Of a DNA stretch of 64,000 nt, positions 1 to 64,000 are shown piece by piece. Numbering within the stretch: the stretch's first letter is position 1; each line of letters begins with the position of its first letter. The stretch comes from Meandrina meandrites (Eukaryota; Cnidaria; Anthozoa; Scleractinia; Meandrinidae): the NCBI GenBank assembly GCA_963693305.1, contig OY855913.1, positions 20,280,015 to 20,344,014 on the forward strand, written 5' to 3'. Position numbers and translations under genes: made by a program. The notes under the pieces are model-generated. The model was not told the origin of the DNA. It saw only the letters and a program-made list of their open reading frames with translations, and made no database searches.

Positions 1-464
1 TGGGGCTTTTAAGGTTGACCAAAGTATTGCTACAGGCGAATTTTTGCTAACGTCAGTGTTTACATTTTGCCTCATTAGCATATGAGTTTGTGTAGAGAAG
101 GTATCACGCTTTCAGAAATTCGCCTCAAAAATTTAAGAGCTTGTGAAATTTGGCAATGGGCGAAAGTTTTAGCTCTTTGTGGTAATGTTAAAGAAGGTTT
201 TAACTCTCAAAATGTGCAGAATTACTGGTAGGTGGCAAAAACATTAATGAGCCCATACATTCTTTGCAAAATTTTAGGTTTTTAAAACCGTGTCACAGAA
301 AGGTGTCTGATACTTCGTGCTTACATTCCTTCTAACAGTTAATCGTACCATGCCCTATTAATATTCAGAGTTGATATTTTTTAACTTGATCAAAAACTGA
401 AGCTCTTGTGCATATGAGACAAATATTCTAACCATAGATTTGTGTGCTGTCTTGTGTTTTTCAG
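1..464 (+). other. intron of MAPKAPK5
   Basis: AT-rich sequence ending in a pyrimidine-rich TTTTTCAG acceptor at 457-464, directly before the kinase C-lobe exon. No other feature seen. Confidence 0.7.
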
Positions 465-3400
465 AGCTGTGATATGTGGTCTTTGGGTGTTGTCATCTAC
501 ATCATGCTGTGTGGCTACCCGCCATTCTATTCTGAGGTGCCTCGTAAGCAGTTATCACAAGGAATGAGACGAAGAATCATGGCTGGGGAATATGACTACC
601 CTGACAAGGAATGGTCAAAGATTTCTGCCGAGGCAAAGGATGTCATAGCCAGGTACCTTCTGTTGTGACTTGTTTTCACTGGACTTAATTTTCGCTATTT
701 TCGAAAAATTAATAGCGCCTGTCGAAGACAATCTAAACCGCCGGTCGAGGATTTTGTTACATGTCTGGTTGCAACGCAAGGTAGAAATTAAAGACTCGTG
801 AGAAAAAGGTTTCCACGAAAATTATTGACACGAATTTAATATCTTGCTTTATTATCCAACTCTTCTTCGTGAAGTTCAAATAGCATGCGAAATAAATACA
901 AATATCTCAGGATAATTGTACTCCACAAGACTGGTTTAACAGGTTCCATATGCGCCTTGACCGTGCGAATGATTCCAAAAATGATGGAAAATCGGGAAAC
1001 GATTGTAGTGCGAATGAATATTTTTCTGATCCACTGATCGCAACGAAAACCCAAAACGAAAAGTTCGCTTGGAGATAAGACCCAAAAAATACGCATATTT
1101 TTTTAAGACCTAAAAAATATATGTGACAGATCTCTTGACCCAAAAAAATACCAAGAGTGTAAATTTTCAACCCAAAAAAATGCGTCGGACCCCCCCGTCA
1201 TGTATACTTCGAGTACCCCCCCCCCCCCCCCCCTGGGGATTACAGACCTGTTTAATTCCATGATATTTATAATATGAACAGAGGTTCTCTTCAAACAAAG
1301 TTTCAGATCTATGCACTTCTCTGTTATTACGATACAGTAAACTAAAAATGCCTTTGCAGGCCCAAAACGTTTCTGGGGCTTTCAAGAAGTGAAAGCAGAT
1401 TCACACAGTCCAAGATTAAACATTGATCGAACATTTTCTTTCTCTTTTATAAAAATGTGTTTCATTACCATTTTTGGTTACTTTTTAATTGCAATTACAA
1501 AAACCTACTTCTTACAATCCAGTAGGCCAGGGCTTGACTCAACTCTCATGGCTGACGCACTCACCTCTCGACCACCACTACCTTTATACAAGAGACTGTA
1601 AATTAAGAAAGTTTTTTGTCTGTGCAGCTTGCTGCGAGTGGAACCAGCTCAGAGAATGACAGTTATAGAACTACTTGAGCACCAGTGGCTGAACGAGGGC
1701 CCTGTTTCAGATGTACCACTTGATTCGCCTTCAATTATTGTCGCAGACGAGGTTTGTTACGAGTGAATTTAATACTGTAAAGCTGTTAAACAGTGGCAGC
1801 CCGGAATGTTTTTACAGGGTTCGCACAGTCTTGAAAAGTCCTTGAATTTCAGGGGGAGTGCTTGAAAAGTCCTTGAATTCCAATTTTCCTTGAAAAGTCC
1901 TTAAATTTCTGTGTGAGTTCTTGAAAAATCCTTGAATCTTCTTCAACTTTAAAGGTGGTGGGGTCAAAAGCAAATTGCTTTGCCTAGACTTTTTTTTTTC
2001 CACTGTAAAACACGGGTATAAAAGCAGTAAATAAAGAGAAAAGACAAGTGAACTGATAAATGTAGAGAAGGACATGAAGCAAACACTTGAAGCCTTAACC
2101 ATGTTATTTTCATCTGAGCCTTGAAACCTGTTAGCTTGGACTGGGAATGTGCATTTATGTACCATCTGTGAATTTACATTCCTGGTAGGTGGTCCTTGAA
2201 AATTCAATTTGGTCCTTGAAAAGTCCTGGAAAGAAATGGTTGCGATTTTTTGTATGAGCCCTGAGTTAATAATCATACCTGCAAAAAAAATGATAGTAGA
2301 GGGTTATATTTGGTTGTAAAGAGCTGGAGATGGCGGTTGTTTAGGAGATTTACTCAGCTGGGCTTTCGATTGGTGTAAGGATTTTACTATTAAGGTGATC
2401 TTTCACTTGAATATAGAGCGGTTTTCACTCGAGTCTCGAAAGCAACTAGCATTTTCTTTGGTTATCGTTAGTAAGCTTAGTGATTGGCTTATACAACTTG
2501 CGCCACTTTCTAAACCAATCAGAGAACCAAAACCAACTGTGACTCGCTCGCATACGTTTTCCCGCGCTTCGTTCCGGCTACATGTATCTTCTTCGAGTTA
2601 TGATTGGTCAACTAGATTGTCTGTGTCGTTTGTGATTGGCCAGAGTGATTACCTTGGTTTTGGTTTTACGACACTCGAAAACTGCTCTATCTGCTCTCTA
2701 TTGTTACAGGAAGCATTCCGGGAGGCGATGAATGCACACTCGGCTCAGCTGACCAAGATGCGGTTACCAGACCGTGCAGTGGTGCTGAAAGCGGTGTCCA
2801 AAGCTAAAAATCCCATACTGATGAAGAGAAAGAACATGTTCAAGCTGAGGTGAGACACTGTGTTCTTTGTGGAGTGTTACCTGGGGGAAAGACTTTCATT
2901 TGATGAGAAATTACATTTCTTAAATTCTTATGGGTTGCCTTTGATCTCGTGACGTGACTTAAATTGGCAGTATCACGATAGGTGATCAGAGGTCTAAGTT
3001 TTTGTGTAAACTATGCCAGAATTATAAAGGTGCTTTCACTGATAAACAGAATAACCTTTAAACGACAAAAAAGGAATAAATTCGTTCACTAAAATGTGAA
3101 AAACCATAATTAAATGGGTTTTTTTTAGCGATTTTCCTCTAAGTAACACTCTGTCAAACTTGAAAACGTCTACCCGACGTTTTCAAGTTTTAGATCACTT
3201 CTTTCTTACTGCCAGTTTTAAACAACTCTCGTGACTAGTAAAGCGCGTTTTAACAAGGCCAGGCAACTATAATGGATTTCCAACTAAATGCAACGCCTTC
3301 ACCGGATTCTCAAGTAGCACTAAATCTTGGTGAGACTGCCCCTTTAACCTTTTTGGTTTCGCGTGCAGTTGACACCACCCCATTGTACTCTGTTTGTAAT

Positions 3401-6400
3401 TGTTTCTTGGCTTGGTTTCAAGTAACAACACGACATGTTTTTTTGTCCATAATTGAAGGAACGTTTCCTAAATAGTGTCGACGGGCAGCTCTCGCAAGGT
3501 TTTACATGAATGGCCCGCTAGGCTTCGAGAGAAGAATAGAACAAACAACAGGAACTATGCCCCTAGCCCCTAAACTATAGCAACTGCTACACTAGAGGAT
3601 CAGTAAAATTACCAAGAAGCTTAGGAGAGCTGCTACACTACTGTCTTAATGTTGAGTTTTCATTACTCACAGGTTGTATGCTTTTCTTTTATTGCAGCTC
3701 GTTCTTGACCAGAAACAGCGGAGCATCGACATCCTCCACAGATGGCGATCGAACGAAAAATGACGAGTCTATCAAGTCATTAAGAGACGTCATAGCGTTC
3801 TGTTTGCTTCCTCCTCAGCCAGAGCCTGAACCGCGTAATGGCGCTGCGGCAGGTATGTAGAGACTGGTGAAGTGCCAATCTGAGTAAAAACAAACGTGTG
3901 TTCCCGGGGTGGAAAAATCATCTCACTAAGGGGTGGGTTCCACGGCACCCCAGGACCCCCTCCCTAGCTACACCCATGCTCTGCGGCCATGCTGCCTTCT
4001 CCTCAAGAAAGATTCAACTTGTAAAATTCAACCTGATTGGAAAAAAGTTGTTATGACTGATGATCCGTGTAATGGCCCTGATTGGTTGCTACTGCGGGCG
4101 AAATTTCGTAATAACATAGCAGCAGTCTATTAGAGAGGCTACAAGGATCTGGTTATTTTAACAAGGTTCTTAGTCGATGTTTCAGTATTGCATGTTTACT
4201 GTTATTTTTTCGCAGAATGTTTTTGTCCTGAAAAAGAACTTCAAAGACTGGTCTGTCGTGCCGTACAACAGAATCCATACTCACAGCGACTGATTGAAGC
4301 TCTCGTCAAACAGTCATGGGACGGTAATATTACCTTCTGTTCACGTTTATTTTATCATTATTTTTTATGTACAATTAACTTACTAAATAACAATACAATA
4401 CAATAAAAAGAAAGGTGCCGTAAGGATGATCAGCAAAAGAGATACAATCCCCATACATGGCAGACCACGTTAGAAAAATCAAAGATGTCTTCGAGATTCG
4501 CCTATTTTGCATGGAGTATGTGTTGGGGAAATGTTAGTATTGAAAGCGATTTGCAATGCATTAGCCATTGACTCACAGTCCAGAAGGCTTTTATTTGCGC
4601 GCACCCACCCCCCAAAAAATTCCTGGCTCTTTTATGGCATTTAACACAAACGTGCGAGTAGAAAAAATATACCATATGCGTACTAAATTCAGACAAATAA
4701 TTCCTTTCTGAAGTAAACTTTTATTACAACTACGCACGCTGAAAGACCAATTCATGATTTAAAATGTTAATTGTCAACCTTGATAAATTGATCCCAAACC
4801 AAACTTGAAGACGGTGAAAAAAATTTCTTCACCTCCGCGCGTCATTTTAACAACTCGCAAAAACACGAACTCTTTCTACAAAATATAACACTAGTTCAAA
4901 ACACTCTGGTGAAAGGTAGGTGTTCATTCTGTACAACTGTCACTGACATTTATTTAACCACCAGTGGTATTATCTTGGTACAGAAAAGCGGTAATTGGGG
5001 ATAATAATTTGCGAATCATGGTGCCGTGAGATAGCGGAAAACTACTGAATTCCTTCCACAAAATTAACACTCATATTGCTTTTTATGCTTTCCATCACTA
5101 TAACTAATAACAAAAAAATACTTGTTTGCATTTTCCGAAGTACTGTTATCTTTGCATGTAAAAGGTCGTAAACTGAACACAATTTTTAAATAAACAACAA
5201 CGCGATGGTAAGTCGGCCGCACTCTGCATATCAGATGTCATCATGTGCTTTTCAAATCAATACGCTTCAGAAGCCTAAAATTCCAAACGTTAACTGGGCA
5301 AATGAAAGACACTTGAAGGAAGTTTTGTTTTAGATTAATTCTCATTTCAAGATGTAGCTACTAATGTATCAAAGCTTCAAAATTCTGCATATTTTTGAAG
5401 CCGTACGATCCTGCATTATTCACGCTAAAGCGTAAGTTTAATTTTAGCCCGACGGCTTTTTGCAGTCAATTTTTCACTACGTGGCTTTACCAATCCTTCT
5501 AAAAATTCCATTTAAGTTCGAAGCAATATTGTACATTACCATTTTCCTGTCTGAAGTCTTGAGAAGCTGCATTAAGTCGTGATCAAGTCCGTGAATTGTG
5601 GTCAAAACAAAAGATTGCGTGACGAGCTAAAAATACTTCTTTCAATGAAGACGACAAACAATAGATTTGTAACAATAGAAAAAAGCATTGGCCAATATCC
5701 TCCGACAATGAGGATTCGCAGCAGCTTTTAAGCATGTAAAACTAAGCGATTCAATCGATGAATAGCACAGATCTTTGAAAAATACCTACCTGTAGTTTGC
5801 AAAAGGCTAGACAGGCTAAATGACGAGCGACGCGTGAAAATAACACTTCGGGATCGAGAAGTGCTGACGCATTCCTATCCAATGACGTTTTTATCGCCCA
5901 CAGCGAAAAGTATTCCCTTGACAAATTAAAACAGTCCCTTGAGAGTATACAAAAATGTGGGTCAGAGAGTGCCAAACCAATGCTCCCAGTTCTTACCATT
6001 TTTCTTGTACCAAGCAAAATATTCGAAAAAACACACCAAAAAATCCCCCCCCCCCCCCACCCCAAAAAAAAAACAAAAAAAAACCAGTCAGTTCTAGACT
6101 TCGAGTAGTCCCACAGCTGAACTGGCTTCGAGTAGTCCCACAAACCTTTCTAGTTCTTATTACCCACAATCACCCACAAATCTTCCTTGAGTCTTGCATC
6201 TATTGTTTCCACTCGCCTTTTTGTTTCGCGCTCTAAGATTTATAAGGGAAAGTAAGACTGTATATAACGTTGTTTACTCTTTGTGGTAAGACTTCAATCC
6301 GGGACTTGGCATTATAAATTCGAGTCCACATGCATAACCGGACTATTCGTGCGGTCATCCGTTAACTTTGAATCCCCAACGATTCAAGTTCTTTCGTAAA

Positions 6401-6537
6401 CTCATCCACGCTGGGGATAGCTTAGGAGACGACCATTAAACTTTTTTTTACGTCTTTTCACAGGGGAATCCTTTGCCGGACCTGTGGACAGGCGCCTCTT
6501 AGGGAAAGACATCAGCGATATCGTGAAGAAAATGTGA
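465..6537 (+). CDS. MAPKAPK5: MAPK-activated protein kinase 5 (PRAK), C-terminal part
   Basis: This is a Ser/Thr kinase downstream of p38 and atypical ERK MAP kinases. Only the 3' part lies in the window. Six exons are supported by splice signals and reading phase: 465-652, 1628-1751, 2710-2849, 3698-3852, 4216-4323 and 6464-6537, ending in TGA. The first exon holds the kinase C-lobe ([26 protein letters not shown]). The second finishes the domain ([18 protein letters not shown]). Later exons match the MAPKAPK5-specific tail: [19 protein letters not shown] (a basic stretch where family members carry nuclear localisation and MAPK docking signals), [12 protein letters not shown], and an acidic or aromatic C-terminus ending in DISDIVKKM. 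That tail separates it from MAPKAPK2/3. Joins across phase-2 and phase-1 introns stay in frame. The N-lobe and ATP site lie left of the window. Confidence 0.9.
1812..2276. repeat. interspersed repeat built of 'aagtccttgaa' units, copy 1
   Basis: The segment holds many imperfect copies of a roughly 20-bp unit around TTGAAAAGTCCTTGAA. Homologous sequence lies in the opposite orientation at 24475-24950, with the same ends (AGGGTTCGCACAGTC here, GACTGTGCGAACCCT there). It lies in a MAPKAPK5 intron. The open frame across it comes from the repeat and is not a gene. Confidence 0.75.
2412..2700. mobile_element. MITE-like element, family with CCAATCA-rich body, copy 1
   Basis: The ends are inverted: GAGCGGTTTTCACTCGAG at the left and CACTCGAAAACTGCTC at the right. 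A second copy in inverse orientation lies at 27629-27850, sharing GGCCAATCACAAACG and TCGTAAAACCA. The right end abuts the acceptor of MAPKAPK5 exon 3 at 2709. No transposase is visible. Confidence 0.65.
2959..3346. mobile_element. hairpin MITE, TTAAAGGGRCAGT family, copy A
   Basis: The left end TTAAATTGGCAGTATCACG and right end GAGACTGCCCCTTTAA form degenerate terminal inverted repeats. The centre (about 3158-3190) is a near-perfect hairpin, AACTTGAAAACGTC then GACGTTTTCAAGTT around a 4-nt loop. Its right end matches the left end of copy B (7995-8362) in reverse. It lies in MAPKAPK5 intron 3. Confidence 0.7.
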
Positions 6538-7994
6538 CTGAGGTGTCCAGATTAGATTAATTCATCTGGAAGCTTCGGAGTGCGCTTTTCCCATCAGTAG
6601 TGAACGGTCAGAAAACGGACACAGAAGGATTTTGTGTGGACTGTCAGAGTCAATCATTACGACAACATAAAGACTTGATTTGGAAACAAAAGCACGTAGT
6701 CAGTGCAAACATGTAACCAACGCCAAGCGCGGGAAAACTTATAACCGAAGTCAAGTGCTGGAAAACATGAAAGGACGCCAAGCGCGCCAACTGTAAGATT
6801 TATTGTGTTTGGCGGAGATGATAAAACCTTTACTGTGATTGGTCAGAGTAGCTTGCATGATTTTCATGGACCAGTAAACGAGCTCACCAAACACAAAACC
6901 GAGTTTAACACAAAGAAAACTTTGAAAACTCATCGGAAAACTTTTCGGAGTCAACCGTTCAATGTAACGAATCTTTTCAACTGCTACGTGGGGGCCTGAA
7001 TGTACTAAGAGAAAAGCACCGAGTTGTGGAATTTTCTCGGCGGGACATTACTTACAAGGCTCTAATTTGAAGCGACGAATTTCACAGCACTGTTGTTCTA
7101 GCTGCGAGTGGAAGTGAAGTTTCAAGTAGTGAACCGAACTGAGTTGTCAGTGTGGTGAAGACGTAAGCTGTACAGAATTAGAAAGGTAGGCAGACATATT
7201 GATAGTTAGAAAGTGTCCATGTAGTTAGATCAGGAAAAAGTGGAAAAAAAAAACTTGCCAAAAAAAACTTACGCTAAATGGCTGTGGGAAGTTTGCCAAT
7301 GGTGGATTTCTGCGGCATTTCTTATTTAAATATTAGTCGTTACGGTGGTGCGACTTCCTAAAACTCTGCTTCCACCAGCCTAGTCTCTTTGCGTTCACGT
7401 TATAGCGAGCATCAAGCAAACTCCTGGGAAGGAGCGAGTTAGTCAACGACCAGCTTGTTACGTCATACATTTGCTACGTCACGAGTAAACGGGTACTACT
7501 GTGCGTTTCTGTGTTACTACTGCCTTATCAGCTCTGTGTATAAAATGAAAATGGCATTTCATAGCTATGAAAACCTCCACGGAGGTGAAGTCGACGTTTT
7601 CAATCAGTTATTCTGATTGTACAGGTATACATTTTACGCATGCTGGCCTTATCCTTAATATTTTTACATCCGACACGTGCAAAAAAAAAAATTTGAACAA
7701 AGAATATTACAGCCGGCAAGCTGCAAAAACGTGAAAGACTGAAAATATTCATTATTTATACTGACACTGTATGGTGTTAAATAGATCTTTATCATACTTA
7801 TGAATAAGTGAGTTCTTTCGGAACATTTTGCACGTATCTGTTGCTTACGCTGTAACGTATTAAACGTTCGTGACGTTTCTGTGTTACATTGTGACTGGTA
7901 ACGCAATCGTTATATCCGCCCTGAAATATGTCTGTACAGAAATATGACACTGTCAAGTAAACCAACTCTTATCTGTTGTGCTTCACCACAAAGC
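6538..7994. other. MAPKAPK5 3' flank, no gene recognised
   Basis: This probably includes the MAPKAPK5 3' UTR at its start. About 6711-6795 holds three loose copies of a CGCCAAGCGCG motif. No coding region, tRNA or clear transposon was recognised. Confidence 0.5.
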
Positions 7995-8362
7995 TAAAGG
8001 GACAGTCTCACCAAGATTTAGTGCTACTTGAAAATCCAATGAAGATGTTGGTATTAATTGTAAATCCACTAATAGTTTCCTAACCTTGCTAAAACGCACC
8101 GTACTGATCACAAAAGTTGTTTACAACTGGTGTGGCAACGGACAGGTGGGGAAGAAGTAGTCTAAACTTGAAAACGTCTGGCCGACGTTTTCAAGTTTGA
8201 TAGTGCTACTTGGAGGAAAATCACTAAAAAACCGTTGATTAAGGTTTGTTTGTGCCCTTTTGTCTTTTAAAGGTAATTTTGTTGACCAGTGAGTGAGCCG
8301 TTATAATTCTATCGTAGTTTACACAAGAACTTAAAAGAAATCTCGTGCTACTGCCCCTTTAA
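7995..8362. mobile_element. hairpin MITE, TTAAAGGGRCAGT family, copy B
   Basis: The ends TAAAGGGACAGTCTCACC and GTGCTACTGCCCCTTTAA are inverted repeats of each other. A central hairpin at about 8164-8199 reads AACTTGAAAACGTC-TGGC-GACGTTTTCAAGTT. It lies in the spacer downstream of MAPKAPK5. Confidence 0.75.
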
Positions 8363-8391
8363 GTCCAATGCCAGTAATAACAGACTAGCCA

Positions 8392-8750
8392 GATGTTCTC
8401 TCATTGATGACAGTGTGCTATAGTGTTGGGCGTGGCCTACCACATGTTATTAGTAATGATACTATAGCATCGGGGCTTATCTTGGGTTTGCCCCACCAAA
8501 TGATTCAGGGCTGGTCTCAGCCTGGCCGGATGTTCTTATCCGTATCCGTATTGCGATACTATGATAGCTATTGTGCCGTGTCTGGGCGTGTCCCTGCACG
8601 TGTTCTGCGGCCGATCATAGATTCGACAGATGTTCTTATCTACCAGATGTATTTTTTTGGGGGGGGCTTATAATCGGAATTTTACGGTATATTGTATGAT
8701 ACTATCGTGTTTTACCTTGAGCGTGTCCCACCACGTGGTACAGGACTAAA
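8392..8750. repeat. degenerate tandem repeat, about 150-bp unit
   Basis: Three diverged units each carry GATGTTCT, then a GATACTAT motif, then GCGTG(G/T)CC followed by a CACGTG or CACATG box (near 8432, 8586 and 8718). The divergence points to an old array. No coding capacity was recognised. Confidence 0.45.
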
Positions 8751-9455
8751 CGCCGATTTACATTTACACAGTTCTTCTTTCTCGCTTACGACAGGCCTAC
8801 GACATGACTTGGCATCATTTCCACGCGCGCGCGTCTGTCGTAAGGATGTGGTAGGTTGATTTACACGACGCGATTCGTGTTGTAGTCATGGCGTAAGCTT
8901 GTCGCAGGCGAAAAGTTCGTACCGTGTAAATCGCCCTTATACGTTCTTGTAGGCGCTTATCTGTCTGTAACACGGCTATCTGAAACACCCGGTGCTCTAT
9001 CTGAAATTTGTGTTTCGGTTCACGATTCGATGCAATCGTGTCTTTCCTGGACGTCACTTAAAAACTGAATGCGAACAATTTAAATTAGATATCTAATATA
9101 AGAGGTCCTGCTTCTTAACGTATCCGAGATAATGCCTTTATTCCATGCCGTAGAAAGCAGTTCTAACAAAATGTAGAAATGTCAAAATCACACTCAGCAC
9201 GGGATGTGCACTGAGTAAGTAAGTGCTATGTACAATTAAAACCTGAGTTCTTTGAGAAGGTGCGCGAAGTAGGGCTTTACGTCAATGCTAGCCATTTGTC
9301 ATTTCCTTGCCGTGAGGACAACCCAGCAACAAGTGCCAATGTGTCAGTTCTTATCTCGAGCTTGTAGCCAAGCTCAAGATAGCACTATTGTACTGTAGTA
9401 GTACGATCTCCTCTATCAGATTTCTATCAGTACAATGTACTTAAGCTGTCAATCC

Positions 9456-10140
9456 TGCCGCCAGGAATATCACTTTTAATTTCATTTCCAGGTCAACTTT
9501 TGCCCCTTACTTCCTTTGATAATTACATATTACAAGCATAGCGTTTTGTTTTTTCGATAAATATTCTGACAAAACGTTGACTCCCTGTCTGGAATGCAAA
9601 CAGGGTTACGAAGATGTAAGATGTTGCTGCCGCCAGAAATATTACAACTTTAATTTAATTTCCAGGTCAACGTTTGCCTCTTCCTTTCTTAATTAAATAG
9701 TACAAGCATAGTGTTTCCTTTTGAAAATATCCAATTCTGACAAAACGTTCACTCCCTGTCTGGAATGCAAACAGGGTTTCGAAGATGATGCCATTATGTT
9801 GCTGCCGCCAGAAATATTACAGCTTTAATTTAAATTCCAGGTCAACTTTTGCCTCTTACTTTCTTTATAAAATAGTACAAGCATAGTGTTTCTATTTTTG
9901 ATAATATCCAATTCTGGCAAAACGTTCACTCCCTGTCTGGAATGGAAACAGGGTTTCGAAGAAGATATCATGTTGCTGCCGCCAGAAATATTACAACTTT
10001 AATTTAATTTCCAGGTCAATTTTTGCCCCTTACTTCCTTAATTAAATAATACCAGCATAATGTTTTCTATTTCGTTTCATTTTGATTTTAAGTCTGACAA
10101 AACGTTGACTCCCAGTCTGGAATGAAGACAGTGTTTGAAG
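9456..10140. repeat. tandem minisatellite, four copies of about 174 bp
   Basis: TGCCGCCAG starts units at 9456, 9628, 9803 and 9977, giving periods of 172, 175 and 174 bp. Each unit runs through TTTCCAGGTCAA, TACAAGCATA, GACAAAACGTT and CTCCCTGTCTGGAATG. The last unit fades near 10140. Confidence 0.9.
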
Positions 10141-10539
10141 GTGATGTTATTCACGAAATTGTATTGCTAAACGAGTAAACAAACTGATCAAAGTTCCCTT
10201 TTCTTTCTGATGTCGTAGAATTCTCGTATGTATAAATGGCTGTGGCGATTCGAAATGGCCACCAGTCTGACAACAACAAGAAAATAATGATTCAGATTAC
10301 AGAGCCTTTTCCGTCAATTTGGGGCTTCGTCCTGTTTGGAGTTGAATTATGTTCCGCGGTCAGTCAGCGTTGTGTATTCGGTGAAAGCTGTAAATGGAAG
10401 TTACTTCCTCGACCTTTCAACCGTACTTTATCGCTGTTGAGGTTGTCGGCTTGTGCAAAAAGGATCTTTATTATATTTTGTCCATTGGAAGTCAGGTTGC
10501 TGCCCAACTGTCAGGCCGTTTAATATTTGACCCCGTTGT

Positions 10540-11008
10540 TACAGAACAACTAGAGTGAAGTGGAATGCGGACACCAAAGGGCCTCGAATAAAGTGTCCAT
10601 ATTATCCAGGTGTCCGTTATAACCGTGACTAAAGCATACAATTCGACAGCAACGGAACGATATTTAGTCGGTCTTAAGTGTGACTTCAAATCTAACAGAA
10701 GAAAGAGTGCGCTCGTTCAAATCGTACTAAAATAAAGGGTTTTTTGTTCAGTTGTCATGAGTTGTTTCAAGCTGACGCAGCAACGTAATCATTCAAAATA
10801 ATCCGGTTATTTAAAAAGTGGCATTAACCTGTAGCACTTCCATTTTACAACAGAGTACAATTAGCACTTAACCGTGACAAATGAATGCACAGAACGCAGG
10901 TAACCAGTCCGGGTTAACGTTAGAGACAACAATATGTGAGCTTTTTGTTGGGACAAACAAAACCGCCCGTGATAAGCGGGTGTCCGTAAGGCGGGGTTCC
11001 ACTGTACA
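10540..11008. mobile_element. Tc1/mariner or pogo-like MITE (tentative)
   Basis: The right end reads GTGTCCGTAAGGCGGGGTTCCACTGTA. The left end, AGTGAAGTGGAATGCGGACACC, is a degenerate inverted match. An internal GGTGTCCGTTAT is typical of this repeat class. It resembles the clearer element at 16395-16585. No transposase is seen. Confidence 0.45.
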
Positions 11009-13410
11009 TGTGTTACACTTGGTATTCCTAAATGCACTGTAACCTGCTACTACACCACTGCATCTTGGGCTTTGCTCTATGCTCTGTGGTCTGAGCTATC
11101 TATTCTGGGATATATTTAAGTTAAAATCTAAACCGCAACCACCGTGTTGTCTAGATAGTCACTCTTCTCTCCTACAAATACGCAGTTGCGTCCAAACAAC
11201 CCGTTATGTTTTTCTTGCAATTTTGGCTTGGCTGCTGTTGAATCTTATCCATGCTCTTTTGATTAAAGAACTTATCTAATTGCATTATAGACAAGATATA
11301 AATCAAGACCACACAATAAGCACCGGCTTCCTTTCGGGACAGACGGTTTTATTTTAACAATGAAATTATTGTTGCCAATCCTTAATACCTTAATACCTGA
11401 CCCACTTCACCACCCACTGAACGATGTTTGCAGAAGAAACTTTTGATATGTAACTCACAAGAACAGCAGTTGATTGCTTCAGTACAAGGCATTTATATGT
11501 CGGTTCGTCTCCCAGCGCCGTTGAGCTGCGTAGCTAAGACTATCTTGTAGTTTAACCTGAGAAATGCAGAAAGAAGCTGTTTTGAAAGGAACACAAAGGT
11601 ATTTACTGCGCTATCTTGCTATCTCAGGTGCTAGTTAAGCTCTCTTTCCTTGTTTCCCGCTTTGTTTACGGAGTTGCGCGTCTAGACTTCGTATCACTTG
11701 ACAAATCTGATGTCGTGACCCGTAGTCATCCTACACGCGCACACACTGAATCAATACAATTTGGGGAGGAGGGGGACAGAAGAAACGAGCAGGGTAGAAC
11801 AACATTGGACCATTTCCTGGTGAAGCCAGTCTCATCCCTTGATAGTGCTGGCTAATGTCCAAACGTACACAACCTGTTTTGCGAATCGTGTCGTACCATA
11901 GCGTTAATGATTTTTGCATGCAGTGTTCAGGAAGTTGTAGTATCTGTTGTCCAACCACGGAAGCCACACACTTACTAAGCAATTTGCAAGTTCACTTGTG
12001 GTTAAAGAATAACTATTTTGAAAGCAATTTAACGCAAGACCTCCGAGTCAGGGATGCCGTTGTCACACTGAGCTATAAATCTGTATAAATTTATACGGGT
12101 GCGTGCCAACCAGAACGGTATAATCTTGGAGAACTTTTAGCTTGAAATGGTTAGATTTTGCCATTTCAGTGCGGAAAGGGGAATGACTGTGACAGGGAAG
12201 TGCGAGATCTCACATTTTCACTTTTTTTCTCTTGTCTTTCCAATAGAAAGACCAGAGGTATCTATCTTCAAAACCACAGTTATACACAGGAAACAAGCCA
12301 AGAAGAATAGATTATGCTTATTGTCAAACTGAGTAACGAGAAAACACTTTCCAATCGAGTTCAGGTCATATACTTTACATAAAATCATATACTTTACTCT
12401 GAGGTAAGAGTAAGGGTTTTCACAACCGTATTGCACCCCCCCGGGCTTCTCAGGCACTTATCTACTTCATATCAAGCGCACATTCAGCAAATTCCTGGGT
12501 CAACACAATGCTTTTTAAATAAACAATCCCCCTCAGTTAAACCAATGACACAGCGATATCACCTAGCGGGCCGATGAAAGGCCGTGCTTTTTGTCTTTTA
12601 TTTGCATAGGCTCTCTTTTATAATTACATCCAAGGCGTATTGTTTATTTACAAATGGTCATGTATATGTTTTTCTTTAAACTTGCTATTCGAATTAACAC
12701 CCTGTTGTTACCACATGTGAAGCCCACTTCACTAACATTTCTAAAAGGCTTATACGATAGCACCGAGTGTCAAGGCTTGCTGCATTTATAGCCATCAAAT
12801 CAATATTTACTATAATCAAGTACAGCGCCTCAGAACAACAAAGCGTCTGCTTTAGGGCTTGTCAACTAGATACCCTATCCAGTTCAGTAAGGTTGTTTGT
12901 GAAGCAAAGTGACCCATTTAATGCTTTTCGAGTTTAAAATAGCATTCCCTATATTGATTTTCCCGAATATGGAGTTTCAGTTATTTTATCTTCTAGGACG
13001 TGCTTAAAGCAGTTATAAAACAATATTTACCTTTCCCGAGATCGCTTAATGAAGAACTTTTACAAACCTATTTGGGGTTCGTGATTAATTTCATTCACAC
13101 TTCGGCAAAACGTGCGTGACCTCAGCATGACCTAGGCGATTACGCGATTTAACTATAAGCATTTGATGTTTATTTAACACGATTCACTGGCGTGCTCGCC
13201 GTCTGCGGCGTGTTAATTCACCTAAAGCTATACTGATTCGTGAATCATTACAGATCGAACCTCGTTAAAAATTCGGGGCATTGCGTGCAAGATCAAACAC
13301 TTCCGAAATAAAATCGTGTTTAAACAGAAAACAATTTTCATCTCATCATGATCATTGTCAATGTTTTTCTTCGCTATGTATATAAAGGAGCGAGAGCGAT
13401 CGGTCTCCAT
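11009..13410. other. spacer with no recognised feature
   Basis: AT-rich sequence with only short, unconvincing open frames on both strands. I recognise no gene, RNA gene or transposon here. A TTTATTT near 13168 could supply a poly(A) signal (AATAAA on the minus strand) for the gene at 13637-14527. Confidence 0.4.
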
Positions 13411-13424
13411 AATATATCAGCGTA

Positions 13425-13675
13425 TCAGACCATTAAGAATGATACTGTTAAATGTACAAAAATATCAGACCCTTAGAGCTGACACTTATTGTTTTAATTA
13501 CCGATAGATACCCTTCTATGTCTACTTTGTCACAGTCAGAAAGTAAAAATAAAAATACGGCAGATATCAGAACCTCGAAGAATGCTACTGGCAATGATAC
13601 AAAAATATCAGACCGCCTGGGCTGATATTTATCGTTTTAAGTACTGATAGCTTCCATGTCCTCTTCGTCGAACTC
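13425..13675. repeat. tandem duplication of about 145 bp over a gene's 3' end
   Basis: Segments 13425-13530 and 13570-13675 align. Both carry AAGAATG(A/C)TACTG, TACAAAAATATCAGAC, then GCTGA(C/T)A and GATAG. The right copy contains the last codons and stop of the minus-strand coiled-coil gene. The left copy is a diverged duplicate lying in its 3' UTR. Confidence 0.65.
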
Positions 13676-14527
13676 CGAATTTGAACTCCCAACAGAGTTG
13701 GGAATGCGTTTACGAATTCTACCGTTGATGGTATCGGCACCAGTCAAGTCCTTCGCTTTATGACTCTTGTGCCGTCCTCGCTGTTGATTCTTGTGTTGGA
13801 CCAGTGTCTCCAACTGATCTGTCAGACTCGCTAACTTATTAAACGTCGCGTGGTCGTGCTCGAGCGACAGCATTTCTCGCTCGAGATGCAGACTTTCTCG
13901 GAGCATGGCGGCCTCCTCTTTGAGCGCCTCCACTTCGCGCTGAAACTCCCGCTCCCTCCGCTGGAAGAGCGTTTCCAATGTGATCTTCTCCGCCAGCAGC
14001 TTGTCGTACCTGTAAGCCCACTCCTTGGACCCGTTAGCGTCCCCAAAGGGCTCCTCCTCGCGGGAAGGCCTTCGTAGCTGCAGCTTTCTCTCCAGTTTTG
14101 CCACCTGATCCATCAGCGCCGTAATCTGCTCTTTGTAGAAGGTTTCCTTGTTGTTAAAGATCTCATCCCGCCGTGATCTTTCTGAAAGCAGCTCCTTGAT
14201 CTCGGTGGACATTTGTGCGATTTTACAATCTTGCATCGCTAGCTGTTCTTTGTACATTTCTTCCATCGTGCCTTTCTCTTTCGCTTTCTGCTCCTTATCC
14301 CAGAGATTGCTCTCGACACTCTCAAGCCTTTGCTTTAAATCCCTGATGCAATCGTGAGCCGGAATATCGCTAAGATCCAATTCCACACCACATCCCCCCG
14401 GACACATTAGTGTTTTCTTTTCATATCGTCTTATATCTTTCAAGGACAGTTTTCGACCACTTTGCTCCAGATTGGCATCTGCGGATTGCGGTGAGCTAAT
14501 ATCTGTTTGTGCTTCCATCTCATCCAT
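13637..14527 (-). CDS. single-exon coiled-coil protein with TRAF-like zinc knuckle
   Basis: The gene encodes 296 residues with no intron. Residues 42-60 hold C-x3-C-x11-H-x-C (CPGGCGVELDLSDIPAHDC), which resembles the TRAF-type finger that follows the RING in NRDP1/RNF41 and PDZRN proteins. There is no RING here. Residues about 62-240 are rich in E, K, Q, L and R with heptad spacing, predicting long coiled coils. The C-terminus has a basic patch (GRIRKRIP) and an acidic end (EFDEEDMEAIST). It is probably a cytosolic adaptor or scaffold that self-associates. The first ATG, at 14527, follows non-coding sequence. The clean 296-codon frame and the knuckle support it being real. The exact family is unknown. 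Confidence 0.8.
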   Translation of the reverse strand: MDEMEAQTDISSPQSADANLEQSGRKLSLKDIRRYEKKTLMCPGGCGVELDLSDIPAHDCIRDLKQRLESVESNLWDKEQKAKEKGTMEEMYKEQLAMQDCKIAQMSTEIKELLSERSRRDEIFNNKETFYKEQITALMDQVAKLERKLQLRRPSREEEPFGDANGSKEWAYRYDKLLAEKITLETLFQRREREFQREVEALKEEAAMLRESLHLEREMLSLEHDHATFNKLASLTDQLETLVQHKNQQRGRHKSHKAKDLTGADTINGRIRKRIPNSVGSSNSEFDEEDMEAIST

Positions 14528-16082
14528 GTCCCCTTACACGTCAAATTTACAGTATCCTGCCTTTTCCCTGGCTCGCAGCTCGTTTTGGAGACCGAGGTCT
14601 CTTTGTGCGATTAACAGAGTTCAAATCAAACCGAAACCGTTGGGTTACGTATTATCTGGGTATATTTGGTCACGTCTAGTTGACCTCGAACAACGAGATA
14701 TAAATTAGGAGTAAGCCGTTCATATTATCTGTTCAACTGAGTGTGATTATACACCTCCAAAGAGGGCAATAAGGCTGATTATATCCCTTTGTCGGAACCA
14801 AACTGCAACCTTGCTGTACTTCAAAACAGCTGCTCGCGTCTGCTTCACGTTAAATCCAGCAACACGTTCAACGCTCACGGTTATTTTAGTTTTTTGTCGA
14901 AATCTTTCCTTTTGTGTCGTGTTCTTCGAATTGATATGGTTACTCCCGCCCTCGCACTTCAAAGTGTCTCGCTCTGAAGCTTGATAATGAATTGTCACAA
15001 GGGTCGTCAACGTGCGTACAAAATAGTTCAACCCAACGGCGTCAACAGTGCCTTTGCAGTGCGGAGAGGCCGTTCTCTAGCCGTAAATACTGGTCCAACA
15101 GCGTGCAGTGTGCCAACAACGTTCGGCAGCGCCCTGCAATGAAACGAGTCTCGATTGGAAACTTTATACACGGTATTCAAGCCGACCACGAAAAAGGAAA
15201 TGATAACTTTACACATGATTGTATAACTCGGTGTTGTTTTGACGGATTGGATTGGGTTATCATGGGTCAACGGGTAATTATCATTGTTGTGTAAAAGAAT
15301 TTACACTCATTAAATAAAGGAAGCCGAAAAATCTCATTTATTTGAAATCATTTTCGCAATGACGTCGTCATGAAGTTGCCTGGAACGTTCTGTTGTCAGG
15401 CTTGGAAATTTTAAATAAAGCTGGTTTCGTTTTAAAACGTTGCCCGTAGCAACGCCAAAAGCAACATACTTTGCACAAGAAATCGAAAGAAAACAAAGAA
15501 GAAAATTATGGTCAATTTGTCATATCATTGACCAAACAATTTTCCGCAAAAAGTAGTGTGTTTCTATGTAAGATGTTTGCGAATCTCTTCGGTGTCTTCA
15601 GACGTGCTGGCTACCTGTGAGGAATTGTATTCGGAAATGTTTGAAAGCGTTCGATAAATCATTGGAAAATCTTTGGGATCTCTGGTTGCGATTCGAAACT
15701 TTCTTCATTCAATTTTTTATCATTTTATTTATAATAGGCAATGTAAAAATATAATTGACAGTGAAAGTTATAGCGAAAATAGCAACAAATGTTAACAATA
15801 GAAATTACAACATAAAATATATTAAAAGTCTGCATGGCAAAGTATACTGAATGTTTGCATTCCTTATCAGAACATAATTTTGAGTATATTAAACAAAAAA
15901 TTTATTTCAAATCTGTAGTGATTCCGTCATTGATATACACGTGAAAAATCCAAGGGAAAGCTTCGGTACTTAATAACAGTCATTGCCAAAGAGGTATACG
16001 AATTATTATTTTAACATATTCGTGAGTGAATTAACACACTGTTCAACTGTATGGAAAAAGGCGTGTGTATACCCAAAAAATA
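14528..16082. other. spacer upstream of the coiled-coil gene
   Basis: It should contain the promoter of the minus-strand gene ending at 14527, but no diagnostic box was identified. The rest is AT-rich and carries no recognised gene. Confidence 0.4.
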
Positions 16083-16275
16083 TAAGTGACAAGTGGGATA
16101 TTCGATGGTATACCACGAGAAAGTGTTGAATAACTATTTTATACTATGCCATAAAAATTAAAAATGCTTTCTACATTTCGTCGGAAATAAGATCTACGTG
16201 CGCTTAACCGTCGAATATACAACGGCTTCCCAGTAATCTGATTGGCTGTATTTGCTATGGCATGGTATAAATACA
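16083..16275. mobile_element. MITE-like repeat ('ACAAGTGGGATATTC' family), copy 1
   Basis: This matches 23612-23822 across AGTGACAAGTGGGATATTC, TATACCAC, ACTATTTTATAC, CCGTCGAATATA and TGATTGGCTGTATTT. Internal arms around CCATGCCATA and TATGGCATGGTATAAAT are inverted. A diverged third copy lies near 48362-48475. Confidence 0.65.
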
Positions 16276-16394
16276 GATATAAAGCTACGCAGTAGTTTTA
16301 TTTGTTTTATATATATTTACATTTTAAATTTGATTCAGTAAAGTGCGCTACATAGACTGAAAAACTGTCTCTCTTGTCTGTAATTAGTGGTGTA

Positions 16395-16585
16395 CAGTCA
16401 ACTCTCTCGAAAACGGACACCGTAGGGACCGGCTCCAACTGTCCATCTAAGAGAGGTGTCCATCTTATAGGAAGGTGAGTAACAGTAAAATGACTGAAAA
16501 GCTACAGGAACTGGACCAACATCAGATGCCCGTCTTATGGAGTTGTCCTTCTTATAGAGGTGTCCGTTAAGTGAGAGTTCACTGT
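16395..16585. mobile_element. Tc1/mariner or pogo-type MITE with TA target duplication
   Basis: The left end CAGTCAACTCTCTC and right end GAGAGTTCACTG are inverted and run on into GGACACC. The element is flanked by TA on both sides (16393-16394 and 16586-16587). It is about 190 bp with no coding capacity. Confidence 0.7.
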
Positions 16586-16782
16586 TATCGAAGAGGAGAC
16601 CCTCACACTCTCTCCAGATCCTTTTTCGGAGGCCGCGGAGCCCTATGCGTCAAATGGCCCATTATAGGCGGGACTATCAAACTACTTCCTGTACTTCGAG
16701 CTAAGATTCTTCTGAAATTATCGAAAATTTACAAAGTTTGAGTGATTTGATTTGATATGATATGATTTGATCAAACTGCATT

Positions 16783-19700
16783 CTAGTGTCGTCCCGACAT
16801 CTCCTCCACAAATGCTCGCGTTCTCTCTTCCATCCGCGTCCACACGTCATCTCCTGGTTGGAATAGCGGTTTCCTCATGTCCATCCAGACCAGGAACCGG
16901 CCTAAAGAATCTAAGTGTCGCGCTGGCGGATTCTGCGCTAAACGATGATACTCACGTTCCAAAGCACGAAGCTTGTTGAGGACATCCTGCTTCTCTGCCA
17001 CCATGTCGACGGCGTCCGAAAAAAATCTGTCAGAAGAAAATATTTATTTTAAAAACACCACAAATCCCTCCTTCATTTATCTTCAAATAATTGTCGAAGG
17101 TTTACTGGGGCTATGGCATATTTTACGTTGTGTGAAACATGGTTTGCCATATCTCGGTAAAAGTAAGTAGTTAATAAGTGCCTGTTGTGAAAGTGAGGAT
17201 TTTGTGGGTATATTGGGTTGATCTGAAACTTTGAGGAAACCAGAAAAATAATCAACGGCAAGCTGACGTTTGCCGTTTGTCGTACAAAGCAGGGTTAAAG
17301 GAGCTCTGTCACGATTTTGCAGATTTCTGGTCAAAACTGTTCTGAAATTAGTGGTAGGTAACTTAACCCATGAAAATCATTTCCTTTGAACATCTAAAGG
17401 AAGATGTAACCTTAATATGTGGGTAGAAATCTAACTGCGGCTATAAATGTCGACTTTTTGGAGACGTGCGGAAACAACTTGAAAAGTTTCGCTAAACTTT
17501 TCAAGTTGCAATCCATTTCCATCTTAGCCATCTGCAGCTAAAGAAGCTTGTTAACAGTTTCGGTGCTCTAAATATATAGCAATTCTTAATGAAAATGGAC
17601 TTTTATTTTTTGGTTTCCTTGGACACAAATACATATTTTGGCTGTTAGAATATATTTTGGCTGTTAAATATATATATTTGGCTGTTAAAATCCATGACAA
17701 AGCCGCTTTAAGTGACTAAAATGTTCCGATGTCAGACAGATATGTCCAGGATTGAACAATTACAAGATGCACGTTCGTTATGATAGGCATCACAAAGTGT
17801 CCTCACTGACAAACATTCACCGAAACACACATAGTTCTGTCAAATATGAAGTAATATGAAAATGTAAAGAAAAAATAATCAAACATAAAGTACCTAAAGA
17901 TTAAACAATACTTGCGTTAAATCCTGGACATGAGCGATGCCAGACAGACATTCAGATCAGTATAACAAAGAAGTAAAAATCCAGGTACAAGTATCCGTCA
18001 AGCACCTGGTAATTACTGCTGGTCAATTCAGAGAAAAAATAGGGAACCCAAAGGGTACATGTGTGGGATATAATGCTGCAACTCATCTGTAGAACTCATT
18101 TGCATTAACGGACTTACAACCCGATCGCATTAGTGTGCGATACCACAGGTATCCCACACAAAAACCACAAGTACTCCGAAAAATGTCGCATCAACTTTTA
18201 CAATTAGGTAAATGAAACCATACTGTGTGACCACCATTCAAATGAAAGCTATTGATTAGTTCTTTCTTGTGGCGGTGCAGTGGGAATTTGGTTTCGAATT
18301 TTAACTTTATTAGTTAAATCAAGATGCTCTGCTTTAATACCTGTTTAAATAAACGCACTCGTCACACGACGGGCCGTACAGAGCAGCGTACTTCATGAAG
18401 ATGGCGTCCACTCGTGCCACCAGATCGTTGCTGTAAGTAGTGAAGTACTCGAGCATGTGCCTTCGCTCTTTTAACTTCTTTGCCTTCTCGGCTTGCTCCG
18501 CCGTCCCAAATAGAGATGGCATCTGCCTTTGTCCCCAGGTAGTGAAGCGATGGTGCAGAGAACTTCCTAACTGCCCAAAGAAGCCTTTTATCGCGTTCGG
18601 GATCACGACAAGCGGACTACGAGAAGAGTAGTCGAAGGGGGCGCTGCGGTATATGCACGGAGGAATCAGATCCTGATCCCAACTGACGAAGAACTCATCG
18701 CCATCAAGATCACCTCCGGAAGATTCATCGGCATGCGGTCGGCTCCCTCTGGTTGGAAACACGATGCAGTCGCTGAGGTAATCGTACTGAGGCCTGTTCT
18801 TGACGAGTTTAAGAACGCGAATGTCACCCGGGTAGTAGCATGGATTGCGAACGACCATTACCTCCTGAGCGGTTTGAAATTCCGCGAACTGCACTTCATC
18901 AAAAAGAGTGGGTTGAAAAACACACTGGCCATGCTCGAGCTCGTTGAACGGATCGCACGCGCCAAACACTATCCTCGACCTGGGAACCAGGACTCTCAGC
19001 TTGCATTTTGCATTCTGCGTTACACTGCCACCATTTCCTCCATCTGTGGCGTTGTCTTTCTGCATCTTTTTAATCTCTTTAGCACGAAGACTTTTGAGTT
19101 CTCTTTGTAGGCGTTGGCTTTGCAGGCTATATTCATGTAACCAGTTGACCAACTTGCCCTCGCCCTTAATACGTAAATAGTACTCGGTGGATGCTGCAGT
19201 GCCACAGAGTTCCCTGAGCATGCTGTGAAAGTCATTCTGTAGCCCTGTCAGATAACTGTGTTTGACTCCACTGTCGGCCAACAGCATGGTTATCTGTTTG
19301 TTAAGGTAGCCTATGGTGTAGGGTCGGGAACACTTTACAACGCCAAACGTCGTACACGTCTGGCGCATTCGTTCATCCGGAATTGTAAACTTCTGCATGG
19401 ACTTCCGGAATTGTACCTTCACCCGGTGTCCTAGTTGTTGATTGAGGATGAGCACGCCTTTAAAGCCCTGGTATCGGACTTGCACCACGCATGGCTTACC
19501 ATCAAGGCCGCGTATATCTTGTATCTCCTGCGCAAATGAATCTGACATGAAACCGCATCCGTCGGTGAAGATGTAGTTGTTGCGCTCGACATCCTCGATA
19601 ACAGTGTACTCGTGCTCGTTCAGGGAAATGCTCTGGCTAAACGTCGAGAACAGCAGTCCGATCCTCTTGGCGCGCTTGGCAGCTGTCTTGATTTTAGAAA

Positions 19701-20103
19701 ACTTGCCGAACTGCGCCAGCAGCTCGTAGATGTCTTCGTCCGAGGCATTCATCAGAGTACAAGTTCTCTCCTTGAGCTGCGAGTTGGAATGGCCCAGGAA
19801 GCGGTATATCGCGCCACTGAAGATGATTCCTCGCTTCAAGATCTCTTGCGAACAATCAGTGTCCGCGCCTCTTTCAGGACGAAAAGCCACTGTCATGAGC
19901 CTGTCGACCTCCTGTTGACCACGCGCAGATATGAGGTATTCCATGAACAGGTTTCCACCCTCCACCTTGTTATATTTCATTGGCGGTCGCACCAGTCTGC
20001 CGCGGATGTCCACGTGTTTCACGTACAAGGCTTTTTCCAAGTGACCAGCTGGAGGTGGTGTTATGAACTCGTCTGGTATGTAGTAAGGATCCATCGTGTC
20101 CAT
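16783..20103 (-). CDS. cellular RNA-dependent RNA polymerase with intact catalytic motif (RdRP gene 1)
   Basis: This is a eukaryotic RdRP of the EGO-1/RRF-1/RDR/QDE-1 type, which makes RNA on RNA templates in small-RNA silencing. Coding exons are 20103-18341 and 17026-16783 (TAG stop), giving 668 residues. The donor AACAG|GTATTA and acceptor TTCTTCTGACAG join phase 2 in frame and restore the family's C..L..(F)S.AVD pattern. Motifs in order: FLGHSNSQLK (102-111), FTDGCGFMS (about 179-187), LNKQ (267-270), VRNPCYYPGDIRVL, then SGGDLDGDEFFVSWD with the metal-binding Asp residues 465, 467 and 469. A pyrimidine-rich tract and CAG at 20109-20107 sit just before the ATG, so at least one upstream exon exists, non-coding or short. 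The frame can be read further upstream to 20190, but that part is intron. It is short for the family because it lacks a long N-terminal region. Confidence 0.92.
17295..17711. mobile_element. hairpin MITE, TTAAAGGGRCAGT family, copy C, in the RdRP gene 1 intron
   Basis: The ends TTAAAGGAGCTCTGTCACGATTT and AAAATCCATGACAAAGCCGCTTTAA are degenerate inverted repeats. The centre (about 17471-17506) is a hairpin, AACTTGAAAAGTTT-CGCT-AAACTTTTCAAGTT. It lies inside the 1.3-kb intron of RdRP gene 1. Confidence 0.7.
17712..18340. other. rest of the RdRP gene 1 intron
   Basis: AT-rich intron sequence next to the donor site at 18340-18339 (minus strand). Nothing further recognised. Confidence 0.5.
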
Positions 20104-20389
20104 TTTCTGCATGGCGAAGGAAGAGCAAAGAACGTGAGAAATGAAAAACGTTAAGTGAGGGTTCTGAGGAGGTGGGGGAATAAATCCCATTTTCCCAGCC
20201 CAAATTGTTCCATAATACCAGGTCCAGCCTATGTTTTGCCCAAATCCTAGTCCATTCTCGATTTTCCTGTTTGTGATAAGCAGTCACGGTGACCCAGATC
20301 CCACTTTGCCAGTGATAAAATTGGTAAATCCCGGTTCCCATTTTACACTATCAGGCCCGTGTCATGTGTCACTTGGACCAAATTGCACC

Positions 20390-20650
20390 AACGGCCGGAG
20401 CTTATCCCGGTTTCTGTATCAAAAAGGTATTTTCTTTATGAAACAACCTGGAGTAGTGGTACTCCAACCTCCCCCAACCCCCAATGTTAGTCTAACGACC
20501 AAGTTATACCTCCAACCCCCCACCCGTGCAGCGTTTTTATCAGTTTGCCTAAACATTTCGTCGGTTCCGAACCTCCTGGATGGAGTGTGGCACTGTAAGG
20601 GTGAACTGACTTGCCGAAGAACACAACACAATGAGCCCGGCGAACGCTCG
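20390..20650 (-). mobile_element. tRNA-derived SINE, degenerate copy
   Basis: It aligns with the SINE at 37277-37588 in the same orientation. Both have GGCCGGAGCTTATCCCGGTTT at one end and CTTGCC(G/C)AAGAACACAAC near the other. The tRNA-like head is poorly preserved. Confidence 0.6.
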
Positions 20651-20982
20651 ATGAGCTAAACATCAGCAGGAACATCGTCAGCAGTAATAATATCCTGCCA
20701 TAAGGCCGCCCCGAAATAATTAGAGGTGTATCCAAGTTCGAAATCAAGAAATTAATCCCAGATTGTCCTTCGCAAATATATCGAAAGCAAGCCAATCTCA
20801 GCCGACAAGCGAAGGTAGATAAATCTAAGTATCTGAAATTTCCGTAGTTAGGTACTGGCTACATCATCAAAAGTGGTTTTCTCCCCAAGAAAGCTTAGGT
20901 TTCGGGTGTTTCCTTGTAATTTGATATCAACAGTCGAAATGTGCGGATTAATTTGCTGCATGTATGCCAATGTCACTAACAA

Positions 20983-21292
20983 GGCATGTACTAAAACCCG
21001 AAACAACCAAACGAAACGAGCGAAACCACCGAAATGACCGAACCGAAACCGTCGAATGAACCGAAACGGCCGAAACGAGCGAAACGAAACAAAATTACCG
21101 AAACAAGGAAAACCATTACTATTATTGAGAGCTAACCGTAAACAGGCTAACCTGGGATTTTTTTCAGGCTAACCTGGGCGATATTCAGGCTAACTGGAGG
21201 GCTATTTAGGCTAACCTGAGTGCAAGGTACACTCCGGCTGTTTTGGTTGTGTCGGCGGTTTCGTTTCGTTGTTTCGGGTTTTGGTACATGCC
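20983..21292. mobile_element. TIR element with 9-bp target duplication (MULE-like), CCGAAAC-rich
   Basis: The end GGCATGTACTAAAACCCGAA is repeated in inverse at the right (TTCGGGTTTTGGTACATGCC). CACTAACAA flanks it directly on both sides (20974-20982 and 21293-21301). A 9-bp duplication is typical of Mutator-like elements. The inside is a degenerate CCGAAAC array (21000-21110) followed by four loose copies of AGGCTAACCTGGG (21142-21222). It has no coding capacity. Confidence 0.75.
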
Positions 21293-21899
21293 CACTAACA
21301 ACGCTTATTTACAATACGGAATTCATCCGTTGATCCGCCATCCGCCATTCGTCGTTCTGTCCATCAGTTTCACTTTCAATATTCCTCCCTCTTGCAAATT
21401 ATTTTCATTTGATGTGCATGAATAATTTTGTCGTTCGCATAAATAAAGTTTTACCTGCTGTAAGCCCACTTGTTTTTACTGCTATGGAATTGATTTGCGG
21501 CTTCTGATTTCGTTTTCAGCCGCGTTTATATTGTGATAATGATTCGCGTAGGTTCTCTAAGTGTTATGCCTTGCTTTCAAAGCTTTGAAAATTCATAATT
21601 GATCGAACTGAACTTGTTTACTTTACCAAGCGAGGTTTTTCTTTTGCTATACAACCGTGAAAAACATGACATATAACAATAAGCTGGCCAACCAGAGTTC
21701 ATGTCCTAACTTCAAACGAATCTTCGATTCACGCATATCCTCGAGAACCCATGTTTTTAGATCTTATACATTTACCTACCTCTTAAACGGGAAATATTTC
21801 TTCAATGAATAGTTCTCACCTTTTAGGCTAACACTTTCAAGGCTAAACGGCGACGAGTTTTTGCCATAACAATAGATTCATCACTCATCGCTACAGGAT

Positions 21900-22015
21900 C
21901 AGTGCCTTCTCAGAAGTTTTTCGTAACTTCCGGCCGTTTTCCGAGAACTCCATCTCGGTCCCAAGGCCCTCTCGGTTGTCGTTTTGAGATGGTCGCCATC
22001 TTGAATTTCAAGCTT
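21900..22015 (-). promoter_or_regulatory. candidate promoter block of RdRP gene 1
   Basis: Read on the minus strand, it has CAAGATGGCGACC (YY1-like) followed by CGGCCGGAAGTTACG (ETS-like), a pairing common in TATA-less promoters. A related AACTTCCGGCCG block lies upstream of RdRP gene 2 (about 32745-32830), and a weaker AATTTCCGGTCG lies upstream of gene 4 (about 50990-51060). Function is inferred from motif and position only. A possible donor for a 5' exon (CAGCAG|GTAAAA) is at 21455. Confidence 0.35.
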
Positions 22016-22582
22016 TTTAAAAACTTATAAACGCGAGAAGCTGAGATAATTGAGAACTGATAAAATGAATTCTGAAAATTTAAAGGAGTTATGTCCCAAT
22101 TCAATACATCTAAGTCACTTTTCATGTTTTACAAAATTACTTTCAAATCAAAGAAAGGTAAAGTGACTTAAGTATGCGTTCGAGCCCGGTAGCCCAAATA
22201 ACGTTATGCCAATCCTTCAAATCGAAATGTTTAGTTCTTTTATTTGGCAAATTAAAAATGACCCGATTGAGAAATTCATTTCTTTCAAAAGCGATTCCTC
22301 ATTCCCCCATTTCCTAGAAAAGATCCACGGATTCTTAAAACGTTTACTGTTCATTTCCTCGACTTCTTTCTCAGGCCTACATTTTCACTAGCGCTTAAGC
22401 TGGAGTCAGAGATCCCGGTGTTCTAACATTTTCGCCTCTCCCTCCCCTCCCCTCCCCCCTAGGACCCACTCCACTCAGGATTTAATAAGAAACGGCTGAT
22501 CTTTGAGCACGCCCCAATTAGGCTGATCCCCGGTGTAATAGCCACAGCTGACGTCATAAGTCGCGTACTATTTGACTTTATA

Positions 22583-22860
22583 TGGTTCCCTAGTTCTCTG
22601 GTTCTCTAGTTCTCTGGTTCTTGTGGTTCTCTGGTTCTTGTGGTTCTCTGGTTCTCTGGTTCTTGTGGTTCTCTGGTTCTTGTGGTTCTCTGGTTCTTGT
22701 GGTTCTCGTGGTTCTCTGGTTCTTGTGGTTCTCTGGTTCTTGTGATTCTCGTGGTTCTCTGGTTCTTGTGGTTCTCGTGGTTCTCTGGTTCTTGTGGTTC
22801 TCGTGGTTCTCTGGTTCTTGTGGTTCTCGTGGTTCTCGTGCTTCTTCTCGTTGTTCTCTA
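22583..22860. repeat. minisatellite GGTTCTTGTGGTTCTCT, left arm
   Basis: An array of 12- to 17-bp units made of GGTTCTTGT, GGTTCTCGT and GGTTCTCTG. Long frames through it give only REP/QEP/NHK-type repeats and are not genes. The inverted counterpart is at 26125-26555. Confidence 0.9.
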
Positions 22861-23044
22861 GTTATTGTGGGTCTGGATCTCGCGTGGTTCTCGCACGTGC
22901 ACCGCCATTTTGAATGTCGAGAGGACCCTGGGACGAGGTTACGCGACATGAGAGCGAGGCTAGAGTTGACTCGTGTTTGAGCGTGGAGAGAGATTACAGT
23001 GAGGATTCGGCAATTTGCTCGTCTTTTTTCGCATTTTTCGCAAA

Positions 23045-23327
23045 ATGAGCGAAAGTTTCAATCGTAATAATACTCCTTCGTTATCTTCTAAGATGTAAGG
23101 AAAATATTGGACCGCTTTTGGTTGTAAAAAAGCCGAGCGAGCTTCTCACGGATCATCACTTGTTATGGTTTCCTAAGGAGATCCAGCGAAGAAATCCAAG
23201 GTGTAATCTGGTAAAACTTCAGCATGGTGAGGACAATTTCTTCGTCTTTAAAGCAACTGTTCTTTGCTCAGATCATTACAGCAAAGGAGATATTCACAAA
23301 ACTCTTGAGAAAGCCGGTGGGATTTAA
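23045..23327 (+). pseudogene. THAP-type zinc-finger remnant, left arm
   Basis: The plus strand shows parts of a THAP (C2CH) finger: AFGCKKAERASHG in one frame, then LLWFPKEIQRRNPRCNLVKL and KATVLCSDHYSKGDI in the next. The family pattern C-x-C ... W/C ... C-x2-H is recognisable. The two pieces are out of frame, and the expected first Cys before AFGC is Trp. An identical 69-residue frame lies inverted at 25639-25848, so both arms carry the same broken coding fragment. In P-type transposons this finger binds the element's ends. Here it is a relic. Confidence 0.6.
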
Positions 23328-23611
23328 GAGAGGTTTTTAATATGCAATGTTTACAAAACTTTTGTTTACATGTTTCTAATCACTGTCTGAAGTTGTTGAT
23401 AATGTTTTACATCAAATAATGCTCTACTGTTGACAAGTTTTCAGTGAAATAAATATCTCAAATCAGGAATTATTCACAATTTTGCGAACTGTTTTTAATT
23501 TGTTATTTTTCAGACAGGCATTTTTTTCATATTTTTATAAGAGTATAAACAACAGAGTTGCTTTTAGGTAAAGTTATATAGTTAATTAAGGTTTTAATAT
23601 TATCTCATAAA

Positions 23612-23822
23612 ATACAAGTGACAAGTGGGATATTCCATGGTATACCACAAGGAAGTGTTCTGTAACTATTTTATACCATGCCATAGAAAATATGCTTAAT
23701 AAATTTCGTTGAGAATAAAATCGCAGCGCACGATGGGAAGGTTGAGTTGAATACCGTCGAATATATAACGGCTTTCCTGTATTCTGATTGGCTGTATTTT
23801 CTATGGCATGGTATAAATGTCC
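23612..23822. mobile_element. MITE-like repeat ('ACAAGTGGGATATTC' family), copy 2
   Basis: Homologous to 16083-16275. It begins at AGTGACAAGTGGGATATTCC and ends at TATGGCATGGTATAAATG. It is nested in the centre of the foldback element. Confidence 0.65.
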
Positions 23823-24474
23823 AGGGACAACTGTATCCATCTTTTATCCTTGCCTTATCTTGGCCTAAAAGGAAATTGGTTGTCTTTTTTGGAGAGAAAT
23901 CATCAAATGGCTCAGTTTTTTGAAACACCAAATTCTTGACAAGACACATTTCACCCCGAAAGATTGATCAGGAGGTTGCAACAAGAGAAAGTCCTCTACC
24001 TCAATGATGGTTGAGTTCCAATGGACACTGCTCTTGTACGTAATCTAGCAGAGTTCCACCCAACTTCATAATTAAAGTTTCAAGTACATCTACATATAAA
24101 ATTCACTTTCAATTGGCATATTCACATAATTCATTTTTATTCAGTGAGAAAGGTAAAAATAAATACTTTTTAGAACTTGTCAAAGCTCTGACAATGTTTG
24201 GGACTGTTTACCAACAGAAGTCACAGAGACCAAACACCCATGTAACAAAAATGCACACTTATCCTCCAAGAAACATTACTTTATTGTCATGTTGAAAGAA
24301 TAATTCATCTTAAACATAACATCAATATCTTCAATACTACATGTAGGGCCTAGATTTTTATAGCTCCCCATTTCAGATTTAAAAACAAAAACATATAGAA
24401 ATATTGTTCAAGTATTGACTATTTTTTTTGGTTTCAATGTAAAAAAACCATAAGTGGTTAATCCTTTACCAGGG

Positions 24475-24950
24475 TTCGTACAAAAAATCGTAACCATTTT
24501 TCCAGGACTTTTCAAGGACTATTCAAGGACCAAATTGAATTTTCAAGGACCCCCTACCAGGGAGGTAATTTAACAGATGGTATATAAATGCTGTAAATGT
24601 GTTTGCTCCATCTCCTTCTCTACATTCTTGATGGTATTTAAATGCTATAAATGTGTTTGCTCCATCTCCTTCTCTACATTCTTGTCTTTTCTCATTATTG
24701 GCTGCTTTTACACTCGTGTTTTAGAGTTTGAAGGTGCTTTACACAGGAAAAGAATACCATAGTCTATGCAAAGCAATTTGGTTTCGACGCCACTATTTTT
24801 AAAGTTGAAGAAAATTCAAGGACTTTTCAAGGACTTACACAGAAATTCAAGGACTTTTCAAGGAAAAATGGAATTCAAGGACTTTTCAAGGACTCCCCCT
24901 AAAATTCAAGGACTTTTCAAGACTGTGCGAACCCTGTTTACTGTCCGAGA
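24475..24950. repeat. interspersed repeat built of 'aaggacttttcaagga' units, copy 2
   Basis: Inverse-orientation homologue of 1812-2276. It also carries a direct duplication of about 67 bp (GGTAT(A/T)TAAATGCT(G/A)TAAATG, near 24580 and 24650). It lies in the centre of the foldback element. Confidence 0.7.
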
Positions 24951-25638
24951 ATGATCAGCCTAAAAATTTCACTTAGTCAATACATACACATGAATGTCAA
25001 CCAAATTCTCCCAACTAGACAAATGCATAGAGACCAATAAGTTGAGAATATATTTGTTGCCAATTTATGTGGAAGAAAGAGTTGAATTCAAGGAGCTTTG
25101 TTGAATTCTAAATTCTTATGATAAATGATTCATGCTGGGCTGTCACTGAGGGACCATTAAACTACCATTAACTTTGCTTGCCATTCAAGTGATAAAAGGT
25201 GCAATAATACAATTACTGCTGATAAATGGTAAAAAGGTTTTCCCTTTGCTTTTACATCATATTTTCTTGAGAAAATGTTTCTGTGCCTTCTTTTAATTGT
25301 GGGCTTCCTTGTAGATTGTATCACAATCCATGTTCACTGGGATAGCTCTTCACCTATGAGATAATATTAAAACCTTAATTAACTATATAACTTTACCTAA
25401 AAGCAACTCTGTTGTTTATATTCTTATAAAAATATGAAAAAAAAATGCCTGTCTGAAAAATAACAAATTAAAAACAATTCGCAAAATTGTGAATAATTCC
25501 TGATTTGAGATATTTATTTCACTGAAAACTTGTCAACAGTAGAGCATTATTTGATGTAAAATATTATCAACAACTTCAGACAGTGATTAGAAACATGTAA
25601 ACAAACGTTTTGTAAACATTGCATATTAAAAACCTTTC

Positions 25639-25848
25639 TTAAATCCCACCGGCTTTCTCAAGAGTTTTGTGAATATCTCCTTTGCTGTAATGATCTGAGC
25701 AAAGAACAGTTGCTTTAAAGACGAAGAAATTGTCCTCACCATGCTGAAGTTTTACCAGATTACACCTTGGATTTCTTCGCTGGATCTCCTTAGGAAACCA
25801 TAACAAGTGATGATCCGTGAGAAGCTCGCTCGGCTTTTTTACAACCAA
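25639..25848 (-). pseudogene. THAP-type zinc-finger remnant, right arm
   Basis: The same 69-residue frame as 23118-23327 on the other strand, with LLWFPKEIQRRN and VLCSDHYSKGDI. The lack of change between arms implies recent arm homogenisation, such as gene conversion or recent formation of the palindrome. It is a coding relic rather than a complete gene. Confidence 0.6.
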
Positions 25849-25944
25849 AAGCGGTCCAATATTTTCCTTACATCTTAGAAGATAACGAAGGAGTATTACT
25901 ACGATTGAAACTTTCGCTCATTTTGCGAAAAATGCGAAAAAAGA

Positions 25945-26420
25945 CGAGCAAATTGCCGAATCCTCACTGTAATCTCTCCCCACGCTCTCAAACACGAGTC
26001 AACTCTAGCCTCGCTCTCATGTCGCGTAACCTCGTCCCAGGGTCCTCTCGACATTCAAAATGGCGGTGCACGTGCGAGAACCACGCGAGATCCAGACCCA
26101 CAATAACTAGAGAACCACGAGAAGAAGCACGAGAACCACGAGAACCACAAGAACCAGAGAACCACGAGAACCACAAGAACCAGAGAACCACGAGAACCAC
26201 AAGAACCACAAGAACCAGAGAACCACAGAGCAAATTGCCGAATCCTCACTGTAATCTCTCTCCACGCTCTCAAACACGAGTCAACTCTAGCCTCGCTCTC
26301 ATGTCGCGTAACCTCGTCCCAGGGTCCTCTCGACATTCAAAATGGCGGTGCACGTGCGAGAACCACGCGAGATCCAGACCCACAATAACTAGAGAACCAC
26401 GAGAAGAAGCACGAGAACCA
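25945..26420. repeat. internal tandem duplication of the foldback right arm
   Basis: A roughly 190-bp segment starting GAGCAAATTGCCGAATCC is present at about 25945-26130 and again at about 26228-26420, with the minisatellite between. The left arm has one copy (22865-23025). This explains the unequal arm lengths. Confidence 0.85.
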
Positions 26421-26633
26421 CGAGAACCACAAGAACCAGAGAACCACAAGAACCAGAGAACCACGAGAACCACAAGAAACAGAGAACCACAAGAACCAGA
26501 GAACCACAGAACCAGAGAACCACAAGAACCAGAGAACTAGAGAACCAGAGAACTAGGGAACCATATGAAGTCAAATAGTACGCGACTTATGACGTCAGCT
26601 GTGGCTATTACACCGGGGATCAGCCCCCAATTA

Positions 26634-28521
26634 ACAGGCAATTAAATGAATCATTGTTTTATTTTAAGATCTACAATCAAAGCATTACATGAAAAGAAGC
26701 TGATGTTGTTTTATAATTATAAAGCTTACATTAATTTCAAATATCTGTTTTACATTATAAATCTATGAAGATTGTTGGAAACGCGCATACAACACTAGTC
26801 TCTCTCGATCTCGTTGTAAACTTTTTAAATGGTCACAGTAAAATAACAGTTAAATCACCCCATATGCATGTCTCGAAACCGTATTCTCAACTGATCACAA
26901 AAGCAAAGAAATTTCCTGTAAGAACACCTTTGATCAGGTTGCTAAGGTAATACGATTGACGTCATTGCTAAGATCATCTTGAATGTTACGTTTAACCCTA
27001 TTAAACTGATTTTCACGTTACGCTCTTAATTTTTTCGACACCCTTCCCCCATTTGTCTCTTAGAGAGCAAAAGATTATTCTGCTCTTAACAACACGCTAC
27101 ATCTACCACCCCTCAAACTAATCATGACATAAGAACGAATATGATAAATTCTGGTGTATTGTGCCGTAGTAGGCCGTTACACTGGGTTTATTGCACATGA
27201 ACGCCGTAGAAGGCGAGAATCTAAAATGTAGGAAACCCTTCCTATGGGGCCAAAAACAAAAAGACGTGCTAAATTACTGCATAGACAATTAAGCAAATTA
27301 AGCAATCAATAAACTAAACGGCTCACATACAGTTAAGGACGAAGCCGACTAAACAAACCGATTAAACAAACCTAAGTAAAAAGTCTGACTGTACGAGTAA
27401 CGACCGAGACCTGACTCGCACACTAAAGAGCCTACTATTTATACCAAATACATAGTTAATACACGTTCAAACGCATGCCTACATTCCTCATAACCGTACA
27501 TCAGCAAAACACTTTACATTTTATAACATAACAGCTCTAAACAATAGCGAACAGAAATCAATTCTCTTCTAATGCGATGCAACCGAAGAGAATTTTCAAG
27601 ACCTACAAATAAGGCTTTTGATAATACCCGGTTTTCAATTGAGTGTCGTAAAACCAGAGTTGTCACTCTGGCCAATCACAAACGGCACAGAAAATACAAT
27701 GAACCAATCAAAACACGAAGCAAATACATGTAGCCGGCACGAAGAGACGGAAACATGCGCGAGCAAGTCACGATTGGTTTTGGTTTCACTTCTGATTGGT
27801 TGAGAAAGGGGCGCGAGAGCAATTGAGCAATAGAGCGTGAAAAAGCTCTATTGCAAACTTGTATAATCTTTAAGGAGAAGATATATATCCGAAGGTTCGT
27901 GTAATATAGCATGCATCCCATCCAGTTGGAAAAGGGGTCGGTCAATGGAACTGCAATCCTCTTCAGCTACTACGCTAAGAAAATACATTTCTGACTACTT
28001 AACTGACCTTTAGTCTTGTAACGGTATCAACGTAACCCTTAGTTCGTCGAATCCTATGTGAAAAATTAGCGACATCATCACTTGAACGCGCATTCATACT
28101 TGCAGTGTTACATAATTATTCTAATTATTCAAGCGACTTTTACAAAGTTTTGGTGTATTTGTGCCACTGAGGATATCGAATCATACTACGTTATCTATGT
28201 ATGTGACACAAAACTCGGTTTTTCTGTTCTCATTCTTACTCTAGATCTGGCGACCAGTTGTTTCCTTGTCGTTGTTTTTTTTTTTTTGCTGTTTGCTGAA
28301 CATAAATGCTAACAGACGAGAACCTAAAAGTGGAACGCTACTACTGAAAAATACCGAAACAAGAGGTAGTATATTCAATATCTCACGAGTAAAAGCATGT
28401 CCTATTAGACGCGTTGACGTTTTTGGAACAAATTTACCGCAAAGCTTAATATGGAGGCCTGCATGGGGAAGCAACACAACTTCGCTCTATCCTCACTCTG
28501 CCTGGCTGGCGGAGTTGGGGA
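26634..28521. other. spacer downstream of RdRP gene 2
   Basis: Apart from the MITE at 27629-27850, nothing is recognised. TTTATTG at about 27188 could give a minus-strand AATAAA, but lies 1.3 kb from the gene 2 stop. Confidence 0.4.
27629..27850. mobile_element. MITE-like element, CCAATCA-rich family, copy 2
   Basis: Inverse-orientation homologue of 2412-2700. Shared blocks are GAGTGTCGTAAAACCA, CTCTGGCCAATCACAAACG, TACATGTAGCCGG and the terminal GAGCG box. Confidence 0.65.
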
Positions 28522-30605
28522 CTAAACGACGCTCTTCTGAGTTTCACGTAGCATTCGCTCAACAAAGTCTTTGGCTTCCTTGTCAATCTTCTTCCATATC
28601 TCATTTCCAGGGCGCTGCACTCGTTTTAGACTGCCTATGGACATTCGGAACGGCCTCGTGGTTTGGGTTGGGCGTCTTTCCTTGCGATGCTCACTTGTGT
28701 CTTTTACGTCTTCGTCGTTTCGCGAATTAGACGATACTGAACTTGTTGATGATCGTCTTGAAGTGCCAATAGACTGCCGGGATGGCCTGGTGATTTCGGT
28801 TGGGCTTTCCTCGTCCGAATATTCACTTGCGTCTTCTTCATCTTGTTCGTTTCGTGGCCGACCCGAGAATAAAGCTGAACTTATCGACGGCTTCATTTGA
28901 CCGAGCTCTTTCCGCAAGGCACCAATATCTTCAGGGAAGTTGGCTGCTTTATACAGCATCTTGCTCAGCTGTCGGCATGGTTTTGATGATGGGCCCAAGG
29001 CTGCTGCACATTTCATGTATTCTCCTTCAATCATCTTCGGTATTTCATCAGAGCATGTGGCGAAGTACTCCAGCATTTCTTGTCGATCTTTCAATTCTTT
29101 GCTCCGGTGGTCCTTCTTGATCTTCTCTAATGCCTTTGAAACTGATCTGCCTGAGGCCTCACGTAATTTAGCTACCACTGTGGCCGAGTAATCACACGCT
29201 TTCTCTTTTACACTTGGAATGAGATTCTTATCCCAGCTGACGAAGAACTTGCTTCCACTCAAGTCCCCACCGAAACATTCAAACGCGTGAGGGCGTGGAC
29301 CTTTGACAGGCAGCACCAGACAGTCCCTCAGGTTCTCGTACCCTTCCTTTTCACCCGTCAGTTTCAGCACACGTATGTCTCCAGGATGGTAACATGGCCC
29401 TCGCGTCACCACAAACTTCTGGCCGGTAGGAAAACTCCTTGCTTCGTCATCAGGCATTGTGGGATTAAAGTAGCACTCTCCGTACTTCAGCTTGTTGTAA
29501 GGATCGCAAACAGCGAACACTACTCGGGACTCGGGGACGAGAATTCTCGTGTATGCCGCCTTCACCATCTCATCTAGTTCTTGTTTTCTTAAAACTTTCA
29601 AACGTTTTTTCATGTCGCCATCGATACCTTTGTCTCCAATTTCTTGCAAAAGACCGAATTCTCCTTTGAGACGCAGGAAATACTCTGCGGTTTCTTTGCA
29701 CATGCCCTCCAACAACTCATGGTAGCCTGTCTGCAAGGCCTCTAGGTTCTGTGCAGACACTCCTCTATCAGCGAGAAGCAGCAACATTCGAGTGTCAAGG
29801 TATCCATTGATGTAAGGGCGGGAATAATCCACGACATCAGCAAAGTTTAGATCTGCATGCATGTTCAGCATGTTCTCATCCGGTGTGAGGAATTTTTGCA
29901 TTGACTCGTGGAACTGCACTTTAACGCCTCTCAAATCTTCTTTGAGTACCAGCATACCCTCAATGCCTCGATAACGCACTTGGACAGCACTGGGTGGTCA
30001 TCCAGCTCGAAGATTCGTTGTACTTCGGTAGAGAATTCCGGAGACATAAATCCACATCCATCGGTGAAAGTGTAAGATCTGAAAACTTCATCTTTTACAT
30101 CTGGAACAACTCTGTACTCCTTTGCATTCAATGGCACGGTTTTGTTGAGCGTCGAGAAGAGCATGCCAATTTTTCTAGCCCGCTTTCCTAAGTTTTTCTC
30201 TTCCACGAAGTCGCCAAACTGCGCCAAAAGCTCGCGAATTTCTTCATGCGTGGCTCTCATTAAGTAACAGGATTTTTTCTTCAGTTGATCATCCGAGTGA
30301 CCAAGGAAGAAGTATGAACGTTGACGACAAAATATTCCTCTTTCCAGAATGCTTTTGCGGAAACTATTCGCTTCGTCATCCGGCGTAATGTCAAAGGTTA
30401 ACTTCATAAGCTTCTGGTTGAAGTCTGGCCCGTCACGTTTTCTCAGATACTCCGTCAATAAAGTGCTCTGGAGCTTTTCGTGATCAACTTTGTAGTCATT
30501 TTTACCAGTGCCATAAAATTGCACGTGTATTATGTAGGTTTCTCCTTCGGCGACCCTTGGTGGGTCGCTGGCTGCTGATAAGTCTACGCAGAAATAGTAG
30601 GCCAT
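28522..30605 (-). pseudogene. RdRP-like gene 2: catalytic Asp residues lost, one frameshift
   Basis: The frame starts at MAYYFCVDLSA (30605) and breaks near 29994, where one T present in genes 3 and 4 (GGGTTGG there, GGGTGG here) is missing. The RdRP sequence resumes in the next frame to the stop at 28522. Family motifs remain: FLGHSDDQLK, FTDGCGFMS, SRPYINGYL, RGPCYHPGDIRVL and FFVSWD. The metal site (29265-29251) is DLSGS instead of D-x-D-G-D, and LN(R/K)Q is LDTR. A Ser/Glu-rich linker before the C-terminal helix contains a repeat of about 45 residues (ESPTEITRPSRQSIG, then RRPTQTTRPFRMSIG). It has no coding intron, unlike gene 1. A single-base lesion could also be a sequencing error. With or without it, polymerase activity is not expected. 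Confidence 0.88.
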
Positions 30606-30633
30606 TGGATATGAAAAGATGGACTGAGGAAAT

Positions 30634-31917
30634 CCTGTAGAACAACAGATTTAGTACAACTTCAATATTAATAATAGGTCACTCAGTCAAAGGTAGGGGC
30701 AAGAAAGCCGTAGTCAAGGTTCACAATCTCTCAGGTAAAGAACGCTACTTGGACGCGGTGTGAACACGGTTTAAACGCGGTGGGAGATTGAAAACTCCGA
30801 AAGAAATTAAAAGGTCCGTATTGTCATGGTTTTCTCAGCGTTCAGGTCTGGTAAGAAGACTGAGTACTGGTCAAGCTAATTAGAACCAAAGGTTGAAAAC
30901 TGAAACGATCACCGTCGAAATATGTCTCGATGCGGGATTTGTAATAAATCTTATCAGTGAAAAGAACAAGTTGCATGCACAGCGGAAATGGTCTAAAAAT
31001 AGTTCAAACTGCCTACAGCCAGTAAAGTCTAATTTTTGGCGCAATTGTGTGGTCCTGTATGGTAGTTCAAGTATAATGGAAAGTGAAAAGTCCTTTGAAT
31101 TGACTATAAACATATTTCAGAGAAATTTAATAGGGCGGAAGTTTACAACATCACAATATCGCAAATCAAGGGAAAAACCCCCGAATCGACATGAACGCTT
31201 ATGTTGTCGTAGACCGAGACGGAAGGCTGTCGCAAGTTTCTGATGCATTCTAAATTGATTTTAAAGCAATAAAAACGCATTGTTTAAAATCGGAATCCGC
31301 TAACAGTCTTCTTTTTGGTCTCGAGAGAAGGAAATGAAGGCTACAGCTGATATGACTGGAAAGATTTGTCGCTGCAAAATTTATAACTGAACCAAATTTA
31401 TAGTTATTTATTGCTACAATGCATCGAAAATAACTGGACTGCCGCGCTAAGAATTTCATCCAGTTGACTTTGTGTTCTGGTCAGCACAAAGGGAAAACTT
31501 TCCGAAGGCGAAACCCATTCCTACGTAATCACTGCATGGCGAAAATCCGAAGTATGTTTTGGGTTTCCAAAGAACTGCAGTCGTAAACAAAACTTGCAAC
31601 GTCATCACTTTCGGTTTGCACCATTGTATTGATGCATCGAACACGAATATGCAAGTTATTAAATAAACCAATTTATATTGAAATAGAGGCCTATCAATTT
31701 CGCATCGAAAAACAACTACAGTTAGGCAGATGAACTACCGAATCCTGTGAATTCCACCAGATAAAAAGGGAGACAACGGTACCTAGCCTACGAACTGGAG
31801 GAATATACAGCGTCGCAACCGGAATACTATAAAACGGTAATATTTTAATGTGCGATCGAGCCTGACAAGAACTGAACTTTTCCTTGCTTGACTGGCAAAC
31901 AGTTAATTTATCTTACC
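30634..31917 (-). other. 5' UTR intron boundaries of RdRP gene 2
   Basis: On the minus strand the donor CACTTAAG|GTAAGATAA ends a non-coding exon at 31917. The acceptor TGTTCTACAG precedes the exon starting at 30634, 29 nt before the ATG. The equivalent sites in gene 4 are GTTGAG|GTAAGA (50551) and TATCCTGCAG (exon from 47706). Gene 3 keeps the acceptor (exon from 40135). This confirms the chosen start codons. Confidence 0.6.
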
Positions 31918-32149
31918 TTAAGTGATGAATTCTTTTTTTCTTTGCGACCAACTTGGCAACACAGCAGAGTACTTGAAAGACACTGAGGTGCGTGTATGTG
32001 TCTGGCTTTGTCCCGATGGCCGATCTAAGTTTACAGATGAGGTCATAAGCGGGGAAATCCCCTGTTTTGTGTACACGTACCTTAGCAGGATTGGTCAACA
32101 ATCGAAATAGGTTTTCACCGATCAATGGTAGTCTTAGATTTCTATTCTG

Positions 32150-32242
32150 ATGTAGTACAGACACCTGCCACTTTTTGCATGATGCTTTCTGGCATATATA
32201 GCCTAACTTCGCATCTAACACCAAGCAAACTGTACCAACCAT
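32150..32242 (-). promoter_or_regulatory. candidate TATA-type core promoter of RdRP gene 2
   Basis: The minus strand has GGCTATATATGCC at about 32193-32205, roughly 280 bp upstream of the 5' exon donor at 31917. This gives a plausible first exon of about 250 nt. No transcript data are available, so this is position-based inference. Confidence 0.35.
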
Positions 32243-33897
32243 AGATAGAAACGCGAAATGTTTGTTTGCCTTTCGAATTCATTCATTGAATGATCCCGCT
32301 TCAGAAAGTTTCAGATCTTCATCGCTGTCCTAACTAAATCGACAACTACTTGAAGGTCTCATTGGTCAGTGTGTTTTTCTCAGAATCATAACCCGATCCC
32401 GCAGTCCCAAGGGTTTCTTTGGAATATCAAAGCTTGCTGTTACAAATGATGGCCGAAAGCGTTTCACACAAAAGTCAAAGAGTTTGTTTTTTTTCCCGAC
32501 GCCATAACACAAACTAGTTAATGTTAATTAAAGATCCATGAGCTGGTGGTACGCTTTCATATTTACATTAAACGGCTCAAAACATACTGCAAAACTCCGC
32601 ATATAGACCGAGACACCAAAATAATAAACCATAAAACCACAAAAATTCAAATAAGTAGCGACATGGTTGATGTTTTTGTCAAAACATTGGACTCGTCACA
32701 CTGTCTCGTCACTCGTCACGCGGCATGTATTCCTTCTCAGAAGTTTTGTGTAACTTCCGGCCGATTTCTACGAAACTTGAAAGTACTTGGTCCCGAGTCC
32801 CACAAGCAAGATGGTCTCCGTCATGGACTCAAAGACCCCTTTTTGTGTAAATCCATGAGAAGTCCAGTAAATTATGGCCTTTGAAATTGAAGTACGAAAT
32901 AATCATTGGATATTGTCCTTCAGTAGTATTTTCCAACAAACAGTATTGATACTGTTAATTGGAAAATAGCAGTTCTCTGAGAAAGTGATGCAAATTTTTG
33001 ACCACCCCCCCCCCCCCCCCCTCCCCCGCCCCTTCATTTTTTTGGGGATGAACAAAAACGAGCATATTTTGATTGGCAGGTTATTGTTGCCATCATAACC
33101 GCACTTGGTCACGCAAACCTCAGATTCATGTTTTGAGCTTAAAATTTTACTCTCTCTCGGGTAAATGTTAACCAAATCAAACGAAATACCAGCGGAAAAT
33201 AGGGTCATTTTTCTAGCTTACAAAATCATTGTAAAAATATTTTTCATTTTATGAACATGGAAAAAATTGTCGCTTTACCATAATGCCTGTCGGCCATTTT
33301 GACAAGGGGGGAAATCAAGTACAGCCAAACCAAACCAAATTAGCAGCAGAGCTAATACGGATATTGTAGTTTCGAAATATCATAAAATCTTTTTGGGGAA
33401 AGTTATGGTTTGTCCATGGGCGTTCAAGACATACAAGGTAAATTGCAATTAAATTACAAGATTGGCCATTTTGAGAGCCACACTTTTTGGCCTAAAAAGG
33501 CTTCAGGGAGATGAAATCAGCTTGAAAATAATTTTATATCATCTGGTCTGTTACGTAAATGTGATTAATAAGATTTTGGCTCGCGAATTTGGTGAAATCT
33601 GAATTAACACAAAAGCCTACCTTGCAAGGACGATTTGTAGTGTTGGTGTTGCCTTCACTCCTTCCATTTTCTTGACCGAATTAAGCACAGACACTAGCAG
33701 AAAGGCCAAATCTAACAGCTTGCACATCAAAATCCACTTCCTTGCGTTTCAGACCACAGATGACACATAAATCCGCGAATGTTACTTGATAATACAACAG
33801 TTCGCCATGCCAAAATACATTAATAATTAATAATTGTGATTTCTACCGTCGAGTCCCAAACCAACTCATCCCAAAAGCTACATAAATGATCACTGTA

Positions 33898-34686
33898 CAG
33901 GGGCGTAGCGTCCATATACGCACGTACGCCCGTGCGTACAGCTGACATCTGAGAAAAAATATTTTTTTTGGAATTGCCTTAAAACGTTTTTCTCATTAAA
34001 TTTGCTGGCTGATAATTTCATATTTGGGCGTTTTTTTATTATTTCTGTTTATCCAAGCATTAATCATTCAGTGCTGGCCACTAATGGCAAGATGCATTTG
34101 AGTGGTAATTAAAAGTAGAAAAAAAAAACGCCTCATGTACCCCTCACTCAAGGTCAGCCAGCCTCACCAGTTTCCCCAGCCCCAGAGGTATTCTTGAAGG
34201 AGAGGTTACAATGCCATGACGTGTGGCTTCAGAACAAAACGTATTTGCCGTCAATGGAGATTAGGAATATACCTTTTGCGAGGTCAAACGGTGAAGCCCT
34301 AGTGTTAGAGAATCCAATGAATATCTCCGCGACTTGAGCTACTTCATATACATAAACACAAGAACGTGGATATTGACAGTTTGCTAACGGAGTTTGCCCG
34401 TCTTAAGGGTGGACGCCTCGCCCTTTGCTTGTGACCTGTCTCCGTTGTTTTTTATTTTTTTTTATTTTCGTAACACTGTAGCTTACAGAAAACAATAGAG
34501 AAATGGTTAAAATAAACAACTTTCTACTGCATTTTTGCCGCATTATTTATTGCCAGGAGATGGCATTTCCGAGGCCCTAAATTTCAAATTTTTCTGAGGG
34601 GAGCATGCCCCCAGACCCCCCTAGTTGCAAGCGCCAAAAAAAACCTGATCGTGCGTACATCTTCAAAAACCCACGCTACGCCCCTG
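33898..34686. mobile_element. hAT-like MITE with CAGGGGCGTAGCG ends
   Basis: The ends CAGGGGCGTAGCG and CGCTACGCCCCTG are perfect 13-bp inverted repeats, with CGTGCGTACA/TGTACGCACG just inside. ACTGTA sits directly outside both ends (33892-33897 and 34687-34692), part of the target duplication. The CAGGGGCG terminus is typical of hAT elements. No transposase frame is present. Confidence 0.7.
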
Positions 34687-35038
34687 ACTGTATTAAGCTA
34701 ATGCATGCCAAACACTCCCTCTCCAAACAAAAAAAAAGACAAACGCTTATAAATGCTGGTAAAAGGTACTTAATCTGAAAAAGAAAGCAGAAAATCATCA
34801 ACCTGGAGAATAAAAATTTGTTTTAGAAGCAGAGGTGGGTTGATAAAGTTCACTGCCTTTTTTAATTGCCAGGCGATTAATTGAAAATTCCAACTTCTTA
34901 ATTTCTGATGTGTACGCTAGTGTCCTGATCAGACAGATCAGAACATGCAATGTAACATTTATATCGAAAAAAAAAACAATGAATAAGCAACAAAACAAAC
35001 CCAGGAAAAATTACAGTCAATTCTCGCCTACCTTGCAT

Positions 35039-35645
35039 TTTCCCTTTTGAGTTCCCTTTAAAGCTCCATTTTAAGTTCCCTTATGAGTTCCTTTTAAATT
35101 TGAGTTCCCTTTTGAGTTCCCTTTCGAGTTCCCTTTGAGTTCCCTTTGAGTTCCTTTTAAGTTTCCTTTTGAGTTCCCTTTTGAGTTCCCTTTTGAATTC
35201 CTTTTAAAGGGACACTGTCACGAGCATAGCTTCAAAAATTCAACAGTCCAAAAACATGTTTACACCACTGGAAACCCATTAACAGCGGTCAAGTTTTCTT
35301 AAAATTACTATACCAGTGCACTGAAGCTAAATATAGAGTGATATCACTGTGATACCATCGGGAGCTTTTAATCGCAACTTAAAAAAGTCGGCCTGACTTT
35401 TTTAAGTTCTGTCCTTGTGGTTTGGAAAAATTGATGAAAACTATTTACGGTCACCCTCTTCTTTAAACAATTTGCTAGATATCCTTCTCTTTACGTTATA
35501 GGAGCATTTCCTGCATGGTTGAAAGTACTTAGTCGTAATTTTGGTGCCATTTTACTAAAAATGCCAAAAATGTCCGTGACAGTGTCCCTTTAAGTTCCCT
35601 TTGAGTTCCCTTTTGAGTTCTCTCTCGAGTTCCGTTTTCAGTTCC
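35039..35645. repeat. GAGTTCCCTTTT minisatellite, split by a MITE
   Basis: A 12-bp unit (TTGAGTTCCCTT) is repeated from 35039 to about 35213 and resumes at 35594-35645 after the hairpin MITE. The MITE must have inserted into an existing array. Confidence 0.85.
35214..35593. mobile_element. hairpin MITE, TTAAAGGGRCAGT family, copy D (best preserved)
   Basis: The perfect ends TTAAAGGGACACTGTCACG and CGTGACAGTGTCCCTTTAA include TTAA. The central hairpin is at about 35375-35407: AACTTAAAAAAGTC-GGCCT-GACTTTTTTAAGTT. It inserted into the surrounding minisatellite, which confirms mobility. Confidence 0.85.
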
Positions 35646-35647
35646 AT

Positions 35648-35735
35648 CCAGGGGGAGTACTCCTAGTCGCTGCATGCTACGGAAACCGGGATAAGCTCCG
35701 GCCTGATGGGCCTCTAGGCACGTATGCAGACTTAA
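35648..35735. mobile_element. SINE tail fragment
   Basis: CTCCTAGTCGC, CATGCTACGGAAACCGGGATAAG and CTCCGGCCTGATG match the 3' region of the SINE at 37277-37588 in opposite orientation. The tRNA-like head is missing. Confidence 0.6.
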
Positions 35736-37241
35736 AGCTCGTCATAGTCTATATTATTTAAGGCACTTTTTTTTCTCACACCCCGCTAGTGCGCTAAATT
35801 AAACCCCATTAAGCGACTGTATTTGTGCATTTCTTTTATTAGGCATTTTAGTAGTCATCATTGCAAAAACATTTAAATTACCAGATCGAAACTTTGCAAA
35901 ATACAACAAAGAAAACGCGTCAAGGTTGTTTACTCTAAAGCCGCAAAACTAAGGAAAAACTACATTTTAAAAAGTGCATCTGGTCAGCAGTATTGTACAA
36001 ACTTCGAGGTTGTTTGTCAACAACAAGTTCGTAGCTTCATTCTCTCTACGCGTACGTTTCGATTTAAGCCAAGCACATTGCTCTAGATTGTTTCCAGGCA
36101 TGCAATTGATACGTTTATCTAACTCTCTGGATGGACGATATTGATGAATTTTGGTACTCGGGGGTAAACATCACAAATCTTATGGTGTGTTTTGACATGG
36201 CGGCGAACTGTTGTTTATCAAGTATGCGGATTAATGTATCATCATTTGTGGTCTGAAACGCAGGAAAATGGATTTTGTTATGGGAAACTGTTAGATTTGG
36301 CCTTTCTGCTAGTGTCTGAGCTTAATTCAGTCAAGAAATTGGAGGGAGCGAAGGCAAGACTCAGACGACAAATCAGATTTGAAGAAATTGCAAAAATTTG
36401 CTAGGTAGTCTTTTCTATTAATTTAAATTTCACCAAATTCCCGAGCCAAAACCTTATTAATCACATTTACGTAACAGACCAGTTGATATTAAAATAATTT
36501 TCAAGCTGATTTCATCTCCCTGAAGCCTTGTAATATAATTGCAATTTACCTTGTATGTCTTGAACGCCCATGGACAAACTATAACTTTCCCCAAAAATAT
36601 TTTATGATATTTCAAAACTACAATTATTATATCCGTATTAGCTCTGCTTCTTATTTTCTTAGATGACAAATGAAACTAGATTTGAAACTTTTTTATTTTC
36701 ATTGTCACTTTTGGTTTTCTATTGTGACAACAGCTATTCAATCGTTTACATACCTATTAATTCAGTGAACAATATTATAGTCTTTCCAAAACACCGCCTT
36801 AAAAGAAGCTGGCGACTTTATATATAGTTTGTTTTGCTATTTTTACGTAAGTGTATAGCTATTTTTAATCTCAGACACATTGTATCTATTTTATATTTTA
36901 TTGAATCGCAAAATTCAGATATGAAGGCAAGGCCTATTTACGTGTATACCTCACATTACCAGTGTTGAAAAACCAAATTTATCTTTCTTGCTTGCGGTAC
37001 TTTCAAGCTAGAAAAGCACGTAAAGTAAGAAAGTAAGGAAAAAAAATTTGTTCCAACAACAGGTGATAGAAAGCTCACGTATGACAATCGCCCATAAAGT
37101 ATATAACGCAAGTAAAATATGCTTAATTAAAGTATTGATAATGACTATTTCATAGTCATTCGTGGCTATAAGTACTTAATACGATCTAATATTTTATCTT
37201 AACATTTATATCAGGTATGCAAATAATACAAATTAACGTTC

Positions 37242-37623
37242 AGCACCAATAAAAATATCAACATGCAACAGCAGGTAAAGTCTGCTTACGAGCCAAGGGG
37301 CTCATCAGGCCGGAGCTTATCCCGGTTTCCGTAGCATGAAGCGACTAGGAGTATTTCTACTCTCCCCCCTCCCCCGCCCCCGCCCTGGGTGGGATGCTAG
37401 TCCATCGCAGGGTTACCCCCAGCAGTAAATTCGCCGGTACCCATTTATACACCTGGGTGGAGAGAGGCACTATGAGAGTAAAGTGTCTTGCCCAAGAACA
37501 CAACGCAGTGCCCCGGTCCAGGGCTCGAACCCGGACCGTTCGATCCGGAGTCCAGCGCATTAACCATTAGGCAACCGCGCCTCCCACTAGCACCAATAAA
37601 AATATCAACATGCAACAGCAGGT
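37242..37623 (-). mobile_element. tRNA-derived SINE with 35-bp flanking direct repeats
   Basis: On the minus strand the element starts at 37588 with a tRNA-like head. It has an A-box-like TGGTTAATGCG and a perfect B box, GGTTCGAGCCC, both internal RNA polymerase III promoter parts. A body follows (TTGGGCAAGACACTTTACTC, CCTGCGATGGACTAGCATCC). An identical 35-bp sequence beginning AGCACCAATAAAAATATC flanks it at 37242-37276 and 37589-37623. That is a target-site duplication from LINE-style insertion. Confidence 0.85.
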
Positions 37624-38151
37624 TAACAGCTAATTAACAGTCAAGGGCACGTATTGCTTTGGGATTTTGTACGGAAATTACCTACACAACCCACTCTCGA
37701 TTTCTTGCTTACAAATGGTTCCAAAATAATCTAAAAGAGGTTTTGTGCCGCTGAGGATCGGATTATTCTCTGGCTAGATGTACGAAAAAAACTAAATATC
37801 ACCCATATTATATACTGAAGATGCTATTTGCTGTACCAATTTAGGACTCAGTTAGATCTAACTGGTTTACTCTTAAGCGTATCAGTATGTTTACTTTGTC
37901 AAAGTCCGACTAGGACAGAATAAGAAATTAAAAAAAGAACTTCAAACGATTTTTTGTATGAAGTTAAAAATTGAGCAAAACGCACACAGTCTTTCCTACT
38001 TCCTTTTCACCACGAAAAGGAAGGGAATTCATTGTGGTGATCATTGGTCGTGCGGTAAAGACCTGAAAAATTACAACCAACCCCCCTACTCACCACCCCG
38101 TCCACTCCCCCCCACCCCTTCTCCCCGGCTGCGTAGGGTCTTAATGGCGAA

Positions 38152-40077
38152 CTAGTTTGTTTCACGACGCATTCGTTCAACGAATTCTTCGGCTTTCTTG
38201 TCAATCTTCTTCCATATCTCATCACCATGACGAGGCGATCGTCTCAGTGAACGGCGGCGCATAGAACGTCGCAACTGCCCGATGTTTGATTCTGGTGTAC
38301 GTTGGATTTCCACATATTCATTTGAGATACCTCCTTCGTCCACACAGGAACTTGACAGCTTCATTTGCTCAAGCCTTTTTTGCAAGTTAACCGTTTCTTC
38401 GGTGAAGTTGGCTGCTTGGTATAGCATCTTGCTCAGTTGCCGGCATTGTTTTGATGATGGGCCCAAGGCCGTGGCGCATTTCATGTATTCCGCTTCAATC
38501 TTCCTGGGTATTTCATCTGAGAATGTGGCGAAGTACCGGAGCATTTCTTCTCGATCTTTCAAATGTCTGTTCCGGTGGTCTCGTCTGAATTTCTCAGACA
38601 GATACGACACTGACCTGGCCGATGCACCGCGAATTTTAGCTGCAATTGTCGGCGAGTAATCGCACGGTGCTTCTTTCGTACTTGGAATGAGATCGGTATC
38701 CCAGCTTACAAAGAACCGATTCCCTCCCAGATCTCCTTCGAAGCATTCGAACGCGCCAGGGTAGGGGTCATTTGCGGACAGCACTAAACAGTCCCGCAGG
38801 TTTTCGTACTTCTCGTACCCAGGCTTCTCGTGGGTGAGTTTCAAAACTTGCACATCTCCTGGATGGTAGCAGGGGTTCCGCACGACGACAAGGTTTTCTG
38901 CAGCAGTAAAATCAGTGTCATCATCAGGTATCGTGGGCCTGAAGTAACACTCGCCAGGCTTCAATTTTCCGTACGGATCATATACAGCAAACACGACACG
39001 AGACTTGGGGACCAGGATTCTTGTATGTGCTAGTTTCTTCATCTCGTCCAACTCTTGTTTCAGTAAGAGCTTCAAGTGCTCCTTTGTGCGATCATCAACT
39101 CCATTCTCTTTGATGTCTTCCAGAGACTGGACTTCCCCTCTTAAGCGCAGAAAGTACTCGGCCGCCGCCGTATTTTTGTTCATGTTTTCCAATAACTCGT
39201 AGTAACCCGACTGCAATTCTTGCAGGTGCTCAGCGGAAACTCCTGCCTCAGCCAGAAGCATCACCATTCGAGTATCAAGATATCCATTAAGGTAAGGGCG
39301 GGAATGATCTATAACATCAGCGAAGTTGAAATCTTCAGACATGTTCTCATCAGGGGTGACGAATTTCTTCATTGAGTTGTGGAACTGCACTTTAACTTCC
39401 GTCAAATCTTCTTTGAGTACCAGCATACCCTCGATGCCGCGATAACGTACTTGGACAGCGCTAGGTTGATAATCGAGCTCGAAGATTTTTTGTACTTCGG
39501 ACGTGAATTCTTGGGACATGAAACCACATCCATCCGGCAAGGTGTGTGATCTGAAAACTCTTCGTTTTGTATCTGGTTCGACTTTGTATTCGGTCGCAGC
39601 CAAGTTCAGACGTTTGTTTAGCGTCGAGAAGAGCATTCCAATTTTCCTTGCGCGCTTTCCTAAGTTTCGCTCCTCCAGAAAGTCACCAAACTGCGCCAAT
39701 AGCTCGTGAATTTTTTCATGCGAGGCACTTATCAAATAGCACGACCTTTTCTTCAGTTGATTTTCCGAGTGACCAAGAAAGAAGAACACTCGCTGGCGAC
39801 AAAATATGCCTCTCTCCAGAACGCTTCTGCAAAACAGATTCGTTTCGTCAGCTGGCGTGATATTAAATGTCAACTTCATGAGCTTCTGGTGAAAATCAGG
39901 ACCGTCACGTTGTCTCAGGTACTCTGTTAGTAAAGAGTTCTCGAGCTTTTCGTAATCAACTTTGTAGTCATCTCGACCAGTGCCATGAAATTCCACATGT
40001 ATTATGCAAACTTCGTCTTCGGTGCCTGTAGGTGGAACTTTTCCGGCAGAAAGCTCTATGCACAGATGGTAGGCCAT
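38152..40077 (-). CDS. RdRP-like protein, catalytic motif DLGGN (RdRP gene 3)
   Basis: One uninterrupted frame of 641 residues starts at MAYHLCIELSA. An in-frame TAA lies between a conserved acceptor (exon from 40135) and the ATG, so the start is firm. The RdRP fold motifs are present: FLGHSENQLK, DGCGFMS, IQVRY-like VQVRYRGIEGMLVL, SRPYLNGYLDTR, ILVPKSRVVFAVYDPY, VRNPCYHPGDVQVL and FFVSWDTDLIP. The metal-binding D-x-D-G-D is D-L-G-G-N (residues 449-453), so two of three Asp are gone. LN(R/K)Q is LDTR, and AVD is AAN. Catalysis is not expected. An Arg/Ser-rich linker precedes the conserved C-terminal helix (EIWKKIDKKAEEFVERM). The intact length suggests a retained non-polymerase role, such as binding RNA or the active paralogue. 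Confidence 0.9.
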   Translation of the reverse strand: MAYHLCIELSAGKVPPTGTEDEVCIIHVEFHGTGRDDYKVDYEKLENSLLTEYLRQRDGPDFHQKLMKLTFNITPADETNLFCRSVLERGIFCRQRVFFFLGHSENQLKKRSCYLISASHEKIHELLAQFGDFLEERNLGKRARKIGMLFSTLNKRLNLAATEYKVEPDTKRRVFRSHTLPDGCGFMSQEFTSEVQKIFELDYQPSAVQVRYRGIEGMLVLKEDLTEVKVQFHNSMKKFVTPDENMSEDFNFADVIDHSRPYLNGYLDTRMVMLLAEAGVSAEHLQELQSGYYELLENMNKNTAAAEYFLRLRGEVQSLEDIKENGVDDRTKEHLKLLLKQELDEMKKLAHTRILVPKSRVVFAVYDPYGKLKPGECYFRPTIPDDDTDFTAAENLVVVRNPCYHPGDVQVLKLTHEKPGYEKYENLRDCLVLSANDPYPGAFECFEGDLGGNRFFVSWDTDLIPSTKEAPCDYSPTIAAKIRGASARSVSYLSEKFRRDHRNRHLKDREEMLRYFATFSDEIPRKIEAEYMKCATALGPSSKQCRQLSKMLYQAANFTEETVNLQKRLEQMKLSSSCVDEGGISNEYVEIQRTPESNIGQLRRSMRRRSLRRSPRHGDEIWKKIDKKAEEFVERMRRETN

Positions 40078-40651
40078 TGGATATAAAGAGATGGGTTGAA
40101 GAGACCTTTTATGGTTTTATGTCCTCTTCTATCTCCTGCAGGATAACAGATTTAGGACTCAATTCAACTTTTGCACAAATACGCACTTATCAAATAATTA
40201 GTCTCTTATAAACTCTTGTTTTTAGGCCGTCGTAATTAGTCAAATTAGCCTCTTATTTAGGACGTAAACTAAGCCAACGGAGATGGAAGCCAAGCACGGG
40301 GAGCCGAGCGCTGACATGAAGTTGTCAACATTTTCTCTTGCGTTAAAAAGTTCGAACGCCGTCAGGGATTGGAAAGTCTGGGATCAACAATTTTTGTCAA
40401 GTGTTCGTTAACTTCGTCCCCAGGACTTCTTCTTCTTCTCCCGCAGGACATTCGCTTCCATCGACCTGGGAATGAGCCCGGAACAAGTGTTTTTGAAGAG
40501 GTGAAACTTTATTTCGCGATCGAACGCATGCTTTGTTATTGAGAATATTTACATAATAAACAAAAATACATTGACAAAATGATACATGATTCCTTCGTAC
40601 TTTGAAATTTTTTTCAAAAAATGTTATGTCCGACGAAGATCCGACGATTTC

Positions 40652-41285
40652 AATTTAAGACGGAATCCGCCAGGACTTCGAGTAGTTGTTGGACAAAATT
40701 ATGTACCAAAATTATTTACACCTTATTGCAAGCTTTTGTGTTACTGCTTCAAATATCTTATCAAAAGAAATCTTTTCTAACAACACCAAACATCGAAAAC
40801 CAATCTCGAAGTTCCGCTGAATTCCACTAAATCGCTTAAAAGACTCGAGCTTTTGCCTATAGCTTGTGAACTTTGAATTTCATTTTCTCAGGCGCTGATA
40901 AGAAATTGTTGTACCAAAATTATTTACACCTTATTGCAAACTTTTGTGTTACTGCTTCAAATATCTTATCAAAAGAAATCTTTTGTAACAACACCAAACA
41001 CCGAAAACAAATTTTGAAATTTCACTGAATTCCACTGAATCGCTTAAAGACGATTTTGCAAAATGGCTGCACGTGAGAATTTCCCTATAGCTTGTGAACT
41101 TTGAAATTCATTTCTAAAACTCTGATAAGAAATTGTTGTTGGTGTTATCAATGATAATTACTTACATCTTTACCTTTTATTTCGGGTAGAAAATAACGCA
41201 ATAGGATTTAAATTATTCTGGTACTCGATTTTTGTCCAACGTAAATAAATATTACTCGACTTCCTGGTGGATTCCGTCTTAAGCA
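40652..41285. mobile_element. TIR element with TTAA target site
   Basis: The ends TTAAGACGGAATCCGCCAGGA (near 40653) and TCCTGGTGGATTCCGTCTTAA (ending near 41284) are inverted and include TTAA. The inside is a direct duplication of about 210 bp: GTACCAAAATTATTTACACC occurs near 40700 and again near 40911. It is non-coding. Confidence 0.75.
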
Positions 41286-42541
41286 TTTGAACGAAGCAGA
41301 CTTGTCAGCAACCGTGACGTCATCGATATTTTCAGATGCGCTGAAAGATATCGTATCTTTTCTCAGTGGGAGAAGTTCTTTTAATTCACTGCAGCTTACA
41401 TATCAATTGTTTAGTGTTAAATTGTTTTTTCATTGCAACTGCAACGGGAAAATTACATTTTCTTCGTACCTTTCATACGTATGTCTCGCGTTTCGCCTTC
41501 ACCCAATTGTCACGCAAGTAAAAATTTCGAATAAATCTTGCAGAATCGATGCAGAAGTTCTTTCTTTCAGAGGCTTGCAAGACCACCGTTTCTTTAGCGT
41601 CATGATATACTAAAATATATTCTCTACTTTGCTTTTATGAAAAAGGGGATGATATACAAAATATGAAACAATGACATCGGAAATATTTGACTAAATAAAA
41701 TTATATGGCAATGCATATGGCTTGATGTCTCCGCAGCGACTGGTGTGCTAAAACACATGTTCGTTTAGAAAACATGTAATACATTTCATCGCTTTATTTT
41801 TTATTTTGAGAGAGTTATAGGCAAAGGGATTTCTGTATCAAGCCGTGACACTCCATTCAAAAAGCGCGGATCTTAGTTTCCTTCATCAGTGCAGTAGGCA
41901 ATATCGATCGACTCTAAAATTGAGTCTTGACCTACGCACGTCTGATTAATTGAATAGACCACACCACCGAATTTCCTCACGACAAGGGATGGAACATGCT
42001 CAATTTCAAATCATTACTCGAATGAGTGGCTTTGAACGTCTTGAGCATGAGAATCGAGTGTCATGGAATCAAATGCTATAATAATAATTCGCAAAGAAAC
42101 ATCATGAAAGCGAATGTTACTCAGTTTCTTCTCAAAATACAAAAAGCAATTATCCATCAAATACACAAAGACTGTTCCTTCTCTTACCTTACTTGTTTGT
42201 CTACGACTTCCTCTTAACCGCCAGCTTAGCATGGAACTCGGATGAAAACGAAAACGAAATTGCAGTCGAGTGGGGAGGGGGAAAGACGTGTGTCAGGTGT
42301 TTGCCATGACTTGTTTGCCGTGATCAATTTACCTATGATGTCATACAAGAGGGAAATTCCCGAATATGTTAGCGGTGACATGTAACATATATTCAACGGC
42401 GTATAAAATTGCTTTTCCGATGATTTTTTTCGCTCCGATTTTCGCACGTTTTTAGAACCAGATCTTGTTTTCACTGAAGTATGAAGCCTTCTTTTTGGTG
42501 ATAAAAATTCCACATGTCGATAAATCGGGCATGTACTAAAA
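41286..42541. other. spacer between repeat elements
   Basis: No gene, RNA gene or repeat was recognised on either strand. Confidence 0.4.
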
Positions 42542-43351
42542 CCAGGACGCTGGACGATGGACGATGGACGGTGGGCGGTGGACGATGGACGATGGACGTT
42601 GGACTACTATATGGTCACGAAATATTCAGTCACGCAATCATATTCTCCGTAATTCTTTGAGAAACGCTTACGCAGACGTCACGCAATAACGATAGTGTGC
42701 GACTGAAAAGAATGTGGCGAAAAATATTTTTTCTTTACGTTTACGTTATATTTTTGGGAGGCCAGAGTCACGCAATGCCTTTCTTCTAAAAAAATAAAAT
42801 GTCTTTGTTGAGAATAGATAACGCAAACGTGTCGCAATGACGATATAGGTGAATGGGAAGAAAATGGCTAAAAATACTTTTCTTCACGAAATATTTCTGA
42901 CTTTCTATGTTCTTTGCTCTTGGCTACGTCACGCAATCTGAGTGTTAAAGCATTCCGGGATAAATTATAAAATGCCATGTGCATGGCGAGTTTTATCATT
43001 CAATGCTATTGCACTCACCCCACAGGCATGGTAAGTCTTACTAAAATTTCTTCATTGTATTTCCATCTGTGCCTTTAAATGTTTCCGGATGTGCATGCGG
43101 TCAATTGCATGTCTGATAACATTGGAAGTTATCTAGCGTAAGTACGCAACTGACAAAAGTGCACTGCACCATAGAAAAAGAAAAAGAAAGAAAAGAAAAA
43201 AATATTCTTCGCCACATTCTTTTCAGTCGCACACTATCGTTATTGCGTGACGTCTGTATAACCGTCAAACAATTAGGAAAAGTATTACGTGACTAAATAT
43301 TTCGTGAGTAGTCCATCGTCCATCGTCCATCGTCCAGCGTCCAGAGTCCAG
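42542..43351. mobile_element. TIR element with GGACGATGGACGATGG ends
   Basis: The left arm (42542-42732) and right arm (about 43200-43351) are inverted and alike. The outer part is a GGACGATGGAC array. The inner part is CAGACGTCACGCAATAACG then CTGAAAAGAATGTGGCGAA. The centre repeats parts of the arm (GTCACGCAATG, ACGTCACGCAATC). It has no coding capacity. Confidence 0.7.
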
Positions 43352-43532
43352 GATCGGGAGGTTGAACTATCATTTTTGTCTCTACCGCAGTAATTGAAAC
43401 GTTTTTTCACCTTTTGAGTTGGCATTTAATGAATAACTTTGGCTGATCAGACCATACCATCTTACTGATAAACCAGATCAAGCAAACACCACTTCCGAAC
43501 GTTTTCGATTCTAAGAAATTAGATTAGCATAG

Positions 43533-44641
43533 ATTTCGAAAATTTTTACCTCTGAATCACTTCCATGGAAAAGCTATCTTAAATATCTGCTTAAACCTTT
43601 TGGTGGATTTTTCTTTCTTCACGGCAACTATAACATTAATGACTATGAGATCAAGTCGATTTTTTATTCAGAAATGCTGCAGTGGTGGTCTGAATTTCGC
43701 TCAAAATTTGCATCGGATACTATATCGTTCGACTCGATTATTTGGAATAACTGCAATATAAGAATAGACGGTAAGCCGATCTGTTATCTTAACTATGTGA
43801 ATGCTGGGGTGATTCTTGTCAGTGATTTAATGTTTTCTCTGAACAATATCGATTCTTTTAACGCAATAAAGAACAAGGGACTGAGAGATACAAATTACTT
43901 GACTTGGACTGGAGTTCGATGTTCTGTACCTAAGCATTTAAGGAATCTCAATGTTGATAGAAACGTTCTAAGAATGCTGGAATTTAAATATGGTGACAAA
44001 AGCTTAGATCCCATTTCGAGCAAGAGTAGAAATTTTTACGCCCTTCTCATTCAAGACAAAGCCAAACACTCTAGAGGTTTCTGCAAAATTATGTCAAACT
44101 TTAGCCTTAGTGAGGAAGAAACTCGCAAGGCATTTTTATTACCAAAGACTGTTGCTTTTGAAACATTTGTACAATGTTTTCAAGTCAAGATTCTGAACGA
44201 CATTCTGTTCTTAAATTCCCGATTAGCAAATATCGGGAGGACTCCCAGTGACCTATGTACGTTCTGCCAAGCCCACCAAGAAACATTGGAACATTTCTTT
44301 TATCAGTGTCCTTACTCAATAGACTTTTGGACTAAGTTTGAAAACTTTTGGCTAAGAATAACTAAAGAGCAAATAAAACTTGATTATAACAATATCATAT
44401 TAGGAATTTTGGATCAGAAATTTAGCTTACTCAATTATTTTATTATTCTGGGTAAACTTTATTTATGGAAGTGTCTTAAGAATAATCAAATCCCTTTTTC
44501 TTACCTTTTGAAGAAATAGTCAAGGAAAAATATAAAACTGAAAAACTTATAGCCTCTCAAAACAACTTGGCCTTAAAAAAATTCCGGGCTAAATGGGACC
44601 CTGTATTGAACAGCAATCTAGACGTCTTTGTTAAGGATTAA
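43533..44641 (+). pseudogene. LINE (non-LTR retrotransposon) ORF2 C-terminal remnant
   Basis: The frame runs from WKSYLKYLLKPFGG through a region typical of sequence C-terminal to a LINE reverse transcriptase. It ends in the zinc-knuckle pattern C-x2-C-x7-H-x4-C (CTFCQAHQETLEHFFYQC). The frame stops at 44519. The expected continuation (EEIVKEKYKTEK ... FRAKWDPVL) lies in the next frame to 44641, so one base changed in the T-run near 44493. A TAG at 43530-43532 interrupts it upstream, and no reverse transcriptase core is in range. It is 5'-truncated and dead, as most LINE copies are. Confidence 0.8.
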
Positions 44642-45708
44642 GTGCTGCATGTATTTATCAACTTATATTTATTTATTTAAATATAGATATGAACTTTATA
44701 GTATCTCTTCTTTTCTTCCAAGTAATGTATCTGAAAGTAATTATTTAAGAAAAGTGTACCTTAAAAACACTATGTAAAAATCTATTCTTTACGTACTGTT
44801 TAAGTTATCTCTTTGCGACATAGAAAGTATATAAGTGGTGATTAGAGTTTTTACATTGTAATTTGTTCAAGTATTGTATTGTCAGAAAATCGGTCGGATT
44901 AGCTCTGCAGTCCTCTTTGGTGTTGTAACTTCCTATCACCGACACTAAATCTTCAAGGTCCTTCTACGAGCTTGTTCAAATTCTCTTCAGGGAGTACGCT
45001 TGCTATGCTACAATATATTAAACGTATATTTCGCCATACCAAGTTAAGTTGGAGAAACCACTTAAGAATAATAAAGAAGCAAGGGTGACCAAAGTTGGAG
45101 GAAGTTTAAGCCTAAAAAAGAATGAAATTAAAAATTTTACGTTAAATTTTTAAGATGTGAAAGAATTGCATAACAAGAAAAAGAAATTTAATCTGTCTTC
45201 ATTTTTTTTCTGCACATACATATTTGCCTGCACTTGATCCCCTTTACAATTGGCCCTAAACTTTTATAATAATCCCTATATGTTTCTTTAGAGTAAGTAT
45301 CCCCGATAAGTTTTGATAAATCCATTGACACTCAAATAAAGATTTACTTGCTTACGTACTGAGATTTAACACCTGTACAATAAATCTATTCTTGAAAGAT
45401 TCTACTTGATTTTAATACAAGAACATGCTATAATCGTGAACTGCCGATCTCAGCCATCTTGTTTGACAGACAGATAGACTGTGTGGAATTGAATATAATT
45501 CTTCATTTATGATATACTTGGTGACTCGAGTCCTTCAAAAGGCAACTCAACATCTACACTCTAATGAGTAGAAGCTATATGTGTAACAATCTTTGTCTCT
45601 CCTAGTGTCCTTCTGTTGCTAAATGTAGTGGGAAATGTTTCTGTAAGTTTGTAGTAGCGGATACGTGGGCCAAAGGATTTTCTGAATTCACCATCTTTGT
45701 ATTTGTAA
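44642..45708. other. LINE 3' flank and spacer downstream of RdRP gene 4
   Basis: AT-rich sequence that probably includes the LINE 3' UTR at its start and the 3' UTR of the minus-strand RdRP gene 4 at its end. No further feature recognised. Confidence 0.4.
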
Positions 45709-47664
45709 TCATATTATGACCCTGTTAAATTCACGTTGCTTCTGCTTAACAAACTCTTCGGCTCTCATCCTGATCTCCTCGAATACCGTGTTACCAGGAC
45801 CACGCGGTCGTCTGAATCGGCCAGTGAAAAGGTGGGGCTGTCTGATGGTTTCATTTGTTCTTTCGTTTTCTGCGTTTCCTCGCTCTGCATTCATTAGAAG
45901 AGGAGACTCTTCACTGAGCGTAGCTGAATCACGGGAAAGCACTTCGGTTGTAGCGCGAGGTTCCATTTTCTTCAGCTTTAACCACTTCTTTTCCAATCCA
46001 ACTCTATCTTCAGTCAAATTGACTGCTTGGTAAAGCATCTTGCTGAGTTTTCGGCACTCTCTCGATGAAGGGCCAAAGGCAGCTGCATACTTCATGTACG
46101 TCTTGTCAATCTTGTCAGTTAAATCATCTGTGAAGTCAGCAAAGTACTCTCGCATTTCTTTCCTGCTTCCTTCATTTCTCCTGTCAGGGCTGAGTCTGAA
46201 CTTGGGCCGTAAGCAAGAGGGTAGAAATGCGGCCATGGCTTTGCGAACTCGAGCCGTCTCTTTGGAGGGATAAACACAGGGGCTTTTCACCTTTTTTGGA
46301 ATGAGGTCATCATCCCAGCTGACAAAGAACTTGTCGCCACCCAAGTACCCACCGGAACATTCAAACGCGTGAGGGCGTGGGCCTTTAACTGGCAGCACCA
46401 GGCAGTCCCTCAGGTTCTCGTACCCTTCCTTTCTATCCGTCAGTTTCAACACGCGCACGTCTCCAGGATGGTAACATGGTTCTCGCATCACGAGAAACTG
46501 TTGACCAGTAAGAAAATTGCTTGCTTCATCATCCGGCCTTGTGGGATTGAAGTAGCACTCTCCGTACCTCAGCTTGTTGTAAGGATCGCAAACAGCGAAC
46601 ACCACTCGGGACTCGGGAACGAGAATTTTCGTGTATGCAACTGCTTTTTCCATCTCGTCCAGTTCTTGTTTTCGGAAAGCTTTTAAAGCCGTTTTGGTGG
46701 GGTTGCTTTTCCCTTTTAGGCGTAGAAAGCTTTCAGCAGACGCCGTATTTTTGCAAATGTCTTCCAATAATGCGTAATAATCCGACTGCAACTCTTTGAG
46801 ATGCTCAGCAGAAGTTCCTGCCTCGGCCAGTAACATGATCATTCGGTTGTCAAGGTATCCGTTGACATAAGGGCGGGAGCATGAGTAATCCACAACATCT
46901 GCGAAGTCGAAATCTTCAGGCATGTTCTCATCAGGGGTGACGAATTTCTTCATTGAGTTGTGGAACTGCACTTTAACATCCGTCAAATCTTCTTTGAGTA
47001 CCAGCATACCCTCGATGCCTCGATAGCGTACCTGGACAGAGCTGGGTTGGTAATCGAGCTTCAAGATTTCTTGTACTTCAGCAGCGAATTCCGGAGACAT
47101 AAATCCACATCCATCGGTGTAAGTGTATGATCTGAAAACTCCGCGCTTTATATCTGGAACGATTTTGTACTCATTTCTTGCCAATGGAACGGTTTTGTTT
47201 AGCGTCGAGAAGAGCATTCCGATTTTTCTAGCACGCTTTGCTAGGTTTTGCTCTTCAAGAAAGTCGCCAAACTGCGCCAAACGCTCGGGGATTTCTTCAT
47301 ATCTGGCTCTAGATCTCATCAAGTAACAGGATTTTTTCTTCAGTTGATCATCCGAGTGACCGAGGAAGTAGTACGTACCTTTTACACAAAATATCCCCTT
47401 TTCCAGAGTATCTTTGCAGAAGCGATTCACTCCATCGGTAGGCGTCATCTCGAATGTCAGCTTCATAAGCTTCTGGTTGAAGTCTGCCCTGTCACGTTTT
47501 TTCAGGTATTCTGTCAGTAGAGAAGGCTCGAGCTCTTCAACATCAACGTTGTATTTATCTCGGTTAGGTTCACGGAATTTCACATGAATTATGCTGTTTT
47601 CACTTTCAGCGTCCCTATCTGGGATGTTGGCGGCTGTTAAGTCTATGCAGACCTGGTAGGCCAT
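45709..47664 (-). CDS. RdRP-like protein, catalytic motif YLGGD (RdRP gene 4)
   Basis: The protein has 651 residues from MAYQVCIDLTA. The open frame reaches 47766, but the conserved acceptor TATCCTGCAG lies between (exon from 47706) and the paralogues start at this ATG, so I place the start at 47664. Motifs: FLGHSDDQLK, YTDGCGFMS, VQVRYRGIEGMLVL, SRPYVNGYLDNR, ILVPESRVVFAVCDPY, REPCYHPGDVRVL and FFVSWDDDLIP. The metal site (46347-46333, residues 440-444) is Y-L-G-G-D. Only the last Asp remains, in a different pattern from genes 2 and 3. The variable linker and C-terminal helix (TVFEEIRMRAEEFVKQK) follow. No coding intron. A pseudo-polymerase is the best reading. Confidence 0.9.
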   Translation of the reverse strand: MAYQVCIDLTAANIPDRDAESENSIIHVKFREPNRDKYNVDVEELEPSLLTEYLKKRDRADFNQKLMKLTFEMTPTDGVNRFCKDTLEKGIFCVKGTYYFLGHSDDQLKKKSCYLMRSRARYEEIPERLAQFGDFLEEQNLAKRARKIGMLFSTLNKTVPLARNEYKIVPDIKRGVFRSYTYTDGCGFMSPEFAAEVQEILKLDYQPSSVQVRYRGIEGMLVLKEDLTDVKVQFHNSMKKFVTPDENMPEDFDFADVVDYSCSRPYVNGYLDNRMIMLLAEAGTSAEHLKELQSDYYALLEDICKNTASAESFLRLKGKSNPTKTALKAFRKQELDEMEKAVAYTKILVPESRVVFAVCDPYNKLRYGECYFNPTRPDDEASNFLTGQQFLVMREPCYHPGDVRVLKLTDRKEGYENLRDCLVLPVKGPRPHAFECSGGYLGGDKFFVSWDDDLIPKKVKSPCVYPSKETARVRKAMAAFLPSCLRPKFRLSPDRRNEGSRKEMREYFADFTDDLTDKIDKTYMKYAAAFGPSSRECRKLSKMLYQAVNLTEDRVGLEKKWLKLKKMEPRATTEVLSRDSATLSEESPLLMNAERGNAENERTNETIRQPHLFTGRFRRPRGPGNTVFEEIRMRAEEFVKQKQREFNRVII

Positions 47665-48049
47665 TGGATGCGAAAAATGGGCGGGAGAAGTTCTTGACTT
47701 TAACTCCTGCAGGATAAAAGATTTTGTTTCCAATTTAGGTTTTAATTTACACAGAGCAGTACACATAGTTTTACCAGAAGTTCATAACTAGTGGTTACGG
47801 GCGTTTTGATGTATTTATTGTCATTACGGAGCTAAAACTACAACTATGGTTAGTAGCTTCGCTCATTCACAAGATGTGCTAAGGTAAGGACATTAAGTAA
47901 ATGTATGTAGATTTTAGTGACTTATCCAAGACAGACGGGCAGAGTTTGAAAACGTCTGCCCAACTTCAATTTCAGTTGCAATCAATATCTCATGCCTGCA
48001 TATAGCATGATAAATACTAGTTATCAGACGCTTTCGAGTGGTATACTTA

Positions 48050-48168
48050 ACAATTATCCTGCAAAATCGCGCGGAATATCGTCTGATACTTAGCCGACGA
48101 GGCCGTAGGCCAAGTTGTCTTTGACTAAAATCAGACGATATTCCGCAAGATTGAACAGGATAATTGTT
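48050..48168. repeat. short hairpin element
   Basis: CAATTATCCTGCAAAATCGC at 48050 and its inverse, ending AACAGGATAATTG at 48168, flank a 45-nt centre. The arms also share GGAATATCGTCTGAT. A diverged 'GGAATATTCCACGAGTCAC' repeat of the 16083 family follows at about 48362-48475. Confidence 0.65.
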
Positions 48169-49075
48169 TTATTATTCAACAAATTGTCGACAAAACGCTT
48201 CTTGAAGCGAGAAAAAACTGTGGTCGTGCAGCACTTTGCAAGATTTCGAACGAATCTTGGCAACCTACGTATATCGCAGGATATCCGTTATTTGAGGATG
48301 ACGGATAACAATGACTTTCTGACCATATATGGGTATCGTGCGAGTTTGTTGAATAATAATATGGAATATTCCACGAGTCACTTGTATTTTCTTGGTTTAC
48401 ATTCGAGTCTTTATGCCATAGAAAATACGCATGATGGGTAGGTTGGGTTCAATACCGTCGAATTATTCACGTTATCATCAACCACATGTAAAAATTTCAC
48501 GAATCTGTCAATGATTTTACAAAGAAAATGTCGAATTTGGTGTAGAACATCGAACTTCCTGCTGGCCTGACTGATTTATTGTGGACACAAGTGCGGATTC
48601 TTTACTCGCACTCGTATTTGCAGTCCTAAACAAAGACTCGGTTAACTGACAGTAGGAAAATTCAAAGTATGATAGTGGACGGTACGAGCATGACTTTTCA
48701 AGTCTAGTACTCAGTTGTGCTTTAAGTCTCCTTCGCAGCCGTTGTATGGGCTCTTCACGCAACGCTTCCTCTAAACTATGGAAAGGAATGTGGTTCTGGT
48801 TTAAGTAGCCGTTGGTGGGGGAGGGAGCGTTGCGTGACGAGCCCAAACAACAGCTGCGAAGGAGACTATTGTGCTTTCGATTATCACATTTCATACTAAT
48901 CTCGTAACAATATTGTTCTTTTCATCTGGTCAGCAACAGGGAGGAGTGAGGGCTCTGGGATCGTAACTGGATTGAAATTCAAAAGTCATACTCGTACTCG
49001 ACCTAGTTCTCATACTCTGATCTGAAGTTCCCTATTTATGTGCCAGGCTATGTTCATTAGTACCCGGGGGGGGGG

Positions 49076-49375
49076 GGGGGGGGACTCCCATATGAAATGG
49101 ACGGGGATGCTCGTCGTCTCGCTTAGGGGTGTAAATTTCGGATTTTGGTCTCGCTTAGGGTGTTCTTGGCAGAATGTTTTTAGCCGTCAAGGTCTCCTTT
49201 AGGGTTGCACGCGAAGAAATAACAAAAAAGAGAGAATTTTGATTCGTTATATTTACTCTTTTAGGGGTCTGCATAACGTTCGGCCACACCCAGATTGGTC
49301 TCTGTTAGGGGTTAAAATCAAAATTTTCGACGATCATCCCCGTCCATTCCATATGGGAGTCCCCCCCCCCCCCCC
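49076..49375. mobile_element. TIR element with G-tract/C-tract ends
   Basis: A run of 18 G followed by ACTCCCATATG(A)AATGGACGGGGATG faces CATCCCCGTCCATTCCATATGGGAGT followed by a run of C. Inside, CTCGCTTAGGGGTG-like motifs repeat. It has no coding capacity. Confidence 0.7.
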
Positions 49376-49413
49376 TGTATAAATATTCGGTGCTACCATC
49401 TTTAATTTTTAAT

Positions 49414-49417
<4 letters not shown>

Positions 49418-49454
<37 letters not shown>
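49418..49454. repeat. (ATTG)n microsatellite
   Basis: Nine or so uninterrupted ATTG units. Confidence 0.95.
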
Positions 49455-49455
<1 letters not shown>

Positions 49456-50550
49456 CCGATTGTGCGCAGTAGCACTTATTTAAATGATTACATAGGAGAA
49501 ATCATAAACACGGCTTTTCAATTTACGCTTTGTGGATTTCTGAGCAACACTAAAATGCCCAGCTTGAATAGTCCCTAAAAAAACGTATTGAATTCTGTTT
49601 GAATCACAAGTCGATTGTGGTATGGTCAGTGTAGGAAGGGTCAGCCACTATCATTTGTTGGACAGGACTCCTGTTTTCAGCAATAAAAGGTCCACTCTCC
49701 TTGAGCACCCGGGATATCTTAAACTTACTCTTTGCGTGAATTTTTCATGTACTTCCCTTGCACGAGTTTGTTTTGTATTGCCCACTAGCAGACAACGTGG
49801 CCAATTTGCATTATAATATGAAAACCATCATGGCGGCAATCGTGAATATTGTTTATATCAAGCTAACTGCAGGCTTCCTGTGCTTATTTCATCGTGCGAT
49901 TCTGTGGTTTTGAAACGGTCAACTGAAGGAAATCAAATGATGTAGAAATACTTCCCTAAAAGACCGAGAATATCTAATAAATTTTCCTTCGAACTGCAGT
50001 CGCAAGGAAACTTGCAACGTCATCACTTTCGATTTTAGAAGACCTCTTGCTGTAAGATGTTGTTGTAGAACTAGAAAACAATCGTTCAAAATTGTACTGA
50101 TAACCCTTTATTTATGGCTAAATTGCATCACATCAAACTGGGCGGCCGGGCTTATTAGATTGTGTAACTTTGTGCTCTGTTCAACGTATGGAAAGGGGCA
50201 ACACTCATACATGTAAGTCCAAACAGATCCCAAAAGACCGATTATCTCGACATTATTTACAAAATGCATCGACCCAACACGCTTCTTGAACTAGCTACAT
50301 GTTCTCGTTGGAACAGAGGCATTAATTTCTTTACAGTTTGCGGCTAAGAAGCAACTACACTTTGGCAATTCAATAACCGAATTACAGTAGACACGAAGAG
50401 AGGCTATGATCTGGAAGAAACGAATGTTTTGGAGTGCTAACAATAATATTCACAATGAACCGTCAGTCCTTGCCAACGTTTCCTTCCTCTAATAGCTACG
50501 TAATAGCTTACAGTTTATTTCTCTTACATGAAGCATTTGTTATCTCTTAC

Positions 50551-50720
50551 CTCAACTGATGAATTCTTCTTACTTTGCAATCAACTTGCGCTGGATTTCG
50601 ACGAACACAGATGAGAAATGAAAATAAAGAAAATGAACTTGGAGAACGGAAGACCCGTGGCCGCATTGATTTTCGACGAGATATTGAAGGGAAGTTCCCT
50701 GTGCACGTAACCTGATATTT
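50551..50720 (-). promoter_or_regulatory. 5' exon region of RdRP gene 4, conserved with gene 2
   Basis: The donor GTTGAG|GTAAGA at 50551 and the exon before it (GAAGAATTCATCA on the minus strand) match gene 2 at 31917. A second conserved block lies about 125-160 bp further upstream in both: GGAAGTTCCCTGTGCACGTA here and GGAAATCCCCTGTTTTGTGTACACGTA at about 32055-32085. A third (GAACTGCAGTCG, AACTTGCAACGTCATCACTTTCG) lies at about 49995-50035 and 31573-31615. Whole transcription units were duplicated. Confidence 0.5.
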
Positions 50721-51671
50721 AACTTAAACCGCATCGATGGCGGCGTCTTCAGATTTCCATTTTCTATTCAACGTTTCTTTTCTTACAAGAGGACAGAAAA
50801 CTTGATGTTTTTGTACCATGCTTTCCGACTTCTGTTTCATAACGTAACTTCTGAAGTCAATAAAATGGCAAACTTGAGTATTTTTTTCGTATCTTAGAAA
50901 CACAACCTGTGTAAATGTAAATGAATGATTCCGGTTAAGACAATTTTTCATTCATCGATATTGAAAGTAACGGACAGCTTGTTTATATTTGCAATTTCCG
51001 GTCGTTTTCTAAGAAGTCTGTTCATGTCCAACTCTATCTTGTTCCCAGTCCCAAGGGGTGGCTTCTCAGGAGAATATTATCAAAGGAAAAATGACCACAA
51101 CTCTGGTAAGTTCCAGAGGAATGATCAAACTTTCACACAAACTCTAACAATTAGTTCCTAATCTATTATGAAAAGAAACAACATTTTAGCTTAATAAATT
51201 TCTAATCGTATCTCGGGGATTTCCCGTTTAAATTTCAGTTTCGGTTGACTCAAGTCTTGCGTGATGTAAACAAAAGTAGGCATGAAAGACATAGTTTCCC
51301 TTGTTTCCGAGATATTTGAACCTTTCTGCGATGTTCTCGAAGTTGAAATTCTCGGAAAGACCGGAAATGGAATGTGTCTTTGCAAATTAAAGTAAACTTT
51401 ATTGTGTGTCATCCGACAGTCTCCTCCCCTATTCACTGCAAACTTGACTAGAACTGTCAATTTTTTGTTTATTCGTTGTATGAAAGCGCGCTTGCTTTTT
51501 AGAATTCTAGAGAACTGTTTTAAAAATGTTTGCTCGGCGACACTGCCAATCTGACTATGTTTCCCAAGTAAATTTCTATATTTTGATCGCGGTTTGTTCT
51601 GCTTTGAAGGCGACTGAGAACTGGAGAACAACTGGCTGCAAGCCATCACAGTTTGGCACGTCACAATCTGA

Positions 51672-52250
51672 TCTCATTATATATGCAATGTCAGTCATGT
51701 CAACAACCTCTATTTCCTAGAAACTTGCTCATGTTTTCTAGGAATTCAGACTGCAACACCATTTTGCAAGAGGCTTTAATTGCGAGATTCAAAATTTTTT
51801 TCGCAATCAAATGTCCATAACACCATTCCAACAATGGTAACAGCAAAATGGCAGCACAAAATTAAGCTCCCGGCCACGCAAAGTTATGAAAAGAAAAGAA
51901 ATAACACAATAGTTAAATATGTTTTTCAAGCTAATCCGGGGATTCCCCTGGTTTCAGTTTCTGTCCAGACTTCATATATGCAAATAAATTGACAGATTCT
52001 TGGGCGCTGTACGCAAAAGCAACCACCAAGACAAACAGTACAGTGCTCTGTCGGCCTTCCGTGGTGTTTTTTAGCCCAAAGCTAGCTTTAACTATGACCA
52101 TTTGTGTTTAACTAAAGGAGAAAAGAGCCGGATATGTAGAAGACAACAGCATCAGGTATGTCAACAGTCTGACGATGTCACTATCACTGAATTCAAAATG
52201 AAGTATTGCGACGCCACACATGCAAACATGCACGTATATAAATACAGACA
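51672..52250 (+). repeat. 570-bp direct repeat, left copy (possible 5' exon of RdRP gene 5)
   Basis: It matches 59782-60337 in direct orientation over long blocks such as AACCTCTATTTCCTAGA and TAGTGCTCTGTCGGCCTTCCG-like sequence. Both copies end in a strong splice donor, GCATCAG|GTATGTCAAC (52155 here). The left copy lies about 2 kb upstream of RdRP gene 5 on the same strand, and a CTTTCATTAG acceptor occurs at about 54108-54117. It could be that gene's promoter and first exon. Confidence 0.55.
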
Positions 52251-54143
52251 TAAAACATAAGTGTCAGTAAGTATTCATTGCATGAATTTCTGTCGATAAA
52301 GCTTTCAATCCAAGCATTTTTCAGCCATCCTTAGCTTTGTGAACTATCCTCTGATAACAACGCATGTTGCTGCATTGAAAGTTTCAATATTGTTGTTTAG
52401 AAAGCACTTTTATATACCTTGCACCATAAGCAATTTGAGCAATTTTAATACTTCATTAGTGGGTAATGCAATGGAAAGAGTACTTTCCACTAAACGTGAA
52501 ATCTTTCTTGATTGAGACCTATTGGCAGAACGGAACAGATACACGGCGTTTACATGTAAATTGAAAGTATTACCCGAACGGTGTCTGCTCACATCGATGG
52601 TCGATGTTTGACCGTTTATTATCAATTTCCACTATTGTAAATTTCTTCAGAAACTCATATTTAATTCCTCATACTGCAGCGCCGGCTTAGTATTTTGGAT
52701 GGTGCTTTCAAGTTAAAGTTCACTAAAATCGAAATAATTGTGTATATAGACGCGGGCAGGAAAAGAGTGGGGGGGGGGGGGGGGGGGGGGACTAGAAGAG
52801 CTTAGAAGTGAAGAGTTATTTTGATGGAACGGGGATAATAAAATGTACTTGTCGCCATGTGCGTCATGGCAGATGATAGATTGTTTTGCAATCTTTACCC
52901 TTTAGTGTTGTAAAGCGCTTTTGGACGCATTTTGTGGCAGCGCGCTCTAGCAGAATTGTTTCTGTGTGGAACAGTTTGACTTGTCAAAGCTGGCTGATAA
53001 GTTCAGCAATTTGATTGGTTGCTGTAAAATTTCCACGCCAACACTGACGTCATTAAAAGTATATTTAGCTTCAGTGTAATTAATGTTCTTGGCTTTGAAC
53101 CAAAGTAGTGAAATTCGTATAAGTGAGTCGGTTTAAAGTGAAAGCAAGCACTTCACACAATTGAGAATTGATAAATGACAGTGAAAACGATCAGTGGACA
53201 ACACTTATTCAATGTTCTGAGAGGAGTCAAGACACATTTAAAACAGAAAGTCTGGAGCTTTCTTTTCGGAATTCTAACTGAACTGTGTCAAATATCAGGT
53301 GCGGAAACAACTTCTAAACGATTCCTGAATGATAAAAGCGGTTCACCAGTGCTAGTACTGTGTATTCCTGGTGAGCCTAATAAGAAGCCTCCTAAAGAAG
53401 CTAGGAATTAACTGACTGAATTAACTTCAGCTTACTTTTATTCCACTAATAAACAAATTAAATTAGCAATGCTTAAAATGCTGATCCAATCAGACGGGCA
53501 AGGTTATTTATGTGACTCCGTGATGGGCTATTTTTTGTGGTCCGTTAATAGTGGGAAACCCTTTTTGTGTATCGTAATTTAAGTATACATACATCATGAA
53601 TGGTGTATTGCCAATAATTGTGAAAATGATTTTCTGAAATAGAAAATTTAGTTTCGTGACTTTGCGAGAGACAGCACTTTCCACACACCTCTCTCCCTCT
53701 CTGCGAACTAAAATGCTTCAAAGACCCCTCTCCCTTTCAAATTGCAATGGCTTCCAAACGACCCGGAAGAAAGTGCTGTAACTGCTGTCTGTCTAATACT
53801 AACGGGGGACGACGATCCCCACCCTTTCGAATGTGGGTCAGTCGATAAGGCTATAGAACACAAACTGTCTAACACAGGCATTTTTAAAGTTTACTTGTAT
53901 TTGCTCCGTCTGGTACGACTTTGGCTACTGGGGATTTAAAAATACAATACGTATACCGCTGGTACCGCAAGTGTTAAGAATTTAATTCAAAGCAAGATTC
54001 TGATACCTGTAAGAGATCCCTCCGACATTTCAGATAGGAGTTATAGTACTCACTGTACATGGGAAGGGTTAAAATTCTGCCACTTATTTCTGGATTATAT
54101 TTGATACTTTCATTAGGTCTTACATGAAGTAAAGTGGCAAGAC
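52251..54143. other. region upstream of RdRP gene 5
   Basis: It contains a run of about 20 G at 52770-52790. It also has a promoter-like cluster with GATTGGTTG (inverted CCAAT), TGACGTCAT (53045-53053, a CRE-type site) and AGTATATTTAG just after. No protein-coding gene was recognised. Confidence 0.4.
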
Positions 54144-56036
54144 ATGGCTGGACCTTACCTTGTGCCGTGTACGAAGCCACTGAAATGTCCATCTGACGAG
54201 AAATTGTACGTGAAACATGTTGTCCTTAACAAGGAGAATGATCCCCGAGGACAAGTAAAAGAGGTTGAAAACTCTTTGATGATCAATCAGCTATTTACCG
54301 ACGGAAGAAAACAAAGTGTGTGGGACAAACTTTTGACGGTTGAGTTTTCATCATATTCTGAAGATGAAATAAAAGGAATATTAAGTAGAGATATCGAGTT
54401 CGACGGCTCGCAATATTGCTTTCTGGGGTTTTCTGAGTCTCAGCTGAGAAACAAAACTTGCTTTCTAATCAAGGAAACCGAGAAACAAATTCGCGACAGG
54501 CGAGCGAAGTTTGGCAACTTTAGAAACGATATCCCCTTTGCCAATCGAGCAGCTACAGTTCAACACATGTTTGAACCATTCGAGAAAAGCTTGCAGTTAG
54601 CTGAAGGCGAGTTTAAATTTGAGCACCATCCCAGCAATAATGTGCCAAGTGGGTTTATGTCACCCGAACTTGCTGAAACAATCAAGAAAACATGCAGTCT
54701 TGCTAAGCCACCCAGTGTCGTACAAGTCATCTGTCCAGGATTTTCTGGTAAGCTTGTGCTGTCGGATGAGATATGTGGCAGAACGAGTGAGGATAGTTTT
54801 CCCTCGAGTAGAATTAAGGCCCTGTTTAAACTTCCAGATGCAGCAATTAACTGTGGTAACTCACTAACGATGGGCGTTGTTGACTATGTCAAACCGTACA
54901 ACATGGGCTACTTGAATGTTTACACTGTGATGTTTTTGAAAGAAATGGGTGTAACACGTGATTATTTCTTGAAACTCCAGAGAGATTATTATGAAGTATT
55001 GGAAAAGGTCGGAGCTGCCGATTTGACATTTGTCAAGTACTTTCTTCGACAGAATGGGAGAGAAGACCTTTTAAGAGCAATAGGAAACGAAATAACGAAT
55101 GACGCAAAAGGAAAGATCTACGAGATTAAAGATGACGAAATCGAAAGCATGAAAAATGGCACCGAGCCCGAGCTCAGGGTTCTTGTAAGCATGTCAAGGG
55201 AAGTTTTTGGAGTTGAGGATCCTTACAAAGAACTCAAATCAGGTGAATGTGTTTTTGTTCCTTGCGTGGACTGTTTAAATGATCGAGAAAAAGAACTGTT
55301 TTATTCCGCAAAACAGGTTCTTGTAATTCCACAACCATGCTTCACGTCTACAGATATTCAAGTGCTCAAGCTGGTGCGCGACAAGGAAGAGTACGAAAAC
55401 CTCGAAGACTGCCTTGTTTTACCGTCGCAACCAGAAGCTCAAGTCAGTGTTGCCAACAAGTATTTTGTGTGCTGGGATATAAATCTCATGCCTCAGAAAT
55501 CAGATTCATTTCTCGATCTCATTGCCAACGTTTGGCCTGTGCTTTGCGGTCAGATTTTGAAGACATTACCTGCCTTCTCCAGCCTTCCTTGCTCAAGAGA
55601 AAAAACACCGACAAGACACAGCTTTGAAGGCTTTGAAGAAATGAAAACAAGTCAGAGAGATCGAAAGGTCGCCAGCAAGCTTCACGAAAATGGTTCATTT
55701 CAGGACGAGCTTAAGGAGTATTTCGCCACCTTCAAAAGCAACGATGGTCTGGTTTCTCGTGCAAAGTCACTCTTCGAAGCGTTTGCTGCTCTGCGTGGTC
55801 CGTCGTGCTCCGAATGTAAAAAACTCGGGGGATACCTGTCGCCGAGTTTTGACTGGAATGCTAAGAGGAACGAAGCAGAGAACTATCTTGCAAAGCTTGA
55901 TGAGAAATATGAGAAGATCAGCCCCGACCTGGAATCTACCCAAGATTCTCCCGTTGCTACTCAATCTTCAACTCCACAGCCAGTTTGGAGAGAAATGACC
56001 GAAATTTTGCGTGAATTTATTGCGCAGAACACTTAG
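54144..56036 (+). CDS. RdRP-like protein with the catalytic loop missing (RdRP gene 5)
   Basis: An uninterrupted frame of 630 residues on the strand opposite genes 1-4. RdRP kinship is visible in LYVKHVV, FLGFSESQLRNKTC, SGFMSPELAE, VKPYNMGYLN, LRVLVSMSREVFGVEDPY, PQPCFTSTDIQVLKL, NLEDCLVLP and YFVCWDINLMP. Between LVLP and YFVCWD, where the SGGD-x-D-G-D loop should be, only a short unrelated stretch (about 55431-55460) remains, so no metal-binding Asp is present. LN(R/K)Q is LNVY. GPSCSECKKLGG is closer to gene 1 than to genes 2-4. A variable linker and the C-terminal helix (WREMTEILREFIAQNT) complete the layout. It cannot be an RNA polymerase by the known mechanism. The open frame argues for another retained function. 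Confidence 0.85.
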   Translation: MAGPYLVPCTKPLKCPSDEKLYVKHVVLNKENDPRGQVKEVENSLMINQLFTDGRKQSVWDKLLTVEFSSYSEDEIKGILSRDIEFDGSQYCFLGFSESQLRNKTCFLIKETEKQIRDRRAKFGNFRNDIPFANRAATVQHMFEPFEKSLQLAEGEFKFEHHPSNNVPSGFMSPELAETIKKTCSLAKPPSVVQVICPGFSGKLVLSDEICGRTSEDSFPSSRIKALFKLPDAAINCGNSLTMGVVDYVKPYNMGYLNVYTVMFLKEMGVTRDYFLKLQRDYYEVLEKVGAADLTFVKYFLRQNGREDLLRAIGNEITNDAKGKIYEIKDDEIESMKNGTEPELRVLVSMSREVFGVEDPYKELKSGECVFVPCVDCLNDREKELFYSAKQVLVIPQPCFTSTDIQVLKLVRDKEEYENLEDCLVLPSQPEAQVSVANKYFVCWDINLMPQKSDSFLDLIANVWPVLCGQILKTLPAFSSLPCSREKTPTRHSFEGFEEMKTSQRDRKVASKLHENGSFQDELKEYFATFKSNDGLVSRAKSLFEAFAALRGPSCSECKKLGGYLSPSFDWNAKRNEAENYLAKLDEKYEKISPDLESTQDSPVATQSSTPQPVWREMTEILREFIAQNT

Positions 56037-56436
56037 TCAAGTGATAGACCGCGTGCTGCAAACGGCACTAAAAATGAGTAAGTTTTTTTGATATCCTTGA
56101 ACAGTGATGACAAACTATTATGTGGCATTTTAGTGATATTTATAGTGATTTCAGAGTCGAATTCTTTTCGCCCGTATAAACTGCTGGTGATTAATTTTAC
56201 GGGTTGCTTACTGCCTTTCGCAACGAGCAACGTTATTAGTTCTTAAAGTACTAAACGACGGGTCCAATCGATGTCCCTAGCTTTAAATAAAAAAACAAAA
56301 ACAAAAAAACCAAAACAAAATAAACAAAAGCGAAACAAAACAAAAAAAAAATAGAGGTTTAGTTTTTAATTTTTTTAAATTTTATTTAGTTAGTAATTAA
56401 GTTATAGTTAGTTTTAATGGCGCTATAAAAAATTTA

Positions 56437-56461
56437 TTATTATTATTATTATTATTATTGT
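56437..56461. repeat. (ATT)n microsatellite
   Basis: Eight ATT units, followed by ATTGTTGTTATTAATAATATTG. Confidence 0.9.
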
Positions 56462-56752
56462 TGTTATTAATAATATTGAATATCACCAGAATCCAATCAA
56501 TTACATAATTTATTGGATTTCACTAGCTAAGATTTCAAAGTAGGCTCACTATGCGAACATGTGTGCACTACTTTGGAGATTTTGATTGGTTTTAATAGGA
56601 GTGGATGTCAAAGTTAATCTCCTCTTGTAAAAAAAGAAGACATTGGTTGCGCGCTTGAGACAGCCGAAAGGCTAAAAAACAGCGTTTCATTTTGTTTTAT
56701 GTTATCTCCTAACATGACGTCATAGCTATGTTTACATAGTCTCATGCGAAAC

Positions 56753-56900
56753 ACCTAGCCATTCAATCAGAATGCTCGTTACATGACCACAACAGCTAGC
56801 CATCCAATCAGATTGCTCATTATATAGCCACAACCTAGCCGTCCAATCAGAGCTCTCGTTATATGGCTAAGACACCTAAACATCTAACCAGAGTGCACTC
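56753..56900. repeat. tandem repeat of about 50 bp carrying CCAATCAGA
   Basis: Units CTAGCCATTCAATCAGAATGCTCGTTACATG, CTAGCCATCCAATCAGATTG and CTAGCCGTCCAATCAGAGCT are spaced about 50 bp apart, with a diverged fourth (ACATCTAACCAGAG). Repeated inverted-CCAAT boxes are a by-product of the unit. Confidence 0.75.
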
Positions 56901-57303
56901 TAACCGTAGTTTTTTCTTTATTTAATTGTATTTTGGTAAATCGATTTTGCCCAATAACTTGTCTAAAAGTGATAAACGTTGTCTTCAAAACGTCTGCTGG
57001 TGGTGGCTATTCTTTTGCAAGCTGTCAGCAATAGTCCCGAAGTTTTCAAGACCACCCGTACTCGAAAGTGCACAACTAGACGAACTTTATTATATAAAAA
57101 GTCTGTCTAACCAGAATCAACAGTTATATTTTGTTTGTAAATTGTACTTTTCAATTGCATGACTTGCATGTGCAGTTTTAGCTTTAAGAATGGTCTTAAG
57201 ATACAGTGTGTATTTTGAGGTTTGAGATTAAACTGGCACTTGAAACGATAGGCTGACACAATATTCAAAGTTTCAATCAACAAATGTATGTTATTCATGT
57301 TGT

Positions 57304-58771
57304 TTAAGGTGTCTCTCTACAGTTTTTTCTGGACCATAGCAAACATTTTCATTTGGCCGTTTAGCAAACTTCCCGGACTCGGATCGATGTCAAATTTACA
57401 CCAAATATTGGAATTGGGTTGAAGTTTTATATGATACATTTTTTAGGAAAATCGATATTTCCATGGCAACTACAAACAGAAAAACAAGATATCAGTTAAA
57501 CTGGAATTCTACGCGAATACAATTTGATGTAAAAAAACTAACAGCAGAATCTGAAACTATGGTATACTGCAAATCAAATATACAAGAATAAAAAAAATCT
57601 GTTTGTTTGATTTCGAATAATTATATAAATCGAAATTATATTTCAAACCATGCTTTTTGCATTATAATGATAAACGGACCGAGACACAGACACTGCTTTG
57701 ATGAAATTACTTCGAAATAACACCAAAATGTGTATTAAACTTATCTTTCGTCACCGTGAAAGTTTAGTTGATTTTCGTTATCGCGATCCCGAGAATTGGA
57801 TTTTTTCATACGGTCACTACCAATGTAATTTTTGGTAAATTTTCTACTTTTCGCGCTTTTTCCAAAATCTCCAAAACGGCTCCAACGATTTTTTTAAAAT
57901 TTTCGCAACACATGGCTGATAATGCAAAGAATTTAATTCCAAAGTTTTAGTAACGTTGATTTACTGGAACACGTCCAAATTTATCTTTAAAGAAGGCGTT
58001 CGAACCGACGAAAATGTTTCGTTACAAATTCAGCGTTCGCAATTTATGCTAAAATATTCAAACCAATGTAGTTTTACATTCCATCGAGTGAGCAAAAGAG
58101 TGAGGGAAAAAACACAATATTGAAAACAATAGCAACGAACTTTGGAATTAAATTCTTTGCATTATCAACCATGTGTTGCGAAAGTTTTAAAAAAATCGTT
58201 GGAGCCGTTTTGGAGATTTTGGAAAAAGCGCGAAAAGTAGAAAATTTACCAAAAATTACATTGGTAGTGACCTCATGAAAAAATCCAATTCTCGGGATCG
58301 CGATAACGAAAATCAACTTAACTTTCACGGCGACGAAAGATAAGTTTAATACACATTTTGGTGTTATTTCGAAATAATTCAATCAAAGTAGTGTCTTCAA
58401 ATCTGTCCTTTTATCATTATAATGCAAAAAGCATGGTTTGAAATATAATTTCGATTTATTCGAAATCAAACATACAGATTTTTTTTATTCTTGTGTATTT
58501 GATGTGCAGTACACCAAAGTTTCAGATACTCGTGTTAGTTTTCTACGTAAAATCTTATTTGCGTAGAATTCAAGTTTAACTGATATCTTGTTTTTCTGTT
58601 TATCGTTACCATGGAAATATCGATTTTCCTAAAAAATATATCATATCAAACTTCAATCCAATTCCAATATCTGGTGTAAATTTCACATCGATTCAAGTCC
58701 GGGAAGTTTGCTAAACGGCCAAATGAAAATGTTTGGTATGGTCCAGAAAAAACTGTAGAGAGACACCTTAA
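57304..58771. mobile_element. 1.5-kb foldback element with TTAA ends
   Basis: Arms 57304-57946 and 58138-58771 are inverted and about 640 bp long with few differences, around a 190-bp centre. The ends read TTAAGGTGTCTCTCTACAG in from both sides, TTAA being the likely target site (piggyBac-like). Paired open frames in the arms (57768-57950 +, 58074-58382 -) read the same peptide, IFVIAIPRIGFFH, and are probably fortuitous. RNA from either strand would fold into a long hairpin. Confidence 0.85.
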
Positions 58772-58980
58772 TTAAGTAGAACCCAAAAGACTTTTGTTAT
58801 TATTAAACTTCCTCGGCGGGGCGTGAGACCGAGAAACCATATTCTCATGGCTTCCAAAGCACTCAATAAATTTTCTGACCAGAGCTAATTTTAAACAATT
58901 TTTAAACACTTCCAGCCAAGTGACACGGGAAAACTCCCCGTTAAAAAGAAAACAAAATAGTAAATTTCAGTTCCATCATT

Positions 58981-59096
58981 GTTTACTGACGTTTCGGCAA
59001 TGGTGCCTTCTTCAGGGTACAAAACTAAACTGTTAAAACTTTTCACGGTTTAGTTTTGTACCCTGAAGAAAACAGCATTGCCGAAACGTTGGTAAA
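58981..59096. repeat. palindrome with CTGAAGAA...GAAACGT motif, first
   Basis: Arms GTTTACTGACGTTTCGGCAA...GGGTACAAAACTAAAC (58981-59030) and the inverse, ending CCGAAACGTTGGTAAAC, enclose a 16-nt loop. Confidence 0.8.
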
Positions 59097-59295
59097 CAAT
59101 AATAGAACAGCGTAAACATTAACGATTTTTTTTTTCTTTTCAACAGTTGGCATCTATGCTGCACAGGTATTTTTCAATCTTTATCACTTGAAACTCCCCC
59201 TTCAAAAAACAAAACAAAGTTTCGCATTAGAAGTAATCTTAGACTTGTTTACTTCTTCTCCTATTTCTGAAACTTTCACCTCTCATCTTAAGAAA

Positions 59296-59566
59296 TTAAA
59301 ACTATCACTGTTTTCCGGGATCTTTTCCGAGGTTAAGAATATTTAAAATCGACGTTTCGATCAGTTTCACTGATCTTCTTCAGGCTGTTGTTAAAAATGA
59401 CAATATGGCGGATTGTTTACAATCCGCCATATTGTCATTTTGTTTACAATCCGCCATATTGTCATTTTTAACAACAGCCTGAAGAAGATCAGTGAAACTG
59501 ATCGAAAGGTCGATTTTAAATATTCTTAACCTCGGAAAAGATCCCGGAAAACAGTGATAGTTTTAA
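59296..59566. repeat. long palindrome with CTGAAGAA...GAAACGT motif, second
   Basis: Arms of about 120 bp (59296-59415 and 59446-59566) differ at only a few positions. They start TTAAAACTATCACTG and end CAGTGATAGTTTTAA. The 30-bp centre itself repeats the arm tip (AATCCGCCATATTGTCATTT). Confidence 0.85.
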
Positions 59567-59781
59567 ATTGTTTACTTCTTCTCGTAGACATGCTCCTCCC
59601 ACATTGGTGACATTGTTATCGTTTCTTTTGACTAAAAAGCTGCAATTTAAGCGCACCACGTTGGTTTGTTAAAATTCATCCAATTGCAAACAAATTCACA
59701 AGTAAATAAAGAAAATAGAGTCTAAAGAATTACACATTGACCAAATTTTGTTGGACCCACATTGCCTCTCAACACAGCTGA

Positions 59782-60337
59782 ACTCACTACATATGTTATC
59801 AATAACCTCTATTTCCTAGACATTTACTCATGCTTTCTGGGCACTCAGACTGCGACTCTGTCTTGCAAGAGTCTTTAATCGCGAGATTCAAACGTTTTTT
59901 TGCAATCAAATCCATAATACCATTCCAACAACGGTAACAGCAATCCAAGAGGGCAGCACAAAATTAGGCTACTGGTCACGCAAAATTATGAAAAAAACAC
60001 AGTTCAAAAAATCACTGAATCTTATCCGGAGATTTCCCAAGTTTCAGTTTCTGTCCAGACTTTAAATTTCAAATAAAATGGCAGATTCTTGGGCGCTGTA
60101 CACAAAAGCAGCTAAAAGCAACCACAAAGACCAACAGTGTAGTGCTCTGTCGGCCTTCCGTGGCGTTTTTTAGCCCAAAGCTAGCTTTAACTATGACCAT
60201 TTGTGTTTAGTTGAAGGAGAAAAGAGCCGGATATGTAGAAAAAAACGGCATCAGGTATGTCAACAATCTGACGATGTCACTATCACTGAATTTAAAATGA
60301 AGTACCTGCATACATGCACGTACATAAATACATATAT
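59782..60337 (+). repeat. 570-bp direct repeat, right copy
   Basis: Second copy of 51672-52250, including the donor-like CATCAG|GTATGTCAAC at 60257. No RdRP frame follows it inside the window. It may be the stump of a lost or displaced gene unit. Confidence 0.6.
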
Positions 60338-60433
60338 AAAATATACACCTTTAACATTTTCCACAGTTCATAAGTGGGTAATGCATGCATGTTGTGTTAA
60401 TGAGTGGTCTCACACGCTTCAAGGCGCCTATTC

Positions 60434-60660
60434 CTAAGGAAATGTTTTTAGAAATATTATTGATATGCCTGGCCCTCCTGAACCAGGAAAGAGTCTCATC
60501 AATTGTAGGTCCAAGAGACTTTGGGGAGTGAAGGATGAAATATGCAACATGTCGCGAGCGTAGGAGAAAGAAAGAAACCTGAGTCCCCGACGGGAATCGA
60601 ACCCATGACCTCCCAAATATTACTGGGCGGGCGCTCTATCGCTACGAGAACTCATGATGA
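60434..60660 (-). mobile_element. tRNA-derived SINE (second family)
   Basis: On the minus strand it reads an A-box-like TAGCGATAGAGCG, then GGGAGGTCATGGGTTCGATTC with a perfect B box and a T-stem that can pair (ATGGG/CCCGT). The non-tRNA body follows (CGGGGACTCAGGTTTCTTTC, CTCGCGACATGTTG). The acceptor stem is not complete, so this is a SINE rather than a working tRNA gene. Confidence 0.75.
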
Positions 60661-61189
60661 ACAAAGCCATATACTAGGTTCATATGCATTTTTTTATCGG
60701 ACTTTGAGAAGTCATCTTTTTTGATTTTGTTGCCGTCGATATGTGCAGCGATGGGGGCCCCATTTAAGGTTTGCAGCCTCTGACGTGAACCAATGATCAT
60801 AAGTTTAGTTTAGCAACATTTAAGCTAAGTTTGTTAGCTCTTAGTCAGGTGTTAACGTTGGCTAGATCTGTGTTGATCATTGTTTCGAGGTCATAGTTCG
60901 TCAAGGATGCAAAGTTGACAGTGTCTCAATACCTTAAGAATTCTGTCATCAGCATACATCCAAAACAATGGCCACATCGTGTGCTTTAATATTCTAGGTC
61001 GCACAACAGATGTATACAAAGTTTGCTTATACTAACAAAGAAATTCCCTGAGGGCGCACACTTCGATCTTCCTAATCGTTCACTGAAATGATAAAATTTT
61101 ATGATAACGATTATACTTAGCATCGACTCATACTTCGACGGTGATCGTTTTCATGTCCATCCCTTAATTGGTTCTAAAAAGCTTGATCA

Positions 61190-61311
61190 GTACTGCAGCG
61201 CACATAACAATGCTGGATTTGTAATAATCATATCAGTGAAAAGGACAAGTGCACGGCCAGCTAAAATGGCTTTAAATACAATTCAAACTGCTTTTTATAG
61301 CCTGTAGATAA
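61190..61311. repeat. stray copy of the sequence upstream of RdRP gene 2
   Basis: It matches about 30925-31020 (the 5' UTR intron of gene 2) in GGATTTGTAATAA, TATCAGTGAAAAG and TTCAAACTGC. It suggests that a duplicated RdRP unit once extended here and was cut by the DIRS insertion. Confidence 0.5.
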
Positions 61312-61573
61312 AATTGAAAAATTAAACGAGACTTACCTGGAAGTTGAAGTTTGATTGAAATTCTACCGAGTTACATAATGCCAGGGGATCACATGAGATT
61401 GCTTGCGCATGCGCATGGTCAGTCTTAGAAGACTTGGTGCGCGTGGTGTAAATAACATGTGTAGAAGCCACCAGGGTGGGTGGGTAGGGCATGTGATCCC
61501 CTGGCATTATGTAACTCGGTAGAATTTCAATCAAACTTCAACTTCCAGGTAAGTCTCGTTTAATTTTTCAATT
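61312..61573. repeat. perfect 84-bp inverted repeat at the DIRS terminus
   Basis: Arms 61312-61395 and 61490-61573 are exact reverse complements around 94 nt. A related but diverged direct copy (TTCTACCTCGTTACCATGCCAGGAGATCCCATGAGATT, about 61572-61610) follows. This resembles the mix of terminal inverted repeat and internal complementary region that DIRS elements use for circularisation. Confidence 0.8.
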
Positions 61574-61721
61574 CTACCTCGTTACCATGCCAGGAGATCC
61601 CATGAGATTTCAAAGCCAACCACGCGCGACAAGTAACAAAGAAAAAATGGTCCAAAGATAATAGTTGTCTCAACGCAACATACTTTATTGAATGTAGAAA
61701 TTATAACATGAAGTTAGGCAT

Positions 61722-62883
61722 TTAGCCTTCAACTGTATCAAGTACACTGGATGCAAATTGTGACACTCTAACTACAGGTTTGTTGTAGAATTTGGCAAAA
61801 GTGTATTCTGATGACCAACCTGCAGTACTTAGTATTTCATCTAGAGACACTGATGCGTTACTTGCTGCTGACACTGCAGCAGCTCTAGTACTATGAGGTT
61901 TAAACTTCTTTGTGTCAATGCCAGCAGAGGACAGAACAGTTTTTACCCACCTACCAATTGTATCCCTACTAACTGCTTTGTGCGGCTTAGTGTAGCTCAC
62001 AAAAAGTTGGGATTCTGATCCTCGTAATGGTTCTGTTCTGCTGATGTACTCTTTAAGAGTAGTAACTACACACAATCTACTATCCCTGAAAGCAGTTAAG
62101 GTTACTGTGGGATTAGGAAAACCAGGTCTGGTTTGCTTTAACAACTTTGAAAACAAAAACGTGTAACTGTCAACAGACACCCTCATGTTTGATAAATTTA
62201 ACAAGTGGACAGTTTGCCCCCTTTGACCAGAAACTAACAATATTAAAGTCACTAGTTTAAGTGTCAGTTCCTTAAGAGTCAATGTTCCAACAGGCGACAA
62301 GCCTTGAAGGTAATGTAAAACAACGCTGACATCCCAAGTCTCTGAATACCTTGGCGAGGGAGGGTTGCTCTGAAAAATGCCTTTCAGTAAGCGTGACACT
62401 AAGCGATCTTGTACCATCTTCCAATACAATATATGAAGATAAGGCACTCCGTGCTGTATTGATAGCACTGTAGGTGAGTCTATGGTCATAAAGATGTGTG
62501 AAGAATTCCAAAGCCTGCTCTACAGTTGGTTGATTTTGACTAATTTTCCTTTGAGCACAAAAGTTAGACCATTTCTGGATATAAACTTGATATTGTTTCT
62601 GGGTACCAGGTCTCCAGGAGGCCATGAGGAGGTTACAAGCTGATTCTGAAATTCCTCTTGTTTCAAAGGACCTCCTGATATGTAACAGGCCATCAGTACC
62701 ATTTCTGCGTGAAGTGGGTGAAGTTTGGTCATGTTGGGTAGCGTCAGCAATCTTTTTTGTTGTGGAAGAGCAACTGGATGTCTTATCAACAATCTCAACA
62801 TCTGGGGCCACCAGACTTGTGTTGGCCATATGGGTGCAATCAGAATCCCTTCTGCTTTGTCCATTTCTACTTTCCTTAAACAT
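61722..62883 (-). pseudogene. DIRS tyrosine recombinase, frameshifted
   Basis: The N-terminal, core-binding part (WRPGTQKQYQVYIQKWSNFC, ALEFFTHLYD) lies in one frame from 62883. The catalytic part is in another frame ending at 61722. They meet near 62410, so at least one base is lost or gained there. In the catalytic frame (255 codons from 62489) the tyrosine recombinase residues are present: Arg90 (SGQRGQ), His199-x2-Arg202 (PHSTRAA), Trp225 (AGWSS) and nucleophile Tyr235 (FAKFYNK). In a working element this enzyme would insert the circular DNA copy. Confidence 0.8.
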
Positions 62884-64000
62884 CTAGAAATAAGGGAGAA
62901 GGGTGGAAAACAATAAAACTTGTATTTGCTCCAGTCAATTGTAAATGCATCAATATGGGTAGCCTCTGGGTCTGGCTTCCATGAAGCAAACATAGCTAGC
63001 TGTCTGTTCGCCCGGGTGGCAAAGAGATCAATTTCAGGGCTAACCCATAAGTCTTGGATTTGCCTAAAAACTTCAGGGTTCAACTGCCATTCGGTGCGTT
63101 CATTAAAAATTCTACTCTCTCGGTCTGCATCCGTATTCTGGACCCCAGGGATGTGTGCGGCAGTTAGCCATGTGTTGTTATTAATGCCCCAAGACCAAAT
63201 ATCACAGGTGATGTCATTGCACGATGGGGATTAAGTCCCACCTTTGGAGTTTATATAACAGACAGCTGTAGTGTTATCAGAAAGGACTTTCACATGTTTT
63301 CCAGACAGTTGTGATTCAAACACTTTCAGGGCAAATTTAATTGCAAGAAGTTCCAACTCATTAATGTGTTTTGACTGCTCTCTAGTAGTCCAAAGACCTT
63401 GGGTAGTATTCTTATTGCAAACTGCTCCCCAGCCTTTTTTGGAAGCATCACATGTAATTTCAATATCAATTTTACCATGTGAAATAGGATTATTGGACTG
63501 CAAGACATTGTCTACCCACCAACACAGGTCTGTTTTGGCAGCTGGGGATAAGCACATTATGTCCTGGTAATTTCCCTTAGCAATTTTAAGGGCAATGTTC
63601 TTGTCTATTTCAAGATGTCTGTAGTGTAGCTGCCCATACTGAACAGCTGGTAAACTGGCCACTAGCAGGCCTATCACTTGTGACACCTCTACAATTGAGC
63701 ATTCTGACTTAGCTAACAGCTTTTTACATGCCATGCTAACTTTGAGAGCCTTTTCAGGGGTAAGAGCTATTGTCATGGTGACTTGAGTTTATCACAAACC
63801 CGAGAAATGTTATTATTTGAGTGGGCTCAAAGACTGACTTTTCAGGATGAGGCAGAAAACCCAATTTTTCAAAAAGATCCACGCTATCCTGAACATTGTG
63901 TTTACATTCCTCAAAAGTATCTCCTTGGAGATATGAGTCGTCTATGTAGCCAACATTGACATGGCCTTTACTACGAAGTGAGCTGTAAACTGGTTTTAGG
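62520..64000 (-). pseudogene. DIRS reverse transcriptase/RNase H, interrupted
   Basis: From the right edge: the reverse transcriptase palm with YIDDSYLQGD and FLGFVINS, a frameshift near 63785, then LTPEKALK and an RNase H. Its acidic residues are visible in ITCDASKKGWGA, NELELLAIKFAL and VLSDNTTAVCY. A TAA at 63233-63231 interrupts the frame just after INSKGGT. The same frame goes on through IDLFATRANRQL, WKPDPEATHIDAF and FPPFSLISRCL, a block typical of DIRS polyproteins. The polymerase N-terminus is outside the window. Confidence 0.8.

Follow-up and report, generated by a model that had tools for sequence, protein, structure and literature searches.

Why does a coral carry a row of RdRP homologues in which a single member keeps its catalytic center, and are the others decaying duplicates or proteins with a job of their own? 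This question is raised by a 64-kb stretch of the Meandrina meandrites genome (551 Mb), hereafter the window. A first, sequence-only reading had described a cluster of five cellular RdRP homologues; these were found at their positions, but the window holds only part of an array of 13 units that spans ~150 kb and extends beyond it. The PF05183 profile cut-off was passed by all six pieces queried from genes 1 to 5 (E-values of 5e-97 for gene 1, 1e-51 and 2e-22 for the two pieces of gene 2, 3e-77 for gene 3, 5e-84 for gene 4, and 9e-41 for gene 5). The active site is intact in gene 1 only and lost in the other 12 units of the array, and all eight RdRP genes found outside the array in the same genome carry DLDGD. 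The dead genes are intronless, a hint of retrocopy, yet two RdRPs of the same genome, C1 and C6, are likewise single open frames. Piwi/Argonaute matches occur at about five places in this genome.

Table 1. RdRP features in the window, in positions of the window.
Feature	Position	Strand	Description
Gene 1, exon 1	18341..20112	-	likely start codon to donor AG/GTATTA; exon ends counted by hand
Gene 1, motifs	GFKGV 19467-19453; LNKQ 19305-19294; DLDGD 18711-18697	-	in exon 1
Gene 1, exon 2	16783..17026	-	C-terminal helix region and stop
Gene 2, N-terminal piece	29931..30650	-	frame differs from C-terminal piece; frameshift between
Gene 2, C-terminal piece	28522..29997	-	dead; GIEGM 29967-29953, DLSGS 29265-29251
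Gene 3	38152..40077	-	641 aa; intact frame, dead; GIEGM 39438-39424, DLGGN 38733-38719; clade A
Gene 4	45709..47664	-	intact frame, dead; GIEGM 47019-47005, YLGGD 46347-46333; clade A; start set at MAYQVC, another in-frame ATG upstream
Gene 5	54144..56036	+	630 aa; intact frame, dead; GFSGK 54738-54752; clade C
Gene 5, catalytic loop	VSVANK 55443-55460	+	shortened

The first reading had assigned DLDGD and LNKQ to gene 1 and the variants DLSGS, DLGGN, and YLGGD to genes 2, 3, and 4, with no such motif in gene 5; the four metal-site motifs lie exactly where they had been placed, and LNKQ is present in gene 1 (Table 1). The two exons of gene 1 add up, by count, to 671 aa, and the second exon is backed by five spliced relatives (P0126, P0132, P0133, P0137, and P0138) that all read YLNR/FFSDAVDM across the junction. 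All five catalytic residues are present in 23 of 23 rows of gene 1's clade. Gene 1 has a Nematostella vectensis relative (P0139, 66% identical, with DLDGD). Judged by sequence, gene 1 has no head domain, its exon 2 stopping past the corresponding helix; because this domain is missing, the prediction of activity is drawn from residue conservation, and on that ground we infer that gene 1 is a live RdRP. In genes 2 to 5, the LN(R/K)Q signature had been called lost, and the site indeed reads LDTR, LDTR, LDNR, and LNVY, respectively. The loop of gene 5 is eight residues shorter than that of gene 1 and contains no DxDGD. Gene 2 is frameshifted in this assembly, and the frames of genes 3 to 5 are open.

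The dead genes form one clade that takes up 202 of the 246 rows of the tree (gene 2, itself outside the tree, was put in clade A by similarity). Had related species kept an intact DxDGD at this site, local decay in one coral would have been indicated; instead, the coral relatives are dead at the same site. A late, coral-only origin of the dead clade was rejected (AU test, p 1.5e-5, for a group that was defined after inspection of a tree with long branches), and, by the tree, the dead lineage appears to predate the split between corals and sea anemones. The active site may have been lost once or more than once, given that P0146 and P0147, which carry DLSGD, may or may not belong to the same loss (support 78/59). 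No named sea anemone contributed a dead relative to the matches listed, which for one of the searches were 120 of 198; the lineage may be dispensable in sea anemones, or the search may have missed it.

The loss of the active site in this clade goes beyond chance, as is evident from both the absence of any intact Asp triad (0 of 202 rows) and the excess of loss at catalytic columns. When 69 conserved columns were compared, the five catalytic ones were lost more than the other 64 (one-sided Mann-Whitney p 0.003, and again 0.003 on 42 thinned rows), with p values of 0.009, 0.005, 0.035, and 0.0003 for clades A, B, C, and D. The loss is also wider than catalysis, in that 3 of the 10 columns kept in less than 20% of the dead clade are catalytic. 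Two further positions are informative, which we take to be the barrel-1 lysines K743 and K767 of QDE-1, whose numbering was fitted to the alignment by one offset. The K743 lysine is kept in 0 of 202 dead rows versus 23 of 23 rows of gene 1's clade, and with both triad and first-barrel lysine gone, genes 2 to 5 are pseudo-polymerases, as the sequence-only reading had proposed. Could other residues, in an altered metal site, nonetheless support RNA synthesis by such proteins? Single Asp residues do persist in many members (D1007 in 41% of the dead clade overall, the last Asp in g4 and in 9 of 10 rows of clade D), but no row keeps four or five of the five catalytic residues, and clade C additionally lacks 8 to 11 loop residues in 67 of 67 rows. 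We give this explanation almost no credence.

The scaffold, on the other hand, is retained. Predicted models of two members, g3 and g5, preserve the two-barrel core fold and align with 535 and 505 residues of RDR2, respectively. The match runs to residue 970 of the 1133-residue RDR2 chain; in both proteins, most of the N-terminal region that precedes RDR2 residue ~275 is missing, as is the head after ~970. The five genes resemble RDR2/QDE-1-type eukaryotic RdRPs (PF05183) in the profile match of all of them and in the core of g3 and g5, and differ in that genes 2 to 5 have neither triad nor barrel-1 lysine. The pattern is that of a pseudoenzyme, with catalytic residues gone and scaffold residues kept, some noncatalytic columns being lost as well.

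A protein of this shape might bind RNA without copying it, as a sensor or chaperone, in the manner of the strand hybridization suggested for Paramecium RDR3. The retained fold and some basic residues would suit this role: R373 of g3 is found in 99% of the 202 rows, and the K767 position holds K in 77% and K or R in ~90%. Within first-barrel bounds that we chose, however, the net charge averages +6.2 for gene 1's clade and is lower in every dead clade, at -4.9 in A, +0.7 in B, -1.8 in C, and +0.1 in D, and the K743 position is Glu in 101 of 202 rows, which together weaken RNA or NTP contact at the first barrel. We regard RNA binding as doubtful, if the least improbable of the competing explanations. 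The Paramecium tetraurelia gene, RDR3, is needed together with RDR2 for transgene-induced silencing, was thought possibly catalytically dead by its authors, and was put forward as a possible mediator of strand hybridization (PMC4937312). It is alike, by description only, in being a divergent RdRP paralogue without the conserved residues, and differs in being a ciliate gene.

Open frames alone could mislead, if the array were a graveyard of RdRP duplicates that lose their active sites neutrally while some frames stay open by chance. Among the 12 dead units, four are broken (a frameshift in g2 and another in g11, stops in g7, and a truncation in g8), the pair g8-g10 shows an omega of 1.02 on few changes (dS 0.009), one piece of g11 has an omega of 0.66 (p 0.09 versus omega 1), and in young pairs that were split into thirds, single thirds were indistinguishable from omega 1. 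Against this, eight of the 12 dead units are whole, and whole dead pairs have a dN/dS of 0.24 to 0.53, similar to the 0.375 of an intact control, all computed from paralogues within one genome. Neutral copies simulated at four distances accumulated on average 2.8 to 22.5 stops, and the 202 clade rows, which span 572 to 730 aa after rows below 560 aa were dropped, have 45 near-invariant residues in common. An array of pseudogenes, with broken frames and omega near 1, does not describe the locus, where g8-g10 alone reach that value; likewise, local pseudogenization of the family was rejected by the dN/dS, the catalytic-column test, and the neutral simulation. The sequence-only reading had suspected a selected family and named a dN/dS near 1 as grounds to abandon the idea; whole dead pairs lie below 1, and the suspicion held. 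The dead family is an old, selected, and tandemly turning-over set of pseudo-polymerases, whose copies come and go through duplication and breakage, and no product of local decay. Decay is refuted for the family as a whole, for which we rate it highly improbable, and it may stand for g2, g7, g8, and g11.

The turnover raises another possibility, in which dead copies mimic the live RdRP and soak up viral silencing suppressors, and are duplicated and diversified as a result. Recent duplications (g10-g8, and g5-g9 with a dS of 0.077), a conserved fold in the predicted models, and an omega of ~0.5 in clades B and C, which amounts to moderate constraint, would be expected of such decoys. All whole dead pairs nonetheless remain below an omega of 1, and we know of no viral suppressor that targets cnidarian RdRPs, which counts against decoys. 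We hold them to be unlikely, a shade more so than RNA binding.

An RdRP shape that is kept under selection without its catalytic center suggests a nonenzymatic job, perhaps that of a noncatalytic partner or regulator in RNA silencing. The first reading had named RNA binding, scaffolding, and dominant regulation of the active paralogue as candidate jobs, all of which are conjectural. Our preferred reading, to which we assign a probability of roughly 0.45, is that an old pseudo-RdRP family, in tandem with a single live RdRP of the short form, supplies noncatalytic partners to the silencing machinery. Each dead protein would fold like an RdRP core and take the place of an RdRP in complexes with shared partners, which might be silencing cofactors, Argonaute/Dicer assemblies, or gene 1 itself, and the single live enzyme of the lineage would be tuned or targeted by its dead paralogues. 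Pseudokinases, which tune kinases, offer a comparison. A place at the interface of virus and host would also agree with the turnover of copies. A second formulation, in our estimate slightly less probable, has a fast-renewing coral family, rooted before the coral-anemone split, act as regulatory or scaffold subunits or as decoys in antiviral silencing, linked on one chromosome to a live short RdRP under their control.

Inactive-looking RdRPs beside active ones are already known, which makes the present kind only partly new, and the earlier statement that dead RdRPs beside live ones had not been described was too strong in view of amphioxus (PMC6396948) and Paramecium RDR3 (PMC4937312). Branchiostoma lanceolatum has six RdRP candidates, three with an intact DbDGD; truncations among them are possibly prediction defects, the genes were proposed to work outside RNAi, and the accessible part of that paper does not describe the inactive ones as a selected clade (PMC6396948). 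Nematostella has four RdRPs, three of which are raised by poly(I:C) (PMC12768352, PMC8476169), and because secondary siRNAs or amplification products were not detected there (PMC12768352), it is doubtful that the live enzyme serves amplification in that species. For Stylophora, eight RdRP candidate transcripts were mentioned with data not shown, and these cannot be allotted to either group, dead or live (PMC3962355). Within the open-license literature searched, we recognized no description of a dead RdRP clade in corals. The role of animal RdRPs outside nematodes is an open question despite their wide spread. If the second formulation is true, the family would be, to our knowledge, the first demonstrated case of a two-barrel RNA polymerase lineage turned purely noncatalytic. 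A clade that has kept its scaffold under selection from before the coral-anemone split onward, and has discarded its chemistry, implies that a protein with the shape of an RdRP can be of use even if it makes no RNA.

A profile search of the genome (551 Mb, 56 contigs) returned 44 matches to PF05183, and those on C11, the contig that holds the window at 20280015-20344014, form a single array that extends from gene 1 to ~164166 in window-style numbering, 100 kb beyond the window end. The ORF listing of 172,886 joined bases contained 13 RdRP units in this array (g1-g13), of which g1-g5 lie inside the window. Within the array, the active-site motif DLDGD occurs only in g1; it is present in 8/8 RdRP genes outside it (two on C1, one on C6, three on C3, and two on C12). 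The C1 pair, L020 (C1:65324942) and L021 (C1:66326706), consists of 981-aa single-frame live RdRPs that lie 1 Mb apart in opposite directions and are 99.7% identical, i.e., a recent duplication or an assembly duplicate; the RdRP on C6 is 95% identical.

RdRP units of the array and other features (window-style numbering; g6-g13 from the ORF listing)
Feature	Position	Strand	Site	Remark
g1	exons 20112-18341 + 17026-16783	-	DLDGD	671 aa
g2			DLSGS	
g3			DLGGN	
g4			YLGGD	
g5			VSVAN	
g6	70076-72061	+	DLGAS	
g7	75582-77598	-	RVGGD	broken
g8	91801-92889	+	VSVTS	363 aa
g9	105456-107411	+	VSVAN	
g10	132330-134264	+	VSVTS	
g11	143036-145055	+	GLGAS	two frames
g12	150723-152777	+	DLCAS	
g13	161977-164166	-	RVGGD	
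Reverse transcriptase remnant, LINE-type	43533-44519	+		between g3 and g4; zf-RVT, PF13966
Overlapping ORFs	61722-63230	-		tyrosine recombinase match; sub-threshold Dam match
ORF, 298 codons	13637-14533	-		Pfam match sub-threshold; coiled-coil-like by eye
Tandem repeats	9455-10145; 22583-22874; 25946-26553; 35040-35205			second and third between g1 and g2

The exon junction of gene 1 lies at the same joining place in five database relatives, which suggests an RNA origin for these spliced sequences. Two features retained by the C1 and C6 RdRPs, the head domain and the AKTG motif, have been lost in gene 1 and in the spliced members of its clade (AIDAAKTG in the C1 and C6 RdRPs versus AVDMVAEK), although all five catalytic residues are kept. 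The frames of genes 3, 4, and 5 are open, and gene 2 is split in two by a frameshift near 29960, which could be genuine or could stem from misassembly. Both tandem repeats between genes 1 and 2 contain a common unit and its complement (~9/17/26 bases), and the matches of the overlapping ORFs at 61722-63230 resemble those of DIRS-like retroelements.

Relatives were taken from three protein searches (264 proteins: the best 120 of 198 for gene 3, all of 71, and all of 87), the first two of which scored only the 7999 and 8000 candidates sharing most words. Among the best 120 of 198, the named gene 3 relatives were stony corals (Desmophyllum, Oculina, Orbicella, and Stylophora). The alignment comprised 246 rows, namely 235 of the 264 proteins (>=560 aa) and 11 own proteins, leaving out 29 shorter proteins, broken copies, and the near-duplicate C1b; some own proteins are doubled in it (P0001, P0049, P0091, P0183, and P0257 are dead own genes, P0121 is gene 1). 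DxDGD was found in 42/246 rows. In a FastTree phylogeny rooted on mostly fungal rows, 202 rows, 0 of them intact, formed one dead clade (lacking the Asp triad and the first-barrel lysine; support 1.0), adjoined by gene 1's clade (23/23 intact, support 0.998); the two formed one group with support 0.878.

The dead family has lost its catalytic residues and kept its fold, as modelled for g3 and g5. We set five catalytic positions by aligning QDE-1 to the profile, numbered K743, K767, D1007, D1009, and D1011, which fit the alignment with one offset. At the K743 position, K was found in 0/202 dead-clade rows (E in 101, S in 53, A in 26, Q in 17, and others), and retention was 3% for D1009, 14% for D1011, 41% for D1007, and 77% for K767; no row of this clade had four or five of the residues. 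All five were complete in 23/23 rows of gene 1's clade and in 19/21 remaining rows, the other two having gaps there. In clade C, the dead subgroup of gene 5, the catalytic loop was shorter by 8-11 residues in 67/67 rows. For 69 columns with >=90% conservation among the 44 rows outside the dead clade, median retention within it was 0.84, and loss was greater at the five catalytic columns than at the other 64 (p = 0.003, with the same value after thinning to 42 rows of <70% identity). The loss extends beyond the catalytic columns: ten were kept in <20% of the clade, three of them catalytic and one the Asn of LNKQ. At three positions, >=80% of the clade carries a different fixed residue: D in place of N in LNKQ (92%), L in place of F at g1 position 452 (90%), and L in place of M at g1 position 298 (81%).

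Selection acts on the dead family, which also undergoes turnover. Because K743 is missing in all its rows, we took divergence inside the clade as later than the loss, and we estimated omega (dN/dS) by pairwise codon likelihood for 19 pairs of paralogues of this genome, three of which, distant and with saturated dS, were set aside. In clade A, omega was 0.28 for g3-g4, 0.22 and 0.28 for g3 versus pieces of g2 (placed there by similarity), and 0.34 for g4 versus a g2 piece; further clade-internal values were 0.53 (g6-g12), 0.24 (g5-g9), 0.48 (g5-g10), 0.50 (g9-g10), and 0.37 (g13-g7), all with p <= 3.4e-4 against omega 1. The broken g11 pieces gave 0.47-0.66 against g6 and g12 (p 5e-4 to 0.09), and g8 gave 0.44 and 0.46 against g5 and g9 (p about 1e-4) and 1.02 against g10 (p = 0.98), where changes are very few (dS 0.009). 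When three pairs were divided into protein thirds, omega was <1 at p <0.05 in 7/9 stretches and not in 2/9. Intact controls gave 0.375 (C1a-C6) and 0.395 (C1b-C6), and C1a-C1b, with almost no changes, gave 1.0. Neutral simulation at four distances produced on average 22.5, 6.9, 6.8, and 2.8 stops per copy, with 5% of copies still open at the shortest distance.

In a tree of 58 selected rows, Nematostella, Exaiptasia, and Actinostola fell inside gene 1's clade (support 96/90), and a dead core of 34 rows fell outside it (87/67, not starred). A tree constrained to group the dead rows with the coral-type gene 1 rows, leaving those anemones outside, was rejected as 73.9 log units worse (AU p = 1.5e-5), in a test that, with long branches present, shares the model's pull. 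Among the matches listed, and with contigs equated by their length, relatives of gene 1 and of the dead genes shared a contig in 6/6 non-anemone contigs >60 kb, a count that takes in the window's own contig, Stylophora, and Desmophyllum and includes two fragmentary gene 1 relatives absent from the tree; they did so in 0/3 named anemone contigs among those matches. In Desmophyllum, the locus tags are near-consecutive: OS493_000813 (gene 1 like), 814, 815, 817, and 818.

Inactive-looking RdRPs alongside active ones have been published for amphioxus (PMC6396948) and Paramecium (PMC4937312); in searches of the open-licence literature we found no description of a large, monophyletic, selected, tandem dead RdRP family. 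Viral mimics are reported to elicit a response of RdRPs in cnidarians (PMC8476169), and heat in Stylophora to raise RdRPa1 and lower RdRPb1 (PMC12530282). In the first-barrel region, mean charge is +6.2 in gene 1's clade and lies between -4.9 and +0.7 in the dead subgroups, and we therefore weigh protein partnership above RNA binding for the dead proteins, which would have a non-catalytic role in RNA silencing.
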